The notes under the pieces are model-generated. The model was not told where the DNA came from. It saw only the letters and a program-made list of their open reading frames with translations, and made no database searches. Shown piece after piece: positions 1 to 56,862 of a stretch of 56,862 nucleotides of DNA. Source of the DNA: Comamonadaceae bacterium (GTDB lineage Bacteria; Pseudomonadota; Gammaproteobacteria; Burkholderiales; Burkholderiaceae_C); contig CANGLW010000017.1 in NCBI GenBank assembly GCA_947454955.1, forward strand, positions 1 through 56,862, read 5' to 3'. A program made the position numbers and the translations under genes. The first letter of the stretch is position 1. Each line of letters starts with the position of its first letter.

Positions 1-84
1 CGCCAAATCCCTAATGAAGTTGTTGTGAACCTGGCTCACAACATCGACCACATGAAGGGCTTGCTCTTTAGCGCCAAGTCTTGA
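1..84 (+). CDS. C-terminal end of an unidentified protein
   Basis: An open frame runs in from the left edge and stops with TGA at 82-84, leaving 27 residues that include NEVVVNLAHNIDHMKG. The fragment is too short to identify. Its position just upstream of the flagellin promoter suggests a flagellar or motility gene, but that is only inference from context. Confidence 0.5.
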   Translation, partial: RQIPNEVVVNLAHNIDHMKGLLFSAKS

Positions 85-129
85 TGTGCCACTACAAATT
101 CCGTAGCAAATATTTTTTTTGAAATTTTG

Positions 130-156
130 TTAAGTAAATAAAGTCTGTTCCGAATC
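130..156 (+). promoter_or_regulatory. sigma-28 (FliA) type promoter of fliC
   Basis: The -35-like TTAAGTAA (130-137) is followed by an 11-base spacer and the -10-like TCCGAATC (149-156). The general FliA pattern is TAAAGTTT-N11-GCCGATAA. The same local form with CGAATC or CGAGTC recurs upstream of the genes at 14028, 16634 and 27392. A good ribosome site (AGGAG near 200-204) lies before the flagellin ATG at 212. Confidence 0.65.
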
Positions 157-211
157 ATCTTCTAACAAGACTTCTTCTTGTTCATCGAACCACCTCTGAA
201 GGAGAATTTTC

Positions 212-1033
212 ATGTCATCTGTTATCAATACGAACCTGAGCGCAGTTGCTGCTCAAAACTCTTTGCGTTTGTCTGGCTTGAACCAAACTCAGGCCATGGA
301 ACGTCTGTCTTCTGGCATCAAGATCAACAACGCCAAAGACGACGCTGCTGGCTTGGCCATCAGCACCCGCATGACCGCCAACATCCGCGGCATTGCATCT
401 GCCATTCGCAATGCCAACGACGGTATTTCGATGACGCAGACTGCTGAGGGCAGCATGGCCTCGATTCAAGACAACTTGCAGCGCATTCGTGAGTTGGCTG
501 TGCAAGCCGCGAACGACACCAATCAAGACACTGACCGAACCACTCTGGACAACGAAGCCAAGCAACTCGTCGAAGAAATCGATCGCGTGGCAAATAATGC
601 CAAATTCAATGGCATCGACCTGTTGGCAGCGGATGACACCTTCTCGTTGCAAGTTGGCCCAGGTGCTAACGCTGATGACGTGATCAAAATCGACCTGAAA
701 GCCATGACTTCAGACAAGCTTGAAGTCGACAAATTGGACCTCACTGATTCGGCCAAGTCGGCAGACAACCTGGACGCCATCGACAAGGCTTTGATCACAG
801 TGACCGATGCTCGTGCCAGCATGGGTGCCTATCAAAACCGCTTGAACGCTGCCATTTCCAACCTGGAAAACACGTCCATGAATTTGATGGCTTCGCGCAG
901 CCGAATTCTGGACACCGACTACGCCAAGGAAACCACCAACCTGGCTAAGTCGCAGATCATTCAGCAAGCAGCAACCGCCATGTTGGCCCAGGCCAACCAG
1001 TCTTCGCAGTCTGTGCTGGCCCTGCTGAAGTAA
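212..1033 (+). CDS. fliC: Flagellin (short form, 273 aa)
   Basis: This is the structural subunit of the flagellar filament, exported through the flagellar type III apparatus and polymerised outside the cell. The N-terminal D0/D1 helices ([18 protein letters not shown], then [20 protein letters not shown]) and the C-terminal D1/D0 helices ([20 protein letters not shown], ending in LLK) are fully conserved. At 273 residues it is close to a minimal flagellin, with little between the two conserved ends, so the variable outer D2/D3 domains are almost absent. It has its own sigma-28-like promoter and a strong terminator, so it is probably monocistronic. A FliB-type lysine methylase follows on the opposite strand and may modify it. 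Confidence 0.97.
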
Positions 1034-1073
1034 CTTTCAGTTACCTGGCTGAAGAGTAGCCAGCCAGCTTATA

Positions 1074-1101
1074 ACAGCCACCTCCGGGTGGCTGTTTTTT
1101 T
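1074..1101 (+). terminator. Rho-independent terminator of fliC
   Basis: A nine-base stem, ACAGCCACC (1074-1082) with GGTGGCTGT (1087-1095), is closed by the loop TCCG and followed by a run of seven T (1095-1101). It lies 40 bases after the fliC stop. Confidence 0.93.
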
Positions 1102-1147
1102 GACTGTGTTGCCACCTCTAAGTTTGCCTTTGGCGGTTAAGAGCCCA

Positions 1148-2386
1148 TCAAGCTTTTAAAATTCTGAAGATCTTATTCAAGTCATTCCAACCAGAATTGT
1201 TGAAACAACCATTGATCGTGGCTGCAAACTTACTGTCGTGCTGGTAACGACGGCAAAACACTTGAACCGTGCGAACCATGGCATCAGCACCTGGCAAGCT
1301 GCGGTCATCAGCACATTGAATGGCTGTCATGAAACGAAGCAAGCCAAACCGCACGATCATTTTTAAATAATGTTCAAGCGGTGAGGTGGCGCCAAATGGA
1401 AAGCACTCCCTGAACATTTCGTTGATGATGTAGTTTTCAAAGAAGGAGGGATGCGCACGAAGAACAACACCCAGCCCCTCAAGACCACGCTTGTACTGCT
1501 CGGTCAGCATCGTCTTTGAAACCAAAACACCCCCATCAGACTTTTCAAAATGACTGGAGATACTTTCATCAACAAGTTGTTGATTTTTTGAATACTGATT
1601 GCCGGTTTTGAAAGCCCACAACTTCACAAAGATCTCAGCTTGTAATTCATGGTTGGCGTTGATATTTTCAAACAACTCACCCAACTCGCCAGCTTCCAGC
1701 AATTGGAACAGACCTTGTACTTTCTCAACGGCACTCTGCTTAGACGCTTGCTTGTTGTCAGCGGTTAAAGACTCGCACACCAGACCTAAAAAAACCATTT
1801 TCTGCCACAGCATCAAGCCTTGCGCCTTGATGATCTTGATGCAGAAAAAACGCACCTCATTCATCTCATCTATGCGCAGGCCGAATTTCGGCTTCAAATC
1901 CGTCACTGTGTCAATGCGCACATGAAAATCTGATTTTGAAAACTCAAAGGCATCGTCCTCAAGCAAAGCCAATCGAGCAGCCTGCGGGCAAGAAAGCGTC
2001 AATGACTGTTGGTGAAAATCACCCGTCTTATAGCTAAGCCTTGGGAAGGTGCTGCAGGTGTGCGAGAGCTTATCCTCGCCCAGTTCTTTCTGAATGGCGC
2101 AAAGACTGTCTTCAAGCATGGGGCATGCTTGATTGACTGGGGACATCTTCACGCGGGCATAGTTTTGATCGGTTGCTTGACTGCGAACTCGGCCTATCTC
2201 ATGCGTCAGACGTTCCTTCAAAGTTGGGCTTATTACTTTTTGATAGGCGTTGTAAGTTTTCTTATCAATGGTCACCCCCCAACCAGCGCAGCATGTATCT
2301 TCACAGCTGGCGCCAACACAAGCAAATTTTTGAGCGTAAAGCGGTGTGATGGCTTCAATTTTTTTGGTTGGATGCAAAACACTCAT
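1148..2386 (-). CDS. fliB: Flagellin lysine-N-methylase (FliB family)
   Basis: FliB proteins methylate lysine side chains of flagellin, a surface modification best known in Salmonella. The 412-residue product has the family's cysteine-rich N-terminus: C23, then CEDTCCAGW at residues 28-36, then further cysteines in ACPMLEDSLC and HTCSTFPR. These are thought to bind a metal or cluster. Its position directly after fliC, in convergent orientation, repeats the classic fliC-fliB association. A ribosome site (AGAAGG) precedes the ATG at 2386. By eye the gene is more AT-rich than the neighbouring flagellar genes, which fits acquisition by transfer. The second flagellin at 3303 is a possible additional substrate. 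Confidence 0.85.
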   Translation of the reverse strand: MSVLHPTKKIEAITPLYAQKFACVGASCEDTCCAGWGVTIDKKTYNAYQKVISPTLKERLTHEIGRVRSQATDQNYARVKMSPVNQACPMLEDSLCAIQKELGEDKLSHTCSTFPRLSYKTGDFHQQSLTLSCPQAARLALLEDDAFEFSKSDFHVRIDTVTDLKPKFGLRIDEMNEVRFFCIKIIKAQGLMLWQKMVFLGLVCESLTADNKQASKQSAVEKVQGLFQLLEAGELGELFENINANHELQAEIFVKLWAFKTGNQYSKNQQLVDESISSHFEKSDGGVLVSKTMLTEQYKRGLEGLGVVLRAHPSFFENYIINEMFRECFPFGATSPLEHYLKMIVRFGLLRFMTAIQCADDRSLPGADAMVRTVQVFCRRYQHDSKFAATINGCFNNSGWNDLNKIFRILKA

Positions 2387-2596
2387 GTCGAAAATCCTTC
2401 TGGGTCAACTTTCTCATTGAAAGCACGATTCACAGTGTCAGCAACATGCATGCCATAGACAGTCCGTCGACGGATAGGTATGAAAACCTCGTGACAAAAG
2501 AGTTGCTTTGCATGGTCCTGGTTCGTTTCAAGTGAGCGCCAGGGGCTTGCGCTGCCCATTTAGGCAAATCATTGCCGCTTTCAGACCACACATTCG

Positions 2597-2632
2597 CCCA
2601 AACCTTGCCGCTTGCCACCCCAAACCTTGCCG
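2597..2632 (+). repeat. Paired 14-base direct repeat, candidate activator-binding sites
   Basis: CCCAAACCTTGCCG occurs at 2597-2610 and again at 2619-2632, 22 bases apart, or about two helical turns. The pair lies about 75-110 bases upstream of the -24 element of the sigma-54 promoter, the usual distance for enhancer-binding protein sites. A near-identical but fully palindromic version is found at 27464-27479. Confidence 0.55.
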
Positions 2633-2704
2633 TTCCCGCATGTTCATGGGGGTTGGTGCTGTCATTTTTTTGCCGCTCTCAACCTAAAAAGCCCTGAAAA
2701 CAAG

Positions 2705-2721
2705 TTGGCATTGCTTTTGCT
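2705..2721 (+). promoter_or_regulatory. Sigma-54 (-24/-12) promoter of the TPR-flagellin unit
   Basis: TTGGCATTGCTTTTGCT matches the sigma-54 pattern TTGGCACG-N4-TTGCW, with the invariant GG and GC separated by exactly ten bases. It lies 49 bases before the ATG at 2770. Such promoters need an activator ATPase, and one is encoded at 5012-6595. Confidence 0.8.
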
Positions 2722-2769
2722 AAATCGGTTGCATCTGATGTTTTTTTATGCAACACGCAGGAGCACCAC

Positions 2770-3237
2770 ATGCACATCGAGTTTCAGCAGGCTTTGAACC
2801 AATGGGTCAGCCAACAGTCTTTCAACTTGCGCGAAGCCTCGCGCTTCAGCCCGGCTGACTTCCGCGAAGGCGTGCAGTGGCTGGTGGTGAACGACCAGGA
2901 AGACATGGCCCAAGCCCTGGCCGACGCTGGCCTGGCCCTCTACCCTGAGAGCGAAGACATTCTGGCCATTGCCGGCTTGCTGGCCATGACCCGCCAAGAC
3001 TGGCCCCTGGCCATTGAATTGCTGCACGACCTGATGGCTGTGCAAAAAGACGAGGTGCAGCCCACCACCTGCATGATGCTGGCCCGCGCTCTGGCTTGCA
3101 ACCTGGACTTGGCTGAAGCCCGCGAGGTGCTGGATCAGGCCCTGCGCATCTGGCCTTTTGACGACACCCTTCTTAAAGAAAAACACGCCATGTTGGGTGT
3201 GCAGGATGTGATGCCTGCGCCGAGCATGCACAACTGA
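2770..3237 (+). CDS. TPR-like helical protein next to flagellin
   Basis: This is a 155-residue, probably cytoplasmic, all-helical protein. Repeating alanine/leucine-rich segments such as AQALADAGLALYPESEDILAI and ALACNLDLAEAREVLDQAL have the spacing of tetratricopeptide repeats. Small TPR proteins often act as chaperones or scaffolds for exported proteins. Here the gene lies directly after a sigma-54 promoter and 65 bases before the second flagellin, with no other promoter visible between them, so the two are probably co-transcribed. A flagellin chaperone or assembly role is an inference; I do not recognise a named family. Confidence 0.75.
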   Translation: MHIEFQQALNQWVSQQSFNLREASRFSPADFREGVQWLVVNDQEDMAQALADAGLALYPESEDILAIAGLLAMTRQDWPLAIELLHDLMAVQKDEVQPTTCMMLARALACNLDLAEAREVLDQALRIWPFDDTLLKEKHAMLGVQDVMPAPSMHN

Positions 3238-3302
3238 AACATCAGTGCCCATAAGCCAGAGGCTTTAACTTTTGCGCTTCTGGCGCACTCAGGAGATCAA
3301 AC

Positions 3303-4883
3303 ATGACTGTGATCAACACCAACATCAAATCGCTGTACACGCAGGCGGCCCTCAAGCTTTCAGAGCGCGATGGCAAAGTGGCCATGCAGCAGCTGGCCAC
3401 CGGCAAGCGCATCAACTCCGCCAAGGACGATGCCGCTGGCCTGGCCATTTCTGCACGCATGACGCAGCAGATCAAAGGCTTGAACCAAGCCTCTCGCAAT
3501 GCGGGCGATGCGATCTCCTTTGTGCAAACGCTGGATGGTGCCACCTCTGAAATCACCAATATGCTGCAGCGCATGAGCGAGTTGGCGGTGCAAGCAGCCA
3601 ACGCCACTTACTCTGGCGAGCAGCGCGGCTTCTTGGACCTGGAGTTCCAGCAGCTCAAGCAAGAGATTGTTCGCATCTCGGACACGCACGAGTGGAACGG
3701 CTTCAAGATCATGAACGGCACTGCAGGTGACCCGATTGGTCCAGCTACGGTGACGCTGACGAGTCCAACAGGTGCACTTTTGGACAGCAAAACCATCATC
3801 AATGGTTTTGCGATTCGCGCCTCCAACGTTCAAGACGACCCCTTTTCTGACACAACAGCCGCAGGTAGCAAGAAGGATCAAAGTGCGATTGCGATTGCAG
3901 CCGCCATCAATGACGCAACATCCACAACCGGTGTGCGCGCCATGGCCACTGGCCCTGTGACTGGCGGCAAAGTGACCACGGTGGGTACAGAGTCTGGCAC
4001 ACAGTACCTGTTCCTTAACGGCGTGGCTGTGCCGATTGACATGGGCACTGGTGTATCAGGCACAGCGGACTCGGCCGATACACGTCGCTCCAAAGTGGTC
4101 GCGTCCATCAACAACACCATTGCCAACCACGGTGTAACAGCCAGCGATACGGGTAACGGTGGCATCACCTTAACTACCAAAGATGGTCGTAATTTGTCGG
4201 TTTGGTTCAACCCAACGCTTACTAACTTATCTGCAGCCTCTTTTGGTCTGGCTTCTACTGGAACCACACCGGCCACGGGTGTGACTTCTATTGCCAGCGG
4301 TACTGCAGCAAGTACGACTGCCACAACCTTGTATGGCACGGTCACGCTTCGATCGGTCAAAGCACCCATCATCGTCACTGCGGCTTCAGGTGCAACTATC
4401 CCCTTCACTGTTGGCTCTAAAGACCAAGCAGGCAATCTGCCAAGTCAGAGCGCCGGCCGCATGTCTTTCCAGGTTGGCCCCGCAGCTAACCAGCTCATCA
4501 CCATCGACCTGCAAGACTTTGGCAAGAACGGTGCTGTAACAGGCGAAGTCACTGCCGACGTTGACAGCTCTGAGCCCAGTGTCAACATCAAGAGCGTGGC
4601 TGATGCCAATGCTGTCATTGACAAGATTGCCCGCGCAATGGACAACGTGAACGCCCAGCGCTCCACCATGGGTGCGGTGATGAACCGCCTGGAACACGTG
4701 ATTGACAACCTCAACACCGTGTCGATGAACGCTGAAGCTTCACGCAGCCAAATTGAAGACGCAGACTACGCCAAGGCTTCGACCGAGCTGGCCCGCACGC
4801 AGATCATGCAGCAAGCCGCCACTGCGGTTTTGGCCCAGGCCAACACCAGCCAACAGACGGTTCTGAAGCTACTGCAGGGCTAA
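3303..4883 (+). CDS. Second flagellin with long central insert (526 aa)
   Basis: This is a filament subunit with canonical ends: N-terminal INTNIKSLYTQAALKLS and [20 protein letters not shown], and C-terminal SQIEDADYAKASTELARTQI. Between about residues 140 and 385 sits a large threonine/alanine/glycine-rich insert. It contains stretches like the flagellin hook IN motif (INNTIANHGVTASDTGNGGI), which would form surface-exposed outer domains. It is almost twice the length of the flagellin at 212. Ribosome site AGGAG precedes the ATG. The likely promoter is the sigma-54 element at 2705, so the two flagellins appear to be under different sigma factors. It ends at a strong terminator (4926-4951). 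Confidence 0.95.
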   Translation: MTVINTNIKSLYTQAALKLSERDGKVAMQQLATGKRINSAKDDAAGLAISARMTQQIKGLNQASRNAGDAISFVQTLDGATSEITNMLQRMSELAVQAANATYSGEQRGFLDLEFQQLKQEIVRISDTHEWNGFKIMNGTAGDPIGPATVTLTSPTGALLDSKTIINGFAIRASNVQDDPFSDTTAAGSKKDQSAIAIAAAINDATSTTGVRAMATGPVTGGKVTTVGTESGTQYLFLNGVAVPIDMGTGVSGTADSADTRRSKVVASINNTIANHGVTASDTGNGGITLTTKDGRNLSVWFNPTLTNLSAASFGLASTGTTPATGVTSIASGTAASTTATTLYGTVTLRSVKAPIIVTAASGATIPFTVGSKDQAGNLPSQSAGRMSFQVGPAANQLITIDLQDFGKNGAVTGEVTADVDSSEPSVNIKSVADANAVIDKIARAMDNVNAQRSTMGAVMNRLEHVIDNLNTVSMNAEASRSQIEDADYAKASTELARTQIMQQAATAVLAQANTSQQTVLKLLQG

Positions 4884-4925
4884 TTACCCCAGCCGGGGGT
4901 GTCGGGAAACTGACAAAAACGGTGG

Positions 4926-4951
4926 AAAAAGCCCTTATTTAGGGCTTTTTT
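4926..4951 (+). terminator. Rho-independent terminator after the second flagellin
   Basis: A stem AAAAAGCCCT (4926-4935) with AGGGCTTTTT (4941-4950) encloses the loop TATTT and ends in a T tract. The next sigma-54 promoter begins four bases later, so the two transcription units are cleanly separated. Confidence 0.92.
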
Positions 4952-4954
4952 CGC

Positions 4955-4971
4955 TTGGCACGGGTTTTGCA
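4955..4971 (+). promoter_or_regulatory. Sigma-54 promoter of the regulator-fliEFGHIJ operon
   Basis: TTGGCACGGGTTTTGCA is an essentially perfect match to TTGGCACG-N4-TTGCW. It lies 41 bases upstream of the ATG at 5012. The first gene of the operon is itself a sigma-54 activator, which allows autoregulation. Confidence 0.92.
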
Positions 4972-5011
4972 CATCGTCATGCATTGACATGCAGACAAGG
5001 CAAGGCCCGAC

Positions 5012-6595
5012 ATGAGTTCTCCGAACAATGCGCCCACGATCCTCTGGCTCGACCCCCTCGAGCCGCTAGGGGTGTCTGAACACGCCCAGCTCACCGCTGC
5101 GGGCTTGTGCATCCACTGCATCCACACCCTGGATGACCTGCAAACCGCCCTGCAAAACCAGCAGGCGCAGGCTTTGGCCATCCGGCACGACCCCACCTAC
5201 AGCCTGCTTGAAAGCGCGAAAGAGCTTTTCAAGATTGCTGGTGAGAGCCTACCCCTGATTTGCCGCGTGGACCGTCGCCAAATGAACCTGGCGGTGGATG
5301 CCATGCGCCAAGGCGCGGCCTATGCCCTGGCCACCGACGACTGGTCTGCCTCCACCTGGCAAACCGCCGCAGAAGCGGCCCACGCCCAGGTGAAAGAACA
5401 AGCCCTCAAAGCCATCAGCTCGGTGGTGCCGTCTTACAAAGCGCAGCGCAACCAAAACACGGTGGCACCCGCCGCCCAGCCGCCACAACGCAAGCTGGTT
5501 TATGTCGACCCCATCAGCCGCCACTTGCTGGCCCTGGCACAACGTGTGGCCCAAGCCAATGTGACAGCCTTGATTGAAGGCCCCACCGGTGCAGGTAAAG
5601 AAATTTTGGCGCGTGTGTTGCATGAATCTTCAGCCCGTGCCAATGGCCCGTTTGTCGGCCTGAACTGCGCGGCCCTGCCCGAGCAGCTGATTGACGACAT
5701 GCTGTTCGGCCACGAAAAAGGCGCGTTCACCGGCGCGCAAAAAGACTTCAAGGGCCTGTTTGAACAAGCCCAAGGCGGTACGCTGTTCCTCGATGAAATT
5801 GGCGAGATGCCCCTGCACCTGCAAGCCAAGTTGCTGCGCGTGCTGCAAGAGCGCCAACTCACCCGCCTGGGTGCTGAACGCACGGTGCTTGTGGATGTGC
5901 GCGTGATTGCCGCCACCAACAAAGACCTGCGCACCGCCATGGCCACGCGCGAGTTCCGTGAAGACCTTTACTTCCGCATCAGCACCTTCAAGTTGCGTGT
6001 GCCACCGCTGCGCGAGCGGCCGGGCGACATTCTGCCCCTGGTGGCGGCTTTGCTGCTTCGCCATGGTGGCGAAGGCAAGCAGTTCTCGGTGAGTGCTGAA
6101 GCGCAAACCCAGTTGCTGGCTTATGGCTGGCCAGGCAATGTGCGCGAGCTTGAGAACGTGGTGCAACGCGCGGTGGTGTTGTGCAATGGTGAATGCATTG
6201 AAGCCCAACACCTGATGTTTGACGACCTGGCCGCCCTGGACAGCCTAGAGGGCGCTACACCCACGGCTGATGCCTCGGCCATGCTGCTAGAGCCCAGCTT
6301 TGCTGCCCCGCAGCCCATGACTGCCCTGCCCCTGCATGAGGCGGCGCCTGTGCATTTCGTGCCTCAGCAAGTGGCTGCCAATTTGCAAGCCGCTGTGAAA
6401 AACAACGAACACCAATTGATTTTGGCTGCCATTCAAAGCACCGACAGCCGCATGGAAGCCGCTAAAAAACTGGGCATCAGCCCACGCACGCTGCGCTACA
6501 AGCTGGCCAAGCTCAAGGGCGAGCCAGCCATCTCAAGCAATGCTCCAGGCAATGCACCTGGCGTTGAAACCAGCGCCTACGCCATGGCCAGCTGA
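5012..6595 (+). CDS. Sigma-54-dependent flagellar transcriptional activator (FlrC/FleQ-like)
   Basis: This 527-residue AAA+ enhancer-binding protein uses ATP hydrolysis to open sigma-54 promoters. The Walker A motif GPTGAGKE is at residues 190-197, the sigma-54 contact loop GAFTGA at 237-242, Walker B is in GGTLFLDEIGEM, and a Fis-type helix-turn-helix lies near the C-terminus (EAAKKLGISPRTLRYKLAKL). The N-terminal ~130 residues have the length of a receiver domain, but I cannot find the phospho-accepting aspartate in its usual place; the matching region reads ALAIRHDPTYSLLE. It may therefore act without phosphorylation, as FleQ/FlrA do, or answer another signal. It heads the fliE-fliJ operon and is the obvious activator of the promoters at 2705 and 4955. 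Confidence 0.9.
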   Translation: MSSPNNAPTILWLDPLEPLGVSEHAQLTAAGLCIHCIHTLDDLQTALQNQQAQALAIRHDPTYSLLESAKELFKIAGESLPLICRVDRRQMNLAVDAMRQGAAYALATDDWSASTWQTAAEAAHAQVKEQALKAISSVVPSYKAQRNQNTVAPAAQPPQRKLVYVDPISRHLLALAQRVAQANVTALIEGPTGAGKEILARVLHESSARANGPFVGLNCAALPEQLIDDMLFGHEKGAFTGAQKDFKGLFEQAQGGTLFLDEIGEMPLHLQAKLLRVLQERQLTRLGAERTVLVDVRVIAATNKDLRTAMATREFREDLYFRISTFKLRVPPLRERPGDILPLVAALLLRHGGEGKQFSVSAEAQTQLLAYGWPGNVRELENVVQRAVVLCNGECIEAQHLMFDDLAALDSLEGATPTADASAMLLEPSFAAPQPMTALPLHEAAPVHFVPQQVAANLQAAVKNNEHQLILAAIQSTDSRMEAAKKLGISPRTLRYKLAKLKGEPAISSNAPGNAPGVETSAYAMAS

Positions 6596-6609
6596 TCAGG
6601 AGACCCACC

Positions 6610-6954
6610 ATGGAACGCATCAATTCGCAAGTCAACATCCAGTCGATGTTGCAAACCATTCGGGCCTACCAGTCCAACGCCAGCAAAGGCATGGACGAGA
6701 TCGCCCCACGCCTGGATGGCCAGGTGCAAGGCGCCAACAGCTTCACCGACGCCATCAAGAGCAGCCTGAACAACGTCAATGGTTTGCAAACCAAGGCTGA
6801 CGAAACCGTCGACGCTTACGAGCGCGGTGAAGGTGTGCCACTGACCGATGTGGTGCTGAACATGCAGAAATCCTCGATCGCCTTTGAAGCCACCTTGCAG
6901 GTGCGCAACAAGGTGCTCAAGGCCTATGAAGACATTTTGAACATGCCGGTGTGA
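6610..6954 (+). CDS. fliE: Flagellar hook-basal body protein FliE
   Basis: FliE links the MS ring to the proximal rod in the periplasm and is needed for early flagellar export. The 114-residue product is of normal length and has the conserved C-terminal half: VPLTDVVLNMQKSSIAFEA, then QVRNKVLKAYEDILNMPV. The ribosome site AGGAG overlaps the end of the regulator gene, 14 bases upstream. It is second in the operon. Confidence 0.96.
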   Translation: MERINSQVNIQSMLQTIRAYQSNASKGMDEIAPRLDGQVQGANSFTDAIKSSLNNVNGLQTKADETVDAYERGEGVPLTDVVLNMQKSSIAFEATLQVRNKVLKAYEDILNMPV

Positions 6955-6983
6955 GCTGACAAGAACCAAGAAAGACCGACATC

Positions 6984-8828
6984 ATGGCAACCACCACAGC
7001 CCCTTTTCAGCCCGGTTTAGCCACCGCTGAGACCTCCAAAAGCACCGCCTTGACGGCCACCGGCAATGGCGCTTTGAGCAACACCGACTCCGGTGGTGCA
7101 CTGGCCATCGCCAGCCCACTCTCGCCGGTCAAAGACTTTTTGAACCAGCCCGACGTTAAAAAGTATGTGCCCCTGGCCTTGATTGCCTTGGCCTTGGCAC
7201 TGTTTGTGGTGGCCTATGTGTGGGTGAACCAACCAGCCTACCGCCCACTGGCGACCAGCATGAGCGAGGCAGACCAACAAGCCGCGCTTGAAGCGCTGCG
7301 CCAAGCCGAGTTCAAGCCGCAGTTAGACACCTCCACCGGCCAGATCACCGTGCCGGCCAACCGATACCACGAGGCACGCATTTTCTTGGCCTCCAAAGGC
7401 TTGCCCAAGGCGGGCAGCACCGGCATGGACTCGCTCAAAGACCAGTCGGCCATGACCACCAGCCAGTTCATGGAACAGGTGCGCTACACCACCGCCATGG
7501 AACAAGAGTTGGCGCGAAGCATCACCGCCATTGACACCATTCAATCGGCCCGCGTGCACCTGGCCATGCCCAAGCAGTCGGTGTTTGTGCGCGACCGCAC
7601 ACCGCCCAAAGCTTCGGTGGTGGTCACACCCTACCCGGGCCGCACCATCACAGCCTCGCAAGTGCAGGCCCTGGTGAACCTGGTGGCTTCCAGCGTGCCT
7701 TTGATGGCCACTGAAAACGTGGCTGTGTTGGACAACCAGGGCAAGCTTTACACCACTGGTTTGGGTGAAGCGTCGATTGGTTTGAACTCTGCGCAGTCAC
7801 AGCACAAGCAAAAGCTCGAAGAGCTGTACCGCCAACGCATCACCGATATTTTGAGTCCGTTTGTAGGTTCGGCCAACATCACCTCGCAAGTGAACTTGTC
7901 GCTCGACTTCACACAAACCGAGATGACCACCGAGGACTTTGACACTCGCGAAAAGGGTCCGAAAACCCGATCTGAAGCGGTCAGTGAAGACAAGAATTCG
8001 AGCAAGGTGCCCTCTGAAGGCGTGCCGGGCACCCTGTCCAACACCCCACCTGCTGCGCCGTCTGCAGCGCCCACCACCGGGCCTGCGGGCACCACCGGGC
8101 CTAAGGAAAGCATCAACTCGGCCACGCAGCGTGCCACCCGCAACTACGAGCTGGACCGTTCGGTCAAGCACGTGAAATCGGCCACCGGCACGATTGAGCG
8201 TGTGAGCGTGGCAGTCGTTGTGAACGAGCGCCCCCCGATTCCTGGCGAGAAAAACGCCAAGGGCGAAGTGGGACCGGACAAACCGAACCCCTACACCGAA
8301 GAAGAGCTGACCCGCATGCAAAGCCTGATTCGCGGCGTGGTGGGCTTCAAAGAAGACCGTGGCGACCTGGTGACCGTGGTGCAAGCCAAGTTTGAACCCG
8401 AGAAGGTTTACGACCTGAGCCTGCCCTGGTACAAAGAGGAGTCTGTGGTCAGCAGCGTCAAGAGCGGCATTGTGGGCGTGATGTTCCTGGCCTTCCTGTT
8501 CATGGTGGTTCGACCTGTGGTGATGCGCACGATGGGCTTGATGAAAACCCCTGACGAACTTGAAGCCGAACGCATTGCCAAGCTGCCGGTGGTCTTGCCT
8601 GATGGCGAGTTGACCGCAGAAGACATGAACTCGATCCAGTTGGGCGAAGGCGAGACCCTGGAGCAAATCAAGGCCAAGCTCAAGCCTAAGAAATCAAGTA
8701 TTTCGCTGGAGATGCTCGACACTGCCAACACCTACGATGACAAGGTGGCGCTGGTGCGGATGATTGTGGCGGAAGATACCAACCGTGTGGCTAGCGTGCT
8801 CAAGGGCATGATCAAGTCTTCACTGTGA
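6984..8828 (+). CDS. fliF: Flagellar MS-ring protein FliF
   Basis: FliF forms the membrane-supramembrane ring on which the rod, rotor and export gate are built. The 614-residue product has two membrane helices, near residues 62-80 and about 494-514. Between them are the periplasmic ring-building domains (PLATSMSEADQQAALEALRQ, then ARVHLAMPKQSVFVRD). The proline/alanine/threonine-rich stretch around residues 340-375 is a typical variable linker. The C-terminal tail after the second helix is the FliG-binding part. The ribosome site is weak (AAGAAAG), so expression may depend partly on coupling to fliE. Confidence 0.97.
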   Translation: MATTTAPFQPGLATAETSKSTALTATGNGALSNTDSGGALAIASPLSPVKDFLNQPDVKKYVPLALIALALALFVVAYVWVNQPAYRPLATSMSEADQQAALEALRQAEFKPQLDTSTGQITVPANRYHEARIFLASKGLPKAGSTGMDSLKDQSAMTTSQFMEQVRYTTAMEQELARSITAIDTIQSARVHLAMPKQSVFVRDRTPPKASVVVTPYPGRTITASQVQALVNLVASSVPLMATENVAVLDNQGKLYTTGLGEASIGLNSAQSQHKQKLEELYRQRITDILSPFVGSANITSQVNLSLDFTQTEMTTEDFDTREKGPKTRSEAVSEDKNSSKVPSEGVPGTLSNTPPAAPSAAPTTGPAGTTGPKESINSATQRATRNYELDRSVKHVKSATGTIERVSVAVVVNERPPIPGEKNAKGEVGPDKPNPYTEEELTRMQSLIRGVVGFKEDRGDLVTVVQAKFEPEKVYDLSLPWYKEESVVSSVKSGIVGVMFLAFLFMVVRPVVMRTMGLMKTPDELEAERIAKLPVVLPDGELTAEDMNSIQLGEGETLEQIKAKLKPKKSSISLEMLDTANTYDDKVALVRMIVAEDTNRVASVLKGMIKSSL

Positions 8829-8838
8829 AGGAAAGACC

Positions 8839-9891
8839 ATGGCAGACAAAGAAGTGATGGACCTTGAACCCGTGATGACCGACGCCCTGCGCGTCGAGCT
8901 GGAATACATGACGGGCTCGCAGCGCGCCGCAGTGCTCATGCTCTTGCTTGGAGAACAACAAGCCTCCGAGATCATCAAGTACCTGGACCCCAAAGAAGTG
9001 CAGTCACTCGGTGGCGCGATGGTGTCGGTGTCTGATGTGTCGCAAGAAGCGGTGAACGTGATCTTGGACGACTTTGTGGCCACCATCAAGAAGCAATCCA
9101 GCTTAGGGCTGGGCAATTCTGAGTACGTGGAAAAAGTGTTTCGCCGTGCTCTGGGTGAAGACAAAGCCGCCTCGGTGCTGGGCCGCATCATGCCGGGCTC
9201 GGGCACCAAGGGCCTGGAGATTTTGCAGTGGATGGACGCCCGTGCCATTGCCGACATGATCAAAACCGAGCACCCACAGGTGATTGCCATCATCTTGTCG
9301 GTGCTGGAATACCAAGTGGCGGCAGACGTGCTGAACTTCTTGCCGCCTATCGTGCGACCCGAAGTCATTCAACGTGTGGCCTCGCTGGAAACGGTGCAGC
9401 CTTCGGCCATGGATGAGCTTGAAGCCATCATGAAGAAACAGTTCTCCAACAACTCGTCGGCACAGTCGTCGAGCTTTGGCGGTATCAAGGCCGCAGCGCA
9501 GATTTTGAACGCCACGAAGACCGAGCTGGAAGCCTCGATCATGACCGGCCTGGAGAAGATCGATGCCGATCTGATGCAGCGCATCCAAGACAATATGTTC
9601 ACCTTCGAGAACCTGGTGAGCGTGGACAACAAGGGCATTCAGGTGCTGATGCGCAATGTGGAGCCCGACCTGTTGATGGTGGCCATGAAAGGCGCCAGCG
9701 AAGAAGCCAAAAACCGTTTCTTCGACAACATGTCCGAACGTGCGCGTGGCATGTTCCGCGACGACATGGAAGCCAAGGGCCTCATGCGCCTGGCCGATGT
9801 GGAAGAAGCGCAGAAGAAGGTCATGCGTATTGCACGCAAGTTGTCCGATTCTGGCGAGTTGGTCTTAGGCGGCGGAGCAGACTTTGTCTGA
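8839..9891 (+). CDS. fliG: Flagellar motor switch protein FliG
   Basis: FliG is the rotor component that contacts the stator and transmits torque and direction changes. The 350-residue product is slightly longer than usual, with a short N-terminal extension. The conserved middle motif (EHPQVIAIILSVLE) and the C-terminal torque domain (FTFENLVSVDNKGIQVLMR, with the charged helix near residues 280-300) are present. It starts 11 bases after fliF with a GGAAAG ribosome site, and its stop codon overlaps the proposed fliH start. Confidence 0.97.
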   Translation: MADKEVMDLEPVMTDALRVELEYMTGSQRAAVLMLLLGEQQASEIIKYLDPKEVQSLGGAMVSVSDVSQEAVNVILDDFVATIKKQSSLGLGNSEYVEKVFRRALGEDKAASVLGRIMPGSGTKGLEILQWMDARAIADMIKTEHPQVIAIILSVLEYQVAADVLNFLPPIVRPEVIQRVASLETVQPSAMDELEAIMKKQFSNNSSAQSSSFGGIKAAAQILNATKTELEASIMTGLEKIDADLMQRIQDNMFTFENLVSVDNKGIQVLMRNVEPDLLMVAMKGASEEAKNRFFDNMSERARGMFRDDMEAKGLMRLADVEEAQKKVMRIARKLSDSGELVLGGGADFV

Positions 9892-10942
9892 TGCCCTCAT
9901 GGCCTTGGCCAATCAGAACAGCGGGCCTAAAGAGGCGGCCATTTGGCAGCCCCTGCCCTCGCTCAAAGCTTTGGACAACAAACGCTTTGTGCGGGTTCAA
10001 GATGGCTCGGGGCAAACCTCGCATTTCACGCGCTTGTCCTACAAGAGCCTGAGCGTGCTGCCCCCTGCTTCGGCAACGCATGAAGCCCCAAAGCCCGGGC
10101 GTGAGGCGGCTGACGACAACACCGTGAGCGCGCCAGCTGGTGGGCTGCACGACGATGAGATTGAGGCCATTCGGCGACTGGCTTACGAGCGCGGCTTGGC
10201 CGAAGGGCGCGAGCTGCAAATGGCTGAACAAGCTGCTGCCCTTGAGACCAGCCAAGCTGACTCAGAAGCTGAACAAACCCAACAAATGCGGTCCTTGCTG
10301 GAGAACATTCAGGCCAGCATTGAAGGGCTGCACGAGCACCCTGCCCTGCGCTATGAGCCGCTCAAACGCTTGGCGGTGCACCTGGCAGAGCAAATGGTAC
10401 TCACCGAGCTCACCATCGCCCCCACAGGCATTCAACGCTTGATTGAGCGTTGCCTTGAAACTTTGGACGTGCCCGCTTCAAGCCAGGTGGTGGTGGACCT
10501 CAACCCCGATGATTTGGCTTTGCTGCAAAGCCGCCTGGGGTCTGAGATGCCAAGCTCTTGGCGACTACAAGCCCATGCCGACTTGTTACCCGGCAGTGTG
10601 AAGGTCACGGCTGATGATGCCGTGGTGACCGACCTGGTGGAACATCGCTTGTCAGCCTTGGCCGCCAAACTGCTGCAAGAACCCCAACGCTGGCAAGCGC
10701 AAACCTTGTTTGAACCACAACGTTTGCAAGCGCGTGGCCAAGCGGCGGCAGTGCAAGACGCCATGCCCAAGCCAACATTTGGCGCAGTTGATATGTCCGA
10801 AATTAGGCCTGAAACCCTTGATGCAGCTGGCGATACTGCTATAGATTCCGTAGAAGAGCCTATGGCCAGCGCAGACGACTTAGAAGCCTCGAATCTATCA
10901 GCGCCACCACCTGAACCAACGGGCGAGGACCATGCAGACTGA
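9884..10942 (+). CDS. fliH: Flagellar export ATPase regulator FliH
   Basis: FliH forms the peripheral stalk that holds the FliI ATPase at the export gate. The 352-residue protein has a charged coiled-coil centre (IEAIRRLAYERGLAEGRELQ, typical of FliH) and a conserved C-terminal domain (LAVHLAEQMVLTELTIAPTG through VVVDLNPDDLALL). I chose a TTG start at 9884 because CGGAG lies at a suitable distance upstream; the first in-frame ATG is at 9899 and has no good ribosome site. The C-terminal ~90 residues are acidic and variable. It overlaps both fliG and fliI. Confidence 0.9.
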   Translation: MSDALMALANQNSGPKEAAIWQPLPSLKALDNKRFVRVQDGSGQTSHFTRLSYKSLSVLPPASATHEAPKPGREAADDNTVSAPAGGLHDDEIEAIRRLAYERGLAEGRELQMAEQAAALETSQADSEAEQTQQMRSLLENIQASIEGLHEHPALRYEPLKRLAVHLAEQMVLTELTIAPTGIQRLIERCLETLDVPASSQVVVDLNPDDLALLQSRLGSEMPSSWRLQAHADLLPGSVKVTADDAVVTDLVEHRLSALAAKLLQEPQRWQAQTLFEPQRLQARGQAAAVQDAMPKPTFGAVDMSEIRPETLDAAGDTAIDSVEEPMASADDLEASNLSAPPPEPTGEDHAD

Positions 10943-12254
10943 CTTTGCCGTAGAGGTGGAGCGTCAGCTGCCACAACTCAGCACCCCTCGGCCCGAGCGC
11001 TGTGGGACCTTGGTGCGGCTGGTGGGTTTGCGTTTAGAGGCGCGCGGCATCATGGCACCCATTGGGTCTTGCTGCGAAATCAGCACCCAAGACGGCCAGA
11101 CCATCGAAGCTGAGGTGGTGGGCTTCAACGACAAAACCCTGTACCTCATGCCCCTGACCGACCCGGTGGGTGTGGCCCCTGGCGCCACGGTACGGGTGGT
11201 TAAAGACATGGGCAGTGTGTGCCTAGGCCCTGAACTCTTGGGCCGCGTGCTCGATGGCCGCGGGGAACCTCTGGACGGCTTGCCCAAGCCCCGTTGCGAC
11301 ACACGCCTGAGCTTGCTGGGCTTGCCTTTGAACCCCATGGAACGCGGCCCGATAGACCGGGTGCTGGATGTGGGCGTGAAAGCCATCAACGGCATGATGA
11401 CCCTGGGCCGCGGTCAACGCGTGGGCCTGGTGGCTGGCTCTGGCGTGGGTAAAAGCGTGTTGCTGGGCATGATGGCCCGTTTCACCAAAGCCGATGTGGT
11501 GGTGATTGGCCTGATTGGCGAACGCGGCCGCGAGGTGCAAGCCTTCATTCAAGAATCTTTAGGCCCTGAGGGTCTGGCCAAGTCGGTGGTGATTGCCGCA
11601 CCGGCCAATGTGTCGCCCGTGCTGCGTTTGAAATCGGCCCACATGACGCACCTGGTGGCTGAGTATTTCCGAGACCAAGGTTTGAATGTGCTGATGCTGG
11701 TGGACAGCCTCACGCGTGTGGCCCATGCCCAACGTGAAATTGGCCTGGCCATTGGTGAACCCCCTACCGCCAAAGGCTACCCGCCTTCGGTGTTTGCCCT
11801 GTTGCCCAGCCTGATTGAACGCGCCGGTGTAGGCCGACACGGTCATGGCTCCATCACCGCGATTTACACCGTGCTGGCCGAGGGCGATGACGCCAACGAC
11901 CCGATTGTGGACATTGCCCGTGCCTCGCTGGACGGCCAGGTGATGCTCTCGCGCAAACTGGCCGATGCCGCCCACTACCCCGCCATTGATTTGAACGGCT
12001 CGATTTCCCGGGTCATGCAAAACCTGCTGGCCCCTGAAGACCTGAAGCTGGCCAACAAGTGCCGGCGCTTGTGGTCGCTCTACCAACAAAACCAAGACTT
12101 GATTCAGGTGGGCGCCTACGAAGCCGGCAGCAACCCACAACTGGATGAGGCCATCCGCTTGCGTGACAGCTTAGAGAGTTTTTTACGGCAAGACATGCAC
12201 GAGTGCGAAGACGAACAAGGCACGCGTGCGCATTTGCGTGAGATGCTGTCATGA
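10932..12254 (+). CDS. fliI: Flagellum-specific ATP synthase FliI
   Basis: FliI is the hexameric ATPase, related to the F1 beta subunit, that energises delivery of flagellar substrates to the export gate. The 440-residue product has the P-loop GSGVGKS near residue 168, GLIGERGREVQAFI, the Walker B region LNVLMLVDSLTRVAHAQRE, and the type III ATPase signature PPSVFALLPSLIERAG. It starts inside the end of fliH (11-base overlap) and ends in an ATGA overlap with fliJ, so the three are translationally coupled. Confidence 0.98.
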   Translation: MQTDFAVEVERQLPQLSTPRPERCGTLVRLVGLRLEARGIMAPIGSCCEISTQDGQTIEAEVVGFNDKTLYLMPLTDPVGVAPGATVRVVKDMGSVCLGPELLGRVLDGRGEPLDGLPKPRCDTRLSLLGLPLNPMERGPIDRVLDVGVKAINGMMTLGRGQRVGLVAGSGVGKSVLLGMMARFTKADVVVIGLIGERGREVQAFIQESLGPEGLAKSVVIAAPANVSPVLRLKSAHMTHLVAEYFRDQGLNVLMLVDSLTRVAHAQREIGLAIGEPPTAKGYPPSVFALLPSLIERAGVGRHGHGSITAIYTVLAEGDDANDPIVDIARASLDGQVMLSRKLADAAHYPAIDLNGSISRVMQNLLAPEDLKLANKCRRLWSLYQQNQDLIQVGAYEAGSNPQLDEAIRLRDSLESFLRQDMHECEDEQGTRAHLREMLS

Positions 12255-12709
12255 ACTCGACCGTGGTGGCCCGCCCCTGCTGGACGCTGCTGGCGCAAAA
12301 GGCGCAAGACGAGGCTGATTTGATTCAGCAAGAAATGACGCAAACCCGACACCGCTTGACGAAATTACACGCCAGCCGTGACCGGGTTCAGAAGATGTAT
12401 GACGAGTATTGCGAGCAGCTCAACAAACCAGGCAGCAGTTCGCAAGGCATGCGCGAGGCCATGAGCCAGCGCCAATTCATGGCGCAGTTACTGACCCTGC
12501 TGGAGCGCGTTTCTACAGACATCTTGCACGCCACCAACCTGCTTGAGGGTTACCGTGAGCGCCTGTTGGCGGTTGAGAAAGAGCGCATGAAAATGCAGTC
12601 TTTGGCCGAACAAAATGAACGCGACTTGAACCAACAAAGCCGCAAACTAGAGCAACGACGAATGGATGAACTGGGCGTGATGCAGTTCAACCAGCGTATG
12701 GCGTCATGA
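12251..12709 (+). CDS. fliJ: Flagellar export chaperone FliJ
   Basis: FliJ is the small coiled-coil stalk protein that rotates within FliI and connects it to FlhA. The 152 residues are almost entirely helical and charged (KAQDEADLIQQEMTQTRHRL, ERMKMQSLAEQNERDLNQQS), as expected. The start overlaps the fliI stop as ATGA. It is the last flagellar gene here; fliK, fliL and fliM do not follow, because the next gene is convergent two bases later. Confidence 0.9.
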   Translation: MNSTVVARPCWTLLAQKAQDEADLIQQEMTQTRHRLTKLHASRDRVQKMYDEYCEQLNKPGSSSQGMREAMSQRQFMAQLLTLLERVSTDILHATNLLEGYRERLLAVEKERMKMQSLAEQNERDLNQQSRKLEQRRMDELGVMQFNQRMAS

Positions 12710-12711
12710 AC

Positions 12712-13113
12712 TCAGCACACGGCTTTCATGATGTTGAACAGCGGGGTGCCGGGGGGTATGGCTTGGGCATCACGCAAAATGCCCTGTGTGTCGAGCACAT
12801 CCCCTTTGGCCATGGCACCACTGTGCATGCTGAACTGGCGCATCAACACGGTTTGGTCTTTGCAGTTGATTTCCATGTTGGTACGGGTGGACAAATAAGA
12901 CGCCCCACGCGAGGTGGTTTGGGCTCTTTTGTAGTCCATGATCGACCAGAAGGTGCGGGTGTCACCGACACGTTTGAGGGTTTCCGTGTCGACGTAGTAG
13001 ACGGAGTTGTCACTGGAGCCAATGGCCTTCATCTCGGCAACGGCCAGCGATGCATGCGTGACAGTGAGCCCCGCAAGAGCGGTCAAAATGGCAAGTTGGT
13101 GTGTGCGTTTCAT
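12712..13113 (-). CDS. Secreted surface-adhesin protein E-like protein
   Basis: This 133-residue protein has a signal peptide (MKRTHQLAILTALAGLTVTH, cleavage near AVAEM). The mature part contains VYYVDTETLKRVGDTRTFWS, MEINCKDQTVLMRQF and a C-terminal cysteine, which is the layout of the small surface-adhesin protein E family found widely in Burkholderiales. The two cysteines could form a disulfide. I chose the ATG at 13113 because it begins the signal peptide; the longer upstream frame has no such logic. The function in this lineage is unknown. It is convergent with fliJ and divergent from the lipoprotein at 13149, only 35 bases away. Confidence 0.7.
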   Translation of the reverse strand: MKRTHQLAILTALAGLTVTHASLAVAEMKAIGSSDNSVYYVDTETLKRVGDTRTFWSIMDYKRAQTTSRGASYLSTRTNMEINCKDQTVLMRQFSMHSGAMAKGDVLDTQGILRDAQAIPPGTPLFNIMKAVC

Positions 13114-13148
13114 GCATGCAATATAAATTAAAAACCAGGATTGGCAAC

Positions 13149-13973
13149 ATGCCCCGCTTACAAACACGGTTGACGAGCTTCTTGATGGCCCTGGGACTTG
13201 CACTGGGTCTTGCTGGTTGCGGTGGGGGCGGCAGCTCAAGCAGCACGCCCTTGAATGTGAGCCCGGGGGTTTACAGCAGCTCGGCAAATAACGATGAAAT
13301 TTTGGTGGTTCTGGTTAGAAACACCTTCGATGCTCAAACACCTAATTGGTTTGGCCTGAAGTTCACAAACGGCAGTGCAGATCCAGATTTTTATGCTGCG
13401 TCTATCAGCAACATAGGGACCTCATCGCCCAGTGGCACGAGTACTAAATATTTTCAAAATATTTCTAATCTCACGCGCACTGGCACCACAAGCTTGAGCA
13501 TGCCGACCGAGACAAAATTAAGCAGTACGGTCGCTTTGCAATCTGACGGTCAGGAAAACGCCAACACACTCACTTGGCAAACCGACACTCTCAATGCCAA
13601 TCAATACGTCTTTGGAGTTTCTGCAACGAGTTTGACCGGCTTTTGGACAGGTCGGTGGTCTTATGGCGCAGGCTCAGCCGGAAGTCAGAACCTAGATATT
13701 CAAGCAGGTCAAGCAATTGCAAACCAAAGCATAGGTAGTAACTGCCCCATAGGCAACGCACAGCTATCGCCACTGGAAAACGGTGTCAATGTTTACTCTG
13801 TCCAATTGAGTGTATCGGCTGCGACCTTATGCACAGCCTTTAACCAAGCTGCCGTCAGCTTTAAAGGGCTGGCCTATATCTCCGCCAGTCCGATATCCGG
13901 GAAAACTCGTCGCCTTAACTTGATGGCGGTTTCTACCAACGGAAAAGCCATTTTTTATCGTGGCGATCAATAA
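13149..13973 (+). CDS. Putative lipoprotein of unknown function
   Basis: The 274-residue product starts with a lipoprotein signal (RLTSFLMALGLALGLAGC) whose lipobox is LAGC, followed by glycine and serine runs (GGGGSSSS). The mature part is rich in threonine, serine and asparagine and looks all-beta, with no motif that I recognise. The residue after the lipid-modified cysteine is glycine, so outer-membrane sorting is likely. Base composition is lower in GC than the flagellar genes. The stop codon TAA forms the first bases of the sigma-28-like -35 element of the next gene. Confidence 0.7.
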   Translation: MPRLQTRLTSFLMALGLALGLAGCGGGGSSSSTPLNVSPGVYSSSANNDEILVVLVRNTFDAQTPNWFGLKFTNGSADPDFYAASISNIGTSSPSGTSTKYFQNISNLTRTGTTSLSMPTETKLSSTVALQSDGQENANTLTWQTDTLNANQYVFGVSATSLTGFWTGRWSYGAGSAGSQNLDIQAGQAIANQSIGSNCPIGNAQLSPLENGVNVYSVQLSVSAATLCTAFNQAAVSFKGLAYISASPISGKTRRLNLMAVSTNGKAIFYRGDQ

Positions 13974-13997
13974 AGTTTTCAGAACTCGTGTCGAGTC
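13971..13997 (+). promoter_or_regulatory. Sigma-28 type promoter of the membrane carbonic anhydrase gene
   Basis: TAAAGTTT (13971-13978) is the textbook FliA -35 sequence. After an 11-base spacer comes GTCGAGTC (13990-13997), which resembles the CGAATC-type -10 seen before fliC and the two giant genes. The expected start of transcription is about 20-25 bases before the ATG at 14028. Confidence 0.6.
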
Positions 13998-14027
13998 ATT
14001 GACTGAGCTTATTACGGGCATCTCATC

Positions 14028-15290
14028 ATGAAAAAAACCATTGCCATCATTGTTCTTCTGCTAGCCGCCCTGGGCGCTGGCGGCTTTGCGTTCATGCAGT
14101 GGAAGGCCGGTTCCGGCGCCAAGGCTGAAATCACTGAACTCACCGAGAAAGTCTCTGCCGCTGAGAAAAAGCAAGAGGCCGCAGAGAAAGAACTGAGCGA
14201 GACCAAAGAAAAGCTGGCCCCCTTGCAGATCACCTCCCAGCAGATGGAGGCGGTTAAAGCTGCACTGAGCAGCGGCGTGACCCTGGAAGACCTGGAGGCC
14301 GCTTACGCCAAAGACAAAAAGTTGTCGGCCGAGCGTGTGCTGGGCTTGGCTGGTGTGCGTTTGTTGACCAAGGGCGGACAAGACCCCAGCACGGTGAGCG
14401 CCTTCGAAAAAGCGCTGGAAATGACCGACTGGTCGCGCCAGCAAAAAGTGATTTGCGCTGCCCAATACGCTTTGGCTGCAGCGGGTAAAGCTGTGAAGCC
14501 CTTGTCGGAATGCGTGATGCCTGCCGACGTAGGCAAGTCAGCCGGCAAAGAAGAGCCCGCCAAAGACAGCCATGGCGACAAGAAAGACGACCACGGCGGC
14601 AAGAAGGATGACAAGAAAGGCGACAAGCACGCCGTTCACTGGGACTATGAAGGCCCGATGGGACCTGAGAACTGGGGCAAAGAATTCCCCAAGTGCGGCC
14701 GCGGCAAAGAACAGTCCCCACTGGACATCAAAGGCCCGTTCCAGAAAGTGCGTTTCAGCATTGCGCCTGATTACAAGGTTGGCCCTTTGCGCATCATCAA
14801 CAACGGCCACACCATTCAAGTCAATGCCAACCCGGGCAGCAAATTGCGCATCGATGGCATTGCCTATGAGTTGCTGCAGTTCCACTTTCACCGCCCCAGC
14901 GAAGAGGCCTTGAATGGCAAGCGCCAAGCCATGGTGATTCACTTTGTGCACAAGAACGATGCCGGTGAACTCGCAGTGCTGGGCGTATTGCTGCAAATTG
15001 GCAATGAGAACCCAGGCATCAAAACCTTGTGGGAACATGCGCCACAAAAAGAAGGCCCAGAAGTTCAACCCGAGAGTGTGGCCTTCAACCCGGCCAACCT
15101 GCTGCCGCGTGAGATGGAGTTCTACCACTACGATGGTTCACTCACCACCCCTCCCTGCACGGAGAAAGTGAAGTTTTACATTCTTCGCACGATGGTGAAC
15201 ATCTCGAAAGAGCAGCTGAGTGCCTTCCCCTTCAAGATGAATGCACGCCCGATTCAGCCGCTCAATGAACGCCAGCTCATGGCTAACTGA
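14028..15290 (+). CDS. Membrane-anchored coiled-coil protein with alpha-carbonic anhydrase domain
   Basis: Alpha-carbonic anhydrases interconvert carbon dioxide and bicarbonate with a zinc ion. The catalytic domain occupies about residues 203-420: zinc ligands H286, H288 (in QFHFHRPSE) and H305 (in MVIHFVH), and the substrate-pocket segment LTTPPCTEKV. Ahead of it lie a membrane helix or uncleaved signal (residues 4-22), a coiled coil (about 30-70) and a lysine/aspartate/histidine-rich linker (about 172-203). Typical bacterial alpha enzymes are about 220-250 residues, so the ~200-residue N-terminal part is unusual. The enzyme should face the periplasm. A sigma-28-like promoter lies directly upstream. 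Confidence 0.9.
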   Translation: MKKTIAIIVLLLAALGAGGFAFMQWKAGSGAKAEITELTEKVSAAEKKQEAAEKELSETKEKLAPLQITSQQMEAVKAALSSGVTLEDLEAAYAKDKKLSAERVLGLAGVRLLTKGGQDPSTVSAFEKALEMTDWSRQQKVICAAQYALAAAGKAVKPLSECVMPADVGKSAGKEEPAKDSHGDKKDDHGGKKDDKKGDKHAVHWDYEGPMGPENWGKEFPKCGRGKEQSPLDIKGPFQKVRFSIAPDYKVGPLRIINNGHTIQVNANPGSKLRIDGIAYELLQFHFHRPSEEALNGKRQAMVIHFVHKNDAGELAVLGVLLQIGNENPGIKTLWEHAPQKEGPEVQPESVAFNPANLLPREMEFYHYDGSLTTPPCTEKVKFYILRTMVNISKEQLSAFPFKMNARPIQPLNERQLMAN

Positions 15291-15312
15291 TCAGGTTCTA
15301 ACCGGTCAGTTT
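15285..15312 (+). terminator. Imperfect hairpin between convergent genes
   Basis: AACTGA and TCAGTT pair at the ends and AGGTT/AACC pair inside, with a small bulge. It lies across the stop codon of the carbonic anhydrase gene and ends at the stop of the gene at 15312. It lacks a clear T tract, so I rate it as a weak, possibly bidirectional, terminator. Confidence 0.35.
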
Positions 15313-16235
15313 CAAAACAAGTAAGTACCGGCCAGGGTTTGCACCTGGCCACCGGTGCTCATCTTGAAGCGGGCCAGGCCCGCACTGCGCTGGGTGTTGA
15401 TGCCCCCCAGGTCAAGCGACGAAATGCCCCGGGCCTTGAGTTCTTGTATGGCTCGCCACAACAGCAAGTTGTTGGCGCGTGCCTTGCGGGCCTCTTCATT
15501 GCTCCAGCCCACTTGGTAAGTGGCCACACTGCCGTGGATCAAAAAGATCATGCCTGCAGCTGGCGTTTTACCCATGTCAACACGTAAGCCCAAGGTGGTG
15601 GCAGCCGGGTTCTTGCGGGCTTGCAAATACACATCGAAGAACTGCGGTGGCAAACCGTCTAAACCGCGCGATGCACGTTGCTTGAGTTCAGCGTCTAACA
15701 ACCAACGGTAGGCCCCGGGGTTAGGCGCCATTTTGACAACCTTCAGCTCGGCGTTTTCTGCAGCTTGCAACTGGTTACGCCAATTGCCTTCCAAGTTGGC
15801 ACGCAGTGCGTCTTCAGACAGTCTGAGGTCAAGCATGACAGTAGATGCCCCTGTGACCACCCGGCGCAAGGGCGACAACCCCACAGAAGAGCCGGCCAGC
15901 TCAGCAGGTGTGACCACATGCAGCTTAAGCCCCCCCAAGGGCAGGCTGTGTTTGATGGCCCGGTAAGCCCGCAGCTTGTCAGCGGCGTCCAGGTCAGCCA
16001 GCCACACCGGGCCGCGCGAGCACAACACCACCGCAGCAAACGCACCCCAGCACCGCAGGATGAACTGCGCCAGGGCCACAGGTGTGCCGTCTTGTTCAAC
16101 CATGACACGTTGCACACCTACGCCCAGCATTTTCATGGTGGCGCCGTAGGCCCAGTCTTGCTGCAGTGAGGCACCGGCCTGGCTGTGGGCTGCATCCCAA
16201 GTACTGGCTTGATCAGGGTTCCAGAGCGTGCGCAT
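15312..16235 (-). CDS. FemAB/GNAT-like acyltransferase domain protein
   Basis: The 307-residue protein has the two-lobed pattern of the FemAB-related acetyltransferase fold. Features include LRANLEGNWRNQLQAAENA, AAGMIFLIHGSVATYQVGWS, ANNLLLWRAIQELKARGISS and the C-terminal LDLGGINTQRSAGLARFKMS. Members of this group transfer amino acids or acyl groups in peptidoglycan or exopolysaccharide synthesis. The substrate here cannot be told from sequence. I prefer the ATG at 16235; an in-frame ATG at 16274 would add 13 residues. The exact family name is less certain than the fold. Confidence 0.7.
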   Translation of the reverse strand: MRTLWNPDQASTWDAAHSQAGASLQQDWAYGATMKMLGVGVQRVMVEQDGTPVALAQFILRCWGAFAAVVLCSRGPVWLADLDAADKLRAYRAIKHSLPLGGLKLHVVTPAELAGSSVGLSPLRRVVTGASTVMLDLRLSEDALRANLEGNWRNQLQAAENAELKVVKMAPNPGAYRWLLDAELKQRASRGLDGLPPQFFDVYLQARKNPAATTLGLRVDMGKTPAAGMIFLIHGSVATYQVGWSNEEARKARANNLLLWRAIQELKARGISSLDLGGINTQRSAGLARFKMSTGGQVQTLAGTYLF

Positions 16236-16278
16236 GGGCCATAGAATAGTCGAAAACCATCCCGCCTCCAGCAACCCT

Positions 16279-16479
16279 ATGCCTTGGAAATTCCTTCAAC
16301 GAACCCCGGTTCAAACCATCATGGGCCAGCGCATCCCCGAGCCGCGCCCCACGCTGATGGCCGTGGTATGGGCCTTGGTTTACCTGGGACTGCCCCTGCT
16401 GGTACTGGGCACGATGATTGACCTGGTCATCCAGTTCACAACCGGGGTGTGCACAGGCTGGTGGTGTTGGTTCAACTAG
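16279..16479 (+). CDS. Small single-span membrane protein
   Basis: A 66-residue open frame with a proline-rich, basic N-terminal part and one long hydrophobic stretch (LMAVVWALVYLGLPLLVLGT), ending in a tryptophan/cysteine-rich tail. No family is recognised. It is divergent from the FemAB-like gene at 44 bases distance. Codon use looks like that of its neighbours, which favours a real gene, but I see no convincing ribosome site. Confidence 0.5.
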   Translation: MPWKFLQRTPVQTIMGQRIPEPRPTLMAVVWALVYLGLPLLVLGTMIDLVIQFTTGVCTGWWCWFN

Positions 16480-16548
16480 GGCAAAGCACAGCCTGACGAC
16501 CGAGACCCACAGCGTTGAAGGCGATTGACGAAAAGCGGTCAGCGCGGT

Positions 16549-16575
16549 TCAAGTATTTCAAGGTCAAGCCGAATC
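16549..16575 (+). promoter_or_regulatory. Sigma-28 type promoter of the 1436-residue repeat protein
   Basis: TCAAGTAT (16549-16556), an 11-base spacer, then GCCGAATC (16568-16575). The first five bases of the -10 match the FliA consensus GCCGATAA exactly and the element is nearly the same as that of fliC. The gene starts at 16634 behind AGGAG (16623-16627). Confidence 0.65.
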
Positions 16576-16633
16576 ATGGTGAGCACGTGAAAACCCTGCC
16601 TTGGGCGGGGTGCACCAAGATTAGGAGTAGGAC

Positions 16634-19600
16634 ATGGTCGCTGCCGTATCGAGTTCAGCATGGGTCATCAACAAAATTCAGCCTACCGTTAAGGCTGATT
16701 ATTTGTATGCAACAACACTGCCCGATGAGCCCCAGGGTGAGACACGCACTGCAGGCGCCTTGCTTTATACAAAAAAATCTCTGTCCAGCAACAGCTTGGT
16801 GCCCACCTCGGGCGTGATGTTTTTGAAAGCGAGTGATGCAGAAACCAACTTTTTCATCGACCCCAGCAGCACCCGTCTGAATTTGGTGGCGGACAGCACG
16901 CCAGGTAGCTTCTCACTTTACGTGTACGACACGGCTGCGAAAACAGCAGAAAAATATTCATTTACAGCAAGTGCCGACAACAAATCTTTGGTTGCAACAT
17001 CAGACACAGCCGTCAGCGTAGACACGCTTGAACTCTCCAAAAGCGAAGTTACCACCGGCAGAGACATTGATGGCAACACAAAAATTGGCGCGTCAGTGCA
17101 AGCTGATGGCAACGACACAGATACAGCGAACGGCTTGTTCCACATGTCTGTCGCTGACCAAGACGTGTATGCCGTCAGCACGAGCTTTGCAACCGCCAAG
17201 TCCTATGACGTCTCCACGGCTGCACTGACCAATTCAGATGGCACATTTTGGGCGCCTGACGAATCTAACGCCACTCTGAGAGCCATCGGTCCGAGCGACG
17301 GCGACAACCACTGGCGGGTTTATGCCAGCACATCAACCACCAGCGATGTGACGGAATACACCTTCATTCGAGCATCGGTGAATGACCCATGGGAATTGGA
17401 CAACAACGGCACCAAGACACTCACCAACAAAGAATTTGCCCTGATTGAGGCGAACAGCAAGCGTGACCTGAACAACGACAGTAACTTTGGCGCCAAGGTC
17501 AACAAGGCTTTGGATGCACAAGGTGGCCTCTACCAAACAGAGGTGTTGGGAACAACTTACTTTGTTGCTGGCAAGAGCCTCACGTCTTCAGCAAGTAAGC
17601 CTCTGAGCCTGGGTCAAGCATTTTTGACAGAAGATGGCACTGAGGCCTGGGAGCCGGAAGATGTGAAAGAGATCGGTGGCGTGAAACAAATGCGTGTTGT
17701 CTCTGGCGCCAATGGTTTTGACATCTACGCCAAAGAAATCAGCGGTGTTTTTGCCAAGTACGAATTCGATGCAGATTACAAGCTCACCGCTGACCGGACC
17801 GAAATGTCCGCAGAGGAAATGGCCGCCGCAGAGAAGGATGCAGGACGCGACCTCACGGCTGATGGGTATGTTGGTGCACGTATCACTGGCAATTTAGATG
17901 CCAAAAGCAATGTGCTTTACACCGCCAAAGTGGATAACGGCGACCCGGTTTTCCTTCGCTCCGAGACCAAGCTGACTCTTGACGGCAAGGATGCCAAAAA
18001 GGCAGTGGATCTGAGCAAGGCACTCAAAACAGACACCGATTATTGGACACTGGATTCAGACTACAACATCAAGGCGTCTTATATCGATCAGAACGATGAC
18101 GACAAGCTCAAGATCATCACCGTCAACAAAACAGATCCCAACGATGTCAAGCAATTCACGTTTGACAAAACCACCAACCTGCTGATTGACGATGAATCGG
18201 GTAGCCTGGATGCTGCAACCTTAGCTGCAGCAGAGGTGACCCTGAAACGAGACTTGAATGGTGACACCACTGTCGGCCTCAAGAATGTGGTGGAGGTTGA
18301 TAAGGTTGGAAAACTTTATCGGGGTACAGCCCTGGGCGATGACTATCTGGTTGTGAGCGACAAGCTCACAGGTGCCAAGGATTTGTCTCAAGCCCTGCGT
18401 TTATCAGACGGAACATTTTGGACAGGACCAGAAGGTTTTGACAAGGCCACCGACAAGATGGTCATGTTCAAAACACAAGGTGGGGACTACGAGGTCTACA
18501 GCAAGATGGCTGGTGGCACTTATGTGAAGAACACCTTCAATGCCGATTTTGAAAATACCGATGACGACCCGAACGGCAAAGTCTTGACCGCGGTTGAATT
18601 GGCAGATGCCGAAGTTGACACGGGTCGCGACATCAACGGCGATAAGCTCAAAGGCGCTAACGTCACAGCCACCATCACCAAAGGCGCGGTGGGAACACCC
18701 GGCCTGTACACAGCTTCCATTGGCAGCGACAACGTGGTTCTGGTAGCAGAAAGCATCACCCTCAAAGGCACCAAGTTAGGTGACAAAGCCTTGCTGGGCG
18801 AGGATGGATCGACCCCTTGGTCGACCACAGAAACACTCAAAGGCGTTCTGAAATCTGATGGCGGAACAGGCTTTGAGGTTTACACCAAAGCCGGTAACGA
18901 CGTCATGCGCTACAAGTTTTCTAGCGATCGCGTTTATGAACCTTCAGACGTTGAAAAACTCAGCAGTGAAGAGCTGGTCGCTGTTGAGAATTTGCTGAAA
19001 AAAGACGTCGATGGTGATGCCGCTGTCGGTGCAAAAATTGATGAAACCACAGACAGAGTCACGGGCTTGTTCAAAGCCAGTGTGTTGGGCCAAACCTATT
19101 ATGTAGAAGGCCAAAATTTAAAATCTGGCAAAGCTGGCAGCGCGGGCGTGAGCTTGGACAAAGCGTTCATGGTCGATGACACCACAGCGTGGAAACCAGA
19201 AACTGGCCACACGATTGCCGGCATGGTGAAAAGTGGCGCGGACTTTTTCGTGTACAGCTATAACTCGACAGACAGCGTACTGAAGACAAAATTCGACAGC
19301 GACCACAAGTTCCAAGAGGCCGTTGAGGTGGATCCCGTTGAGTTGGTGGGCTTAGAAGCCACACAACGTCGTGACTTCAACAATGATGGCGCGATTGGTT
19401 TCAACGCACTGGCTAAAGGCGCTGCCACCTACCAAGGCGTGTCCGAAGCCAAAGTGATTGGCAATACAAAATATTGGCTTGTAGGCGACAACCTGCAACC
19501 AGGCACCAAGGGCACCCCACTTTCATTGAGCAACGCCTTGCTCAATGACGACGGCACGGGCCCATGGAACCCCAATGCTGGTGAAACCATCAAAGCCGTG

Positions 19601-20944
19601 CTGCCCAATGGCAACGATCGGTTTGTTTACACCGTGAAGGGCAACGACGTTTTCAAATACACCTTTGACAAAGCGACCAGCAAGGTCAGTAACGGCGGCA
19701 ACAGCGAATTGGTAAGTGCTGTTGAATTAGCCACTGCCGAGAAAACCGCCAAAAAAGATCTGAACGGTGACACCAAGGTTGGTTTTGTGGCGGCCTCAGA
19801 ATTAATGGATTCAAGCCGCTCAACAGGTTTGATCAACGTCAGCGCCTTGGGCAAAGATTATTTGGTGGTGCGCAGCCTGACTGACAAACCTATCGACTTG
19901 AGCAAAGCGTTGATGAATGCCGACGGCACAGGGCCATGGGCAGCTGATAGTGATGTGACGATCAAGGGCACCTACCAGCCGCCTGGGCAAGATTTTGAGG
20001 TGTTCGGCACCAAACCCAATGGCGCTGGAACAGACATTGTTCGTTACAAGTTTTCTGCAGCTGCAGACGGCACCTTGAAACTTACGCCTGATGGCAACAT
20101 CACAGATTACGCCGTCATCACGGGTATCAATTTAGCTAAGCGCGAAGCTGATGCGAAAAAAGACCTCAATGGCGACAGCAGCATTGGCTTCAAAGTGGGC
20201 AACGCTGACATTGCAACACAAGCCTCTAACGGGTGGGCGCTACGAGACGCCAACGTTGAGAGTGATGCAGAGAACAGCAAGATTTACATCGTTGGCAAAA
20301 ACCTCAGTACCAAGGGAACTTTTGGCAATAACCTCGCCAACTCGGCTGCCCTGCTTGACAGCAATGCCACCAATGGCTATTGGAAGCCCGATACTGACTA
20401 CAGTGTTAAATCGATTGTTGAAGCACTGACCGGTGACGAAGTCACGGTGTATGCACAAAAGGTCGATGCGGACAATAACGATGCCATCTTGACGACAGCG
20501 TATCTTTTCAAGAACGCAAACTCGCAATGGAGTTTGGATAGCTCCGCGACCAAAGACAGCGCCGAATTGCTCACTGATGAAGTGACAGCAAAACGTGACC
20601 TGAATGGCGACGGAACCGTCGGTTTGAGCATCAGCAGCACCATCACTGCCTCAAGCAGCACCAGTGCCGGCTTGTACGAAGCCAAGATTGATAACAACAC
20701 CTACTACCTGGTGGGTAAAGACTTGGCATCGGGCACCAGCCTCAAGCCTTTGGACAGCACCAAAGCGTTGACCGATGGTGGCAGTACTTGGGTGCCAAGC
20801 GATGCTGCCGGTTTGTCTTTAGAGATGGTGACTCAAGCGATGAAGGACGATCAGAACTCGCCGGCGCCAGCTGACTCGGTCTATAAAGTCACTGACAGCG
20901 GCAGTGCTGTTTACTTCAAAGCAGATTTCTCAAAGACCAGCTGA
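16634..20944 (+). CDS. Giant repeat protein with ten calcium-binding-like (DxNxDxxxG) motifs
   Basis: This acidic 1436-residue protein has no signal peptide, and I see no cysteine. After a unique N-terminal ~140 residues it is built of about ten units of 120-145 residues. Each unit carries a dockerin/EF-hand-like loop such as KRDLNGDGTVG, GRDINGDKLKG or RRDFNNDGAIG, at about residues 142, 275, 403, 538, 662, 789, 911, 1039, 1174 and 1319. Each loop is followed by a beta-rich part with YxVGKxL, PLSLSKAL, DGTGPW and FEVYTK-like stretches. These features suggest a calcium-stabilised extracellular or surface protein. Export without an N-terminal signal implies type I secretion or another route, but no transporter lies nearby. 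It has a sigma-28-like promoter and a terminator. I cannot assign a function. Confidence 0.85.
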   Translation: MVAAVSSSAWVINKIQPTVKADYLYATTLPDEPQGETRTAGALLYTKKSLSSNSLVPTSGVMFLKASDAETNFFIDPSSTRLNLVADSTPGSFSLYVYDTAAKTAEKYSFTASADNKSLVATSDTAVSVDTLELSKSEVTTGRDIDGNTKIGASVQADGNDTDTANGLFHMSVADQDVYAVSTSFATAKSYDVSTAALTNSDGTFWAPDESNATLRAIGPSDGDNHWRVYASTSTTSDVTEYTFIRASVNDPWELDNNGTKTLTNKEFALIEANSKRDLNNDSNFGAKVNKALDAQGGLYQTEVLGTTYFVAGKSLTSSASKPLSLGQAFLTEDGTEAWEPEDVKEIGGVKQMRVVSGANGFDIYAKEISGVFAKYEFDADYKLTADRTEMSAEEMAAAEKDAGRDLTADGYVGARITGNLDAKSNVLYTAKVDNGDPVFLRSETKLTLDGKDAKKAVDLSKALKTDTDYWTLDSDYNIKASYIDQNDDDKLKIITVNKTDPNDVKQFTFDKTTNLLIDDESGSLDAATLAAAEVTLKRDLNGDTTVGLKNVVEVDKVGKLYRGTALGDDYLVVSDKLTGAKDLSQALRLSDGTFWTGPEGFDKATDKMVMFKTQGGDYEVYSKMAGGTYVKNTFNADFENTDDDPNGKVLTAVELADAEVDTGRDINGDKLKGANVTATITKGAVGTPGLYTASIGSDNVVLVAESITLKGTKLGDKALLGEDGSTPWSTTETLKGVLKSDGGTGFEVYTKAGNDVMRYKFSSDRVYEPSDVEKLSSEELVAVENLLKKDVDGDAAVGAKIDETTDRVTGLFKASVLGQTYYVEGQNLKSGKAGSAGVSLDKAFMVDDTTAWKPETGHTIAGMVKSGADFFVYSYNSTDSVLKTKFDSDHKFQEAVEVDPVELVGLEATQRRDFNNDGAIGFNALAKGAATYQGVSEAKVIGNTKYWLVGDNLQPGTKGTPLSLSNALLNDDGTGPWNPNAGETIKAVLPNGNDRFVYTVKGNDVFKYTFDKATSKVSNGGNSELVSAVELATAEKTAKKDLNGDTKVGFVAASELMDSSRSTGLINVSALGKDYLVVRSLTDKPIDLSKALMNADGTGPWAADSDVTIKGTYQPPGQDFEVFGTKPNGAGTDIVRYKFSAAADGTLKLTPDGNITDYAVITGINLAKREADAKKDLNGDSSIGFKVGNADIATQASNGWALRDANVESDAENSKIYIVGKNLSTKGTFGNNLANSAALLDSNATNGYWKPDTDYSVKSIVEALTGDEVTVYAQKVDADNNDAILTTAYLFKNANSQWSLDSSATKDSAELLTDEVTAKRDLNGDGTVGLSISSTITASSSTSAGLYEAKIDNNTYYLVGKDLASGTSLKPLDSTKALTDGGSTWVPSDAAGLSLEMVTQAMKDDQNSPAPADSVYKVTDSGSAVYFKADFSKTS

Positions 20945-20959
20945 TCCCAATCAGCCATT

Positions 20960-20988
20960 AAAAAACGGCCTTCAAGGCCGTTTTTTTT
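20960..20988 (+). terminator. Bidirectional terminator between the two giant genes
   Basis: The stem ACGGCC/GGCCGT encloses TTCAA and is flanked by six A on the left and eight T on the right, so it can work on both strands. It lies between the convergent stop codons (20944 and 21027) and probably ends both transcripts. Confidence 0.9.
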
Positions 20989-21026
20989 GGTCTGGAAAAG
21001 ATGCTAGAAATTGAGTAGCGAATAGA

Positions 21027-24000
21027 TTAAGCGGTGATTTCGTATGTGTCTTGCGATGACAGACGGGTCAGGACGGCACTGTAGTCAGCAGCCTCTTGAG
21101 CTGTCACATTGAGCACATGGGTGTCAGACACAGAAATTTCTGACAGCTTGCTGGCCAACTCCAAGGTGTTCAGATCAGCCAGGTTATTGAGGATATTTTG
21201 TTCACTGTCTGACACCGCCAACTGAACACCAGTGGCTTTAGCGGGGAGAGCCACACCCGCAAGGGTGGTGGCGTCCGCAGCGAAGACACCCGTCAAGTTC
21301 AAAGCGTAATTCGACTGAATTTTTGCAACGACAGTGGCATCAGCCGCCCAATCAGAGGCATCAACCACCAACACTGGGGATGCATCAGTGAAGGTAATAC
21401 CCGTGACTTTGTCAGCCATGCCCTGCAACTCGTTGAGCTGCTGCGCCACATTGTCGGCCGTGTCAGACACCGTGAAGTGAGCCACCTCACTTTGCTTACC
21501 GATCAAAACGGCATCAGCAGCATTCAAATCGCTGACTGCGAAATTGACCGGGGTAGCGAACAGGCCCAGCAACTGCGGATTACCCTGGTATTGCAAAGCT
21601 GTCACGGCAACATCTGCCGTACCAGTTTGGCTGATACTCAACAGCTTGTCTTCAAGGCCTAACAAGTCGTTCAGGTTTGTGCTGATTTGTTGGGCTGTGC
21701 CAGTGACTGCCACAGATGCGACAAAGGCATCAGCAATAGTCAGCGATTTTGCGTCACCAGCCAACACACCGCTCACAGACAAGCTGTAAGTGTCGGTGAA
21801 TTTGGCAAGCAAATCAGCACTGTTGGCATATTGACCGGCAGTGATGGACATGGTGACTGGCGAACCAGTCTGGGTAACAGCTGTGAGCTGCGTACCTGCC
21901 GCCAGCAAATCATCCCAACGACCTGCCAAATCACTGCTGCTGCCGGTGATGGCGAAGTGTGTGACTGCTGCATCGCTTGTAAGTGCCGTCAAGCTGCCAA
22001 TAGGCGCTGCTGACAAGTCAAATGTGCCACCTGAGATCTTCTCAGCCAGGTCTGAGCGGGCCAAGTATTGCTCGTAGCTCATTTGAACTTCTTGGCCATC
22101 CGTCACTTCCACGCTGGTCAAGGTGGTTGCGAGCGCATGCAACTCGAAGAGGTTGTCCGTGATGTGTTGCGCTGTGTCCTTGACGGCCAGGCTGACCACG
22201 GCGGTGTTAGAAGCAATGTCGTCGGCATCAGCTGCGGCAACATCTGTCACATCGAGATTCAAGTTGGCTTTGATACGACCCAAAGCATTTGCATATTGGT
22301 TGTACTCAGCTTGGGTCAGATGCATGACATCATCGTCTTCAAGAACGATGTTGGTGAGCTTGCCTGTGGCCGCCAGGCTTTCAAGCTCCGCCAGTTGACC
22401 GAAGACATTGGCACTGCTGTCTTTCACAGTCAGGCCTGACACATGGGAAGCAGTCGCCACGTCATGGGCATCTGCAGCCGCAACATCGCTCACAGTAATG
22501 CTGTAGCTACCAGCCAATTTTTCGACAGCCTTAGCGTCCAGGCTCCATTGCTCAGCGGTCAATGCCAAAGTTTGACCATCAGAAACGCGAATAGAGTTGA
22601 GTTGCTCTTCACCTGCATTGGCATTCAATGCAGCCAAAGCGTCAAAGTTTTGCGCAATGCTCAGTGCGGTATCCACCACGTTGATGCGTGCATTCGGATA
22701 ATTGTCAGCAATGCCACTGGCATGCTCAGCCAAGGCATTGTTCACAAACACGGTGTTGTCAGGCATCAACAAGACAACTGCACCGTTGACATCAATTTGT
22801 GACTCGGTGATGTTGAGCGCATTGTCATCATCGCTCACGTCCACGCTGACAAGCTTGGTACCCAGCTGCGACAGGGCACCCCAGTTTTTAGAGATATTGG
22901 CTGCGGTGTCGACCACGCCCACATTCACCACTTTGGAGTCGGTTGCCAAGGACAGGGCTTGTGCAGCGGTCGCATCGGTCAAGTTGATGGTGTAGTCGTC
23001 AGTGATTTTGCCCAAAGCTGCAGCGTCAAGAAGCATCTGCGAGCGCGTGATGGTCATGGTGGCAGCTGTACCATCTTGTGTGATAGCGCTCAACTTAGAG
23101 CCCATGGCTTGCAATGCATTCAGGTTGCTTGCAATTGATTCGCTGGCATCAAGCACAGAGACCGACGACACATGAGCAGCATCTGAGGTCAGCAAGTCCT
23201 GGGCGTCTTCAAAGCTCATACCCGAAACGCTGTAGCTATAGCTGCCTGTGAGTTTAGGGAACAAATCAGCAGAGGCTGCGAATTGATCATTGGTCAAGGC
23301 AATGATGTTGCGCGGGTCAGCCACGCTGATCGCAGTGAGCTTATCGTTGTTGCTCAGGGCATTCAACACATCCCAGTTGGCTTTGATGCTGGCTGCACTG
23401 TCTGTCACTGCAAATGAACTGTTGTCACCGAAACTGTTCAAGCTGCTGGCCATGGCTGTCGCTTCATAAGCAGCCACGTTACGAACCTGAACATCAGGGG
23501 GCGTGACGAAAGCCGACAAGGCCTGGCTGTCAGCTTTGAACTGCTCCACCGTCAGCGTCAACGCTAAGCTATCGGTTTGGGCAATTTCACCCAATTTGGT
23601 ACCCAAGGCATTGATGGTGTCGAGGTGGATAGACAATGCAGCGCTCGTGTCACTGACATTCACCGTGGCAACGCGCAGATCAGAGGCGATGGTGTAAGCA
23701 TTAGCTGCCTTGACGGAAGACACATCCACCAAAATGCCAGAAGCCATCTTGTTGATAGCGACACGGTTGGCACCATACTGGGCTTCAGTGATGGCCAAAT
23801 GGTTGGTGGGGTCGGTGGCCTCGATGGTACTGACCTTGGCACCCAAGCTTTGCAGGGTAGACAAATTGCTCAGCAAATTAGCAACTTCATCTTTCACCGC
23901 GATGGTGTACACATGAGGTGTGGCGGCCGTAGCGGCTGCATTGTCTGCCAGTACCTCAGAGACCTTCAGGTTGTAGTTGTTGGTGATTTTCTCAAGGGTA

Positions 24001-27000
24001 TCCGCGTCATTGACCAGCTGTGTGGCTGTGATGCTCATCGGAACGGTCGAACCTAGCTGCGTGATACTTTCCAGCTTGGTTGACAAAGCTTGTAAGGCAT
24101 CAAGACTAGCCCCTATGGTTTGGCTGCTGTCTGCCACAGTCAGCTTGTCGATTCGAGCTGGTCTGGTGGCTGACAGGGCGTCAGCTACGCTCATATTTTT
24201 GACTCGCCAACCCACGTTGGCATCGACCTTGGCCAGCACGGATGCCGCCGTGCTGAGTTGCGATGCATTGAAGGTCAGGAGCACACCTGAATCCGACGAC
24301 TCGATTTGGTTGATTTTGACGTTGAAATTGTTAAGCGCGTCCAGACGACTGGCGATGTTCGCCACCGAGTCCACAATGTCCATGGACACAATGGTGCCGG
24401 TGTTAGACCAGGTCACTGCGTTTTGCGTGGTGACGTTGGTCAAGGCCAAGCTGTAGCTGTTCGATATCTTTTTGAGTGTGGTGGTGCTGGCTGCATACTG
24501 CGCGCCAGTCAGCGACATGGGTGTCGTGGTGGTGATGGCCACACTTTTGAGCTTTCCGCCCAAGGCTGTCAAGCCAGCGATGTCGTTTGCTACCGCAGTA
24601 CCTTCGTCGCTCACCACAATCGAGTTGACATCCTGACGGGTCGAAAATTCGAGCGCATCCGCAACGGATGCCTCAGACACCGCATAACTGTGAAGGTTGC
24701 TGATCTTCGAGAGGATGGCCTCGTGATCCTTGAGTTGAGTGGCTGTCAGAGCGATGCTGGGGTTACCAGAAATGGTGATGTCGCCCAAGACACCTGGATC
24801 AAGGTTTTCAAGCTCATCTAGCTTGGCAACCAAGTTGACGGCGGTGTCAACAATGTTGATTTTGACCACATGGTCATCCGCATCCATCTGACTGGCTTGC
24901 GCAGCCGTAGCCCCGTGTACATTGACCGTGTATTCACCACCATTGAATTTGGCCAGCGTGCTGGCGTCTGACAACCACTCTTTGGCGGTGATGTCGATCG
25001 GGGTAGCACTGTCGGTCTCGGTCACACCCGCGAGCTTGCCATCGAGGAAGGCCAATGAATCCAGGAACGTTGACAAGTTGCCGGATGTATCTGTCACATA
25101 AATTTTTGTGACATTCGCTTGCGATGCGATTTTGGCTGCGCTTGCTGCCGCTACTTCACTGACGTTGAGCTCGTACGCATTGCTGATTTTGCTCAAGACG
25201 CTCTGGTTCAGCGCAAACTGTGTCGAGGTCCAGTTCAGAACGTTATCGTCATCGAGCGTGATGCCTGCCAACTTGTCGCCAAGTGACTTCAAACTTGCCA
25301 GCGTGCCTGTGACCATTTCAGCAGAATCAAGAACCGATACGCTATCGACATGGTCATAGGCTGCATACGTGACGGCGTCATCAGCCGCTACCCCTGTGAT
25401 GGCCAAAGCGTAGTTGCTGGTGATGGCCGCCAGGGCTGGCGCTTCTTGATCATATTGATCAGCCGTGATGACCATGGGTACACGGCTGTTGGTGATGCTG
25501 ATGTCCAGTGTCAGGTCAGCCCGTGTGGCAGCCGCGCTTAAGCCGCTGAGGTAGTTGACAACGTTTTTACCGCTGTCAGCCACCTTCAGACTGGTTACAT
25601 TGTTGTTCTGTGCGATCTGAGCGGCATACCCTGCTGTGACACCCGTGACATTGAGGGAATAATCACCGCCGTTGATCTTTTCTACCGTGACGCTCTTGGT
25701 CAAGTATTGACTTTGCACCAAGTCGACTTGCACACCGCCATCGCTTTGGTCAATGCGGGTCAACTTGTTACCCAAAGCATCCAGGCTGTTGAAGTAGGTG
25801 GAAATATTTCGAGCTGAGTCAGCCACGGTGAAATCATTCACACGGGCATCTGAACCTACTGAGGTTGCAGTGGATGCCAAGACACCGGAAACACTCAATT
25901 TGTAGCTGTTGCCCAGCTTGGCCAGCGCCCCTTTGTCTTTCACGTACTGATTGGCCGTGATCTCCAGAACAGACGTATCGCTTTGCGCAACAGCTTTGAG
26001 CGTGCCGCCCAAGCCCTGCAAGTCATCCAAGTGCGCTGCAATTTGTTCGCCAGTATCAATGACCGATACGCTGGTCACCCCTGCGGTTGTGCCGATGGAA
26101 AATGCATCCTCGGCTTTCACACGACTGACGGCCAAGGTGTATTTGTTGGTGATCTCGTCCAGAACATTTTGATCTTGTTCAAGTTGATCAGCCGTCAGGG
26201 CGATGGTGTTTTTGGACCCGGTCAAGGTGATAGACGTGACCTTGGCGTTGTCCTTCAGGCTATCGAGGGCTGCGGATACGTTCGTACCGCTGTCACTGAT
26301 GCCAATGTTGGTCACGGCACTGTTACTTTGCAGGGCGGCCAAATTGCTCAGGCTCACGCCCTTCACAGAAAACGTGACGCCTGGTGTTGTGATCTTGCTG
26401 ATCAGTTTAGCGTAGGTGGTGAACTGGGAATAGGTGAGGCTGACTGTGTTGCTCACATCGGTCAGCTCAATGGCGGTTACTTTGCTGCCGACCTTGTTCA
26501 AAGAAGCCAGGTTAGCCACAAAATTGGCGCCCGAGTCCGAGACCTTGACGCTTTGCACGCGTGCATTTTTAGAGGCCGACAAAGCCTCAGGCAAAGTGGC
26601 CGTTTGAATAGCAACCTGATAGCCGGTGTAAATTTTCCCCAGCACCATGCCACTCACGCTGTAAGCGGCAGAGGTCAAGGTCATCAAGCCACGATCGGTA
26701 TCGTTGATTTTGCCGATACGGCTCACCAAGTTATCGAGGTTGTCGATACCGTCACCAATGTTTTTGCTGGTGTCCTTGATGTTCATCGTCGAAACACGCG
26801 TGTTTTGAGCGACTTCAGTGACCTTGTCGACAGCGACATCATTCACTGTCAAGGTGTAGTTGTTGGTGATTTTTCCGAGTGCACCAGCATTTGCGCCGAG
26901 CTGAGCGTAGGTCAAGCTGAGGTTATTGGCAGCACCTGTGACCGTGATGGCTGAAAGCTTGGGCGTAGGCGTCGAAATGGCAGCCTGCAACCTGTCCAAA

Positions 27001-27392
27001 TTGACGCTTAAATTGACTGCGTTGTCAGCCAGGTTGTACTGAGCAACGTGGGTGTTGTTTTGCAGCGCCGTCATGTCTGAGACCAGCGCGTCTTTGACAT
27101 TGAGTTTGTAGTTGCCCGCCACCTTGCCCAAAATGACCGAGGAGGTCTTGAGCTGGCTGGACCTGATGGTCAGCGGGTCTGTGCTGGGATTGAGTGTGAT
27201 GGCACTGATACGGCTGCTGAGCTTTTGCAGATCACCCCAGCTGGATGAGATGTTGCTGGCTGTATCTTCGATCGCCACACTGCCAGTTTTGTAGGCGTTG
27301 AGCGTCACCAAGGCCTCCGCCACGGTCAAAGACTGACCTGATGGCGGTTTCACAACCAAATTGGTAGACGAGTAGACGGCAGATACACTCAT
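21027..27392 (-). CDS. Giant beta-repeat protein, 26 units of about 80 residues
   Basis: The 2121-residue product is almost entirely made of about 26 units of some 81 residues. Each unit follows one pattern: V-x-D-[ST]-A-x-N-I, eight residues later L..L..L, then KL..I...D....L.IT..Q, then KI...Y.L.V..V.A.DA. Examples are VVDTAANISKNWGAL, VSDTADNVAQQLNEL and IVDSVANIASRLDAL. I see no cysteine, no signal peptide, no RTX nonapeptides (GGxGxDxxx) and no membrane segment. Repeats of this general type occur in very large predicted secreted or surface proteins of proteobacteria, where the function is unknown. It converges on the other giant gene. Two sigma-28-like elements lie upstream. Ribosome site before the ATG at 27392 is poor. 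Confidence 0.85.
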   Translation of the reverse strand: MSVSAVYSSTNLVVKPPSGQSLTVAEALVTLNAYKTGSVAIEDTASNISSSWGDLQKLSSRISAITLNPSTDPLTIRSSQLKTSSVILGKVAGNYKLNVKDALVSDMTALQNNTHVAQYNLADNAVNLSVNLDRLQAAISTPTPKLSAITVTGAANNLSLTYAQLGANAGALGKITNNYTLTVNDVAVDKVTEVAQNTRVSTMNIKDTSKNIGDGIDNLDNLVSRIGKINDTDRGLMTLTSAAYSVSGMVLGKIYTGYQVAIQTATLPEALSASKNARVQSVKVSDSGANFVANLASLNKVGSKVTAIELTDVSNTVSLTYSQFTTYAKLISKITTPGVTFSVKGVSLSNLAALQSNSAVTNIGISDSGTNVSAALDSLKDNAKVTSITLTGSKNTIALTADQLEQDQNVLDEITNKYTLAVSRVKAEDAFSIGTTAGVTSVSVIDTGEQIAAHLDDLQGLGGTLKAVAQSDTSVLEITANQYVKDKGALAKLGNSYKLSVSGVLASTATSVGSDARVNDFTVADSARNISTYFNSLDALGNKLTRIDQSDGGVQVDLVQSQYLTKSVTVEKINGGDYSLNVTGVTAGYAAQIAQNNNVTSLKVADSGKNVVNYLSGLSAAATRADLTLDISITNSRVPMVITADQYDQEAPALAAITSNYALAITGVAADDAVTYAAYDHVDSVSVLDSAEMVTGTLASLKSLGDKLAGITLDDDNVLNWTSTQFALNQSVLSKISNAYELNVSEVAAASAAKIASQANVTKIYVTDTSGNLSTFLDSLAFLDGKLAGVTETDSATPIDITAKEWLSDASTLAKFNGGEYTVNVHGATAAQASQMDADDHVVKINIVDTAVNLVAKLDELENLDPGVLGDITISGNPSIALTATQLKDHEAILSKISNLHSYAVSEASVADALEFSTRQDVNSIVVSDEGTAVANDIAGLTALGGKLKSVAITTTTPMSLTGAQYAASTTTLKKISNSYSLALTNVTTQNAVTWSNTGTIVSMDIVDSVANIASRLDALNNFNVKINQIESSDSGVLLTFNASQLSTAASVLAKVDANVGWRVKNMSVADALSATRPARIDKLTVADSSQTIGASLDALQALSTKLESITQLGSTVPMSITATQLVNDADTLEKITNNYNLKVSEVLADNAAATAATPHVYTIAVKDEVANLLSNLSTLQSLGAKVSTIEATDPTNHLAITEAQYGANRVAINKMASGILVDVSSVKAANAYTIASDLRVATVNVSDTSAALSIHLDTINALGTKLGEIAQTDSLALTLTVEQFKADSQALSAFVTPPDVQVRNVAAYEATAMASSLNSFGDNSSFAVTDSAASIKANWDVLNALSNNDKLTAISVADPRNIIALTNDQFAASADLFPKLTGSYSYSVSGMSFEDAQDLLTSDAAHVSSVSVLDASESIASNLNALQAMGSKLSAITQDGTAATMTITRSQMLLDAAALGKITDDYTINLTDATAAQALSLATDSKVVNVGVVDTAANISKNWGALSQLGTKLVSVDVSDDDNALNITESQIDVNGAVVLLMPDNTVFVNNALAEHASGIADNYPNARINVVDTALSIAQNFDALAALNANAGEEQLNSIRVSDGQTLALTAEQWSLDAKAVEKLAGSYSITVSDVAAADAHDVATASHVSGLTVKDSSANVFGQLAELESLAATGKLTNIVLEDDDVMHLTQAEYNQYANALGRIKANLNLDVTDVAAADADDIASNTAVVSLAVKDTAQHITDNLFELHALATTLTSVEVTDGQEVQMSYEQYLARSDLAEKISGGTFDLSAAPIGSLTALTSDAAVTHFAITGSSSDLAGRWDDLLAAGTQLTAVTQTGSPVTMSITAGQYANSADLLAKFTDTYSLSVSGVLAGDAKSLTIADAFVASVAVTGTAQQISTNLNDLLGLEDKLLSISQTGTADVAVTALQYQGNPQLLGLFATPVNFAVSDLNAADAVLIGKQSEVAHFTVSDTADNVAQQLNELQGMADKVTGITFTDASPVLVVDASDWAADATVVAKIQSNYALNLTGVFAADATTLAGVALPAKATGVQLAVSDSEQNILNNLADLNTLELASKLSEISVSDTHVLNVTAQEAADYSAVLTRLSSQDTYEITA

Positions 27393-27401
27393 GGCCTAAG
27401 T

Positions 27402-27428
27402 GATTCGACCTGATCGTCAAATTCTTAA
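27402..27428 (-). promoter_or_regulatory. Proximal sigma-28-like element of the 2121-residue gene
   Basis: Reading the minus strand, TTAAGAAT (27428-27421), an 11-base spacer and GTCGAATC (27409-27402). Its transcript would start within about 5-8 bases of the ATG, giving almost no leader, so this copy may be weak or decorative compared with the distal one. Confidence 0.4.
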
Positions 27429-27459
27429 GCCGCTCAGCCCCTCTGCGGCTGATATTCAC

Positions 27460-27483
27460 AAAGCGGCAAAACCTTGCCGCTTT
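27460..27483 (-). promoter_or_regulatory. Perfect inverted repeat containing CGGCAA-N4-TTGCCG
   Basis: AAAGCGGCAA and TTGCCGCTTT form a perfect ten-base stem with the four-base centre AACC. It lies in the leader expected from the distal promoter. Its core matches 14 of 16 positions of the first direct repeat near 2597. It may be a regulator-binding site, an RNA hairpin, or a weak terminator of the upstream nucleotidyltransferase gene. Confidence 0.5.
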
Positions 27484-27502
27484 TGATTTCAAGGTGGTCA
27501 AT

Positions 27503-27529
27503 GATTCGTCATGACCAGCCATAACTTAA
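27503..27529 (-). promoter_or_regulatory. Distal sigma-28-like promoter of the 2121-residue gene
   Basis: On the minus strand, TTAAGTTA (27529-27522), an 11-base spacer, then GACGAATC (27510-27503). It has the same layout as the fliC element at 130 and gives a leader of about 105 bases. Confidence 0.55.
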
Positions 27530-27569
27530 GCCTTTACATCGATTTTTTGCATCAATTGACGCATTACCC

Positions 27570-28673
27570 TCAAGCCCTGGCATCCCCCCACCGCAACGAC
27601 GAGTTTTCGTCGCCCACGTAAATGGTCTCGCCCGACTTGTCCACGCAGTACTGGGGCGAGAGGATTTTGTTTTTGAAATGCTGATCGGCGGCCAGTCGGG
27701 TGTAGTCAAACAAAATGCATTGGTCAACCCGGGCGCCTGAACGCACATGGCAGCCTCGGGCGATCCAGCTCGGCCCAATGATGCTGGCACCGGCGTCAAT
27801 ACGAACATTCGAGCCGATGTACACCGGGCCGGTGATGTTGATGTGTTGCCAATCCACGCGGGTGTTCAAGCCCACCCACACCCCAGGCTTGACCTGCTTG
27901 CCAGGCATCTCAAAGCCATCCACCTCGCCACGTAGCACGCGCTGTTGCACGGTCCAGTAGTCCGTCAGACGACCAATGTCGATCCAGTTGAAGGGGCGGT
28001 TTTGCGCGTAAAACGGCAAACCCTGATCCACCAGCATGGGGAAAAGCTGGCTGCCGATGTCAAACACCTCGTTAGAGGGGATGAGGTCGAGCACCTCGGG
28101 TTCAAAAATATAAATGCCGGTGCTGGCCAGGTTTGATTTGGCTTGAGAGGGTTCGGGCTTTTCTTGAAAAGAGCGAACCAGCTTGTTCTCATCAGCCACC
28201 ACAATGCCGTAGTTGCTCACGTCTTGCGGCTCCACGGGCAAGGTGATGACCGAGGCCATGGCGTTCTTGAGCCAATGCTCTTTGAGGGCCGCGCGGATGT
28301 CGAGGTCGATGATGGCGTCGCCACAAATGACCAGGGTGGTCTCGTCAAAAAAATGGCCCTGCTCTTGAATGCGCTTCATCCCACCGGCTGAGCCCCAGGG
28401 CCGCGGGGTGATGTCGCCATGCGCGCGAGCCCCCTCAAAAGAGTAGCCAATCTCGACGCCCCAACGACGCCCGTCACCAAAGAAATTCTCAATCTTGTAG
28501 TGGTTGTAAGCCACGTTCATCATGATCTCGCACACACCATGGCGGGCCAGGTGCTCAATCATGTACTCCAGCAAAGGCTTGCCCAAAATAGGCACCATGG
28601 GTTTGGGCACATTGCTGGTGAGCGGGCGGACACGGGTGCCCTGCCCGGCCGCCAAAATCATGGCTTTGGTCAT
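27570..28673 (-). CDS. Sugar-1-phosphate nucleotidyltransferase (mannose-1-P guanylyltransferase-like)
   Basis: The 367-residue enzyme begins with the nucleotidyltransferase signature AMILAAGQGTRVRPLTSNVP KP (loop and lysine near residues 3-25). It has the sugar-binding segment VICGDAIIDLDI and the FQEKPEPS motif. After residue ~270 it continues as a left-handed beta-helix with hexapeptide repeats (GPVYIGSNVRIDAGASIIGP). Such enzymes make NDP-sugars such as GDP-mannose for surface polysaccharide or glycoprotein. Substrate is not certain. It lies alone between the giant repeat gene and the fatty-acid cluster. Confidence 0.85.
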   Translation of the reverse strand: MTKAMILAAGQGTRVRPLTSNVPKPMVPILGKPLLEYMIEHLARHGVCEIMMNVAYNHYKIENFFGDGRRWGVEIGYSFEGARAHGDITPRPWGSAGGMKRIQEQGHFFDETTLVICGDAIIDLDIRAALKEHWLKNAMASVITLPVEPQDVSNYGIVVADENKLVRSFQEKPEPSQAKSNLASTGIYIFEPEVLDLIPSNEVFDIGSQLFPMLVDQGLPFYAQNRPFNWIDIGRLTDYWTVQQRVLRGEVDGFEMPGKQVKPGVWVGLNTRVDWQHINITGPVYIGSNVRIDAGASIIGPSWIARGCHVRSGARVDQCILFDYTRLAADQHFKNKILSPQYCVDKSGETIYVGDENSSLRWGDARA

Positions 28674-28727
28674 CTGTGTGTGTCTTCTACAGATGAGCTA
28701 TCGGCCAGCCGGCCGCTTTTCTTAAAC

Positions 28728-30245
28728 TCAGTAGACCGGCTGGTGCTGCTTGAGGGCAGCCATGACTTCTGGGCTCAAGGCAAAGCGCGCACCAAAGCGC
28801 TGCGCCAGCTCTTGGCTACGGGCTTCGAACACGCTGAGGCTTTGCCCGTAGATGAACTGCAAAGCACCGCCCGCCCAAGCTGGGAAACCTAAGCCAAAAA
28901 TGCTGCCGATATTGGCTTGCGCCACGCTGGCCACCTTGCCCTCAGCCAGGCAACGCGCCGCTTCCAAAGACATACCAAACAACAAGCGGTCTTTGATGTC
29001 TTGCAGCTGGTCCACCGGCACTGCTGACATCGAAGCCGTTCCTTTGTCTGCGCGCAGGTCATCACTTGCAATGGCTTGGTGCAGGGCTATTGGACCAACG
29101 GCCATACCCGCTTGCAGTGCCAGATTTTCGATGGCTGCTGCGGGCACGCCCTCTTCCAACAAACGCTTGGCTTCTGACAGGTAGGCGTCTAACAGTCGCC
29201 CAAAAAAATCAGCACTGGCTGCCAAGCTGCTGGGCTTGGAGTTGCCGCGTGCTTTTGCCACCAGGGCATGCACCGCATCTTCTCGCGCATCTTTGGCGTC
29301 AGGCTGTGCAGCTTCAACTTTTGCAGCCTTCATGCTGTTCATGTTGAAGAAGAAGGTGTTGATCATGTTGCGCGTGACCTGGCTGCGCATGAGGCTGGCC
29401 AAGTGGCGGCTTTCAATGCGCATGGCGGTGTCAAAGTCCACCAAAGCACCTTCCACCATGGCGGCCAAGGCAGCTTCGGGCGCGGGGTACAAGCCGCGTG
29501 TTTTTTGCTTGAGCACCGCAGGCGCCACCGACAACAAACCCGCCAGCTTAGGGCTGCTGGGCGAGCCACCAGGCATGCTGTAGCCCTTGCGGTCCCACAC
29601 ATGTTGTGCGGCCTCAGGTTTGCCTTGGGCTGCCTCGATGAAAGCCAGAGCACGTTCGCGCAGCTGGGCCTCGTTGTCCACCAGCTCGTGGACCACACCG
29701 AGTTGATGCGCCTCTTGCGGGTTGAACAACTTGCATTCCAAGAGGTAAGGCTGCGCCGCCACCAAACCCAACAAGCGGGTGAGCTTGGTGATGCCACCGC
29801 CGCCGGGCATCAAGCCCAAATTCACCTCGGGAAAGCCCAGCAAAATTTTCGGGCTGTTCACCGCAATGCGGTGGTGCCCCACCAAAGCCACCTCCAGCCC
29901 GCCACCTAAAGCCGCACCGTTGATGCAGGTGACCACGGGCACGCCCTGAGTTTCAATCTGCCGAAAGCAGCGTTTGATGGCCTCAATCTCTTTGAAGAAG
30001 CGCGGGCCATCGTCAGCGTTGGTACGCATGACGGCCTTCAAATCGGCACCGGCAAAAAACGTGGTTTTGGCGCTCGCCAATATCACGCCGCGTACTTGTG
30101 CCATGTCGTTCAGCAGTTGCGTTGTAGCAGCTGCCAAGTCTTGCTGCCACTGCTGGCACATGGTGTTGACGAGCGAGCCTTGCTCGTCAAAGGTGATGGT
30201 GGCAATGCCCTCTGCGAGCTCGTAACGTAAGGTTTTCAAGATCAT
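28728..30245 (-). CDS. FadB-like enoyl-CoA hydratase with C-terminal dehydrogenase helices but no NAD-binding domain
   Basis: FadB/FadJ proteins normally join an enoyl-CoA hydratase, an NAD-binding Rossmann domain and two helical 3-hydroxyacyl-CoA dehydrogenase domains in 700 or more residues. This protein has 505. The hydratase part is intact, with both catalytic glutamates (GGGLEVAL and FPEVNLGLMPGGGG). After the linker helix (FFFNMNSMKAAKVEAA, ~residue 310) it passes straight into the C-terminal helices (LLDAYLSEAKRLLEEG, then GFPAWAGGALQFIYG). The ~180-residue GxGxxG domain is missing, in frame. It can probably hydrate enoyl-CoA but not oxidise. ATG 30245 is preferred over an upstream TTG at 30260. 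It follows the thiolase gene by 11 bases. Confidence 0.88.
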   Translation of the reverse strand: MILKTLRYELAEGIATITFDEQGSLVNTMCQQWQQDLAAATTQLLNDMAQVRGVILASAKTTFFAGADLKAVMRTNADDGPRFFKEIEAIKRCFRQIETQGVPVVTCINGAALGGGLEVALVGHHRIAVNSPKILLGFPEVNLGLMPGGGGITKLTRLLGLVAAQPYLLECKLFNPQEAHQLGVVHELVDNEAQLRERALAFIEAAQGKPEAAQHVWDRKGYSMPGGSPSSPKLAGLLSVAPAVLKQKTRGLYPAPEAALAAMVEGALVDFDTAMRIESRHLASLMRSQVTRNMINTFFFNMNSMKAAKVEAAQPDAKDAREDAVHALVAKARGNSKPSSLAASADFFGRLLDAYLSEAKRLLEEGVPAAAIENLALQAGMAVGPIALHQAIASDDLRADKGTASMSAVPVDQLQDIKDRLLFGMSLEAARCLAEGKVASVAQANIGSIFGLGFPAWAGGALQFIYGQSLSVFEARSQELAQRFGARFALSPEVMAALKQHQPVY

Positions 30246-30256
30246 GATGCGCCCGA

Positions 30257-31462
30257 TCAAACGCGTTCAACAATGGTGGCGATGCCCATGCCACCGCCCA
30301 CACACAAGGTGGCCATGCCGTAGCGCAACTGACGGCGGTGCAGCTCGTCAATCAAGGTGCCCAAAATCATGGCGCCTGTGGCGCCCAAGGGGTGGCCCAT
30401 GGCAATCGCACCGCCGTTCACATTCACGCGCTCATGCGGCACACCCAGCTCTTGCATGAAGCGCATGGGCACAGCAGCAAAAGCTTCGTTGACTTCAAAC
30501 AAATCAATTTGGTCGATGCGCATGCCCGCCTTGGCCAGGGCTTTGCGCGCCGCGGGCATGGGGCCGGTGAGCATGATGGTCGGGTCTGCCCCCGACAAGG
30601 CCGCCGCCACAATGCGTGCGCGCGGTATGAGCCCATGGGTTTTGCCGGCGGCCTCACTGCCAATCAACACGGCCGCTGCGCCGTCCACAATGCCTGACGA
30701 GTTGCCGGCATGGTGCACATGGTGGATGCGCGCCACCTGGGGGTAACGCTGCTGGGCCACCGCGTCAAAACCCATGGCACCGAGTTGTTCAAACGATGGC
30801 TTCAAAGCAGCCAAGGTTTCCAATGTGGTGGTGGGCTTGATGAATTCATCTTCAGCCAAAATGACCTGACCCAGTTGGTCAGTCACTGGCACCACAGAGG
30901 CTTTGAAGTAACCCGCTGCACGTGCGGCTGCAGCGCGTTGTTGCGACGCCACCGCAAAAGCATCCACATCTTGGCGGCTGAAGCCATGCAAGGTGGCGAT
31001 CAAATCCGCACCGATGCCTTGGGGCACGAACAAGGTGGCGCTGTTGGTCTCAGGGTCTTGCGCCCACGCACCGCCATCTGCACCAATCGGCACACGGCTC
31101 ATGCTCTCCACGCCGCCGGCCACCACCAGGTCTTCCCAGCCGCTGCGCACCTTCATGGCGGCCATGTTCACCGCCTCCAGACCCGAGGCACAGAAGCGGT
31201 TGATTTGTACGCCTGAGCAACGCCAGTCCCACCCAGCTTTGAGGGCGGCCACTTTGGCAATCACCGAGCCTTGTTCACCAATGGGTGAGACCACGCCCAT
31301 GACCACATCGTCCACCGCCGCGGTGTCCAGGTCGTGACGCTGCTGCAAGTTGCTCAGAACGCCTGCCAACAGGTTCACCGGCTTGACCTCGTGCAGGCTG
31401 CCGTCTTTCTTGCCCTTGCCCCGAGGGGTGCGGATTGCGTCAAACACAAACGCTTCGGTCAT
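30257..31462 (-). CDS. Acetyl-CoA acyltransferase (thiolase, FadA-like)
   Basis: Thiolase cleaves 3-ketoacyl-CoA with CoA in the last step of beta-oxidation, or runs in reverse. The 401-residue product has the nucleophile cysteine in [12 protein letters not shown], the histidine in [16 protein letters not shown] and the second cysteine in [17 protein letters not shown] precedes the ATG. It is first in an operon with the FadB-like gene and is divergent from the acyl-CoA dehydrogenase gene, so the three supply successive beta-oxidation steps. Confidence 0.95.
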
Positions 31463-31490
31463 CTTGTCTCCTTCTTGCGCTACGCTTTGT

Positions 31491-31500
31491 TGTGATCACA
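31491..31500. promoter_or_regulatory. Palindrome TGTGATCACA between divergent beta-oxidation genes
   Basis: A perfect ten-base palindrome lies in the 88-base gap between the thiolase and acyl-CoA dehydrogenase genes, where a shared repressor of both would bind. It is not a CRP site, because the two TGTGA/TCACA halves have no spacer. The regulator is unknown. Confidence 0.4.
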
Positions 31501-31550
31501 GTATAGTTTCAGCACATCACCACAACCAAGAATGATGACCCGGAGACACC

Positions 31551-32714
31551 ATGATTGAACGCACCCTTTTCAACGCTGACCATGAGGCGTTCAGAGACAG
31601 CCTCAAGCGCTTCATGGACAAAGAAATTGCACCCCACCACGACGCCTGGGAAGAGCAAGGTTTTGTGGACCGTGACAACTGGCGCAAAGCCGGCGAGCAA
31701 GGCTTGCTGTGCATGACCCTGCCCGAGGCCTACGGCGGCAGTGGCGTGGACAAGCTGTATTCGGTCGTGCAAATGGAGGAGCTGGCACGTGCCGGTTTCA
31801 GCGGCATAGGCTGGGGCTTGCACAGCGAAATTGTGGCGCCTTACATCCTGCACTACGGCACCGAAGCGCAAAAGCAGCGCTACCTTCCCCAACTGGCCAG
31901 CGGCGAGATGGTGGGTGCGATTGCCATGAGCGAACCCGCTGCGGGCTCTGACCTGCAGGGCATCAAAACCACCGCCATCCAACAAGGTGATGGCAGCTAC
32001 TTGCTCAACGGCAGCAAGACCTTCATCACCAACGGCTGGCATGCAGACTTGGTGATTGTGGTGGCCAAGACCAACCCGGCCGCCGGGGCCAAGGGCACGA
32101 GCCTCTTGTTGGTGGAGCGTGGCATGCCGGGCTTTGAAAAAGGCAAGCGACTGAAAAAACTGGGCCTCAAAGCGCAAGACACCTCAGAGCTGTTTTTTGA
32201 CCAGGTTCGCGTGTCCGCCGAGAACCTGCTGGGCGGCGAGGCTTATGAGGGCAAGGGCTTCATTTGCCTGATGGAGCAATTGCCCTGGGAGCGGCTGCAA
32301 ATTGCGATTGGGGCCATCGCTGCAGCGCAAGCTGCGATTGATGACACAGTGGCCTATGTGAAAGAGCGCCAAGTGTTTGGCCAAGCGGTTGCCAACTACC
32401 AGCACACCCGCTACACCCTGGCCGAATTACAAACCGAGGTGCAGGTGGCGCAGGTGTTTGTGGACAAATGCTGCAGCCTGGTTTTGGACAACAAGCTCGA
32501 CACCTCCACCGCCAGCATGGCCAAGTACTGGTGCTCTGACTTGCAATGCAAGGTGATGGATGCCTGTGTGCAATTGCATGGTGGCTACGGCTACATGTGG
32601 GAATACCCCATCACCCGGGCGTATGCCGATGCCCGTGTGCAGCGCATTTACGGCGGCACGAATGAAATCATGAAAGAAGTGATTGCCCGTGGCATGGGGC
32701 TGCCCGGGCGTTGA
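31551..32714 (+). CDS. Acyl-CoA dehydrogenase
   Basis: This FAD enzyme introduces the 2,3 double bond into acyl-CoA, the first step of beta-oxidation. The 387 residues show all family landmarks: IAMSEPAAGSDLQGIKTTA (flavin binding), KTFITNGWHADLVIVV, the catalytic-base region LPWERLQIAIGAI as in long-chain enzymes, and the C-terminal QLHGGYGYMWEYPITRAYAD and IYGGTNEIMKEVI. GGAG precedes the ATG. It is divergent from the thiolase operon. Confidence 0.95.
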   Translation: MIERTLFNADHEAFRDSLKRFMDKEIAPHHDAWEEQGFVDRDNWRKAGEQGLLCMTLPEAYGGSGVDKLYSVVQMEELARAGFSGIGWGLHSEIVAPYILHYGTEAQKQRYLPQLASGEMVGAIAMSEPAAGSDLQGIKTTAIQQGDGSYLLNGSKTFITNGWHADLVIVVAKTNPAAGAKGTSLLLVERGMPGFEKGKRLKKLGLKAQDTSELFFDQVRVSAENLLGGEAYEGKGFICLMEQLPWERLQIAIGAIAAAQAAIDDTVAYVKERQVFGQAVANYQHTRYTLAELQTEVQVAQVFVDKCCSLVLDNKLDTSTASMAKYWCSDLQCKVMDACVQLHGGYGYMWEYPITRAYADARVQRIYGGTNEIMKEVIARGMGLPGR

Positions 32715-32723
32715 GCACCTGCC

Positions 32724-32990
32724 TCAGGATTTGAAGCGTCGACGAAAGTCCCACGCGTGGGCCAGGCCTGAAGCGGCCAGCGCAGCCATGACGGGCAAGG
32801 TCAGCGTGGTGGGCTCAGATAATTTCAGGGCCAGCATCAACATCAAACCTGGTGCCAAACCCAGCGAGACATTGATAGGGTCCATCCCACGGCCCATGAA
32901 CTTGTAGCGCAAGACCAGCACCAACCATTCGGCCAAGGTGAAAGCCAGCACCAGGTCAAGAAACCAGGGCGCGAAGGTGAGCTCATTCAT
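32724..32990 (-). CDS. Small integral membrane protein of unknown function
   Basis: The 88-residue frame from the ATG at 32990 has about three hydrophobic segments (FLDLVLAFTLAEWLVLVL, VSLGLAPGLMLMLALKL, LPVMAALAASGLAHA) and a basic C-terminus (DFRRRFKS). No family is recognised. The longer upstream frame to 33215 overlaps the neighbouring divergent gene and is less likely. It sits between acyl-CoA dehydrogenase and the bciA-like gene, with which it is divergent. Confidence 0.6.
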   Translation of the reverse strand: MNELTFAPWFLDLVLAFTLAEWLVLVLRYKFMGRGMDPINVSLGLAPGLMLMLALKLSEPTTLTLPVMAALAASGLAHAWDFRRRFKS

Positions 32991-33123
32991 GGGTGGGTGC
33001 TTGGTGGGGAACTGGGTGAAATGGGCCTGAACAGCCCCTGAGAATAAAACAAATTTCTCCAGCGCACCCTGCAAAGGGAAACCCCCGTGGTTTTGCCTGG
33101 GCTTTTCAACTACAACATCAGCC

Positions 33124-34128
33124 ATGCACCCCGCCCCATCCAGCCCAAGCGCAATAGCGCCCCAACGCGTGTTCATGTTGGGGGCCACGGGGACGATTGG
33201 CCAAGCCACGCTCAAAGCGCTGTTACGGCATGGCCATGAGGTGGTGTGCTTCAGCCGACAAAAGAGCCAAGCCGCGCAAGAGCAAGAACAAGTAGCGGGC
33301 GTGACCTGGCGCTATGGTGATGTGAACAAGCCAAGTGATGTGGCCAGTCTAGGCTTCCAAGGCGAGCACTTTGATGTGGTGGTGTCTTGCATGGCTTCAC
33401 GCACCGGCGCACCGGCGGATGCCTGGGCCATAGACCACCAGGCGCACCTGAACGTGTTGCAAGCCGCGCAGGCTGCGGGCGTACAGCACTTTGTGTTGCT
33501 CTCAGCCATCTGTGTGCAAAAGCCTCTGCTGGCGTTTCAGCATGCCAAGCTGGCGTTTGAGCAAGCACTGATGGCCTCGGGTTTGCGTTATTCCATCGTG
33601 CGGCCCACTGCGTTTTTCAAATCACTCAGCGGGCAAATACAACGGCTGCGCCAAGGCAAACCTTTTTTGTTGTTTGGCCATGGTGAGCTGACCGCCTGCA
33701 AACCGATTTCTGATGACGATCTGGGGGACTACCTGGCAGGCTGCATCAACGACTCCGCGCGCCACAACCAGGTGTTGCCCATCGGTGGCCCCGGCCCGGC
33801 CATCACGCCCCTGGCACAAGGGCAGATGCTGTTTGACTTGTTGGGCCAGCCACCCAAGTTCAAGCGGGTGCCAGTGGGTTTGTTTGATGTCATCATCGCT
33901 GTGCTGAGCACCCTGGGGAGTGTGGTGCCAACGTTATTGGCTAAGGCAGAGCTGGCCCGCATCGGCCGCTACTACGCCACCGAATCCATGCTGGTGCTCA
34001 ACCCCAACACCGGCCTGTACGACGAAGCCCTGACGCCATCGCATGGGCACACCACGTTGCGCGACCACTACGCCCAGTTGATCCAGCAAGACCAGTCGGT
34101 CAACCTGGGTGACCACGCGGTGTTTTAA
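33124..34128 (+). CDS. bciA: Divinyl (proto)chlorophyllide 8-vinyl reductase, BciA-like
   Basis: BciA reduces the C8 vinyl group of divinyl chlorophyllide with NADPH in bacteriochlorophyll and chlorophyll synthesis. The 334-residue protein is an atypical short-chain reductase: nucleotide-binding VFMLGATGTIGQATLKALLR (residues 16-35), VVVSCMASRTG, HFVLLSAICVQKPLLAFQHAK and RPTAFFKSLSGQ. The BciA-like C-terminus contains YYATESMLVLNPNTGLYDE and TLRDHY. No other pigment gene lies in the window. I see no clear ribosome site before the ATG; an ATG at 33175 would cut into the nucleotide-binding motif. A relative with another substrate is possible. Confidence 0.72.
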   Translation: MHPAPSSPSAIAPQRVFMLGATGTIGQATLKALLRHGHEVVCFSRQKSQAAQEQEQVAGVTWRYGDVNKPSDVASLGFQGEHFDVVVSCMASRTGAPADAWAIDHQAHLNVLQAAQAAGVQHFVLLSAICVQKPLLAFQHAKLAFEQALMASGLRYSIVRPTAFFKSLSGQIQRLRQGKPFLLFGHGELTACKPISDDDLGDYLAGCINDSARHNQVLPIGGPGPAITPLAQGQMLFDLLGQPPKFKRVPVGLFDVIIAVLSTLGSVVPTLLAKAELARIGRYYATESMLVLNPNTGLYDEALTPSHGHTTLRDHYAQLIQQDQSVNLGDHAVF

Positions 34129-34163
34129 CTGGCCTTCATTTCCTGGAAATTGGCCCGATAAAA

Positions 34164-34191
34164 CATCGTGGGCCTGCGTTGAGGCCCGATG
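34164..34191 (+). other. Hairpin downstream of the bciA-like gene
   Basis: CATCG-T-GGGCCT (34164-34175) pairs with AGGCCCGATG (34182-34191) with one bulged base and a six-base loop. There is no T tract after it, so it is more likely an RNA structure in the leader of the small gene at 34206 or a Rho-independent remnant than a strong terminator. Confidence 0.35.
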
Positions 34192-34205
34192 TCAGGGGGC
34201 ACGAC

Positions 34206-34391
34206 ATGATCATCCAGGCTTTGGTGCAGGCGTCGCTGTGGGGTCGGGGGCGGCGTCAACTTGCAACCACGCCCAAGCAGACCCGACGCATCACACCCCA
34301 TTCAGAAGACAAAGCCCTGCTGTTGCTGGGCCTGGTGATGTTCCTGGGTGCGTCTTGCTTGTTGACCTGGGTGTTGCTGCTGTTCTATTGA
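34206..34391 (+). CDS. Small single-span membrane protein
   Basis: A 61-residue frame with a basic N-terminal half (WGRGRRQLATTPKQTRR) and a C-terminal membrane helix (ALLLLGLVMFLGASCLLTWVLLLFY). A purine-rich GGGGG site precedes the ATG. It resembles the small protein at 16279 in layout: basic start, one helix, very short tail. The stop overlaps the stop of the convergent MFS gene by a few bases. No family is recognised. Confidence 0.45.
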   Translation: MIIQALVQASLWGRGRRQLATTPKQTRRITPHSEDKALLLLGLVMFLGASCLLTWVLLLFY

Positions 34392-35629
34392 GCCGCAAGC
34401 GCTGGGGGCTTAGGCTGGCGAATGCGCCAATACAGCACACACACAATCGTGAGGTTCAAGAGATTCCAGGCCGTGCCGTTCATGAAGGCGGCCTTGTAAC
34501 TGCCTGTGACATCGAAGATCCAGCCCGACATCCAGCCCCCCAGGGCCATGCCCAAGAGCGAGGCCATGATGACCGAACCCACCCGAGCACCGGCTTCGTT
34601 CAAGGCAAAGTACTCACGGATGATGATGGCGTAAGACGGCACAATGCCACCCTGAAACAGGCCGAACAAGGCCGAGATGATGTAGAGCGGCACCAAGCCG
34701 TCCACCGGTAAAAACAGCAACAAGGCCAAGCCTTGCAAGGCCGAGCCCAACAGCAAGGTGCGTATGCCGCCTATGCGGTCGCAGATGACGCCTGAGACCA
34801 AGCGACTCACAATGCCACAGGCCAGCATGAGCGAAAGCATTTCAGCACCACGCGCTGCGCCATAACCCAGGTCGCTGCAATAGGCCACGATGTGGACCTG
34901 CGGCATGGCCATGGCCACACAACAGGCCACGGCGGCCACACACAACAAAAATTGCGCCACCGCCGGGTGCATGCCAAAGGGCCGGCTGCGGTCCACCGCT
35001 ACTTCACCCAAAGCGGCGGGTGTGTCGGCGACCAGTGGCGGGCGCTGGCGCATGTACATCGACAACACCAACATGCCCACACCGCAAATCAAGCCGAGGA
35101 TGATGTAGGTCTGCCGCCAACCGATGGTCTCAATGCCGTGCTGCACCAAGGGCGGCCACATGGCCCCGGCGATGTAATTGCCACTGGCACAAATGGCCAC
35201 CGCAATGCCGCGGCGTTTGTTCCACCACAGCGCGGTGTCAGCCAACAGCGGTGCAAAAGTCGCTGAACTGCCCAGCAAGCCCATGACCGCATGGGCCAGG
35301 CCAAAGAGCCAAATGTTGGGCGAAAACCCTGCGCCTACAAAACCAGCTGTGACTGCGAGCGCGCCGCACCACAGCACAGGGGTGAGGCCATAGCGGTCGG
35401 CCAAGCGGCCCGTCCATAAACCACCCAGCCCCAGGCAAATCATCATCAAGGTGTAGGGCATGGAGGCATCGGCCCGGCTGATGCCGAACTCGGTTTGCAC
35501 AGCAGGCAACACCACCGACACCACATACATGCTGCTGTTGCCCAGCACCACCAGGCCCAGGCTCACCAACAAACGTATGGCGGCCAGGCGCGAATCAACG
35601 ACCGATGGGTCGGCAGGACGGTTCAACAT
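34385..35629 (-). CDS. MFS transporter
   Basis: A 414-residue major facilitator with twelve hydrophobic segments and the loop motif GRLADRYGLTPV between helices 2 and 3. It is last of three genes transcribed leftward (carboxymuconolactone-decarboxylase-like, dienelactone-hydrolase-like, MFS), starting only six bases after the hydrolase stop. The company of aromatic-acid-type enzymes suggests uptake of an organic acid, but the substrate is not visible in the sequence. Confidence 0.9.
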   Translation of the reverse strand: MLNRPADPSVVDSRLAAIRLLVSLGLVVLGNSSMYVVSVVLPAVQTEFGISRADASMPYTLMMICLGLGGLWTGRLADRYGLTPVLWCGALAVTAGFVGAGFSPNIWLFGLAHAVMGLLGSSATFAPLLADTALWWNKRRGIAVAICASGNYIAGAMWPPLVQHGIETIGWRQTYIILGLICGVGMLVLSMYMRQRPPLVADTPAALGEVAVDRSRPFGMHPAVAQFLLCVAAVACCVAMAMPQVHIVAYCSDLGYGAARGAEMLSLMLACGIVSRLVSGVICDRIGGIRTLLLGSALQGLALLLFLPVDGLVPLYIISALFGLFQGGIVPSYAIIIREYFALNEAGARVGSVIMASLLGMALGGWMSGWIFDVTGSYKAAFMNGTAWNLLNLTIVCVLYWRIRQPKPPALAAQ

Positions 35630-35635
35630 GACAAC

Positions 35636-36370
35636 TTATCGGCGCAGGGTTCGGTCAAACAAATCAAACAAACGCTCCCAATGCCGCTCTGCTGAGGGCT
35701 GGTGGTACATGCCCACCCGCTGGGGAAAAGCAAAGCCGTGGTGCGCCTGGGGGTACCACTCCAACACATGCGGCGTGCTGGCCGCGTTGAGCGAGGCTTG
35801 CAGTTGCTCGATGTGCTCAGGGGGCGCCCACTTGTCAATCTCGGCGCAGGCAAAGTAGCTCTCGCACTTGATGTGAGGGGCCATCAGGTGCGGCGAGTCG
35901 GGGGCATCGGTGACCATGTTGGCGCCATGAATGCTGGCGATGCTGCGCAAGCGGTCAGGAAACTGCGCGGCGGCCCACATCACAAACGGGCCACTCATGC
36001 AGTACCCCACCATGCCCACCTTGTCGCGGTTGACGGCGGGCAGTTGATCAGCGTATTTCAGCAAGGCTTGCGTATCGGTGCGGGTGGTGTTGGCGTTGAG
36101 GCTGTGCATGTGCCCGAACATTTCGTCCATGGCCTCGGGTGTGCGTTCTTTGAGGTAGTAGTCACGGCTGCGGCGGTAATACAGGTTGGGCAGCATGACC
36201 ACATAACCCACCGTGGCCAGGCGACGCGCCATGTCATGCAGCTCTTCACGTTTGCCCGGGGCGTCCATGTAAAAGAGCACCAACGGGTGCGGCCCTTTGT
36301 CTTGCGGATGAACCACGAAGGTGTTCATCTGCCCATCGGGGGTGGTGATGTCGATGTGATGTTCAATCAT
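35636..36370 (-). CDS. Dienelactone hydrolase family protein
   Basis: This alpha/beta hydrolase group opens dienelactone and related lactones in aromatic degradation. The 244-residue product has the nucleophile elbow GYCMSGPF, with cysteine where most hydrolases have serine, as is normal for this family. The histidine lies in WYPQAHHGFAFPQ. I chose ATG 36370, which begins at the conserved start of the fold; a longer frame to 36424 would run into the upstream gene. It is in an operon with the genes at 36375 and 34385. Confidence 0.87.
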   Translation of the reverse strand: MIEHHIDITTPDGQMNTFVVHPQDKGPHPLVLFYMDAPGKREELHDMARRLATVGYVVMLPNLYYRRSRDYYLKERTPEAMDEMFGHMHSLNANTTRTDTQALLKYADQLPAVNRDKVGMVGYCMSGPFVMWAAAQFPDRLRSIASIHGANMVTDAPDSPHLMAPHIKCESYFACAEIDKWAPPEHIEQLQASLNAASTPHVLEWYPQAHHGFAFPQRVGMYHQPSAERHWERLFDLFDRTLRR

Positions 36371-36374
36371 GCAT

Positions 36375-37046
36375 TCATTCCAGCGGTGGTTTGGCGCCAT
36401 TGGGGATGGGCGTGCGGTCCACATTGAGCACCATGGCCACCAAGGTGTAGTAACCCGTCACGCCGATGAGGTCCATCACCCCGCGCTCACCAAATGCTGA
36501 CACAGCAGCTGCGTAAGTGGCGTCGCTCACGCGACGTTGTTGCAGCAACTCGGTGCAAAAGTTGTAGACCAGCACCTCATCAGCCTGCATGGTTTTGGGC
36601 CGCTCTTTGCGGGCCAGGTCAGCGGCCACATCTGGCGACAAGCCCGCTTGCAAGGCCAAGCGGTGGTGGGCATGCCATTCGTACTGCGCGGTCCAGTCGC
36701 GCGCCACGATCAATATCGCGAATTCAGTCAGCCGCGCACCCAAGCTGCTTTTGAAGCGGATGTAGGTGCCCACCTGTTGCAAAGGCTCACCCAATTCAGG
36801 ACTGCGCAAAAACACATTGAAAGGGCTGCCCAGCGAGCCGTTGCTGCTGTTGGCAGCTGAACCGGCCACACTGGCGCGCGGCCCAGAGCTGATGCTTTTC
36901 ACGAGTGCCTGCTGCGCCTCGGTCATCTCGGAGGGCTGCAAAATTTTGAAGCGTCGTTCAGACTCTTGGGCAAACGCCGACACACTGACCAAGGCCAAAG
37001 CGGAAATTATTTTTTTCAAGGCCGATGTGTTCCAACAATTCTGCAT
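36375..37046 (-). CDS. Secreted carboxymuconolactone decarboxylase (AhpD-like) family protein
   Basis: The 223-residue protein has a signal peptide (LKKIISALALVSVSAFAQE) and one carboxymuconolactone-decarboxylase fold: LTEFAILIVARDWTAQYEW, then HHRLALQAGLSPDVAADLA. The CxxC pair of AhpD peroxidases is absent. Export of such an enzyme is less usual, since most family members are cytoplasmic. It has a GGAG ribosome site and is first of a three-gene leftward operon. The reaction is unknown. Confidence 0.82.
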   Translation of the reverse strand: MQNCWNTSALKKIISALALVSVSAFAQESERRFKILQPSEMTEAQQALVKSISSGPRASVAGSAANSSNGSLGSPFNVFLRSPELGEPLQQVGTYIRFKSSLGARLTEFAILIVARDWTAQYEWHAHHRLALQAGLSPDVAADLARKERPKTMQADEVLVYNFCTELLQQRRVSDATYAAAVSAFGERGVMDLIGVTGYYTLVAMVLNVDRTPIPNGAKPPLE

Positions 37047-37076
37047 CCCAGTCTCCGCTTGGTGTTCGTCATCTCG

Positions 37077-37086
37077 CCCGATCGGG
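37077..37086. promoter_or_regulatory. Palindrome CCCGATCGGG between divergent operons
   Basis: A perfect ten-base palindrome in the ~157-base gap between the leftward operon (from 37046) and the rightward catabolic cluster (from 37204). It is a candidate operator for both. No regulator gene lies beside it. Confidence 0.3.
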
Positions 37087-37203
37087 TTTCAACAGTTGAG
37101 TCTAGGGCCAGCCCCGTTTCACGCGGACTCGGGTATCACCTGATAGCCCTGGACAGAACCCCCTCACAGAATGACAAAGTTGGCCACTTTCCGCTTGGTG
37201 TGT

Positions 37204-38181
37204 ATGAATAGAAAACAGTTTTTGTCGGCGCTTGGCGCCGCCATGTTGGCCCCGCATGGTTCGGCCTTCGCGCAGGCCGCCAACTGGCCCAGCAAACCCA
37301 TCCGCATCATCGTGCCCTTTGCCCCAGGCGGTAATGTGGATGTGACAGCCCGCGTGGTGGGCACCGCCATGGGCCGGGTGCTCAACCAAAGCGTGATTGT
37401 GGAGAACAAGGTGGGAGCTGGCGGCAAAATTGGCGCAGAAGCGGCCATGAAGTCACCACCTGATGGCTACACCTTGATGATGGGCTCGAACAGCTCACTC
37501 AGCGTGGCCCCCAACCTCTACAAAGACTGGCCTTACGACCCCAACACCGGCATCGCCCCGGTGAGCTACCTGGCCGCCGTGCCCTTTGTGCTGGTGATTC
37601 GCCCCGGCCTTGGCCCTAAAAACCTCACAGAACTGATTGCCCTGGCACGCCAAAAACCCGATGGTCTGACCATGGCCTCGGCGGGCAACGGCACCTCCAA
37701 CCACCTGGTGGGGGAATATTTTCAAGCGTTGACCGGCACGCAGTTCTTGCATGTGCCCTTCAAAGGCGCTGGCCCAGCTTTGCAAGAAGTGGTGGCGGGT
37801 CGGGTGGATGTGCTGTTTGACCAAGTGAGTTCATCGTCAGCCTTCATCGAGCAAGGCCGTGTGACGCCTTTGGCGGTGTCGTCGACCGAGCGCTGGAAGT
37901 CTTTGCCGCAAACACCGACCTTCATCGAATCGGGCTTGTCTAAATTTGCCATCACCAACTTCACCGGCCTGGTCGCCCCTGTGGGCACACCTCAAGAGGT
38001 GATTGGCATTTTGCAGCGTGCCGCGGCGACCGCCCTTCAAGACGAGGCTGTGAAAAAAAGCTTTGCTAGCATGGGCGTGCAAGCGGTGGGTGAAGGCCCG
38101 GCCCAGTTCAGCCAGCTGATTCGTGAAGACCTGCAACGTTGGGCCGCGCTCATCCGGGACAAGGGCATCAAGCTCGATTAA
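37204..38181 (+). CDS. Tripartite tricarboxylate-type solute receptor (Bug/TctC family)
   Basis: Bug proteins are periplasmic high-affinity binders of organic acids, expanded in Burkholderiales. The 325-residue protein begins with a signal peptide (MNRKQFLSALGAAMLAPHGS, cleaved near AFAQA). It has the family motifs WPSKPIRIIVPFAPGGNVDV and ENKVGAGGKIGAEAAMKSPP. I prefer ATG 37204 because it starts the signal; an ATG at 37171 is in frame. It heads a catabolic gene set and no TctA/TctB membrane subunit is present. Confidence 0.9.
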   Translation: MNRKQFLSALGAAMLAPHGSAFAQAANWPSKPIRIIVPFAPGGNVDVTARVVGTAMGRVLNQSVIVENKVGAGGKIGAEAAMKSPPDGYTLMMGSNSSLSVAPNLYKDWPYDPNTGIAPVSYLAAVPFVLVIRPGLGPKNLTELIALARQKPDGLTMASAGNGTSNHLVGEYFQALTGTQFLHVPFKGAGPALQEVVAGRVDVLFDQVSSSSAFIEQGRVTPLAVSSTERWKSLPQTPTFIESGLSKFAITNFTGLVAPVGTPQEVIGILQRAAATALQDEAVKKSFASMGVQAVGEGPAQFSQLIREDLQRWAALIRDKGIKLD

Positions 38182-38218
38182 GCATGTGATGGGCCGCAGG
38201 GCCTGAGAAAGACAGAAC

Positions 38219-38920
38219 GTGAATTGGCAAACCAAGTTGGGCATCATCGTGCCGTCGTGGAACACCGTGATGGAGTACGAGTTTCAGCGCATGGCTGGCC
38301 CCAGTACCTCGGTGCACTCGCAGCGCATCAAACACACCGACGATTCTGAGAAAAGCTTGTTGTGGCTCAGCACCCAAGCACCCGATGCAGCCACCCTGCT
38401 CTCGCATGCCAAGGTGCACGCCATCTGCCACGGCTGCACCGCCAGCGGTTTTTTGAAAACACCGCAAGAAGACCTGGCGCAAGCCCAAGAACTCACCGAA
38501 CTCACCGGCATACCTTGCGTGACCTCAGCATCGTCGATCGCGGGTGCCATCAAAGCCTTGGGCGCGCGCAAGATCAGTGTGGCCTCGCCTTACGAGCCCT
38601 GGCTCAATGAGCGCGTGAAGCTTTATCTGGAGCAAGCCGGGTTTGAAGTTTTGGCCATTGCAGGCTTGGGCACCCAGGCGCATGGCAGCATTTCCGCACC
38701 GGTCATCAAAGCCCTGGCGCATGAGGTGATGCGCGAAGAGACCGAGGCCCTGTTCATCAGTTGCTCGAACTTCCGCACCTTAGCGCTCATCACCGAGCTG
38801 GAACAAGAAACCGGTCGGCCCGTGGTCACGAGCAACCAGGCCTCAATGTGGGGCACGTTGCGCAGCATCGGTGACCAACGCGAGGTAGAAGGCGCAGGTC
38901 ATCTGTTCAAGCAGGCATGA
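38219..38920 (+). CDS. Maleate isomerase / arylmalonate decarboxylase-like protein
   Basis: The 233-residue product belongs to the Asp/Glu racemase superfamily, whose members isomerise, racemise or decarboxylate small dicarboxylic acids with a pair of active-site cysteines. Both are present: CHGCTASG (first half) and ISCSNFRT (second half). The start LGIIVPSWNTVMEYEF is typical of the maleate cis-trans isomerase branch. The start codon is GTG. Its place between two Bug receptors and before a lactonase and an aldolase suggests a dicarboxylate intermediate. Confidence 0.85.
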   Translation: MNWQTKLGIIVPSWNTVMEYEFQRMAGPSTSVHSQRIKHTDDSEKSLLWLSTQAPDAATLLSHAKVHAICHGCTASGFLKTPQEDLAQAQELTELTGIPCVTSASSIAGAIKALGARKISVASPYEPWLNERVKLYLEQAGFEVLAIAGLGTQAHGSISAPVIKALAHEVMREETEALFISCSNFRTLALITELEQETGRPVVTSNQASMWGTLRSIGDQREVEGAGHLFKQA

Positions 38921-38939
38921 GCCTCAAACTGGAGTGTTT

Positions 38940-39902
38940 ATGAAGCGACGTCTCATCTTTGCGGCCTTGGCCACCGCCTTGTGCTTGCCTGTGGTGCAGG
39001 CCCAGGACTACCCCAACAAACCCATCCGGATCGTGGTGCCCTTCCCTGCAGGCGGCACCACCGACATCATCACCCGAGCCGTTGCGCAAAAGTTGTCGGA
39101 AGAATTCAAACAGCCCGTGATTGTGGACAACCGCCCCGGCGGTGGTGCCAACATTGGGGCGGACCACGCGGTGCGCTCAGCACCTGATGGCTACACCTTG
39201 CTGATGGCATCGACTGCACACAGCATCAACGCCACGCTCTACCCCAAGATGACCTATGACCCGGTGAAAGACTTCACCCCGATCACCATGGTGGCGGAAA
39301 CTGCGCAGGTCTTGGTGGTCCACCCATCGGTGCCCGCGAACAATGTGCGTGAGCTGATCGCCTACCTCAAAGCAGCCCCTAACCCGGTGAGCTACAGCTC
39401 TGCAGGCAATGGCAGCCAGCCGCACTTGTCCACCGAGCTCTTCAAAATGATGAGCAACACCCCCATGCTGCACGTGCCCTACAAGGGTGGGCCGCAAGCC
39501 ATGACCGACTTGATTGCCGGTCATGTGCAGGTGTCCTTGGCCACGGCGCCATCTGCCGTGCAGAACGTCAAAACCGGTAAGGTCAAAGCCCTGGGTGTGA
39601 GCACCAAGCACCGCATTCCGGCCCTGCCCGATGTGCCTACCATTGCAGAATCAGGCCTGCCCGGTTATGAAGCTTCTGGTTACTTTGGTTTGGTCGGGCC
39701 ACCTCAACTGCCCGCTACCATCGTGAACAAAATCAACGCCGCTGTGGTGAAAATTGTGCGTGAGCCGGCCATGAGCAAATACTTGAGCGAACAAGGGGCA
39801 GACCCGATCACCAGCACACCCGCTGAGTACGGCAGCTTGATCAAAGATGAGGTTGAGAAATGGGGCAAAGTTGTGAAAGCCACAGGAGCACAAATTGACT
39901 GA
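38940..39902 (+). CDS. Bug/TctC family solute receptor
   Basis: A 320-residue periplasmic binder with signal peptide (MKRRLIFAALATALCLPVVQ, cleaved after AQ). It carries the motifs YPNKPIRIVVPFPAGGTTDI and VDNRPGGGANIGADHAVRSA. ATG 38940 has GGAG five bases upstream; a GTG at 38934 is also in frame. It is the second such receptor in the same gene set and overlaps the start of the lactonase gene by eight bases, so receptor and enzyme are translationally coupled. Confidence 0.92.
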   Translation: MKRRLIFAALATALCLPVVQAQDYPNKPIRIVVPFPAGGTTDIITRAVAQKLSEEFKQPVIVDNRPGGGANIGADHAVRSAPDGYTLLMASTAHSINATLYPKMTYDPVKDFTPITMVAETAQVLVVHPSVPANNVRELIAYLKAAPNPVSYSSAGNGSQPHLSTELFKMMSNTPMLHVPYKGGPQAMTDLIAGHVQVSLATAPSAVQNVKTGKVKALGVSTKHRIPALPDVPTIAESGLPGYEASGYFGLVGPPQLPATIVNKINAAVVKIVREPAMSKYLSEQGADPITSTPAEYGSLIKDEVEKWGKVVKATGAQID

Positions 39903-40779
39903 GTTGCAGAAGAACCTGCCTGAGTGCGTCCCGCACGACCCGCACCCCAAACGCCCCCGAAGCGCGCCCCCTGCCCTGGCTTGCGATGTGCACGCCCATG
40001 TGTGCGGCCCGCGTGATCTGTTTCCCCTGGTGGAGAACCGCCTCTACAACCCACCCGAGGCGTCGGTGGCTGAGTATGTCGAGATGCTCGACACCTTAGG
40101 TCTGGCGCGTGGCGTGTTGGTGCAACCCAGTGTGTATGGCACCGACAACCGCGCCATGCTGGAGGCCCTGGCGGCCTACCCCGACAGATTACGAGGCGTG
40201 GCGGTCTTGCCCTTTGATGTGCCCATGGCAGAGATTGAGCGCTTGCATACCCTGGGTGTGCGGGGTGTGCGCAGCAACATTGTGGATTTGCAAACCGGCA
40301 AAGGCCAACTGCCCGTGGCGGGCTTGAAGCAACTGGCGGACAAGATCAAGCCCTTGGGTTGGCACATCGAGTTCTTGATGCATGTGAACGAGTTCCCTGA
40401 CCTTGATGTGCAGCTCAAAAGTCTGGACGTGCCCTTGGTGTTTGGGCACCTGGGTTATGTGCCTACCCAACAAGGCTGGACTGAGGGCTTTGAAGCTTTG
40501 CTGCGCATGGCCAAAGCGGGGCAAGCCTGGATCAAACTCACCGCACCGTATCGCCTGACACCCGAGGCCTACCCCTACCCCACGGTGAACCCGGCCGCGC
40601 AGCGTTTGATGGATGAGGTGCCGCACTGCCTGATGTGGGGCAGTGACTGGCCACATGTGTTCATCAAGAGTGCCATGCCCAACGACGGTGACCTCTACAA
40701 CCTGTTTCTCGACTGGGTGAAAGACGAAAGCCTGTTACAGACCATCCTGGTGGACAATCCTGCCAAAATTTACTTTTAA
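39895..40779 (+). CDS. Amidohydrolase family lactonase (LigI / 2-pyrone-4,6-dicarboxylate hydrolase-like)
   Basis: The 294-residue enzyme has the amidohydrolase signature DVHAHVCGP, the segment LARGVLVQPSVYGTDNRAML that is characteristic of the LigI and sulfomuconolactone hydrolase branch, EFLMHVNEFPD, FGHLGYVPT and the late aspartate in WGSDWPH. LigI opens the lactone of 2-pyrone-4,6-dicarboxylate in protocatechuate and gallate degradation. The start is TTG with AGGAG six bases upstream. An aldolase follows, which would fit lactone opening followed by retro-aldol cleavage. Confidence 0.87.
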   Translation: MTELQKNLPECVPHDPHPKRPRSAPPALACDVHAHVCGPRDLFPLVENRLYNPPEASVAEYVEMLDTLGLARGVLVQPSVYGTDNRAMLEALAAYPDRLRGVAVLPFDVPMAEIERLHTLGVRGVRSNIVDLQTGKGQLPVAGLKQLADKIKPLGWHIEFLMHVNEFPDLDVQLKSLDVPLVFGHLGYVPTQQGWTEGFEALLRMAKAGQAWIKLTAPYRLTPEAYPYPTVNPAAQRLMDEVPHCLMWGSDWPHVFIKSAMPNDGDLYNLFLDWVKDESLLQTILVDNPAKIYF

Positions 40780-40782
40780 CTT

Positions 40783-41475
40783 ATGCCTCTGAACCCTAAC
40801 CAACAACGACTCAATGACGGCAAGGCCGTGATTGCTGTGAACACCGGGGGTCGCAACCCCGATGTGATGAACGCCTTGGCCAGCGCCGGGGCACATGTGG
40901 CCTTCATTGATTGCGAACGCACCGGCATAGGCCTGGACGCCGCAACCGATCTCATCCGCGCTGCACGTCTATCGGGCATGGCCGCGATGGTGCGCAGCTG
41001 GTCCAAAGACCCGTCGGTGCTGGTGCAGTACCTGGACAGGCAAGTGGATGGGCTGGTGGTGCCGCACATCAACACCGCACAAGACGCTGCCGATGTGGTC
41101 GAGCTGGTGCGCTACGCCTGTGGCGCGAAGGCCGCAGAAAAAACCGTGATTGTGCAAATTGAAACCGTTGAATCGGTGAAGAACCTCGATGCCATCATGG
41201 CCGTGCCTGGTGTGGACGCCTACCTGATTGGCCCTAATGACTTGGCCTACGACATGTGCGGCCAACGCGGCGCGAAAACGCCTGAGGTCATGGCCACTTT
41301 GGATGATTTGTGCAAGCGCCTCAAAGCGGCTGGCAAACGCTTTGGCATGCCCGCTGACTGGACGCAACTGCAAGCCTTCAGAGACTCGGGGGCTACATAC
41401 CTGTATTTCCCCATCGAGTGGCTGCTGACCAAAGCTGTGAAAGATTTATCGCAGGCTTTGGGCTCAGAACCCTGA
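40783..41475 (+). CDS. HpcH/HpaI family aldolase
   Basis: These class II aldolases cleave hydroxy-keto acids to pyruvate or oxaloacetate and an aldehyde or keto acid. The 230-residue protein shows the metal-binding glutamate in VIVQIETVESV, the aspartate in YLIGPNDLAYDM, the early segment HVAFIDCERTG and VDGLVVPHINTAQDA. It is three bases after the lactonase gene, so they are expressed together. Family members have relaxed substrate use, so the true substrate is open. Confidence 0.88.
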   Translation: MPLNPNQQRLNDGKAVIAVNTGGRNPDVMNALASAGAHVAFIDCERTGIGLDAATDLIRAARLSGMAAMVRSWSKDPSVLVQYLDRQVDGLVVPHINTAQDAADVVELVRYACGAKAAEKTVIVQIETVESVKNLDAIMAVPGVDAYLIGPNDLAYDMCGQRGAKTPEVMATLDDLCKRLKAAGKRFGMPADWTQLQAFRDSGATYLYFPIEWLLTKAVKDLSQALGSEP

Positions 41476-41505
41476 GATACATGACCTTCGCATAGGAGAT
41501 TTTTC

Positions 41506-42717
41506 ATGAAGATGAAAAGCTGGATCGGTGTTGTTGGTGTGATCGCAGGCTTGTGTGTTTGGAGTGCGAATGTTCAAGCACAGGCCCCTGACCGTAACAT
41601 CGAAGAAATCAAAACCGAGTCGATGGCTCGTGCACAACGCGGTGCCTACCCTCTGGGCGGCTTGGACCCCAAAGATGTGCAAGAGGCGCTAGACGGCATT
41701 AAAACCCGCGACCGCGATGAGTGGGCAGCTTCATTCATGCGGGTGGGGGATCGCTATTACCAGGCTGCCAAGAATGCCAGCAACAAGTCAGATGCAGCGA
41801 CCAACTACCGCCGTGCCTGGCGCCTGTTTTATTTTGCACAGTGGCCCGTCCCTAATTCGCCTGGCAAGGCCAAGGCTTATGACCGCGCCACCGACGCTTA
41901 CCTGCAATACGCCACCACCTTTGACAACCCTATGGAATTGGTGCGCATTCCCTTTGAAGGCAAAACCATCACCGGATATTTGCGCTTACCCAAAAACACC
42001 AAAGGTCCGGTGCCTTTGATTCTGGCCATCAGCGGCTTGGACAGCCGCAAAGAAACCGTGGCTGAAAGCTACGCCCAGATCTTGCCGCATGGCGTGGGTT
42101 TTTTCGCGGTGGACAGCCCTGGCACCGGCCAAGCTCCCGTGAAAGTCAGCAAAACCGCAGACCGCATGTTCACCGCGGTGCTGGACTACTTACGTACACG
42201 CCCTGAGGTTGATCATGAACGCATCATTGCCTCGGGTGTGAGCTTTGGTGGCTACTGGGCAGCCAAATTGGCGGTGACTGAAAAGCACCGATTGCTCGGC
42301 ACGGTAGCCCAATCGCCACCAGTAGATGAGTTTTTCTCTGAGAAGTTTTTACGCGAAGGCACCATGGGCAACCGCGAGTACCTGTTTGACCTGGCGCCTG
42401 CTTTCATCAATGTGTTTGAAGGTGCGCAGACGGTGGAAGACTTGGCACGACTGATGCCGAGCATGTCCCTCAAGGCCATGGGTTTGCTCGACAAACCCAG
42501 CACCCCGATGTTGATCGTCACCGGCGCCTTGGACTCCCAAGTGCCTATGTCAGATGCGGAATTGCTATTGCGTTCCGGTGATGCACCGAAAGAAGCCTGG
42601 ATCAACCCGCGCGGCGGCCACTTGGGCCGAGAGTCACATGGCTGGGTCGACCCCGTGATTTTCAGCAAAGTCATCGTACCATGGGAGTTGCGTCTGCTGG
42701 CCGAATCTCGCAAATAA
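41506..42717 (+). CDS. Secreted alpha/beta hydrolase
   Basis: The 403-residue protein has a signal peptide (SWIGVVGVIAGLCVWSANVQ, cleaved near AQA). A helical N-terminal part of ~140 residues follows, then an alpha/beta hydrolase domain with the nucleophile serine in SGVSFGGYWAAKL, the aspartate near VTGALDSQVPM and a histidine in RGGHLGRESHGW. The layout resembles the FrsA/esterase group. AGGAG precedes the ATG. It probably releases acids from esters in the periplasm for the pathway encoded upstream; this is inferred from position. Confidence 0.85.
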   Translation: MKMKSWIGVVGVIAGLCVWSANVQAQAPDRNIEEIKTESMARAQRGAYPLGGLDPKDVQEALDGIKTRDRDEWAASFMRVGDRYYQAAKNASNKSDAATNYRRAWRLFYFAQWPVPNSPGKAKAYDRATDAYLQYATTFDNPMELVRIPFEGKTITGYLRLPKNTKGPVPLILAISGLDSRKETVAESYAQILPHGVGFFAVDSPGTGQAPVKVSKTADRMFTAVLDYLRTRPEVDHERIIASGVSFGGYWAAKLAVTEKHRLLGTVAQSPPVDEFFSEKFLREGTMGNREYLFDLAPAFINVFEGAQTVEDLARLMPSMSLKAMGLLDKPSTPMLIVTGALDSQVPMSDAELLLRSGDAPKEAWINPRGGHLGRESHGWVDPVIFSKVIVPWELRLLAESRK

Positions 42718-42721
42718 GGTC

Positions 42722-43435
42722 ATGACACCCCTGCTCTTGGTGCCTGGTTTGATGAGTGACCACGCGGTGTGGGACGGCGTGGTGTCGCACCTCGACACGC
42801 AACGTGTCTGCCGTGTGGTGGACCATGGACAAGCCGATCAACTGCAAGAGATGGCGCGGCAGATCCTGGCGGATGCACCGTATGAGGTCTTGCTGGCGGG
42901 GCACTCCATGGGTGCCAGGGTGGTGGTGGAAGCGGTGAGGTTGGCACCACACCGGGTGCGCGGTGTGGCGCTGCTGAGCACCGGTTACTTGCCTCGCCCT
43001 AGAGGTGCCGCAGGTCTTGAAGAAGCCAACAAACGCATGGCCTTGCTGGAGATTGCCCAAAACCAAAGCGTTCGCGCCATGGCCCAGGTGTGGTCACAAG
43101 GCATGGTGCATCCCGATCGACTGTCAGACCAGGTGCTCATGGACAGCATCTTGGCCATGTTTGAGCGCAAGAGTGCCCCCACATTTGCACACCAAATTCA
43201 AGCGCTGCTGAACCGGCCAGATGGCACCGATGTCCTCAAAGCCATCCAAGTGCCCACGCTGGTGCTATGCGGGCAGCAAGACGCTTGGTCACCCGTGGCA
43301 CAGCACCAGGCCATGCATGACTTGGTGCCGAGCAGCCATTTGGCGCTGATTGATCAAGCTGGCCACATGGCACCGATGGAGCGACCCGCCGAGGTGGCTG
43401 CCGCGCTGTCAGCTTGGCTGGAGCGCTGCAGCTGA
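42722..43435 (+). CDS. Alpha/beta hydrolase
   Basis: A 237-residue cytoplasmic alpha/beta hydrolase: nucleophile in LLAGHSMGARVVVEAV, aspartate in VLCGQQDAWSPVAQHQ and histidine in IDQAGHMAPMERPAEV. It starts four bases after the preceding hydrolase with an AAGG site and closes the rightward gene set that begins at 37204. The ester substrate is unknown. Confidence 0.88.
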   Translation: MTPLLLVPGLMSDHAVWDGVVSHLDTQRVCRVVDHGQADQLQEMARQILADAPYEVLLAGHSMGARVVVEAVRLAPHRVRGVALLSTGYLPRPRGAAGLEEANKRMALLEIAQNQSVRAMAQVWSQGMVHPDRLSDQVLMDSILAMFERKSAPTFAHQIQALLNRPDGTDVLKAIQVPTLVLCGQQDAWSPVAQHQAMHDLVPSSHLALIDQAGHMAPMERPAEVAAALSAWLERCS

Positions 43436-43460
43436 GCGCTCGCAGCGTGAGCCCCCGGGG

Positions 43461-43943
43461 TTATTTCAAACGGTCCTGAACGGCCTTCATCGCGGCTTCA
43501 ACGCAAGCGGTGTCCAGATGACCACCAGGTGCACCACTCACCCCGATGCCGCCCACCACCTCAGCACCAACCTTGATGGGAAAGCCCCCGAGCAGTGAAG
43601 TGAAATTGGGCGTGTTGAGAATGGAGCTGGGGGTCACACCTTTTTGGATGTTTTCAGCAAGCACCGAGGTGGGGTAACCCAACATGGCTGCGGTGTGGGC
43701 TTTGCGTTCAGCGATGTCAATCGCGTGCGGGCGGGCGTTGTCAGCACGCAAAGCCGCTTTGAGGTAACCCGAGCGGTCAACCACCGTAGCCACCACGTTG
43801 TAGCCGCTGGCGGTGCATGAAGCGACCGCAGCGCTGACCATGTCATTGGCCAATTTCATGCTGATGGTTTTTTCTGCGCTGAGGTCTTGTGCGTGAATCA
43901 ACGAGCAAGCACATGCCAAGAACGTTGTTGCGATTATTTTCAT
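43461..43943 (-). CDS. Secreted GlcG/HbpS (DUF336) family protein
   Basis: The 160-residue protein has a signal peptide (MKIIATTFLACACSLIHAQD) followed by a single DUF336 domain: VASCTASGYNVVATVVDRSG, ARPHAIDIAERKAHTAAM and GAEVVGGIGVSGAPGGHLD. Related proteins bind haem or occur beside glycolate and other oxidation genes. ATG 43943 is supported by CAGGAG and by the signal peptide. It converges on the hydrolase gene. A second, leaderless relative is at 54511. Confidence 0.85.
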   Translation of the reverse strand: MKIIATTFLACACSLIHAQDLSAEKTISMKLANDMVSAAVASCTASGYNVVATVVDRSGYLKAALRADNARPHAIDIAERKAHTAAMLGYPTSVLAENIQKGVTPSSILNTPNFTSLLGGFPIKVGAEVVGGIGVSGAPGGHLDTACVEAAMKAVQDRLK

Positions 43944-44102
43944 GGTTTGGTCTCCTGTAAGTGGCTCAAGCGGGAGCGCCTGCCCTGAAGACAAGCACAT
44001 GCATGAACTGCCAAGCAGCGAATGCACACTGCAGGCTATGCAATGCAGAGCGCCGCCACAATGGGTAAAAACCCAGCCACACTCATGGCTGACCTGGCCA
44101 GA

Positions 44103-45074
44103 CTAATCCACAGTGACCTGGCCGTCACGAACCACCTTGGCCATGGTTTTCATCTCGCTGTTGAGCCAATCACTGAACTGAATGGGGTTCATGTTGCCCT
44201 GCTCGGCACCCAAGCCGTTGAGTCTCTCGCTGATGTCGGGCATGGCCAGAATGCGGTTCACCTCCGCATAAAGTTTGTCAACGACCGGCTTGGGTGTACC
44301 GGCCGGGGCCAGCAAGCCCTGCCAACTGCCGGTGAGAAACCCGGGCAGGCTTTCTGCCACGGTGGGCACATCAGACAGTGTGCGCAAACGCTTGGGGCTG
44401 GAGATGGCGATGAGCTTGATCTTGCCGGCTTTCACATGCGGGTAGGTGGCCACCATACCGTTGAAGGTCAGATCCACCTGCGAGCCGATCAAATCTGTCA
44501 TGGCCTGGCTGCCGCCCTTGTAAGGCACATACGCCCAGTCCAAGCCCATGCGCTGCGCGAACAAGACGCCGGCTAGATGCGTTGCACTGCCCATGCCAGC
44601 AGCCGCTGCAAAGTTGACTTTGCCCTTTTGCGCTTTCACCCAAGTCACCAGTTCAGCCGTGGTGTTGGCAGGCACGGCAGAGCTGGTCACCAGCAAATGC
44701 GGCGAGTAAGCCACCATGGTGACCGGCGCGAAATCCGTGGCCACATTGAAGGGCAGTTTGTAAAGCGAAGGGCTGATGGCCAGGTTGCCCACATCCATGA
44801 GCAAGAGGGTGTAGCCATCGGGTGCGGCCTTGGCCACCAGGTCTGCCCCCAGATTGCCACTGGAGCCGGGCTTGTTGTCCACCACCACGGCTTGGCCCCA
44901 GGCATCGGTGAGCTTTTGACCAATCAAGCGCGCCAGCACATCCGAGGTGCCCCCGGCTGGGAATGGCACCACGATTCTGATGGGCTTGGCAGGCCAGGTT
45001 TGGGCGCTGGCTTGTGAATGGAAGCCACCTACAAGCATGAAGAACACCAGCCACCAACGCTTCCATTCGTTCAT
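44103..45074 (-). CDS. Bug/TctC family solute receptor
   Basis: A 323-residue periplasmic binder with a signal peptide (WWLVFFMLVGGFHSQASAQ) and the motifs WPAKPIRIVVPFPAGGTSDV and VDNKPGSSGNLGADLVAKAA. GAGGAG precedes the ATG. It stands alone, followed by the DUF336 gene on the same strand after 159 bases and divergent from an MFS gene 63 bases away. Confidence 0.93.
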   Translation of the reverse strand: MNEWKRWWLVFFMLVGGFHSQASAQTWPAKPIRIVVPFPAGGTSDVLARLIGQKLTDAWGQAVVVDNKPGSSGNLGADLVAKAAPDGYTLLLMDVGNLAISPSLYKLPFNVATDFAPVTMVAYSPHLLVTSSAVPANTTAELVTWVKAQKGKVNFAAAAGMGSATHLAGVLFAQRMGLDWAYVPYKGGSQAMTDLIGSQVDLTFNGMVATYPHVKAGKIKLIAISSPKRLRTLSDVPTVAESLPGFLTGSWQGLLAPAGTPKPVVDKLYAEVNRILAMPDISERLNGLGAEQGNMNPIQFSDWLNSEMKTMAKVVRDGQVTVD

Positions 45075-45137
45075 CTTTTTGCTCCTCTTTATCGAATATC
45101 AAGCAGTCTAATACCTTGACCGCATCTGTCACGCCTG

Positions 45138-46376
45138 ATGGCTGTGTATGCTCAAGGCATGCATGTTCAACTCAAACCGCAGCGCGAGCTGCTGCTGCTT
45201 TTAACCCTGGCGGGTATTCAATTCACGCACATCGTGGACTTCATGATCATGATGCCCCTGGGGCCTCAGCTCACGGCGCTGTTTGGCATCAGTCTGGCAG
45301 AGTTTGGTTTGCTGGTGTCGGCCTACACCGTGGCTGCTGGCATGTCGGGTTTGTTTGCCACCACCTTTGTCGACCGGTTTGACCGCCGACGGCTGCTGCT
45401 TTTGCTGTATGTGATGTTTGCACTGTCCACGGTGGCCTGTGCCCTGGCGCCCTCCTACAGCCTCTTGTTGATGGCGCGCATTGCTTCAGGCTTTTTTGGT
45501 GGGGTGCTCTCCACCATGAGCCAAACCATCATTGGTGATGTGATTCCCTTTGATCGGCGCGGTCGAGCCACCGGCATTGTGATGACATCGTTCTCTGTGG
45601 CCACCGTGGCGGGTGTGCCTGCGGGTCTGTTCTTTGCCAATTTGTGGGGTTGGCATTACGCCTTCATCGGCATTGGTTGTTTGTGTTTGTTGATGGGGGT
45701 GCTGGCTTACTTCAGTGTGCCTTCTTTGAAAACGCACATTGCCCACGGCCAAGACAAGCACTTGCTGCATGCCATGGCGCAGGTGCTGCGTGAGCCTAAC
45801 CAACGCATGGCGCTGATGCTCTCAGGCACCATGATGTTTGCGGCCTTCACCATCGTTCCTTACATCACCTTGTACATTCAAACCAACGAGGTCATGGCCT
45901 TGCAAGACATTCCTTGGTTGTACTTTTGCGGTGGTTTGGTCACCCTGTTCACGGGGCGTTGGGTGGGCGGTGTGACCGACCGCTTGGGCAAACGCAAAAC
46001 CTTTCAGCGCGCCCTGCTGTTTTCCATGGTGCCGATGTTCATCGTCACCCTGCTTGTGCCCATGCCATTGCCGTGGGTGCTCTTGGTCACCACCACCATG
46101 TTTTTCGCGATGAACGCCCGCATGATTCCGGGCATGGCACTGCTGACCTCAGCAGCAGACCCGAAGTTTCGGGGAACCTTCATGTCCCTCAACGGGGCTG
46201 TGCAATCCTTTGCCATGGGCGTGGCCGCTTGGGTAGGCGGGCTGCTGTTACACCGCGAACCCAGCGGGCATGTGACGCAATATTGGATGTGCGCCGTGGT
46301 GGCCAGTGCCGCGTCGTTGCTGGCCTACCAACTGGCAGGCAAGGTGGTCTTACACGGTCAAGCCAACCATGGATGA
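45138..46376 (+). CDS. MFS transporter
   Basis: A 412-residue major facilitator of the drug/arabinose-efflux type, with twelve hydrophobic segments and loop motifs FVDRFDRRRLLLLL and GRWVGGVTDRLGKRKTF. Phrases such as FSVATVAGVPAGLFFANLWG are typical of this branch. An in-frame ATG at 45159 is an alternative start. It is divergent from the receptor at 44103 and convergent with the phosphotransferase at 46399. Substrate unknown. Confidence 0.9.
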   Translation: MAVYAQGMHVQLKPQRELLLLLTLAGIQFTHIVDFMIMMPLGPQLTALFGISLAEFGLLVSAYTVAAGMSGLFATTFVDRFDRRRLLLLLYVMFALSTVACALAPSYSLLLMARIASGFFGGVLSTMSQTIIGDVIPFDRRGRATGIVMTSFSVATVAGVPAGLFFANLWGWHYAFIGIGCLCLLMGVLAYFSVPSLKTHIAHGQDKHLLHAMAQVLREPNQRMALMLSGTMMFAAFTIVPYITLYIQTNEVMALQDIPWLYFCGGLVTLFTGRWVGGVTDRLGKRKTFQRALLFSMVPMFIVTLLVPMPLPWVLLVTTTMFFAMNARMIPGMALLTSAADPKFRGTFMSLNGAVQSFAMGVAAWVGGLLLHREPSGHVTQYWMCAVVASAASLLAYQLAGKVVLHGQANHG

Positions 46377-46398
46377 CACCAGCAAGCAAGCTGGTTTG

Positions 46399-47385
46399 CT
46401 AACAAAACCAAGCTGAAGCGATGTCTTGAAGACGACTTAGCGGATGCGTAATGCGCGGGATGGCAAATGCACGTACCTGCTGCCGCGCATCGTCTTGGGT
46501 GATGTATTCCACAGGCGACTTGCCATCGATTCGGGCCAACATCAAAGCGGGTAGCAATTGCGCGCAACGTGCTTCCAGGTCGTTGCGCTGCTCAAAGGTG
46601 ATATTGCGAAAGTAAGCCTGCACAAAAGCTTGGAACGCCTCATGCAGTGACTGATGGTGCGGCAACACCATGCACTTCAGCATCAAGTGGTTCAAGCAAA
46701 ACGCCACATCAAAGGCCGGGTCGCCGTACCAAGCGCATTCGGCATCCAACAACACAGGCCCCTTGGGGCCCACCAAGATATTTTTAGGACTGACATCGCC
46801 ATGCACCAAAGCAATTCGATGTTCAGCGGTGCATTTGACCAAGCCATGCAGCGCTTCAGCCAACTCAGGGTGCCGCTGTGCTGTCGCGACCAAATAGGGT
46901 TCTAAACGCAAGGCATGAAAGTTATCGGTGGTGTCGAATTGCGCGGCCAGATCAGCACGGTGTGCGCTTGCCTGATGCAGCACCCCCAAAGCATGACCCA
47001 CCTGGGCTGCGGTGTTGACATCCACCTGGCCGGCCAGCAGTTGCTGCTTCCACACCGGGTGAGACGCTGCATCCAGGAAACCCATGGCAAACATGCCAGC
47101 ACTGGCGTCGTGCGCCAAAGGCTGCGGCACATGTTGAGGCAGAAGGCCTGCCGCAAACTCCAGCCAAGCCCACTCAAACGCGTTGCGCGACACAGGCGCA
47201 TGCCAATCCGCTGCCACTTTGAGTTTGGCCAAAGCGCGTTTGACACACACGCTGCGGCCACCGGCCAGATCAACGCGCCAGATGTCAGAAGAAACGCCCC
47301 CGGTCAATGCGGTCCATTGCCGTGGCTCGTCGGGCTGGGCCAGCCCAACTTGCGTGAGGAAAGCATTGAGCTCAGGTGAACTCAT
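46399..47385 (-). CDS. Phosphotransferase of the aminoglycoside phosphotransferase/choline kinase fold
   Basis: The 328-residue kinase-like enzyme has the catalytic loop LVHGDVSPKNILV and the metal-binding DFG-equivalent LLDAECAWYGDPAFDVAFCL. An N-terminal lobe with VCVKRALAKLKVA supplies the ATP lysine. Such enzymes phosphorylate small hydroxyl compounds; resistance is only one of many roles. Its ATG overlaps the stop of the enolase paralogue as ATGA, so it is coupled to that gene and probably phosphorylates a substrate of the same pathway. Confidence 0.88.
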   Translation of the reverse strand: MSSPELNAFLTQVGLAQPDEPRQWTALTGGVSSDIWRVDLAGGRSVCVKRALAKLKVAADWHAPVSRNAFEWAWLEFAAGLLPQHVPQPLAHDASAGMFAMGFLDAASHPVWKQQLLAGQVDVNTAAQVGHALGVLHQASAHRADLAAQFDTTDNFHALRLEPYLVATAQRHPELAEALHGLVKCTAEHRIALVHGDVSPKNILVGPKGPVLLDAECAWYGDPAFDVAFCLNHLMLKCMVLPHHQSLHEAFQAFVQAYFRNITFEQRNDLEARCAQLLPALMLARIDGKSPVEYITQDDARQQVRAFAIPRITHPLSRLQDIASAWFC

Positions 47386-48671
47386 GTGCGGCCCGAGAGT
47401 GCAGCCAAGCCCAAGTAAGGCGCACCAGAAGCTTCTTCAATACGCAAGAGTTGGTTGTATTTGGCCACCGTGCTGGAGGTGCGCAGCGAACCAATTTTGA
47501 TCTGGCCCGCACAGGTGCCCACGGCCAAATCAGACATGAAAGCATCTTCGGTCTCGCCGGAACGTGCCGACACAATGGTGGCGTAGCCCGCTGCTTTAGC
47601 CTGAGCTATCAAGGCGATGGTGCCCGACAAGGTGCCGTTTTGATTGGCCTTGACCAAGACCCCGTTGGCCACCTGTTCGCGCACACCCCGAGCCAAGCGC
47701 TCTGGGTGGGTGGTGAACAAATCATCGCCCACCAACTGCACATGGCCGAGCCGCTGCGTGAGTTCGGCCCAGGCGCCCCAGTCTTCTTCACCCAAGCCGT
47801 CTTCGATCGACACCACAGGGTAGTGTTTGACCCAATCGGCCAGCATCTCGATCATCTCTTGCGCGTTGACGGACCGGCCTTCACGGGTGAGTGCGTAGCC
47901 ACCCTCCTGGCGTTGCAAAGAAGTGGCTGCTACGTCGATGGCGATGACCACATCTTCCCCGGGTCGCAAGCCTGAACGCTCGATGGTGCGCATCATCATG
48001 TCCAAGGCATCACGGCCTGTGGGCAAGCCAGGGCTGATGCCGCCCTCGTCGGCCAGCAAGGTGGGCAAGCCACGCGCCAAAGCTTCTTGTGAGGCGGCGT
48101 TGCGCACTCTCGACAAGATGTGGATCGCTTCTGCGATGGAACTCGCGCGCACAGGCATGGCCAGGAAATCTTGCACATCCATCCCGCGACCGGCATGCAA
48201 GCCTCCGCTGAGGATGTTGACCATGGGCACAGGCATGCTCAAGTTGGGCAAGGCGGCGATGTCACGCACACGCTCGTAAAGCGCTTGTCCGCTTGCCACA
48301 GCACTGGCCCGTGCTGCAGCAATGGACACCGCCAGGATGGCATTGGCGCCGAGCTTGGCGAGCTGCGGTGTGCCATCAAGCACGGTCATGGTTTGGTCAA
48401 TGCCGTGCTGATCAAAGGCATCGTGGCCCTTAAGCGCTTGCGCAATCTGAGCATTGACATGACCCACAGCCTTGAGCACCGACAGACCTGCATAAACATC
48501 CGGGTTACCGTCACGCAACTCATGGGCTTCAGCACTGCCGGTGGATGCACCTGAAGGCACCGAAGCGCGGCCCAGACTGCCATCGCTGAGGGTGACATCG
48601 GCCTCCACAGTGGGGCGACCCCGGGAGTCCAAAATTTGACGGGCGTGTATGGTGTGAATGTGGATGGTCAT
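47382..48671 (-). CDS. Enolase paralogue with altered active site
   Basis: Enolase interconverts 2-phosphoglycerate and phosphoenolpyruvate. This 429-residue protein aligns along its whole length (ARQILDSRGRPTVEADV, SIEDGLGEEDW, VGDDLFTTHPERLA, KYNQLLRIEE). It keeps the acid glutamate in ADEGGISP (near 209) and the base lysine in VLVKANQNGTL. However, the usual SHRSGETED reads SARSGETED (histidine to alanine at 369), and the glutamate of VDIQEF is aspartate (VQDF, residue 168). It is unlikely to be the housekeeping enzyme; a related reaction on another phospho- or carboxylated substrate is more likely. ATG 48671 gives the normal enolase length. Confidence 0.88.
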   Translation of the reverse strand: MTIHIHTIHARQILDSRGRPTVEADVTLSDGSLGRASVPSGASTGSAEAHELRDGNPDVYAGLSVLKAVGHVNAQIAQALKGHDAFDQHGIDQTMTVLDGTPQLAKLGANAILAVSIAAARASAVASGQALYERVRDIAALPNLSMPVPMVNILSGGLHAGRGMDVQDFLAMPVRASSIAEAIHILSRVRNAASQEALARGLPTLLADEGGISPGLPTGRDALDMMMRTIERSGLRPGEDVVIAIDVAATSLQRQEGGYALTREGRSVNAQEMIEMLADWVKHYPVVSIEDGLGEEDWGAWAELTQRLGHVQLVGDDLFTTHPERLARGVREQVANGVLVKANQNGTLSGTIALIAQAKAAGYATIVSARSGETEDAFMSDLAVGTCAGQIKIGSLRTSSTVAKYNQLLRIEEASGAPYLGLAALSGRT

Positions 48672-48684
48672 GGTCACGTGCTTG

Positions 48685-49659
48685 TTATGAGTGCACTGCA
48701 CGGGGTGTGTTGCACGGGTGGTGAGGCGCTTGGCCCAGCACCACCCGCACCGCTTCTTCAGCGGCTCGGCGGCGCAGTTCAGCCACAGCAGCATCCGAGC
48801 TGAATGCAATGTGGGGCGTGAACATGACGCTGCTCTGATTGATGAGTGTTGGGGGAACCTTGGGCTCGGTGTCCAACACATCCAGGCCCGCACCGCTGAG
48901 GTGCCCGCTGGCCAAGGCCTGCGTCAGGGCGGCGGTATCAACCACCGCACCACGGCTCACATTGATGAGCAAGGCGCCTGGCTTCATGCTGGCAATTCGG
49001 TCTTGGTTGATCAGCCCCTGGGTCTGCGGGGTCAGCGGCACATGCAGCACCACCACATCACTGAGGCTGAGCAATTCAGAGAGTTCAACCGCTTCGACAC
49101 CCTTGGCATCGGTGATCGGACGGGAAGCGGTGACCAGCACGCGGCAAGAAAAAGCCTGGAACTTACGCGCGCTGGCACGACCGATGCGGCCAAAGCCAAT
49201 GATGCCCACCGTGAGGTTGGCCATGCGTCTTAGTTGCGCTTTCGCGGGGTTCCACTGCCCTGCGCGCACGTCACGGTCAAAGCTGATCAAGCCACGCGCC
49301 CAAGCCAAGGTCATGCTCAGGGCGTGATCCGACACCTCTTCCACACAGTAGTCCGGCACATTGGTCACCAAGACCCCGGCTTGGGTGCAGGCGCTGACGT
49401 CGATATTGTCCAAACCCACACCAATGCGGCCCACATGCATCAAGCCCTGACTGGCCGCGATGGCCTTGGCACTGACTTGCGCCCAACACGTGAGGATGGA
49501 AGCCGGCTGATGTTGCTGCGCCAAAGCGGTGATGTGTTCGTCAGACGCCGGGCTGGCTGGGCCATGGACCCAGCGAAGACCCGCAGCTTCGATGACGGAA
49601 CGCTCAATCTCAAGATCGGGCCAAGCGTGATCGGTGATGAGGATGGTTGGTGTGGACAT
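48685..49659 (-). CDS. D-2-hydroxyacid dehydrogenase (phosphoglycerate dehydrogenase-like)
   Basis: The 324-residue NAD-dependent enzyme has the nucleotide-binding GIIGFGRIGRASARK, the catalytic arginine in LINVSRGAVVD, a glutamate in LDVLDTEPKVPP and histidine in FTPHIAFSSDAAV. It heads the leftward operon with the enolase paralogue (13 bases later) and the kinase-like gene. A -10-like TATACT (49673-49668, minus strand) lies only eight bases before the ATG, so the transcript may have almost no leader. The substrate is unknown; linkage to an enolase relative hints at a hydroxyacid phosphate. Confidence 0.9.
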   Translation of the reverse strand: MSTPTILITDHAWPDLEIERSVIEAAGLRWVHGPASPASDEHITALAQQHQPASILTCWAQVSAKAIAASQGLMHVGRIGVGLDNIDVSACTQAGVLVTNVPDYCVEEVSDHALSMTLAWARGLISFDRDVRAGQWNPAKAQLRRMANLTVGIIGFGRIGRASARKFQAFSCRVLVTASRPITDAKGVEAVELSELLSLSDVVVLHVPLTPQTQGLINQDRIASMKPGALLINVSRGAVVDTAALTQALASGHLSGAGLDVLDTEPKVPPTLINQSSVMFTPHIAFSSDAAVAELRRRAAEEAVRVVLGQAPHHPCNTPRAVHS

Positions 49660-49661
49660 GC

Positions 49662-49691
49662 GCAGGTAGTATATGAAACACCCTCACCTGC
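49662..49691. promoter_or_regulatory. Inverted repeat GCAGGT-N18-ACCTGC between divergent genes
   Basis: Two six-base half-sites (49662-49667 and 49686-49691) lie symmetrically in the 49-base gap between the dehydrogenase and SDR genes and flank the putative -10 of the former. They could be an operator that controls both directions. Confidence 0.3.
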
Positions 49692-49708
49692 CAAGACAAG
49701 GAGACACC

Positions 49709-50491
49709 ATGACACAACGACTCAAAGACCAAGTGGCCATCATCACCGGCGCGAGCCGTGGCATCGGGCGAGCCATTGCCCAAGCCTATGCCGCGCAAGG
49801 TGCCATCCTGTGCCTGGTGGCCACCAAGCTTGACGCACTCGATGAGGTCAAGGCCAAGTTGAATTTGGCCGACGACCGTGTGATGACCCTGGCGATGGAT
49901 GTGACGGACCGCCAAGCCTGCTTTGAGGCGGTGAAAGCCGTCCAGACGCGTTTTGGGCACGTGGATATTTTGGTTAACAACGCCGGCATCTACCGCTCGA
50001 AATCTTTTCTGGATTACAAGGCCCAGGACTTTCAGGACTTGCTCGATGTCAATCTGTTTGGCGTCTTGCATTTCATGCAAGCCTGTTTGCCGGGCATGCA
50101 AGCGCGTAGGCATGGCCGCATCATCAACATGGCTTCCACCGCTGGCAAGTGGGGCTCGCGCAACCAAAGCGCCTACAACGTGAGCAAGCATGCGGTGGTG
50201 GGCCTGACGCGATGCGTAGCCCTGGAGGCCAGCCCCTACGCGGTCACTGTGAATGCGATTTGCCCAGGCTTTGTGCAGACCGACATGGTGGAAGAACTCA
50301 AAGCCCAGGTGGCGCAAACCACGGGCATGAGTGCCGAAGACATGGTCAAGGCCACCCTCACGCGTGTGCCTTTGGGGCGCATGCTTCAACCCGAAGAAAT
50401 TGCTGGCTTAGCGGTCTATCTGGGCTCTTCAGAGTCCAGCGGCATGACGGGGCAATCCATCCACGTTGACGGTGGGATGGTCTTGGCTTGA
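49709..50491 (+). CDS. Short-chain dehydrogenase/reductase (3-hydroxybutyrate dehydrogenase-like)
   Basis: The 260-residue NAD(P)-dependent enzyme has TGASRGIGRAIAQAY for cofactor binding, the NNAGIY segment, catalytic serine in INMASTAGKWG and the YNVSK pair. The late region CPGFVQTDMVEELKAQVAQT resembles 3-hydroxybutyrate dehydrogenases. ATG 49709 has AGGAG at the right distance; an upstream in-frame ATG at 49673 is less likely. It is divergent from the dehydrogenase-enolase operon. Confidence 0.88.
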   Translation: MTQRLKDQVAIITGASRGIGRAIAQAYAAQGAILCLVATKLDALDEVKAKLNLADDRVMTLAMDVTDRQACFEAVKAVQTRFGHVDILVNNAGIYRSKSFLDYKAQDFQDLLDVNLFGVLHFMQACLPGMQARRHGRIINMASTAGKWGSRNQSAYNVSKHAVVGLTRCVALEASPYAVTVNAICPGFVQTDMVEELKAQVAQTTGMSAEDMVKATLTRVPLGRMLQPEEIAGLAVYLGSSESSGMTGQSIHVDGGMVLA

Positions 50492-50532
50492 GTTCTCTGT
50501 GTCAGAACGTCTGAAGCATTCGGGATAACCAT

Positions 50533-50553
50533 AAGTTGCATCTTGAGCAACTT
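50533..50553 (+). other. Hairpin between SDR and ABC binding-protein genes
   Basis: AAGTTGC and GCAACTT pair around a seven-base loop and are followed by CTTCTTCC rather than a T run. It could be a weak terminator of the SDR gene or a structured leader of the next gene. Confidence 0.3.
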
Positions 50554-50621
50554 CTTCCAGAATGATCCAAGCGTCTGTCTGCCAGCTGTTGGGGCAGGGC
50601 TTATTAACTGGAGTGATCTCG

Positions 50622-51839
50622 ATGAAACGCAATCTCTTGTCCTTGGCTGTTGCAGCCGTGTGTGGTTTGGCTGGTACGGCGCAAGCGCAAATCTCTGATG
50701 GCATCGTGAAAATTGGTGTGCTCAATGACATGTCGGGTCTGTACTCCGACATCACCGGCCAAGGCTCTCTGACAGCTGCCAAGATGGCTGTGGAAGACTA
50801 CGTCAAGGCCACCAACAGCAAGCTCAAAATTGAAGTGGTGGGCGGCGACCACCAGAACAAGCCCGACATTGGCACCAACGTGGCCCGCACCTGGTACGAC
50901 AACGACAAGGTGGACATGATTGCTGACGTGCCCACCTCGTCTGTGGGTTTGGCTGTGGCCAAAATTTCTGCTGACAAAGGCAAGCTGCATGTGAACTCGG
51001 GCTCTGCCACCGCTGACCTGACCGGTAAAGCCTGCAACGCCAACACCATCCACTGGGTGTACGACACCTGGATGCTGGCCAATGGCACAGGCAAGGCCGT
51101 GGTGAAAAACGGTGGTGACACCTGGTTCTTCTTAACGGCTGATTACTCGTTCGGCCAAGCCCTGGAGCGCGACACCGAAGAGGTGATTGTGAAGAACGGC
51201 GGCAAGGTGGTGGGCAAGGTGCGCACGCCCTTCCCGACCCAGGACTTCTCATCCTTCCTCTTGCAAGCCCAAGCCTCCAAAGCCAAGATCATTGGCTTAG
51301 CCAACGCAGGCGGTGACACCACCAACTCCATCAAACAAGCTTTTGAGTTCGGCATCACCAAGGCAGGTCAAAACCTGGCGGGCTTGCTGGTGTTCTTGCC
51401 CGATGTGCACGCCCTGAACCTGGAGCGCGCACAGGGCTTGATGTTGACCGAAACCTTCTACTGGGACCTGAACGACCAGACCCGCGGTTGGAGCAAACGC
51501 TTTGCGGCAGCGAACAACGGCAAGTACCCATCGATGGTGCAAGCCGGTGTGTACTCCAGCGTGATTCACTACCTCAAGGCGGTGGAAGCGGCTAAAACAG
51601 ATGACGGCACCAAGGTGGCGGCCAAGATGAAAGAGTTGCCGACCGACGACATCTTGTTTGGCAAAGGCACGGTGCGCGCAGATGGTCGCAAGACCCACCC
51701 GGCTTATTTGTTCCAGGTGAAGAAGCCTTCGGAATCCAAAGGCCCTTACGACTACTACAAGCTCTTGGCCACCATCCCGGCTGAAGAGGCCTTCCGCCCC
51801 TTGGCCAACAGTGACTGCCCGCTGGTAGCGAAAAAATAA
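50622..51839 (+). CDS. ABC transporter substrate-binding protein (branched-chain amino acid type)
   Basis: A 405-residue periplasmic binder with a signal peptide (MKRNLLSLAVAAVCGLAGTA, cleaved at AQAQ). The mature start ISDGIVKIGVLNDMSGLYSD and WFFLTADYSFGQALERDTEE are typical of the Liv/urea/amide-binding group. ATG 50622 is supported by GGAG and by the signal peptide. No permease or ATPase gene is next to it, so it is an orphan here. A strong terminator follows. Confidence 0.93.
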   Translation: MKRNLLSLAVAAVCGLAGTAQAQISDGIVKIGVLNDMSGLYSDITGQGSLTAAKMAVEDYVKATNSKLKIEVVGGDHQNKPDIGTNVARTWYDNDKVDMIADVPTSSVGLAVAKISADKGKLHVNSGSATADLTGKACNANTIHWVYDTWMLANGTGKAVVKNGGDTWFFLTADYSFGQALERDTEEVIVKNGGKVVGKVRTPFPTQDFSSFLLQAQASKAKIIGLANAGGDTTNSIKQAFEFGITKAGQNLAGLLVFLPDVHALNLERAQGLMLTETFYWDLNDQTRGWSKRFAAANNGKYPSMVQAGVYSSVIHYLKAVEAAKTDDGTKVAAKMKELPTDDILFGKGTVRADGRKTHPAYLFQVKKPSESKGPYDYYKLLATIPAEEAFRPLANSDCPLVAKK

Positions 51840-51865
51840 AGCTCAGGCCTTAAACCGAGTCTTTG

Positions 51866-51896
51866 AAAGCCCGCAGTTTGAACTGCGGGCTTTTTT
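51866..51896 (+). terminator. Rho-independent terminator after the ABC binding-protein gene
   Basis: A ten-base stem, GCCCGCAGTT with AACTGCGGGC, is flanked by AAA on the left and six T on the right. It ends over the stop codon of the convergent cupin gene and may serve both strands. Confidence 0.93.
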
Positions 51897-52407
51897 ATCG
51901 CATGAAGTTTTTAACGTAGTCAGCGCCCAAGCCTACGCTTTCAAAATGCGCGCGGTATTTTTCAATGCGGGTGAACACATCGTCGTAGCCCGTCGACACG
52001 CCTTGCGGGTCGACATACATCAGTGAGCCATGCACGGTGAACATGGTGACCATGTCTTGGCAATCGTCCGGCACCACCAGGGTGTGGGTTTCGCCTGGGG
52101 GCTCAAACACATAGCTGCCCTCTTCGGCCACCCAGTCGTGCTCGAGGTACAACCACTTGCCGCGAATCACATAGGCATGCACCTGGCCTGAATGGCGGTG
52201 ACGTTGCAGCAAGCCAGAGCGCTTGACCTTGAGCAGGTGCACATAAAAACCGGCGGTCACGTTCAAATGCAAAGGGCGTGACCACACGCCCGGCCCGACC
52301 AGCGCCCACAGGCGCTCATCATCCGTCAGCACATCGGGCACCACCATGTCGGGGGTCATGCCCCAAGGTTGTGGTTTGGCGTAGGGAACCTTGTCGTTGT
52401 CACTCAT
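51895..52407 (-). CDS. Cupin-domain protein (2,4'-dihydroxyacetophenone dioxygenase-like)
   Basis: The 170-residue protein is one cupin barrel: metal-binding histidines in RHRHSGQVHAYVIRGKW, then EHDWVAEEGSYVFEPPGETH with the late histidine, then VHGSLMYVD. This arrangement is that of the dihydroxyacetophenone-dioxygenase group. It is third in a leftward set after a Bug receptor and a dehydrogenase, and ends inside the terminator of the opposite gene. Confidence 0.82.
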   Translation of the reverse strand: MSDNDKVPYAKPQPWGMTPDMVVPDVLTDDERLWALVGPGVWSRPLHLNVTAGFYVHLLKVKRSGLLQRHRHSGQVHAYVIRGKWLYLEHDWVAEEGSYVFEPPGETHTLVVPDDCQDMVTMFTVHGSLMYVDPQGVSTGYDDVFTRIEKYRAHFESVGLGADYVKNFMR

Positions 52408-52436
52408 GTTGTCTCCGATCTTTCGACGCTCTGGTT

Positions 52437-53366
52437 TCAGTCAGGCTGGCGGGCGGCCTTGCGAGTTGTTTTGCGCGCAGGCACACCAGCCATGTTGGCC
52501 AGCACTTCGCTCACAGACGCTGTGTCTTGCTGCGCCAAGCCTTGGGCCATGGCGGATGTGTAAATGGAGGCGCAGGCCGTGAACAAGGGTGTGGGGCAAT
52601 CGACCGCCTTGGCCAAGTCACCAATGACCTGCATGTCTTTTTGCCACACCTCCACCTTCATGGTGGGGGGCTCGTAATGGCGGTCAATCATGAAGGGCAT
52701 GCGCAGGCGCATGACCCCGGTGCCAATGATCGGGCTGTTGCCGAACATGTCCAAGACATGCTGGGGGTCTAAGCCCATCTTGCGGGCCAGGTTGACCGAT
52801 TCGGCACAAGCCACGTTGTAAATGGCCACCAAGTGGTTGGCCGAGAACTTCATCTTGGTGCCGTTGCCGTACACACCCACATAAGGCACTTTGTCGGTGA
52901 ACACGCGCAGCACCGTGTCAACCCGCTTAGCGGCGGATTTGCTCCCGCTCACAAACACCGTCCAGGCGCGTTCTTTCATGCGCACGGCGGTGCCGCTGAT
53001 CGGGCAGTCCAGCACATCCAAGCCTTGGCGCTTGAGCTTTTTGTAGGCGGCTTCTTTATCGCCTAGCGGCAAGGTGCTGGTTTCAATGACGATTTTCTTG
53101 GCGTCTTTACTGACCTTTGAGGCACAGATGTCATCGACCACACTGTCCAGTGCCTGGGTGGTCGACAAGGACACGATGATCAGGTCTGATTTTTCTGCCA
53201 CCGCAGCGGCCGACTTCAGCGGATGGCCCGCAGCTTCTTTGAGGCGCCGCATAGCCGCCGGGACCACGTCATAGCCGTAGACGGTGTAACCCGCCTTGAC
53301 CAAGGCCTCGGCCATCGCGCCCCCCATGATGCCCAGACCCACCACACCCAGCACTGGCTTGCTCAT
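52437..53366 (-). CDS. NAD(P)-dependent oxidoreductase, 3-hydroxyisobutyrate dehydrogenase-like
   Basis: The 309-residue beta-hydroxyacid dehydrogenase starts with GVVGLGIMGGAMAEALVKAG. It has DCPISGTAVRMKERAWT (substrate-binding loop) and the catalytic lysine in GNGTKMKFSANHLVA, with the helical C-terminal domain. The C-terminus is basic (ARKTTRKAARQPD), which is slightly unusual. It lies between the Bug receptor (45-base gap) and the cupin gene (29-base gap), in one leftward operon. Confidence 0.9.
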   Translation of the reverse strand: MSKPVLGVVGLGIMGGAMAEALVKAGYTVYGYDVVPAAMRRLKEAAGHPLKSAAAVAEKSDLIIVSLSTTQALDSVVDDICASKVSKDAKKIVIETSTLPLGDKEAAYKKLKRQGLDVLDCPISGTAVRMKERAWTVFVSGSKSAAKRVDTVLRVFTDKVPYVGVYGNGTKMKFSANHLVAIYNVACAESVNLARKMGLDPQHVLDMFGNSPIIGTGVMRLRMPFMIDRHYEPPTMKVEVWQKDMQVIGDLAKAVDCPTPLFTACASIYTSAMAQGLAQQDTASVSEVLANMAGVPARKTTRKAARQPD

Positions 53367-53411
53367 TCATCGCTCTCCATCAAACACACACATCTGACAT
53401 CAACGCAAGGC

Positions 53412-54386
53412 TCAATCGGCCTTGATGTTGGCTGACTTGACCACACCGCCCCACTTCACAATTTCATCTTTGATGAAGACCGCAAATTTTTCAGGCGTGT
53501 CGCCCGCGGGAATCGCGCCTTGTCGCAGCAAGTCATCTTCCACATCTTTCTGGCGCAAGATCTCGGTGATCTCTTTGTTCAGTTTGGCCACGATGTCTTT
53601 GGGCGTACCCGGCGGTGCCACGATGCCAATCCATGAATAGGCCTCGTAACCAGGCACACCACTCTCCGCAATGGTGGGCACTTGGGGCATGGATGACAAA
53701 CGCTTGGTGCTGCCTATGCCCAAGGCATTGAGGCGACCCTGTTCCACATAGGGCAGCACCGACGGGATGCTGCTGTAAAGCGCTTGCACCTGGCCTGCCA
53801 AGAGGTCGGTCATGGCAGGGCCTTGGCCTTTGTAGGGCACATGCACGGTTTTCACTTTCGCCATCGCATTAAGCAACTCGCCCGCCAAGTGGCCCGAGTT
53901 ACCGCTACCCGGTGACGCGTAATTGATGGTGTCGGGCTTTTGCTTGGCCAAGGCCAAAAACTCTTTCATGGTCTTGACCGGCAAGGACGGGTGGGTGACC
54001 AACAACAGCGGGTAAATCACCATGTTGGTGATGGGCTCGAAGTCCTTGACGGGGTCATAGGGCAGCTTGTCGTAAAGCGCGGGGTTGACCGCCATCGGCC
54101 CTGCTGCAGCAATGCCCAAGGTGTAGCCATCGGGGGTGGCTTGCTTGACCGCAGTGAGCCCCACAATGCCGTTGGCACCGGCTTTGTTTTCAATCACGAA
54201 AGACTGACCGAGCTTGGCTGTGAGCTTTTGGCCAATGATGCGGGCAATCACATCATTGCCACCACCCGGGGGAAAGGGCACCACCAGTTTGACGGTTTTG
54301 TTGGGGTAGCTTTGCGCAAGCGCTGATGTGGCCAATAAGGCACAGGCCAAAAGGCCAGTCAGGCTCAAGGTTTTGAATCGATCCAC
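53412..54386 (-). CDS. Bug/TctC family solute receptor
   Basis: A 324-residue periplasmic binder: signal peptide FKTLSLTGLLACALLATSAL, then motifs YPNKTVKLVVPFPPGGGNDV and ENKAGANGIVGLTAVKQATP. I prefer a GTG start at 54386 because GGAG lies just upstream and the signal peptide then begins normally; an ATG at 54419 would add eleven charged residues. It heads the leftward operon with the dehydrogenase and cupin genes. Confidence 0.9.
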   Translation of the reverse strand: MDRFKTLSLTGLLACALLATSALAQSYPNKTVKLVVPFPPGGGNDVIARIIGQKLTAKLGQSFVIENKAGANGIVGLTAVKQATPDGYTLGIAAAGPMAVNPALYDKLPYDPVKDFEPITNMVIYPLLLVTHPSLPVKTMKEFLALAKQKPDTINYASPGSGNSGHLAGELLNAMAKVKTVHVPYKGQGPAMTDLLAGQVQALYSSIPSVLPYVEQGRLNALGIGSTKRLSSMPQVPTIAESGVPGYEAYSWIGIVAPPGTPKDIVAKLNKEITEILRQKDVEDDLLRQGAIPAGDTPEKFAVFIKDEIVKWGGVVKSANIKAD

Positions 54387-54510
54387 AGTCTCCAACTCCT
54401 CATTTTTATGGCTTGGCATCTCAAAAACATAGCGCTTGATGCCGAGCTTGAAATGAGTATAGCCAGCCCTGCTGTGCGATGGGCGCGTGGATAATGTGGC
54501 AACAACTTAG

Positions 54511-54945
54511 ATGCGCACAACCATGAACACCCTCACCCTGGCCACCGCCAATCAGATCATTGCAGCCGCTTTACGCCACTCTGCTGAAAAGGGCTACAAG
54601 CCCATGGCTGTGGTGGTGCTGGACGAGTCGGGCAACATCAAATCGGCACAACGCGAAGATGGCGCCAGCATGTTCCGCGTGGACATTGCACGCGGCAAAG
54701 CCTGGGGTGCTGTGGGCATGGGGGTGCCCAGCCGCACCTTAGGTGAGCGCGCTAAGGAGAACCCCAACTTCTTTTTGTCTTTGGCGGCCACCGCCGAGGG
54801 TAAGTTTTTGCCGCAGACCGGTGCGGTGCTGATCAAGTCAGCATCAGGCGAGATCTTGGGCGCGGTGGGTGCCAGCGGTGGCACCGGTGAACAAGACGAA
54901 GAGATTTGCGCGCACGGTGTTCACAGTGCCGGACTCTCCACCTGA
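54511..54945 (+). CDS. GlcG/HbpS (DUF336) family protein, cytoplasmic form
   Basis: A 144-residue single-domain protein: LTLATANQIIAAALRHSAEK, PMAVVVLDESGNIKSAQRED, FRVDIARGKAWGAVGMG and LGAVGASGGTGEQDEEIC. Unlike the relative at 43461 it has no signal peptide. ATG 54523 is an alternative start. It is divergent from the operon at 54386 and is followed by a Bug receptor, a pairing also seen at 43461/44103. Confidence 0.87.
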   Translation: MRTTMNTLTLATANQIIAAALRHSAEKGYKPMAVVVLDESGNIKSAQREDGASMFRVDIARGKAWGAVGMGVPSRTLGERAKENPNFFLSLAATAEGKFLPQTGAVLIKSASGEILGAVGASGGTGEQDEEICAHGVHSAGLST

Positions 54946-55006
54946 ACGTCAAGCGTTTCTAAGCTCAAGTTTTCAACGCTTGGGCTTGCATCAACTGGGG
55001 CTACTG

Positions 55007-55963
55007 ATGAAACAACTTCTGATCCTGAGTCTCTCCTTGTTGGCGACCTTGTCCTTCGGGCAAGGCAACTACCCCAACCGCCCCATCACCTTCCTGGTGG
55101 GCTATGCGCCTGGGACGGGCATCGACACGACGGCGCGTTTCTATGCAGATCGGCTGCGTGAGGCCACAGGCCAACCCGTCCTGGTGGTGAATAAGGTCGG
55201 CGCTATCGGAAACATAGCAGCGTCGGAGGCGGTGCGCGCTGCACCCGATGGCTATACCCTGCTGGTGACCCCTAACAGCACCATCACCACCAATGTGCAC
55301 TTGCTCAAGAAGATGCCCTTCGATCCGGTGAAAGACCTGGCACCGGTGACCACCATCGCGCGCTGGGGCGCGATTTTGTTGGTGAACCCGCAAAACACGC
55401 CTGTGCAAAGTGTTCAAGAGCTCACCCAGTTGATCAAGTCGCAACCGGGCAAGATCAATTTTGGCAGTGGCAACTTCACAGGCAGAGCGGCTGGTGAGCT
55501 TTACAACGTGAAGGCTGGCGTGATCGCCACCCACGTGCCTTACAAGAGCGTGCCTGCGGCGCTGACCGACTTGAGCTCAGGGCAAATCAACTTCATGTTC
55601 GCCGATGTGCTCACGGGTTTACCGCAAGCCAAGTCGGGCCGACTCAAAGCCCTGGCGGTGACCACGCCCAAAAGAATTTCGGTAGCGCCCGATATTCCCA
55701 CCATGCAAGAGGCGGGCATCAGCAACTATGAGCTGGTGAATTGGTTTGGCGTGTTCGCGCCCGTGGGTGTGCCCGATGCGGTCATGCATCGCTTGTCTGA
55801 GGTGTTCAACCAAATCACCAAGGCACCGGCCTCGCTGGAGTTTTATGAGCGCGTGGGCGGCGAGCCCTACCCCGGTTCTGCCGACAGCCTCAAGAAGCTC
55901 ATCGACAGTGACACCAAAGACTGGGGCCGTCTGGTCAAAGCGGCTGGCATTGAGCCGGAGTGA
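55007..55963 (+). CDS. Bug/TctC family solute receptor
   Basis: A 318-residue periplasmic binder, the fifth in the window, with signal peptide MKQLLILSLSLLATLSFGQG and motifs YPNRPITFLVGYAPGTGIDT and VNKVGAIGNIAASEAVRAAP. The ligand-loop glycines differ from the usual PFPAGG (GYAPGTG), so its ligand may differ. ATG 55007 starts the signal peptide and has a GGGG site; the longer frame upstream overlaps the DUF336 gene. Confidence 0.9.
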   Translation: MKQLLILSLSLLATLSFGQGNYPNRPITFLVGYAPGTGIDTTARFYADRLREATGQPVLVVNKVGAIGNIAASEAVRAAPDGYTLLVTPNSTITTNVHLLKKMPFDPVKDLAPVTTIARWGAILLVNPQNTPVQSVQELTQLIKSQPGKINFGSGNFTGRAAGELYNVKAGVIATHVPYKSVPAALTDLSSGQINFMFADVLTGLPQAKSGRLKALAVTTPKRISVAPDIPTMQEAGISNYELVNWFGVFAPVGVPDAVMHRLSEVFNQITKAPASLEFYERVGGEPYPGSADSLKKLIDSDTKDWGRLVKAAGIEPE

Positions 55964-55965
55964 CC

Positions 55966-56703
55966 ATGGAGCTCTACCACAGCACCCACTCAACCTGCAG
56001 CCAAAAAGTCAGGTTGTGCCTGGCTGAAAAAGGGCTGAGCTGGACTGGCCACCATTTGAATCTCAGGAAGTTCGACCAGCTCGAGCCTGAGTTCTTAAAG
56101 CTCAACCCCAAGGGCCTGGTGCCGGTGTTGATCGACCAGGGGCACACCTTGACCGAGTCACGCGTGATCAATGAGTACTTGGAAGAGGCTTACCCGCAAG
56201 TGCCCTTGATGCCGTCTGACCCGCATGCGAGAGCTGAAGTCAGGCTGTGGTCCAAGTATGTGGATGATATTTTGACCGATGCCGTCAAGCTGCCCTCTTT
56301 CGTGAAAAACATTCAACCCGAACTGCAAAGCATGGCGCCTGCGCATGCGCTGGCCATGATCGAACGCATCCCTGACCCGCGCATTCAAGCACGTTGGCGT
56401 TTGGCGGCTACTGTAGGCATCAGCCCCAACGATCTCGCGCCTTCGCACGCTTTGTTGAAAGACATGGTTCAGCGCATGGCGCACGCGTTGACGCATCAGC
56501 CTTGGTTGTGTGGCGAACAACTCACCTTGGCTGACATCGACATCGCGCCTTTTGTTCAGCGGCTGGTGCGCATCGACCTCTTCCATCTTGTGCTGGCTCA
56601 GCCGCAGGTACTGGACTGGTACACACGCATCCGTGCGCGCACGGCTTACCCATTGGCCATGCCTGAACCTGGCTCTGAAGGTGTTCAGCCCCTCATCGCT
56701 TAG
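55966..56703 (+). CDS. Glutathione S-transferase family protein
   Basis: The 245-residue protein has an N-terminal thioredoxin fold (STHSTCSQKVRLCLAEKGLS, then NPKGLVPVLIDQGHTLTESR with the cis-proline and ES glutathione contact) and an all-helical C-terminal domain (HQPWLCGEQLTLADIDIAPF). It starts two bases after the receptor stop, with GGAG inside that gene. Glutathione-linked enzymes in such clusters often isomerise or dehalogenate pathway intermediates, but this one is not assignable. Confidence 0.92.
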   Translation: MELYHSTHSTCSQKVRLCLAEKGLSWTGHHLNLRKFDQLEPEFLKLNPKGLVPVLIDQGHTLTESRVINEYLEEAYPQVPLMPSDPHARAEVRLWSKYVDDILTDAVKLPSFVKNIQPELQSMAPAHALAMIERIPDPRIQARWRLAATVGISPNDLAPSHALLKDMVQRMAHALTHQPWLCGEQLTLADIDIAPFVQRLVRIDLFHLVLAQPQVLDWYTRIRARTAYPLAMPEPGSEGVQPLIA

Positions 56704-56774
56704 TTGCTTGTCATGCAGGGTTGGACATCGATGCCAGCCTTGCATTAATTCACCAAACAGTTAAATTATCGGCC

Positions 56775-56862
56775 ATGCCGAGAGAAAAAACCAAAGCTGC
56801 GCTTCCTGCCGAGCTTCGCTCACGCGATGCGGAACGCTCACAGCAAGCCATCCTGCTGGCCG
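56775..56862 (+). CDS. N-terminus of a probable TetR-family regulator (cut by window end)
   Basis: Only 29 residues are visible, including LPAELRSRDAERSQQAILLA. The arginine-rich start followed by RSQQAILLA resembles the first helix of TetR repressors. It would be a natural regulator of the receptor-GST genes just upstream. The identification rests on very little sequence. Confidence 0.5.
   Translation, partial: MPREKTKAALPAELRSRDAERSQQAILLA

Follow-up and report, generated by a model that had tools for sequence, protein, structure and literature searches.

Judging from the sequence of this freshwater-type bacterium, the switch for building the flagellar filament very probably acts on a membrane-anchored alpha-carbonic anhydrase (CA) as well, turning it on together with at least one of a pair of giant, probably secreted repeat proteins. 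We consider it likely that the elements described here are promoters of a sigma-28 factor, FliA-2, and that the late flagellar genes, CA and both giants would be transcribed together. The motif, its genome-wide placement, its conservation and the gene families are computed, and from these we infer transcription itself. In the window (the whole stretch of DNA analysed, 56,862 nucleotides), the initial annotation had marked five such elements before fliC, CA and the two giants, each with 11 bases between its octamers. All five are present in the sequence, and the open reading frames encoding the flagellin, the anhydrase and the giants agree with its description (Table 1). The slightly broader pattern TNAAG-N16-CGANTC matches the window five times, at exactly these sites, compared with a mean of 0.30 matches and a maximum of 2 in 100 dinucleotide-preserving shuffles, none of which reached 5. 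The sites carry the features of a sigma-28 promoter, namely a TNAAG -35 element, a -10 element with CGA and the fixed 11-base spacing between octamers.

Table 1. Features in the window and pattern matches elsewhere in the genome (prefix C, contig; G012, G001 and G011, relatives). Repeat counts derive from models built on the giants themselves and hold by construction.
Feature	Position	Strand	Details
FliA-2-type site of fliC	130..156	+	55 nt before start codon; 11.0 bits; kept in G012
fliC flagellin, 273 aa	212..1033	+	PF00669 and PF00700
Second flagellin, 526 aa	3303..4883	+	without FliA-2-type site
Sigma-54 activator, head of fli genes	5012..6595	+	PF00158
fliE, fliF, fliG, fliH, fliI, fliJ	6610..12709	+	Pfam matches
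FliA-2-type site of CA	13971..13997	+	30 nt before start codon; 24.2 bits; kept in G012, G001, G011
Membrane-anchored alpha-carbonic anhydrase (CA), 420 aa	14028..15290	+	PF00194, 2.6e-41; aligned to 6im0 at 2e-54
FemAB/GNAT-like protein	15312..16274	-	adjoins CA in G012, G001, G011
FliA-2-type site of giant 1	16549..16575	+	58 nt before start codon; 18.0 bits; 27/27 identical in G012
Giant 1, 1436 aa	16634..20944	+	ten repeats of ~117-145 residues, most with RDLNGD-like motif
Giant 2, 2121 aa	21027..27392	-	26 repeats of ~80 residues
Proximal giant 2 site	27402..27428	-	9 nt before start codon; 12.3 bits; pattern kept in G012
13-pair hairpin separating the giant 2 sites	27456..27486	-	7/200 shuffles fold as well
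Distal giant 2 site	27503..27529	-	110 nt before start codon; 17.5 bits; not kept in G012
fliA-2	C25:2354-3001		230.7 bits vs cut-off 189.6
Match before fliS	C25:3096		motA and motB downstream of fliS, same strand
Match before flgM-flgN	C30:4623
Match before LPP20-family lipoprotein gene	C30:9259		read as FlgP-like
Match before gene of 311-residue protein	C30:11687		same cluster; without convincing family
Match before fliD	C71:2686
Match before gene truncated by contig end	C71:4285		counterpart in G012 is flaG

Across the genome (2.78 Mb in 101 contigs, estimated 94.8% complete), the initially annotated pattern has 11 matches, five in the window and six elsewhere. A reversed control pattern gives seven, so a genome should hold several chance matches and the number by itself is weak evidence. 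The placement carries weight because all six matches outside the window stand before genes that belong to a single flagellar system of polar type. Seven of the 11 sites, that of fliC included, lie before flagellar-system genes and four before CA and the giants. No match among the 11 appears out of place. The sigma-28 proposal hinged on enrichment of the motif before known FliA genes, and this was found: sites precede fliC, fliS, flgM, fliD and, by way of its G012 counterpart, flaG. A tighter form allowing up to three mismatches yields seven genome matches (control 2), which are the outside flagellar sites minus the LPP20 one, plus those of giant 1 and fliC.

Across the genus, the form tracks a single type of sigma-28. 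A stricter form, TNAAGNTT-N12-CCGARTC, has 13 matches in 26 genus genomes (reversed control 3), distributed as five in our genome (G000), three each in G012 and G001, and one each in G011 and G024. Twelve of the 13 belong to the four genomes that have a full-length match to the FliA-2 type; the remaining one is in G024, where the scan listed no ORF of 80 residues downstream. The fifth match of our own genome lies at C2:129542. In G012 the giants, CA, fliC, flaG, flgM, the LPP20 gene, fliA-2 and fliS all reside on one 84-kb contig, and each of the eight strict matches in the 80,000 bases scanned precedes a flagellar-system or giant gene.

To score the sites, we built a 29-position matrix from ten sites before flagellar-system genes, six of them from our genome outside the window and four from relatives, with none from the window. 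Over the ~113,700 positions of the window, the CA site ranked first (24.2 bits), giant 1 second (18.0), distal giant 2 third (17.5), proximal giant 2 seventh (12.3) and fliC ninth (11.0). By chance, a window should hold 0.16 matches scoring at least 17 bits and 1.4 at the 12-bit level; the Poisson probability of three or more matches at or above 17 bits is 0.0006. Some five chance matches per genome are expected at 18 bits, and 6 Mb of simulated sequence gave none at 24 bits. In 22 stretches (356,421 bases), chosen around genes of interest so that the count is not a genome-wide error rate, there were 22 matches at 17 bits or more, nine of which are training sites. The other 13 comprise four G012 flagellar-system sites, two of G001 (flgM and the homologue of the 311-residue gene), three of CA (our genome, G001 and G011), two of giant 1 (our genome and G012), distal giant 2, and one ahead of the gene of a small lipoprotein in another genus (L108:13658). 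Some sites that we count as real score below 17 bits, namely fliC in both genomes (11), CA in G012 (15.0) and proximal giant 2 (12.3; below 8 in G012). The CA site is therefore strong on its own score, the giant 1 site needs its conservation as added support, and the fliC and proximal giant 2 sites rest on position and conservation.

Chance as the source of the whole five-site set was ruled out by the shuffles, the genome-wide placement, and the matrix ranks and expectations. Chance may account for the giant 2 sites taken alone. Several observations speak against FliA-2 as the reader of the set: the chance matches expected at giant 1 strength and the seven reversed matches; the low score of the fliC site and the second flagellin, which lacks a FliA-2-type site (best 1.4 bits within 3100-3303); the loss of the distal giant 2 site and the weakness of the proximal one, so near its start codon; and, at CA, the CGAGCC ending in G012 and a -35 element that is partly a stop codon. 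In the E. coli FliA map, 30 of 52 sites lie inside genes and many make no detectable RNA (PMC4183435), a warning that a predicted site does not always act as a promoter.

Two proteins in the genome exceed the FliA_WhiG cut-off of 189.6, FliA-1 on C19 (276 bits) and FliA-2 on C25, so that a cognate sigma-28 is encoded, as is FlgM. C25 carries flhF (129.7 bits vs a cut-off of 174), a MinD-like flhG, fliA-2, fliS, motA and motB. Together C17, C25, C30 and C71 hold a set of the polar type, which includes an FlgT-like gene (FlgT_C 18.3 bits vs a cut-off of 27) and two sigma-54 activators, while C19 holds an FlhDC-type set, with FlhC assigned by Pfam and the flg, flh and mot names read from translations. 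Full-length FliA-2-type matches (229-237 bits) occur in our genome, G012, G001 and G011; G006 has a partial one and no stricter-form match. The proposal that the motility sigma factor reads the sites is borne out insofar as they go with a sigma-28, the polar-type FliA-2; it needs amending in that the genome has two FliA proteins and the sites do not go with that of C19.

That the sites are real but read by FliA-1, or by both proteins, is very unlikely. FliA-1 is encoded in the same assembly, and sigma-28 proteins have similar promoter preferences. Nevertheless, 17 of the 26 genus genomes, our own included, have a FliA-1-type match (273-284 bits), yet the stricter form is concentrated in the four with full-length FliA-2; no FliA-1-type match was found in G012, G001 or G011, yet these keep the sites; and a 20-kb stretch of C19 holds no matrix site above 11 bits. 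C19 could be a binning error, although its tetranucleotide composition falls within the range of our genome's other pieces. If it belongs to the genome, two sigma-28 factors coexist in it and apparently use separate promoter forms. The enterobacterial form THAAG-N16-CCGATA has five matches genome-wide (control 0), none of them on C19, C25, C30 or C71. One, at 28699-28725, precedes a nucleotidyltransferase gene at 27570-28673.

FliA-2 control is predicted most firmly for CA, where we regard it as highly likely. At its N terminus the enzyme has a hydrophobic stretch, followed by a linker of ~170 residues that is charged (no convincing Pfam family; best E 0.013) and by an alpha-type catalytic domain, of which residues 204-418 align with solved enzymes and keep the QFHFH and HFVH stretches. 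The histidines in these, which we take to be zinc-binding, complete the catalytic domain expected of an alpha-carbonic anhydrase. A search of 59 other genomes gave full-length relatives in 3, next to these same flagellar genes; in all four species CA lies between fliI-fliJ and the FemAB-like gene. In these four species (our own, G012, G001 and G011) the CA site keeps its spacing, in contrast to the diverged DNA upstream. Alignable sequence begins at 13968 with G012, at 13971 with G001 and only at 14024 with G011, where the site was recovered by alignment. Two of the species show changes, confined to the end of the site, which reads CGAGCC in G012 (15.0 bits) and CGAGTT in G011. The conservation is to be read with the caveat that the -35 element opens with three bases that double as the stop codon of the preceding ORF (here 13101-13973), likewise in G012. 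No such site was found before the FemAB/GNAT-like gene or before the genome's other carbonic anhydrase copy (C12).

For giant 1, FliA-2 control is quite likely on the same kind of prediction. Its site sits in a 91-nt run that is identical in G012 and reaches the start codon, despite a difference of 0.31 at synonymous sites of the gene. The conservation is not specific to the site, since the whole leader is identical, and the leader itself may be regulatory. A two-repeat piece of the protein is predicted to be mostly beta (pLDDT 85.3). Its match to W_rich_C (PF07483) reaches 25.0 bits, below the gathering cut-off of 26.2, and giant 1 is not assigned to that family. Sequence searches found no solved-structure relative up to E 1, and 398 other genomes of the family yielded no copy of giant 1.

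With giant 2 the balance tips, less decidedly, towards FliA-2 control as well. Both of the sites proposed for it exist, but only the proximal one is kept in G012, where it scores below 8 bits and so lowers the odds; the distal one is absent there and is cut off from the gene by a hairpin. A consensus scan did not classify this hairpin as a terminator; if it does terminate, transcription from the distal site would be hindered. From the proximal site, 9 nt from the start codon, the mRNA would be nearly leaderless. A four-repeat piece is predicted with high confidence to form an alpha/beta solenoid (mean pLDDT 91.8), and the search for solved structures returned one match, at E 0.4. At E 1e-6 the repeat profile found one carrier (G135) among 398 other genomes of the order: a genome of another genus with one giant 2-type repeat in an 863-residue RTX-repeat protein, near two ABC-transporter-like ORFs identified by reading translations. 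Giant 2 was found in no viral contig, in one record among genome contigs, and in plasmids as one weak match (32% over 13%). The 398-genome samples used for the two giants did not list G012, so each misses at least one carrier.

The weakness at giant 2 lends some credit to the idea that only the CA site is a real FliA-2 promoter and that the giants, whose sites (giant 2's above all) would be chance matches, use other promoters. The chance matches per genome expected at 18 bits fit this idea, as does the loss of giant 2's better site with retention of a weak one. We judge it unlikely, however, given three window matches at 17 bits or more against an expectation of 0.16, the identity of giant 1's site and leader in G012, the proximity of the giants to flagellar genes in both genomes, and the finding of no sigma-70-like promoter at 27300-27700 or 13700-16750. 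No known RNA family reaches its gathering score in positions 1-30000 of the window. Co-expression of CA and the giants with the filament, as first proposed, is backed by promoter placement, matrix and conservation, less well so for giant 2; the second flagellin has no such site.

The giants themselves have almost no relatives in the searches made. Both are present in one of 59 other relatives, G012 (91 and 93% identity), with dN/dS of 0.09 and 0.14, a crude comparison against G012 that indicates purifying selection. They contain no Cys in 3557 residues and have a pI of 4.4-4.6. Foldseek gave no global fold match for either giant; it returned 8 and 23 matches at E <=0.001, with query-normalised TM-scores of at most 0.24 among the 50 listed for each, which we do not read as homology.

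Export by type I secretion is our best guess, and the giants probably take this route. Pfam found no HemolysinCabind match, and thus no RTX nonapeptide repeats, in either giant, and no type I secretion genes adjoin them among the window genes scanned. Type I adaptors above cut-off number three in our genome (on C2, C9 and C37), two in G012, one each in G001 and G011, and none in G023 or G024. Judged from translations, a two-ABC locus type is present both in our genome and in G012; the stretches of G001 and G011 do not show it. Some Campylobacter FliA-dependent co-expressed proteins use the flagellar channel, and the giants, lacking an obvious N-terminal signal peptide, might be made with the filament and leave in the same way. 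Co-expression of proteins under FliA is described for Campylobacter (PMC6196472). This exit is improbable, as the length and repeat build of the giants resemble type I substrates, a giant 2-type repeat occurs in the G135 RTX protein beside the two ABC-transporter-like ORFs, and both carrier genomes encode type I adaptors.

In the general FliA/FlgM model, FlgM holds FliA until the hook is complete. Here FliA-2, encoded behind flhF and flhG in the polar-type set, would read the elements and would be held by FlgM until hook completion; once freed, it would turn on the late flagellar genes, the membrane-anchored CA and the two giants. The giants would then leave by type I secretion and could serve as a coat or adhesin of the swimming cell, and CA would provide periplasmic CO2/bicarbonate and proton buffering in flagellated cells. 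Filament building thus seems tied to remodelling of the cell envelope, and the two repeat families offer a handle on what is added to the envelope of swimming cells. The initial annotation had placed the giants and CA together on the swimming-state surface. For CA this needs revision, since its N-terminal hydrophobic anchor and probable periplasmic orientation argue against the outer surface; for the giants a surface role may hold.

We also entertain, as a long shot, a version in which CA is a periplasm-facing inner-membrane enzyme made together with MotA/MotB, its CO2/bicarbonate exchange feeding or clearing protons at the stators or giving a CO2 response, with the giants as a swimmer-only coat or tether. 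In the preferred reading too, CO2/proton chemistry would be linked to flagellation, through a predicted sigma-28-type promoter that four species keep before CA, where a flagellar operon ends.

Control of surface proteins by sigma-28 is already known, and it is the carbonic anhydrase that is the unusual cargo. Our literature search found no report of a carbonic anhydrase under sigma-28; one paper scores a carbonic anhydrase mutant as a growth defect (PMC3948606). Compared with other alpha-carbonic anhydrases (PF00194), the catalytic domain is alike and the protein here adds the anchor and the linker. Campylobacter flagellar co-expressed determinants (Feds) are non-structural genes in a sigma-28 regulon (PMC6196472); they resemble our case by regulon membership, which is predicted here, the cargo being giants and an enzyme. 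The close precedents are FrhA and the Bdellovibrio attack-phase regulon. Transcription of FrhA, a flagellum-regulated hemagglutinin and RTX adhesin, fell without FlrA, FlrBC or FliA in Vibrio cholerae O395 and showed a different dependence in strain A1552 (PMC6890996). Like the giants as predicted here, it is a large repeat protein under flagellar regulation, whereas the giants have other repeats, no Pfam RTX motif, a position bordering the flagellar genes and an accompanying carbonic anhydrase. In attack-phase Bdellovibrio bacteriovorus, TTAAG-N16-CCGATA is reported before flagellar and non-flagellar genes, cell-surface proteins included, with a FliA-like consensus at 92 of 140 mapped promoters (PMC3627812). 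The placement of FliA-like sites before both kinds of gene is common to the two systems, although the promoters were mapped there, whereas here 11 sites are predicted and the -10 element is CCGAATC.

The highest score of all sites (38.0 bits, on the matrix trained on 10 flagellar-system sites) belongs to the one preceding the gene of a 311-residue protein, and the site is kept before the homologues of this protein in the relatives G012 and G001. Comparison of the protein with Pfam returned no convincing family.

The site and leader of giant 1, which together form the 91 nt 5' of the gene (16543-16633), are identical in G012, while the 26-nt block upstream matches at only 17 positions. The leader may have a regulatory role. 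The lipoprotein-like ORF diverges strongly from its G012 counterpart.

Features in the window and in other scanned stretches
Feature	Location	Strand	Remarks
FliB flagellin lysine-N-methylase	window 1148-2386	-	NF038110, 226.5 bits; adjoins fliC
Lipoprotein-like ORF	window 13101-13973	+	between fliJ and the carbonic anhydrase gene
THAAG-N16-CCGATA, single match	window 28699-28725	-	25 nt 5' of nucleotidyltransferase 27570-28673
Gene cluster	window 37171-41475	+	two TctC receptors, arylmalonate decarboxylase-like protein, amidohydrolase, HpcH/HpaI aldolase; no relation to the flagellar-promoter finding
311-residue protein	L024:10601-11536	-	one hydrophobic stretch
RTX protein, one giant 2-type repeat	L108 (G135:C1:782001-798000) 6190-8781		another genus
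FliA-2-like site	L108:13658-13684		G135; 17.6 bits; precedes small lipoprotein gene

In G135, ABC-transporter-like ORFs lie near the RTX protein. The assembly of our own genome encodes two sigma-28 proteins and holds two flagellar gene sets, one on C19 (L072) and one on C25/C30/C71/C17, whose master regulators differ; C19 may have been binned into it by mistake. The match to the enterobacterial form of the sigma-28 promoter is probably due to chance.
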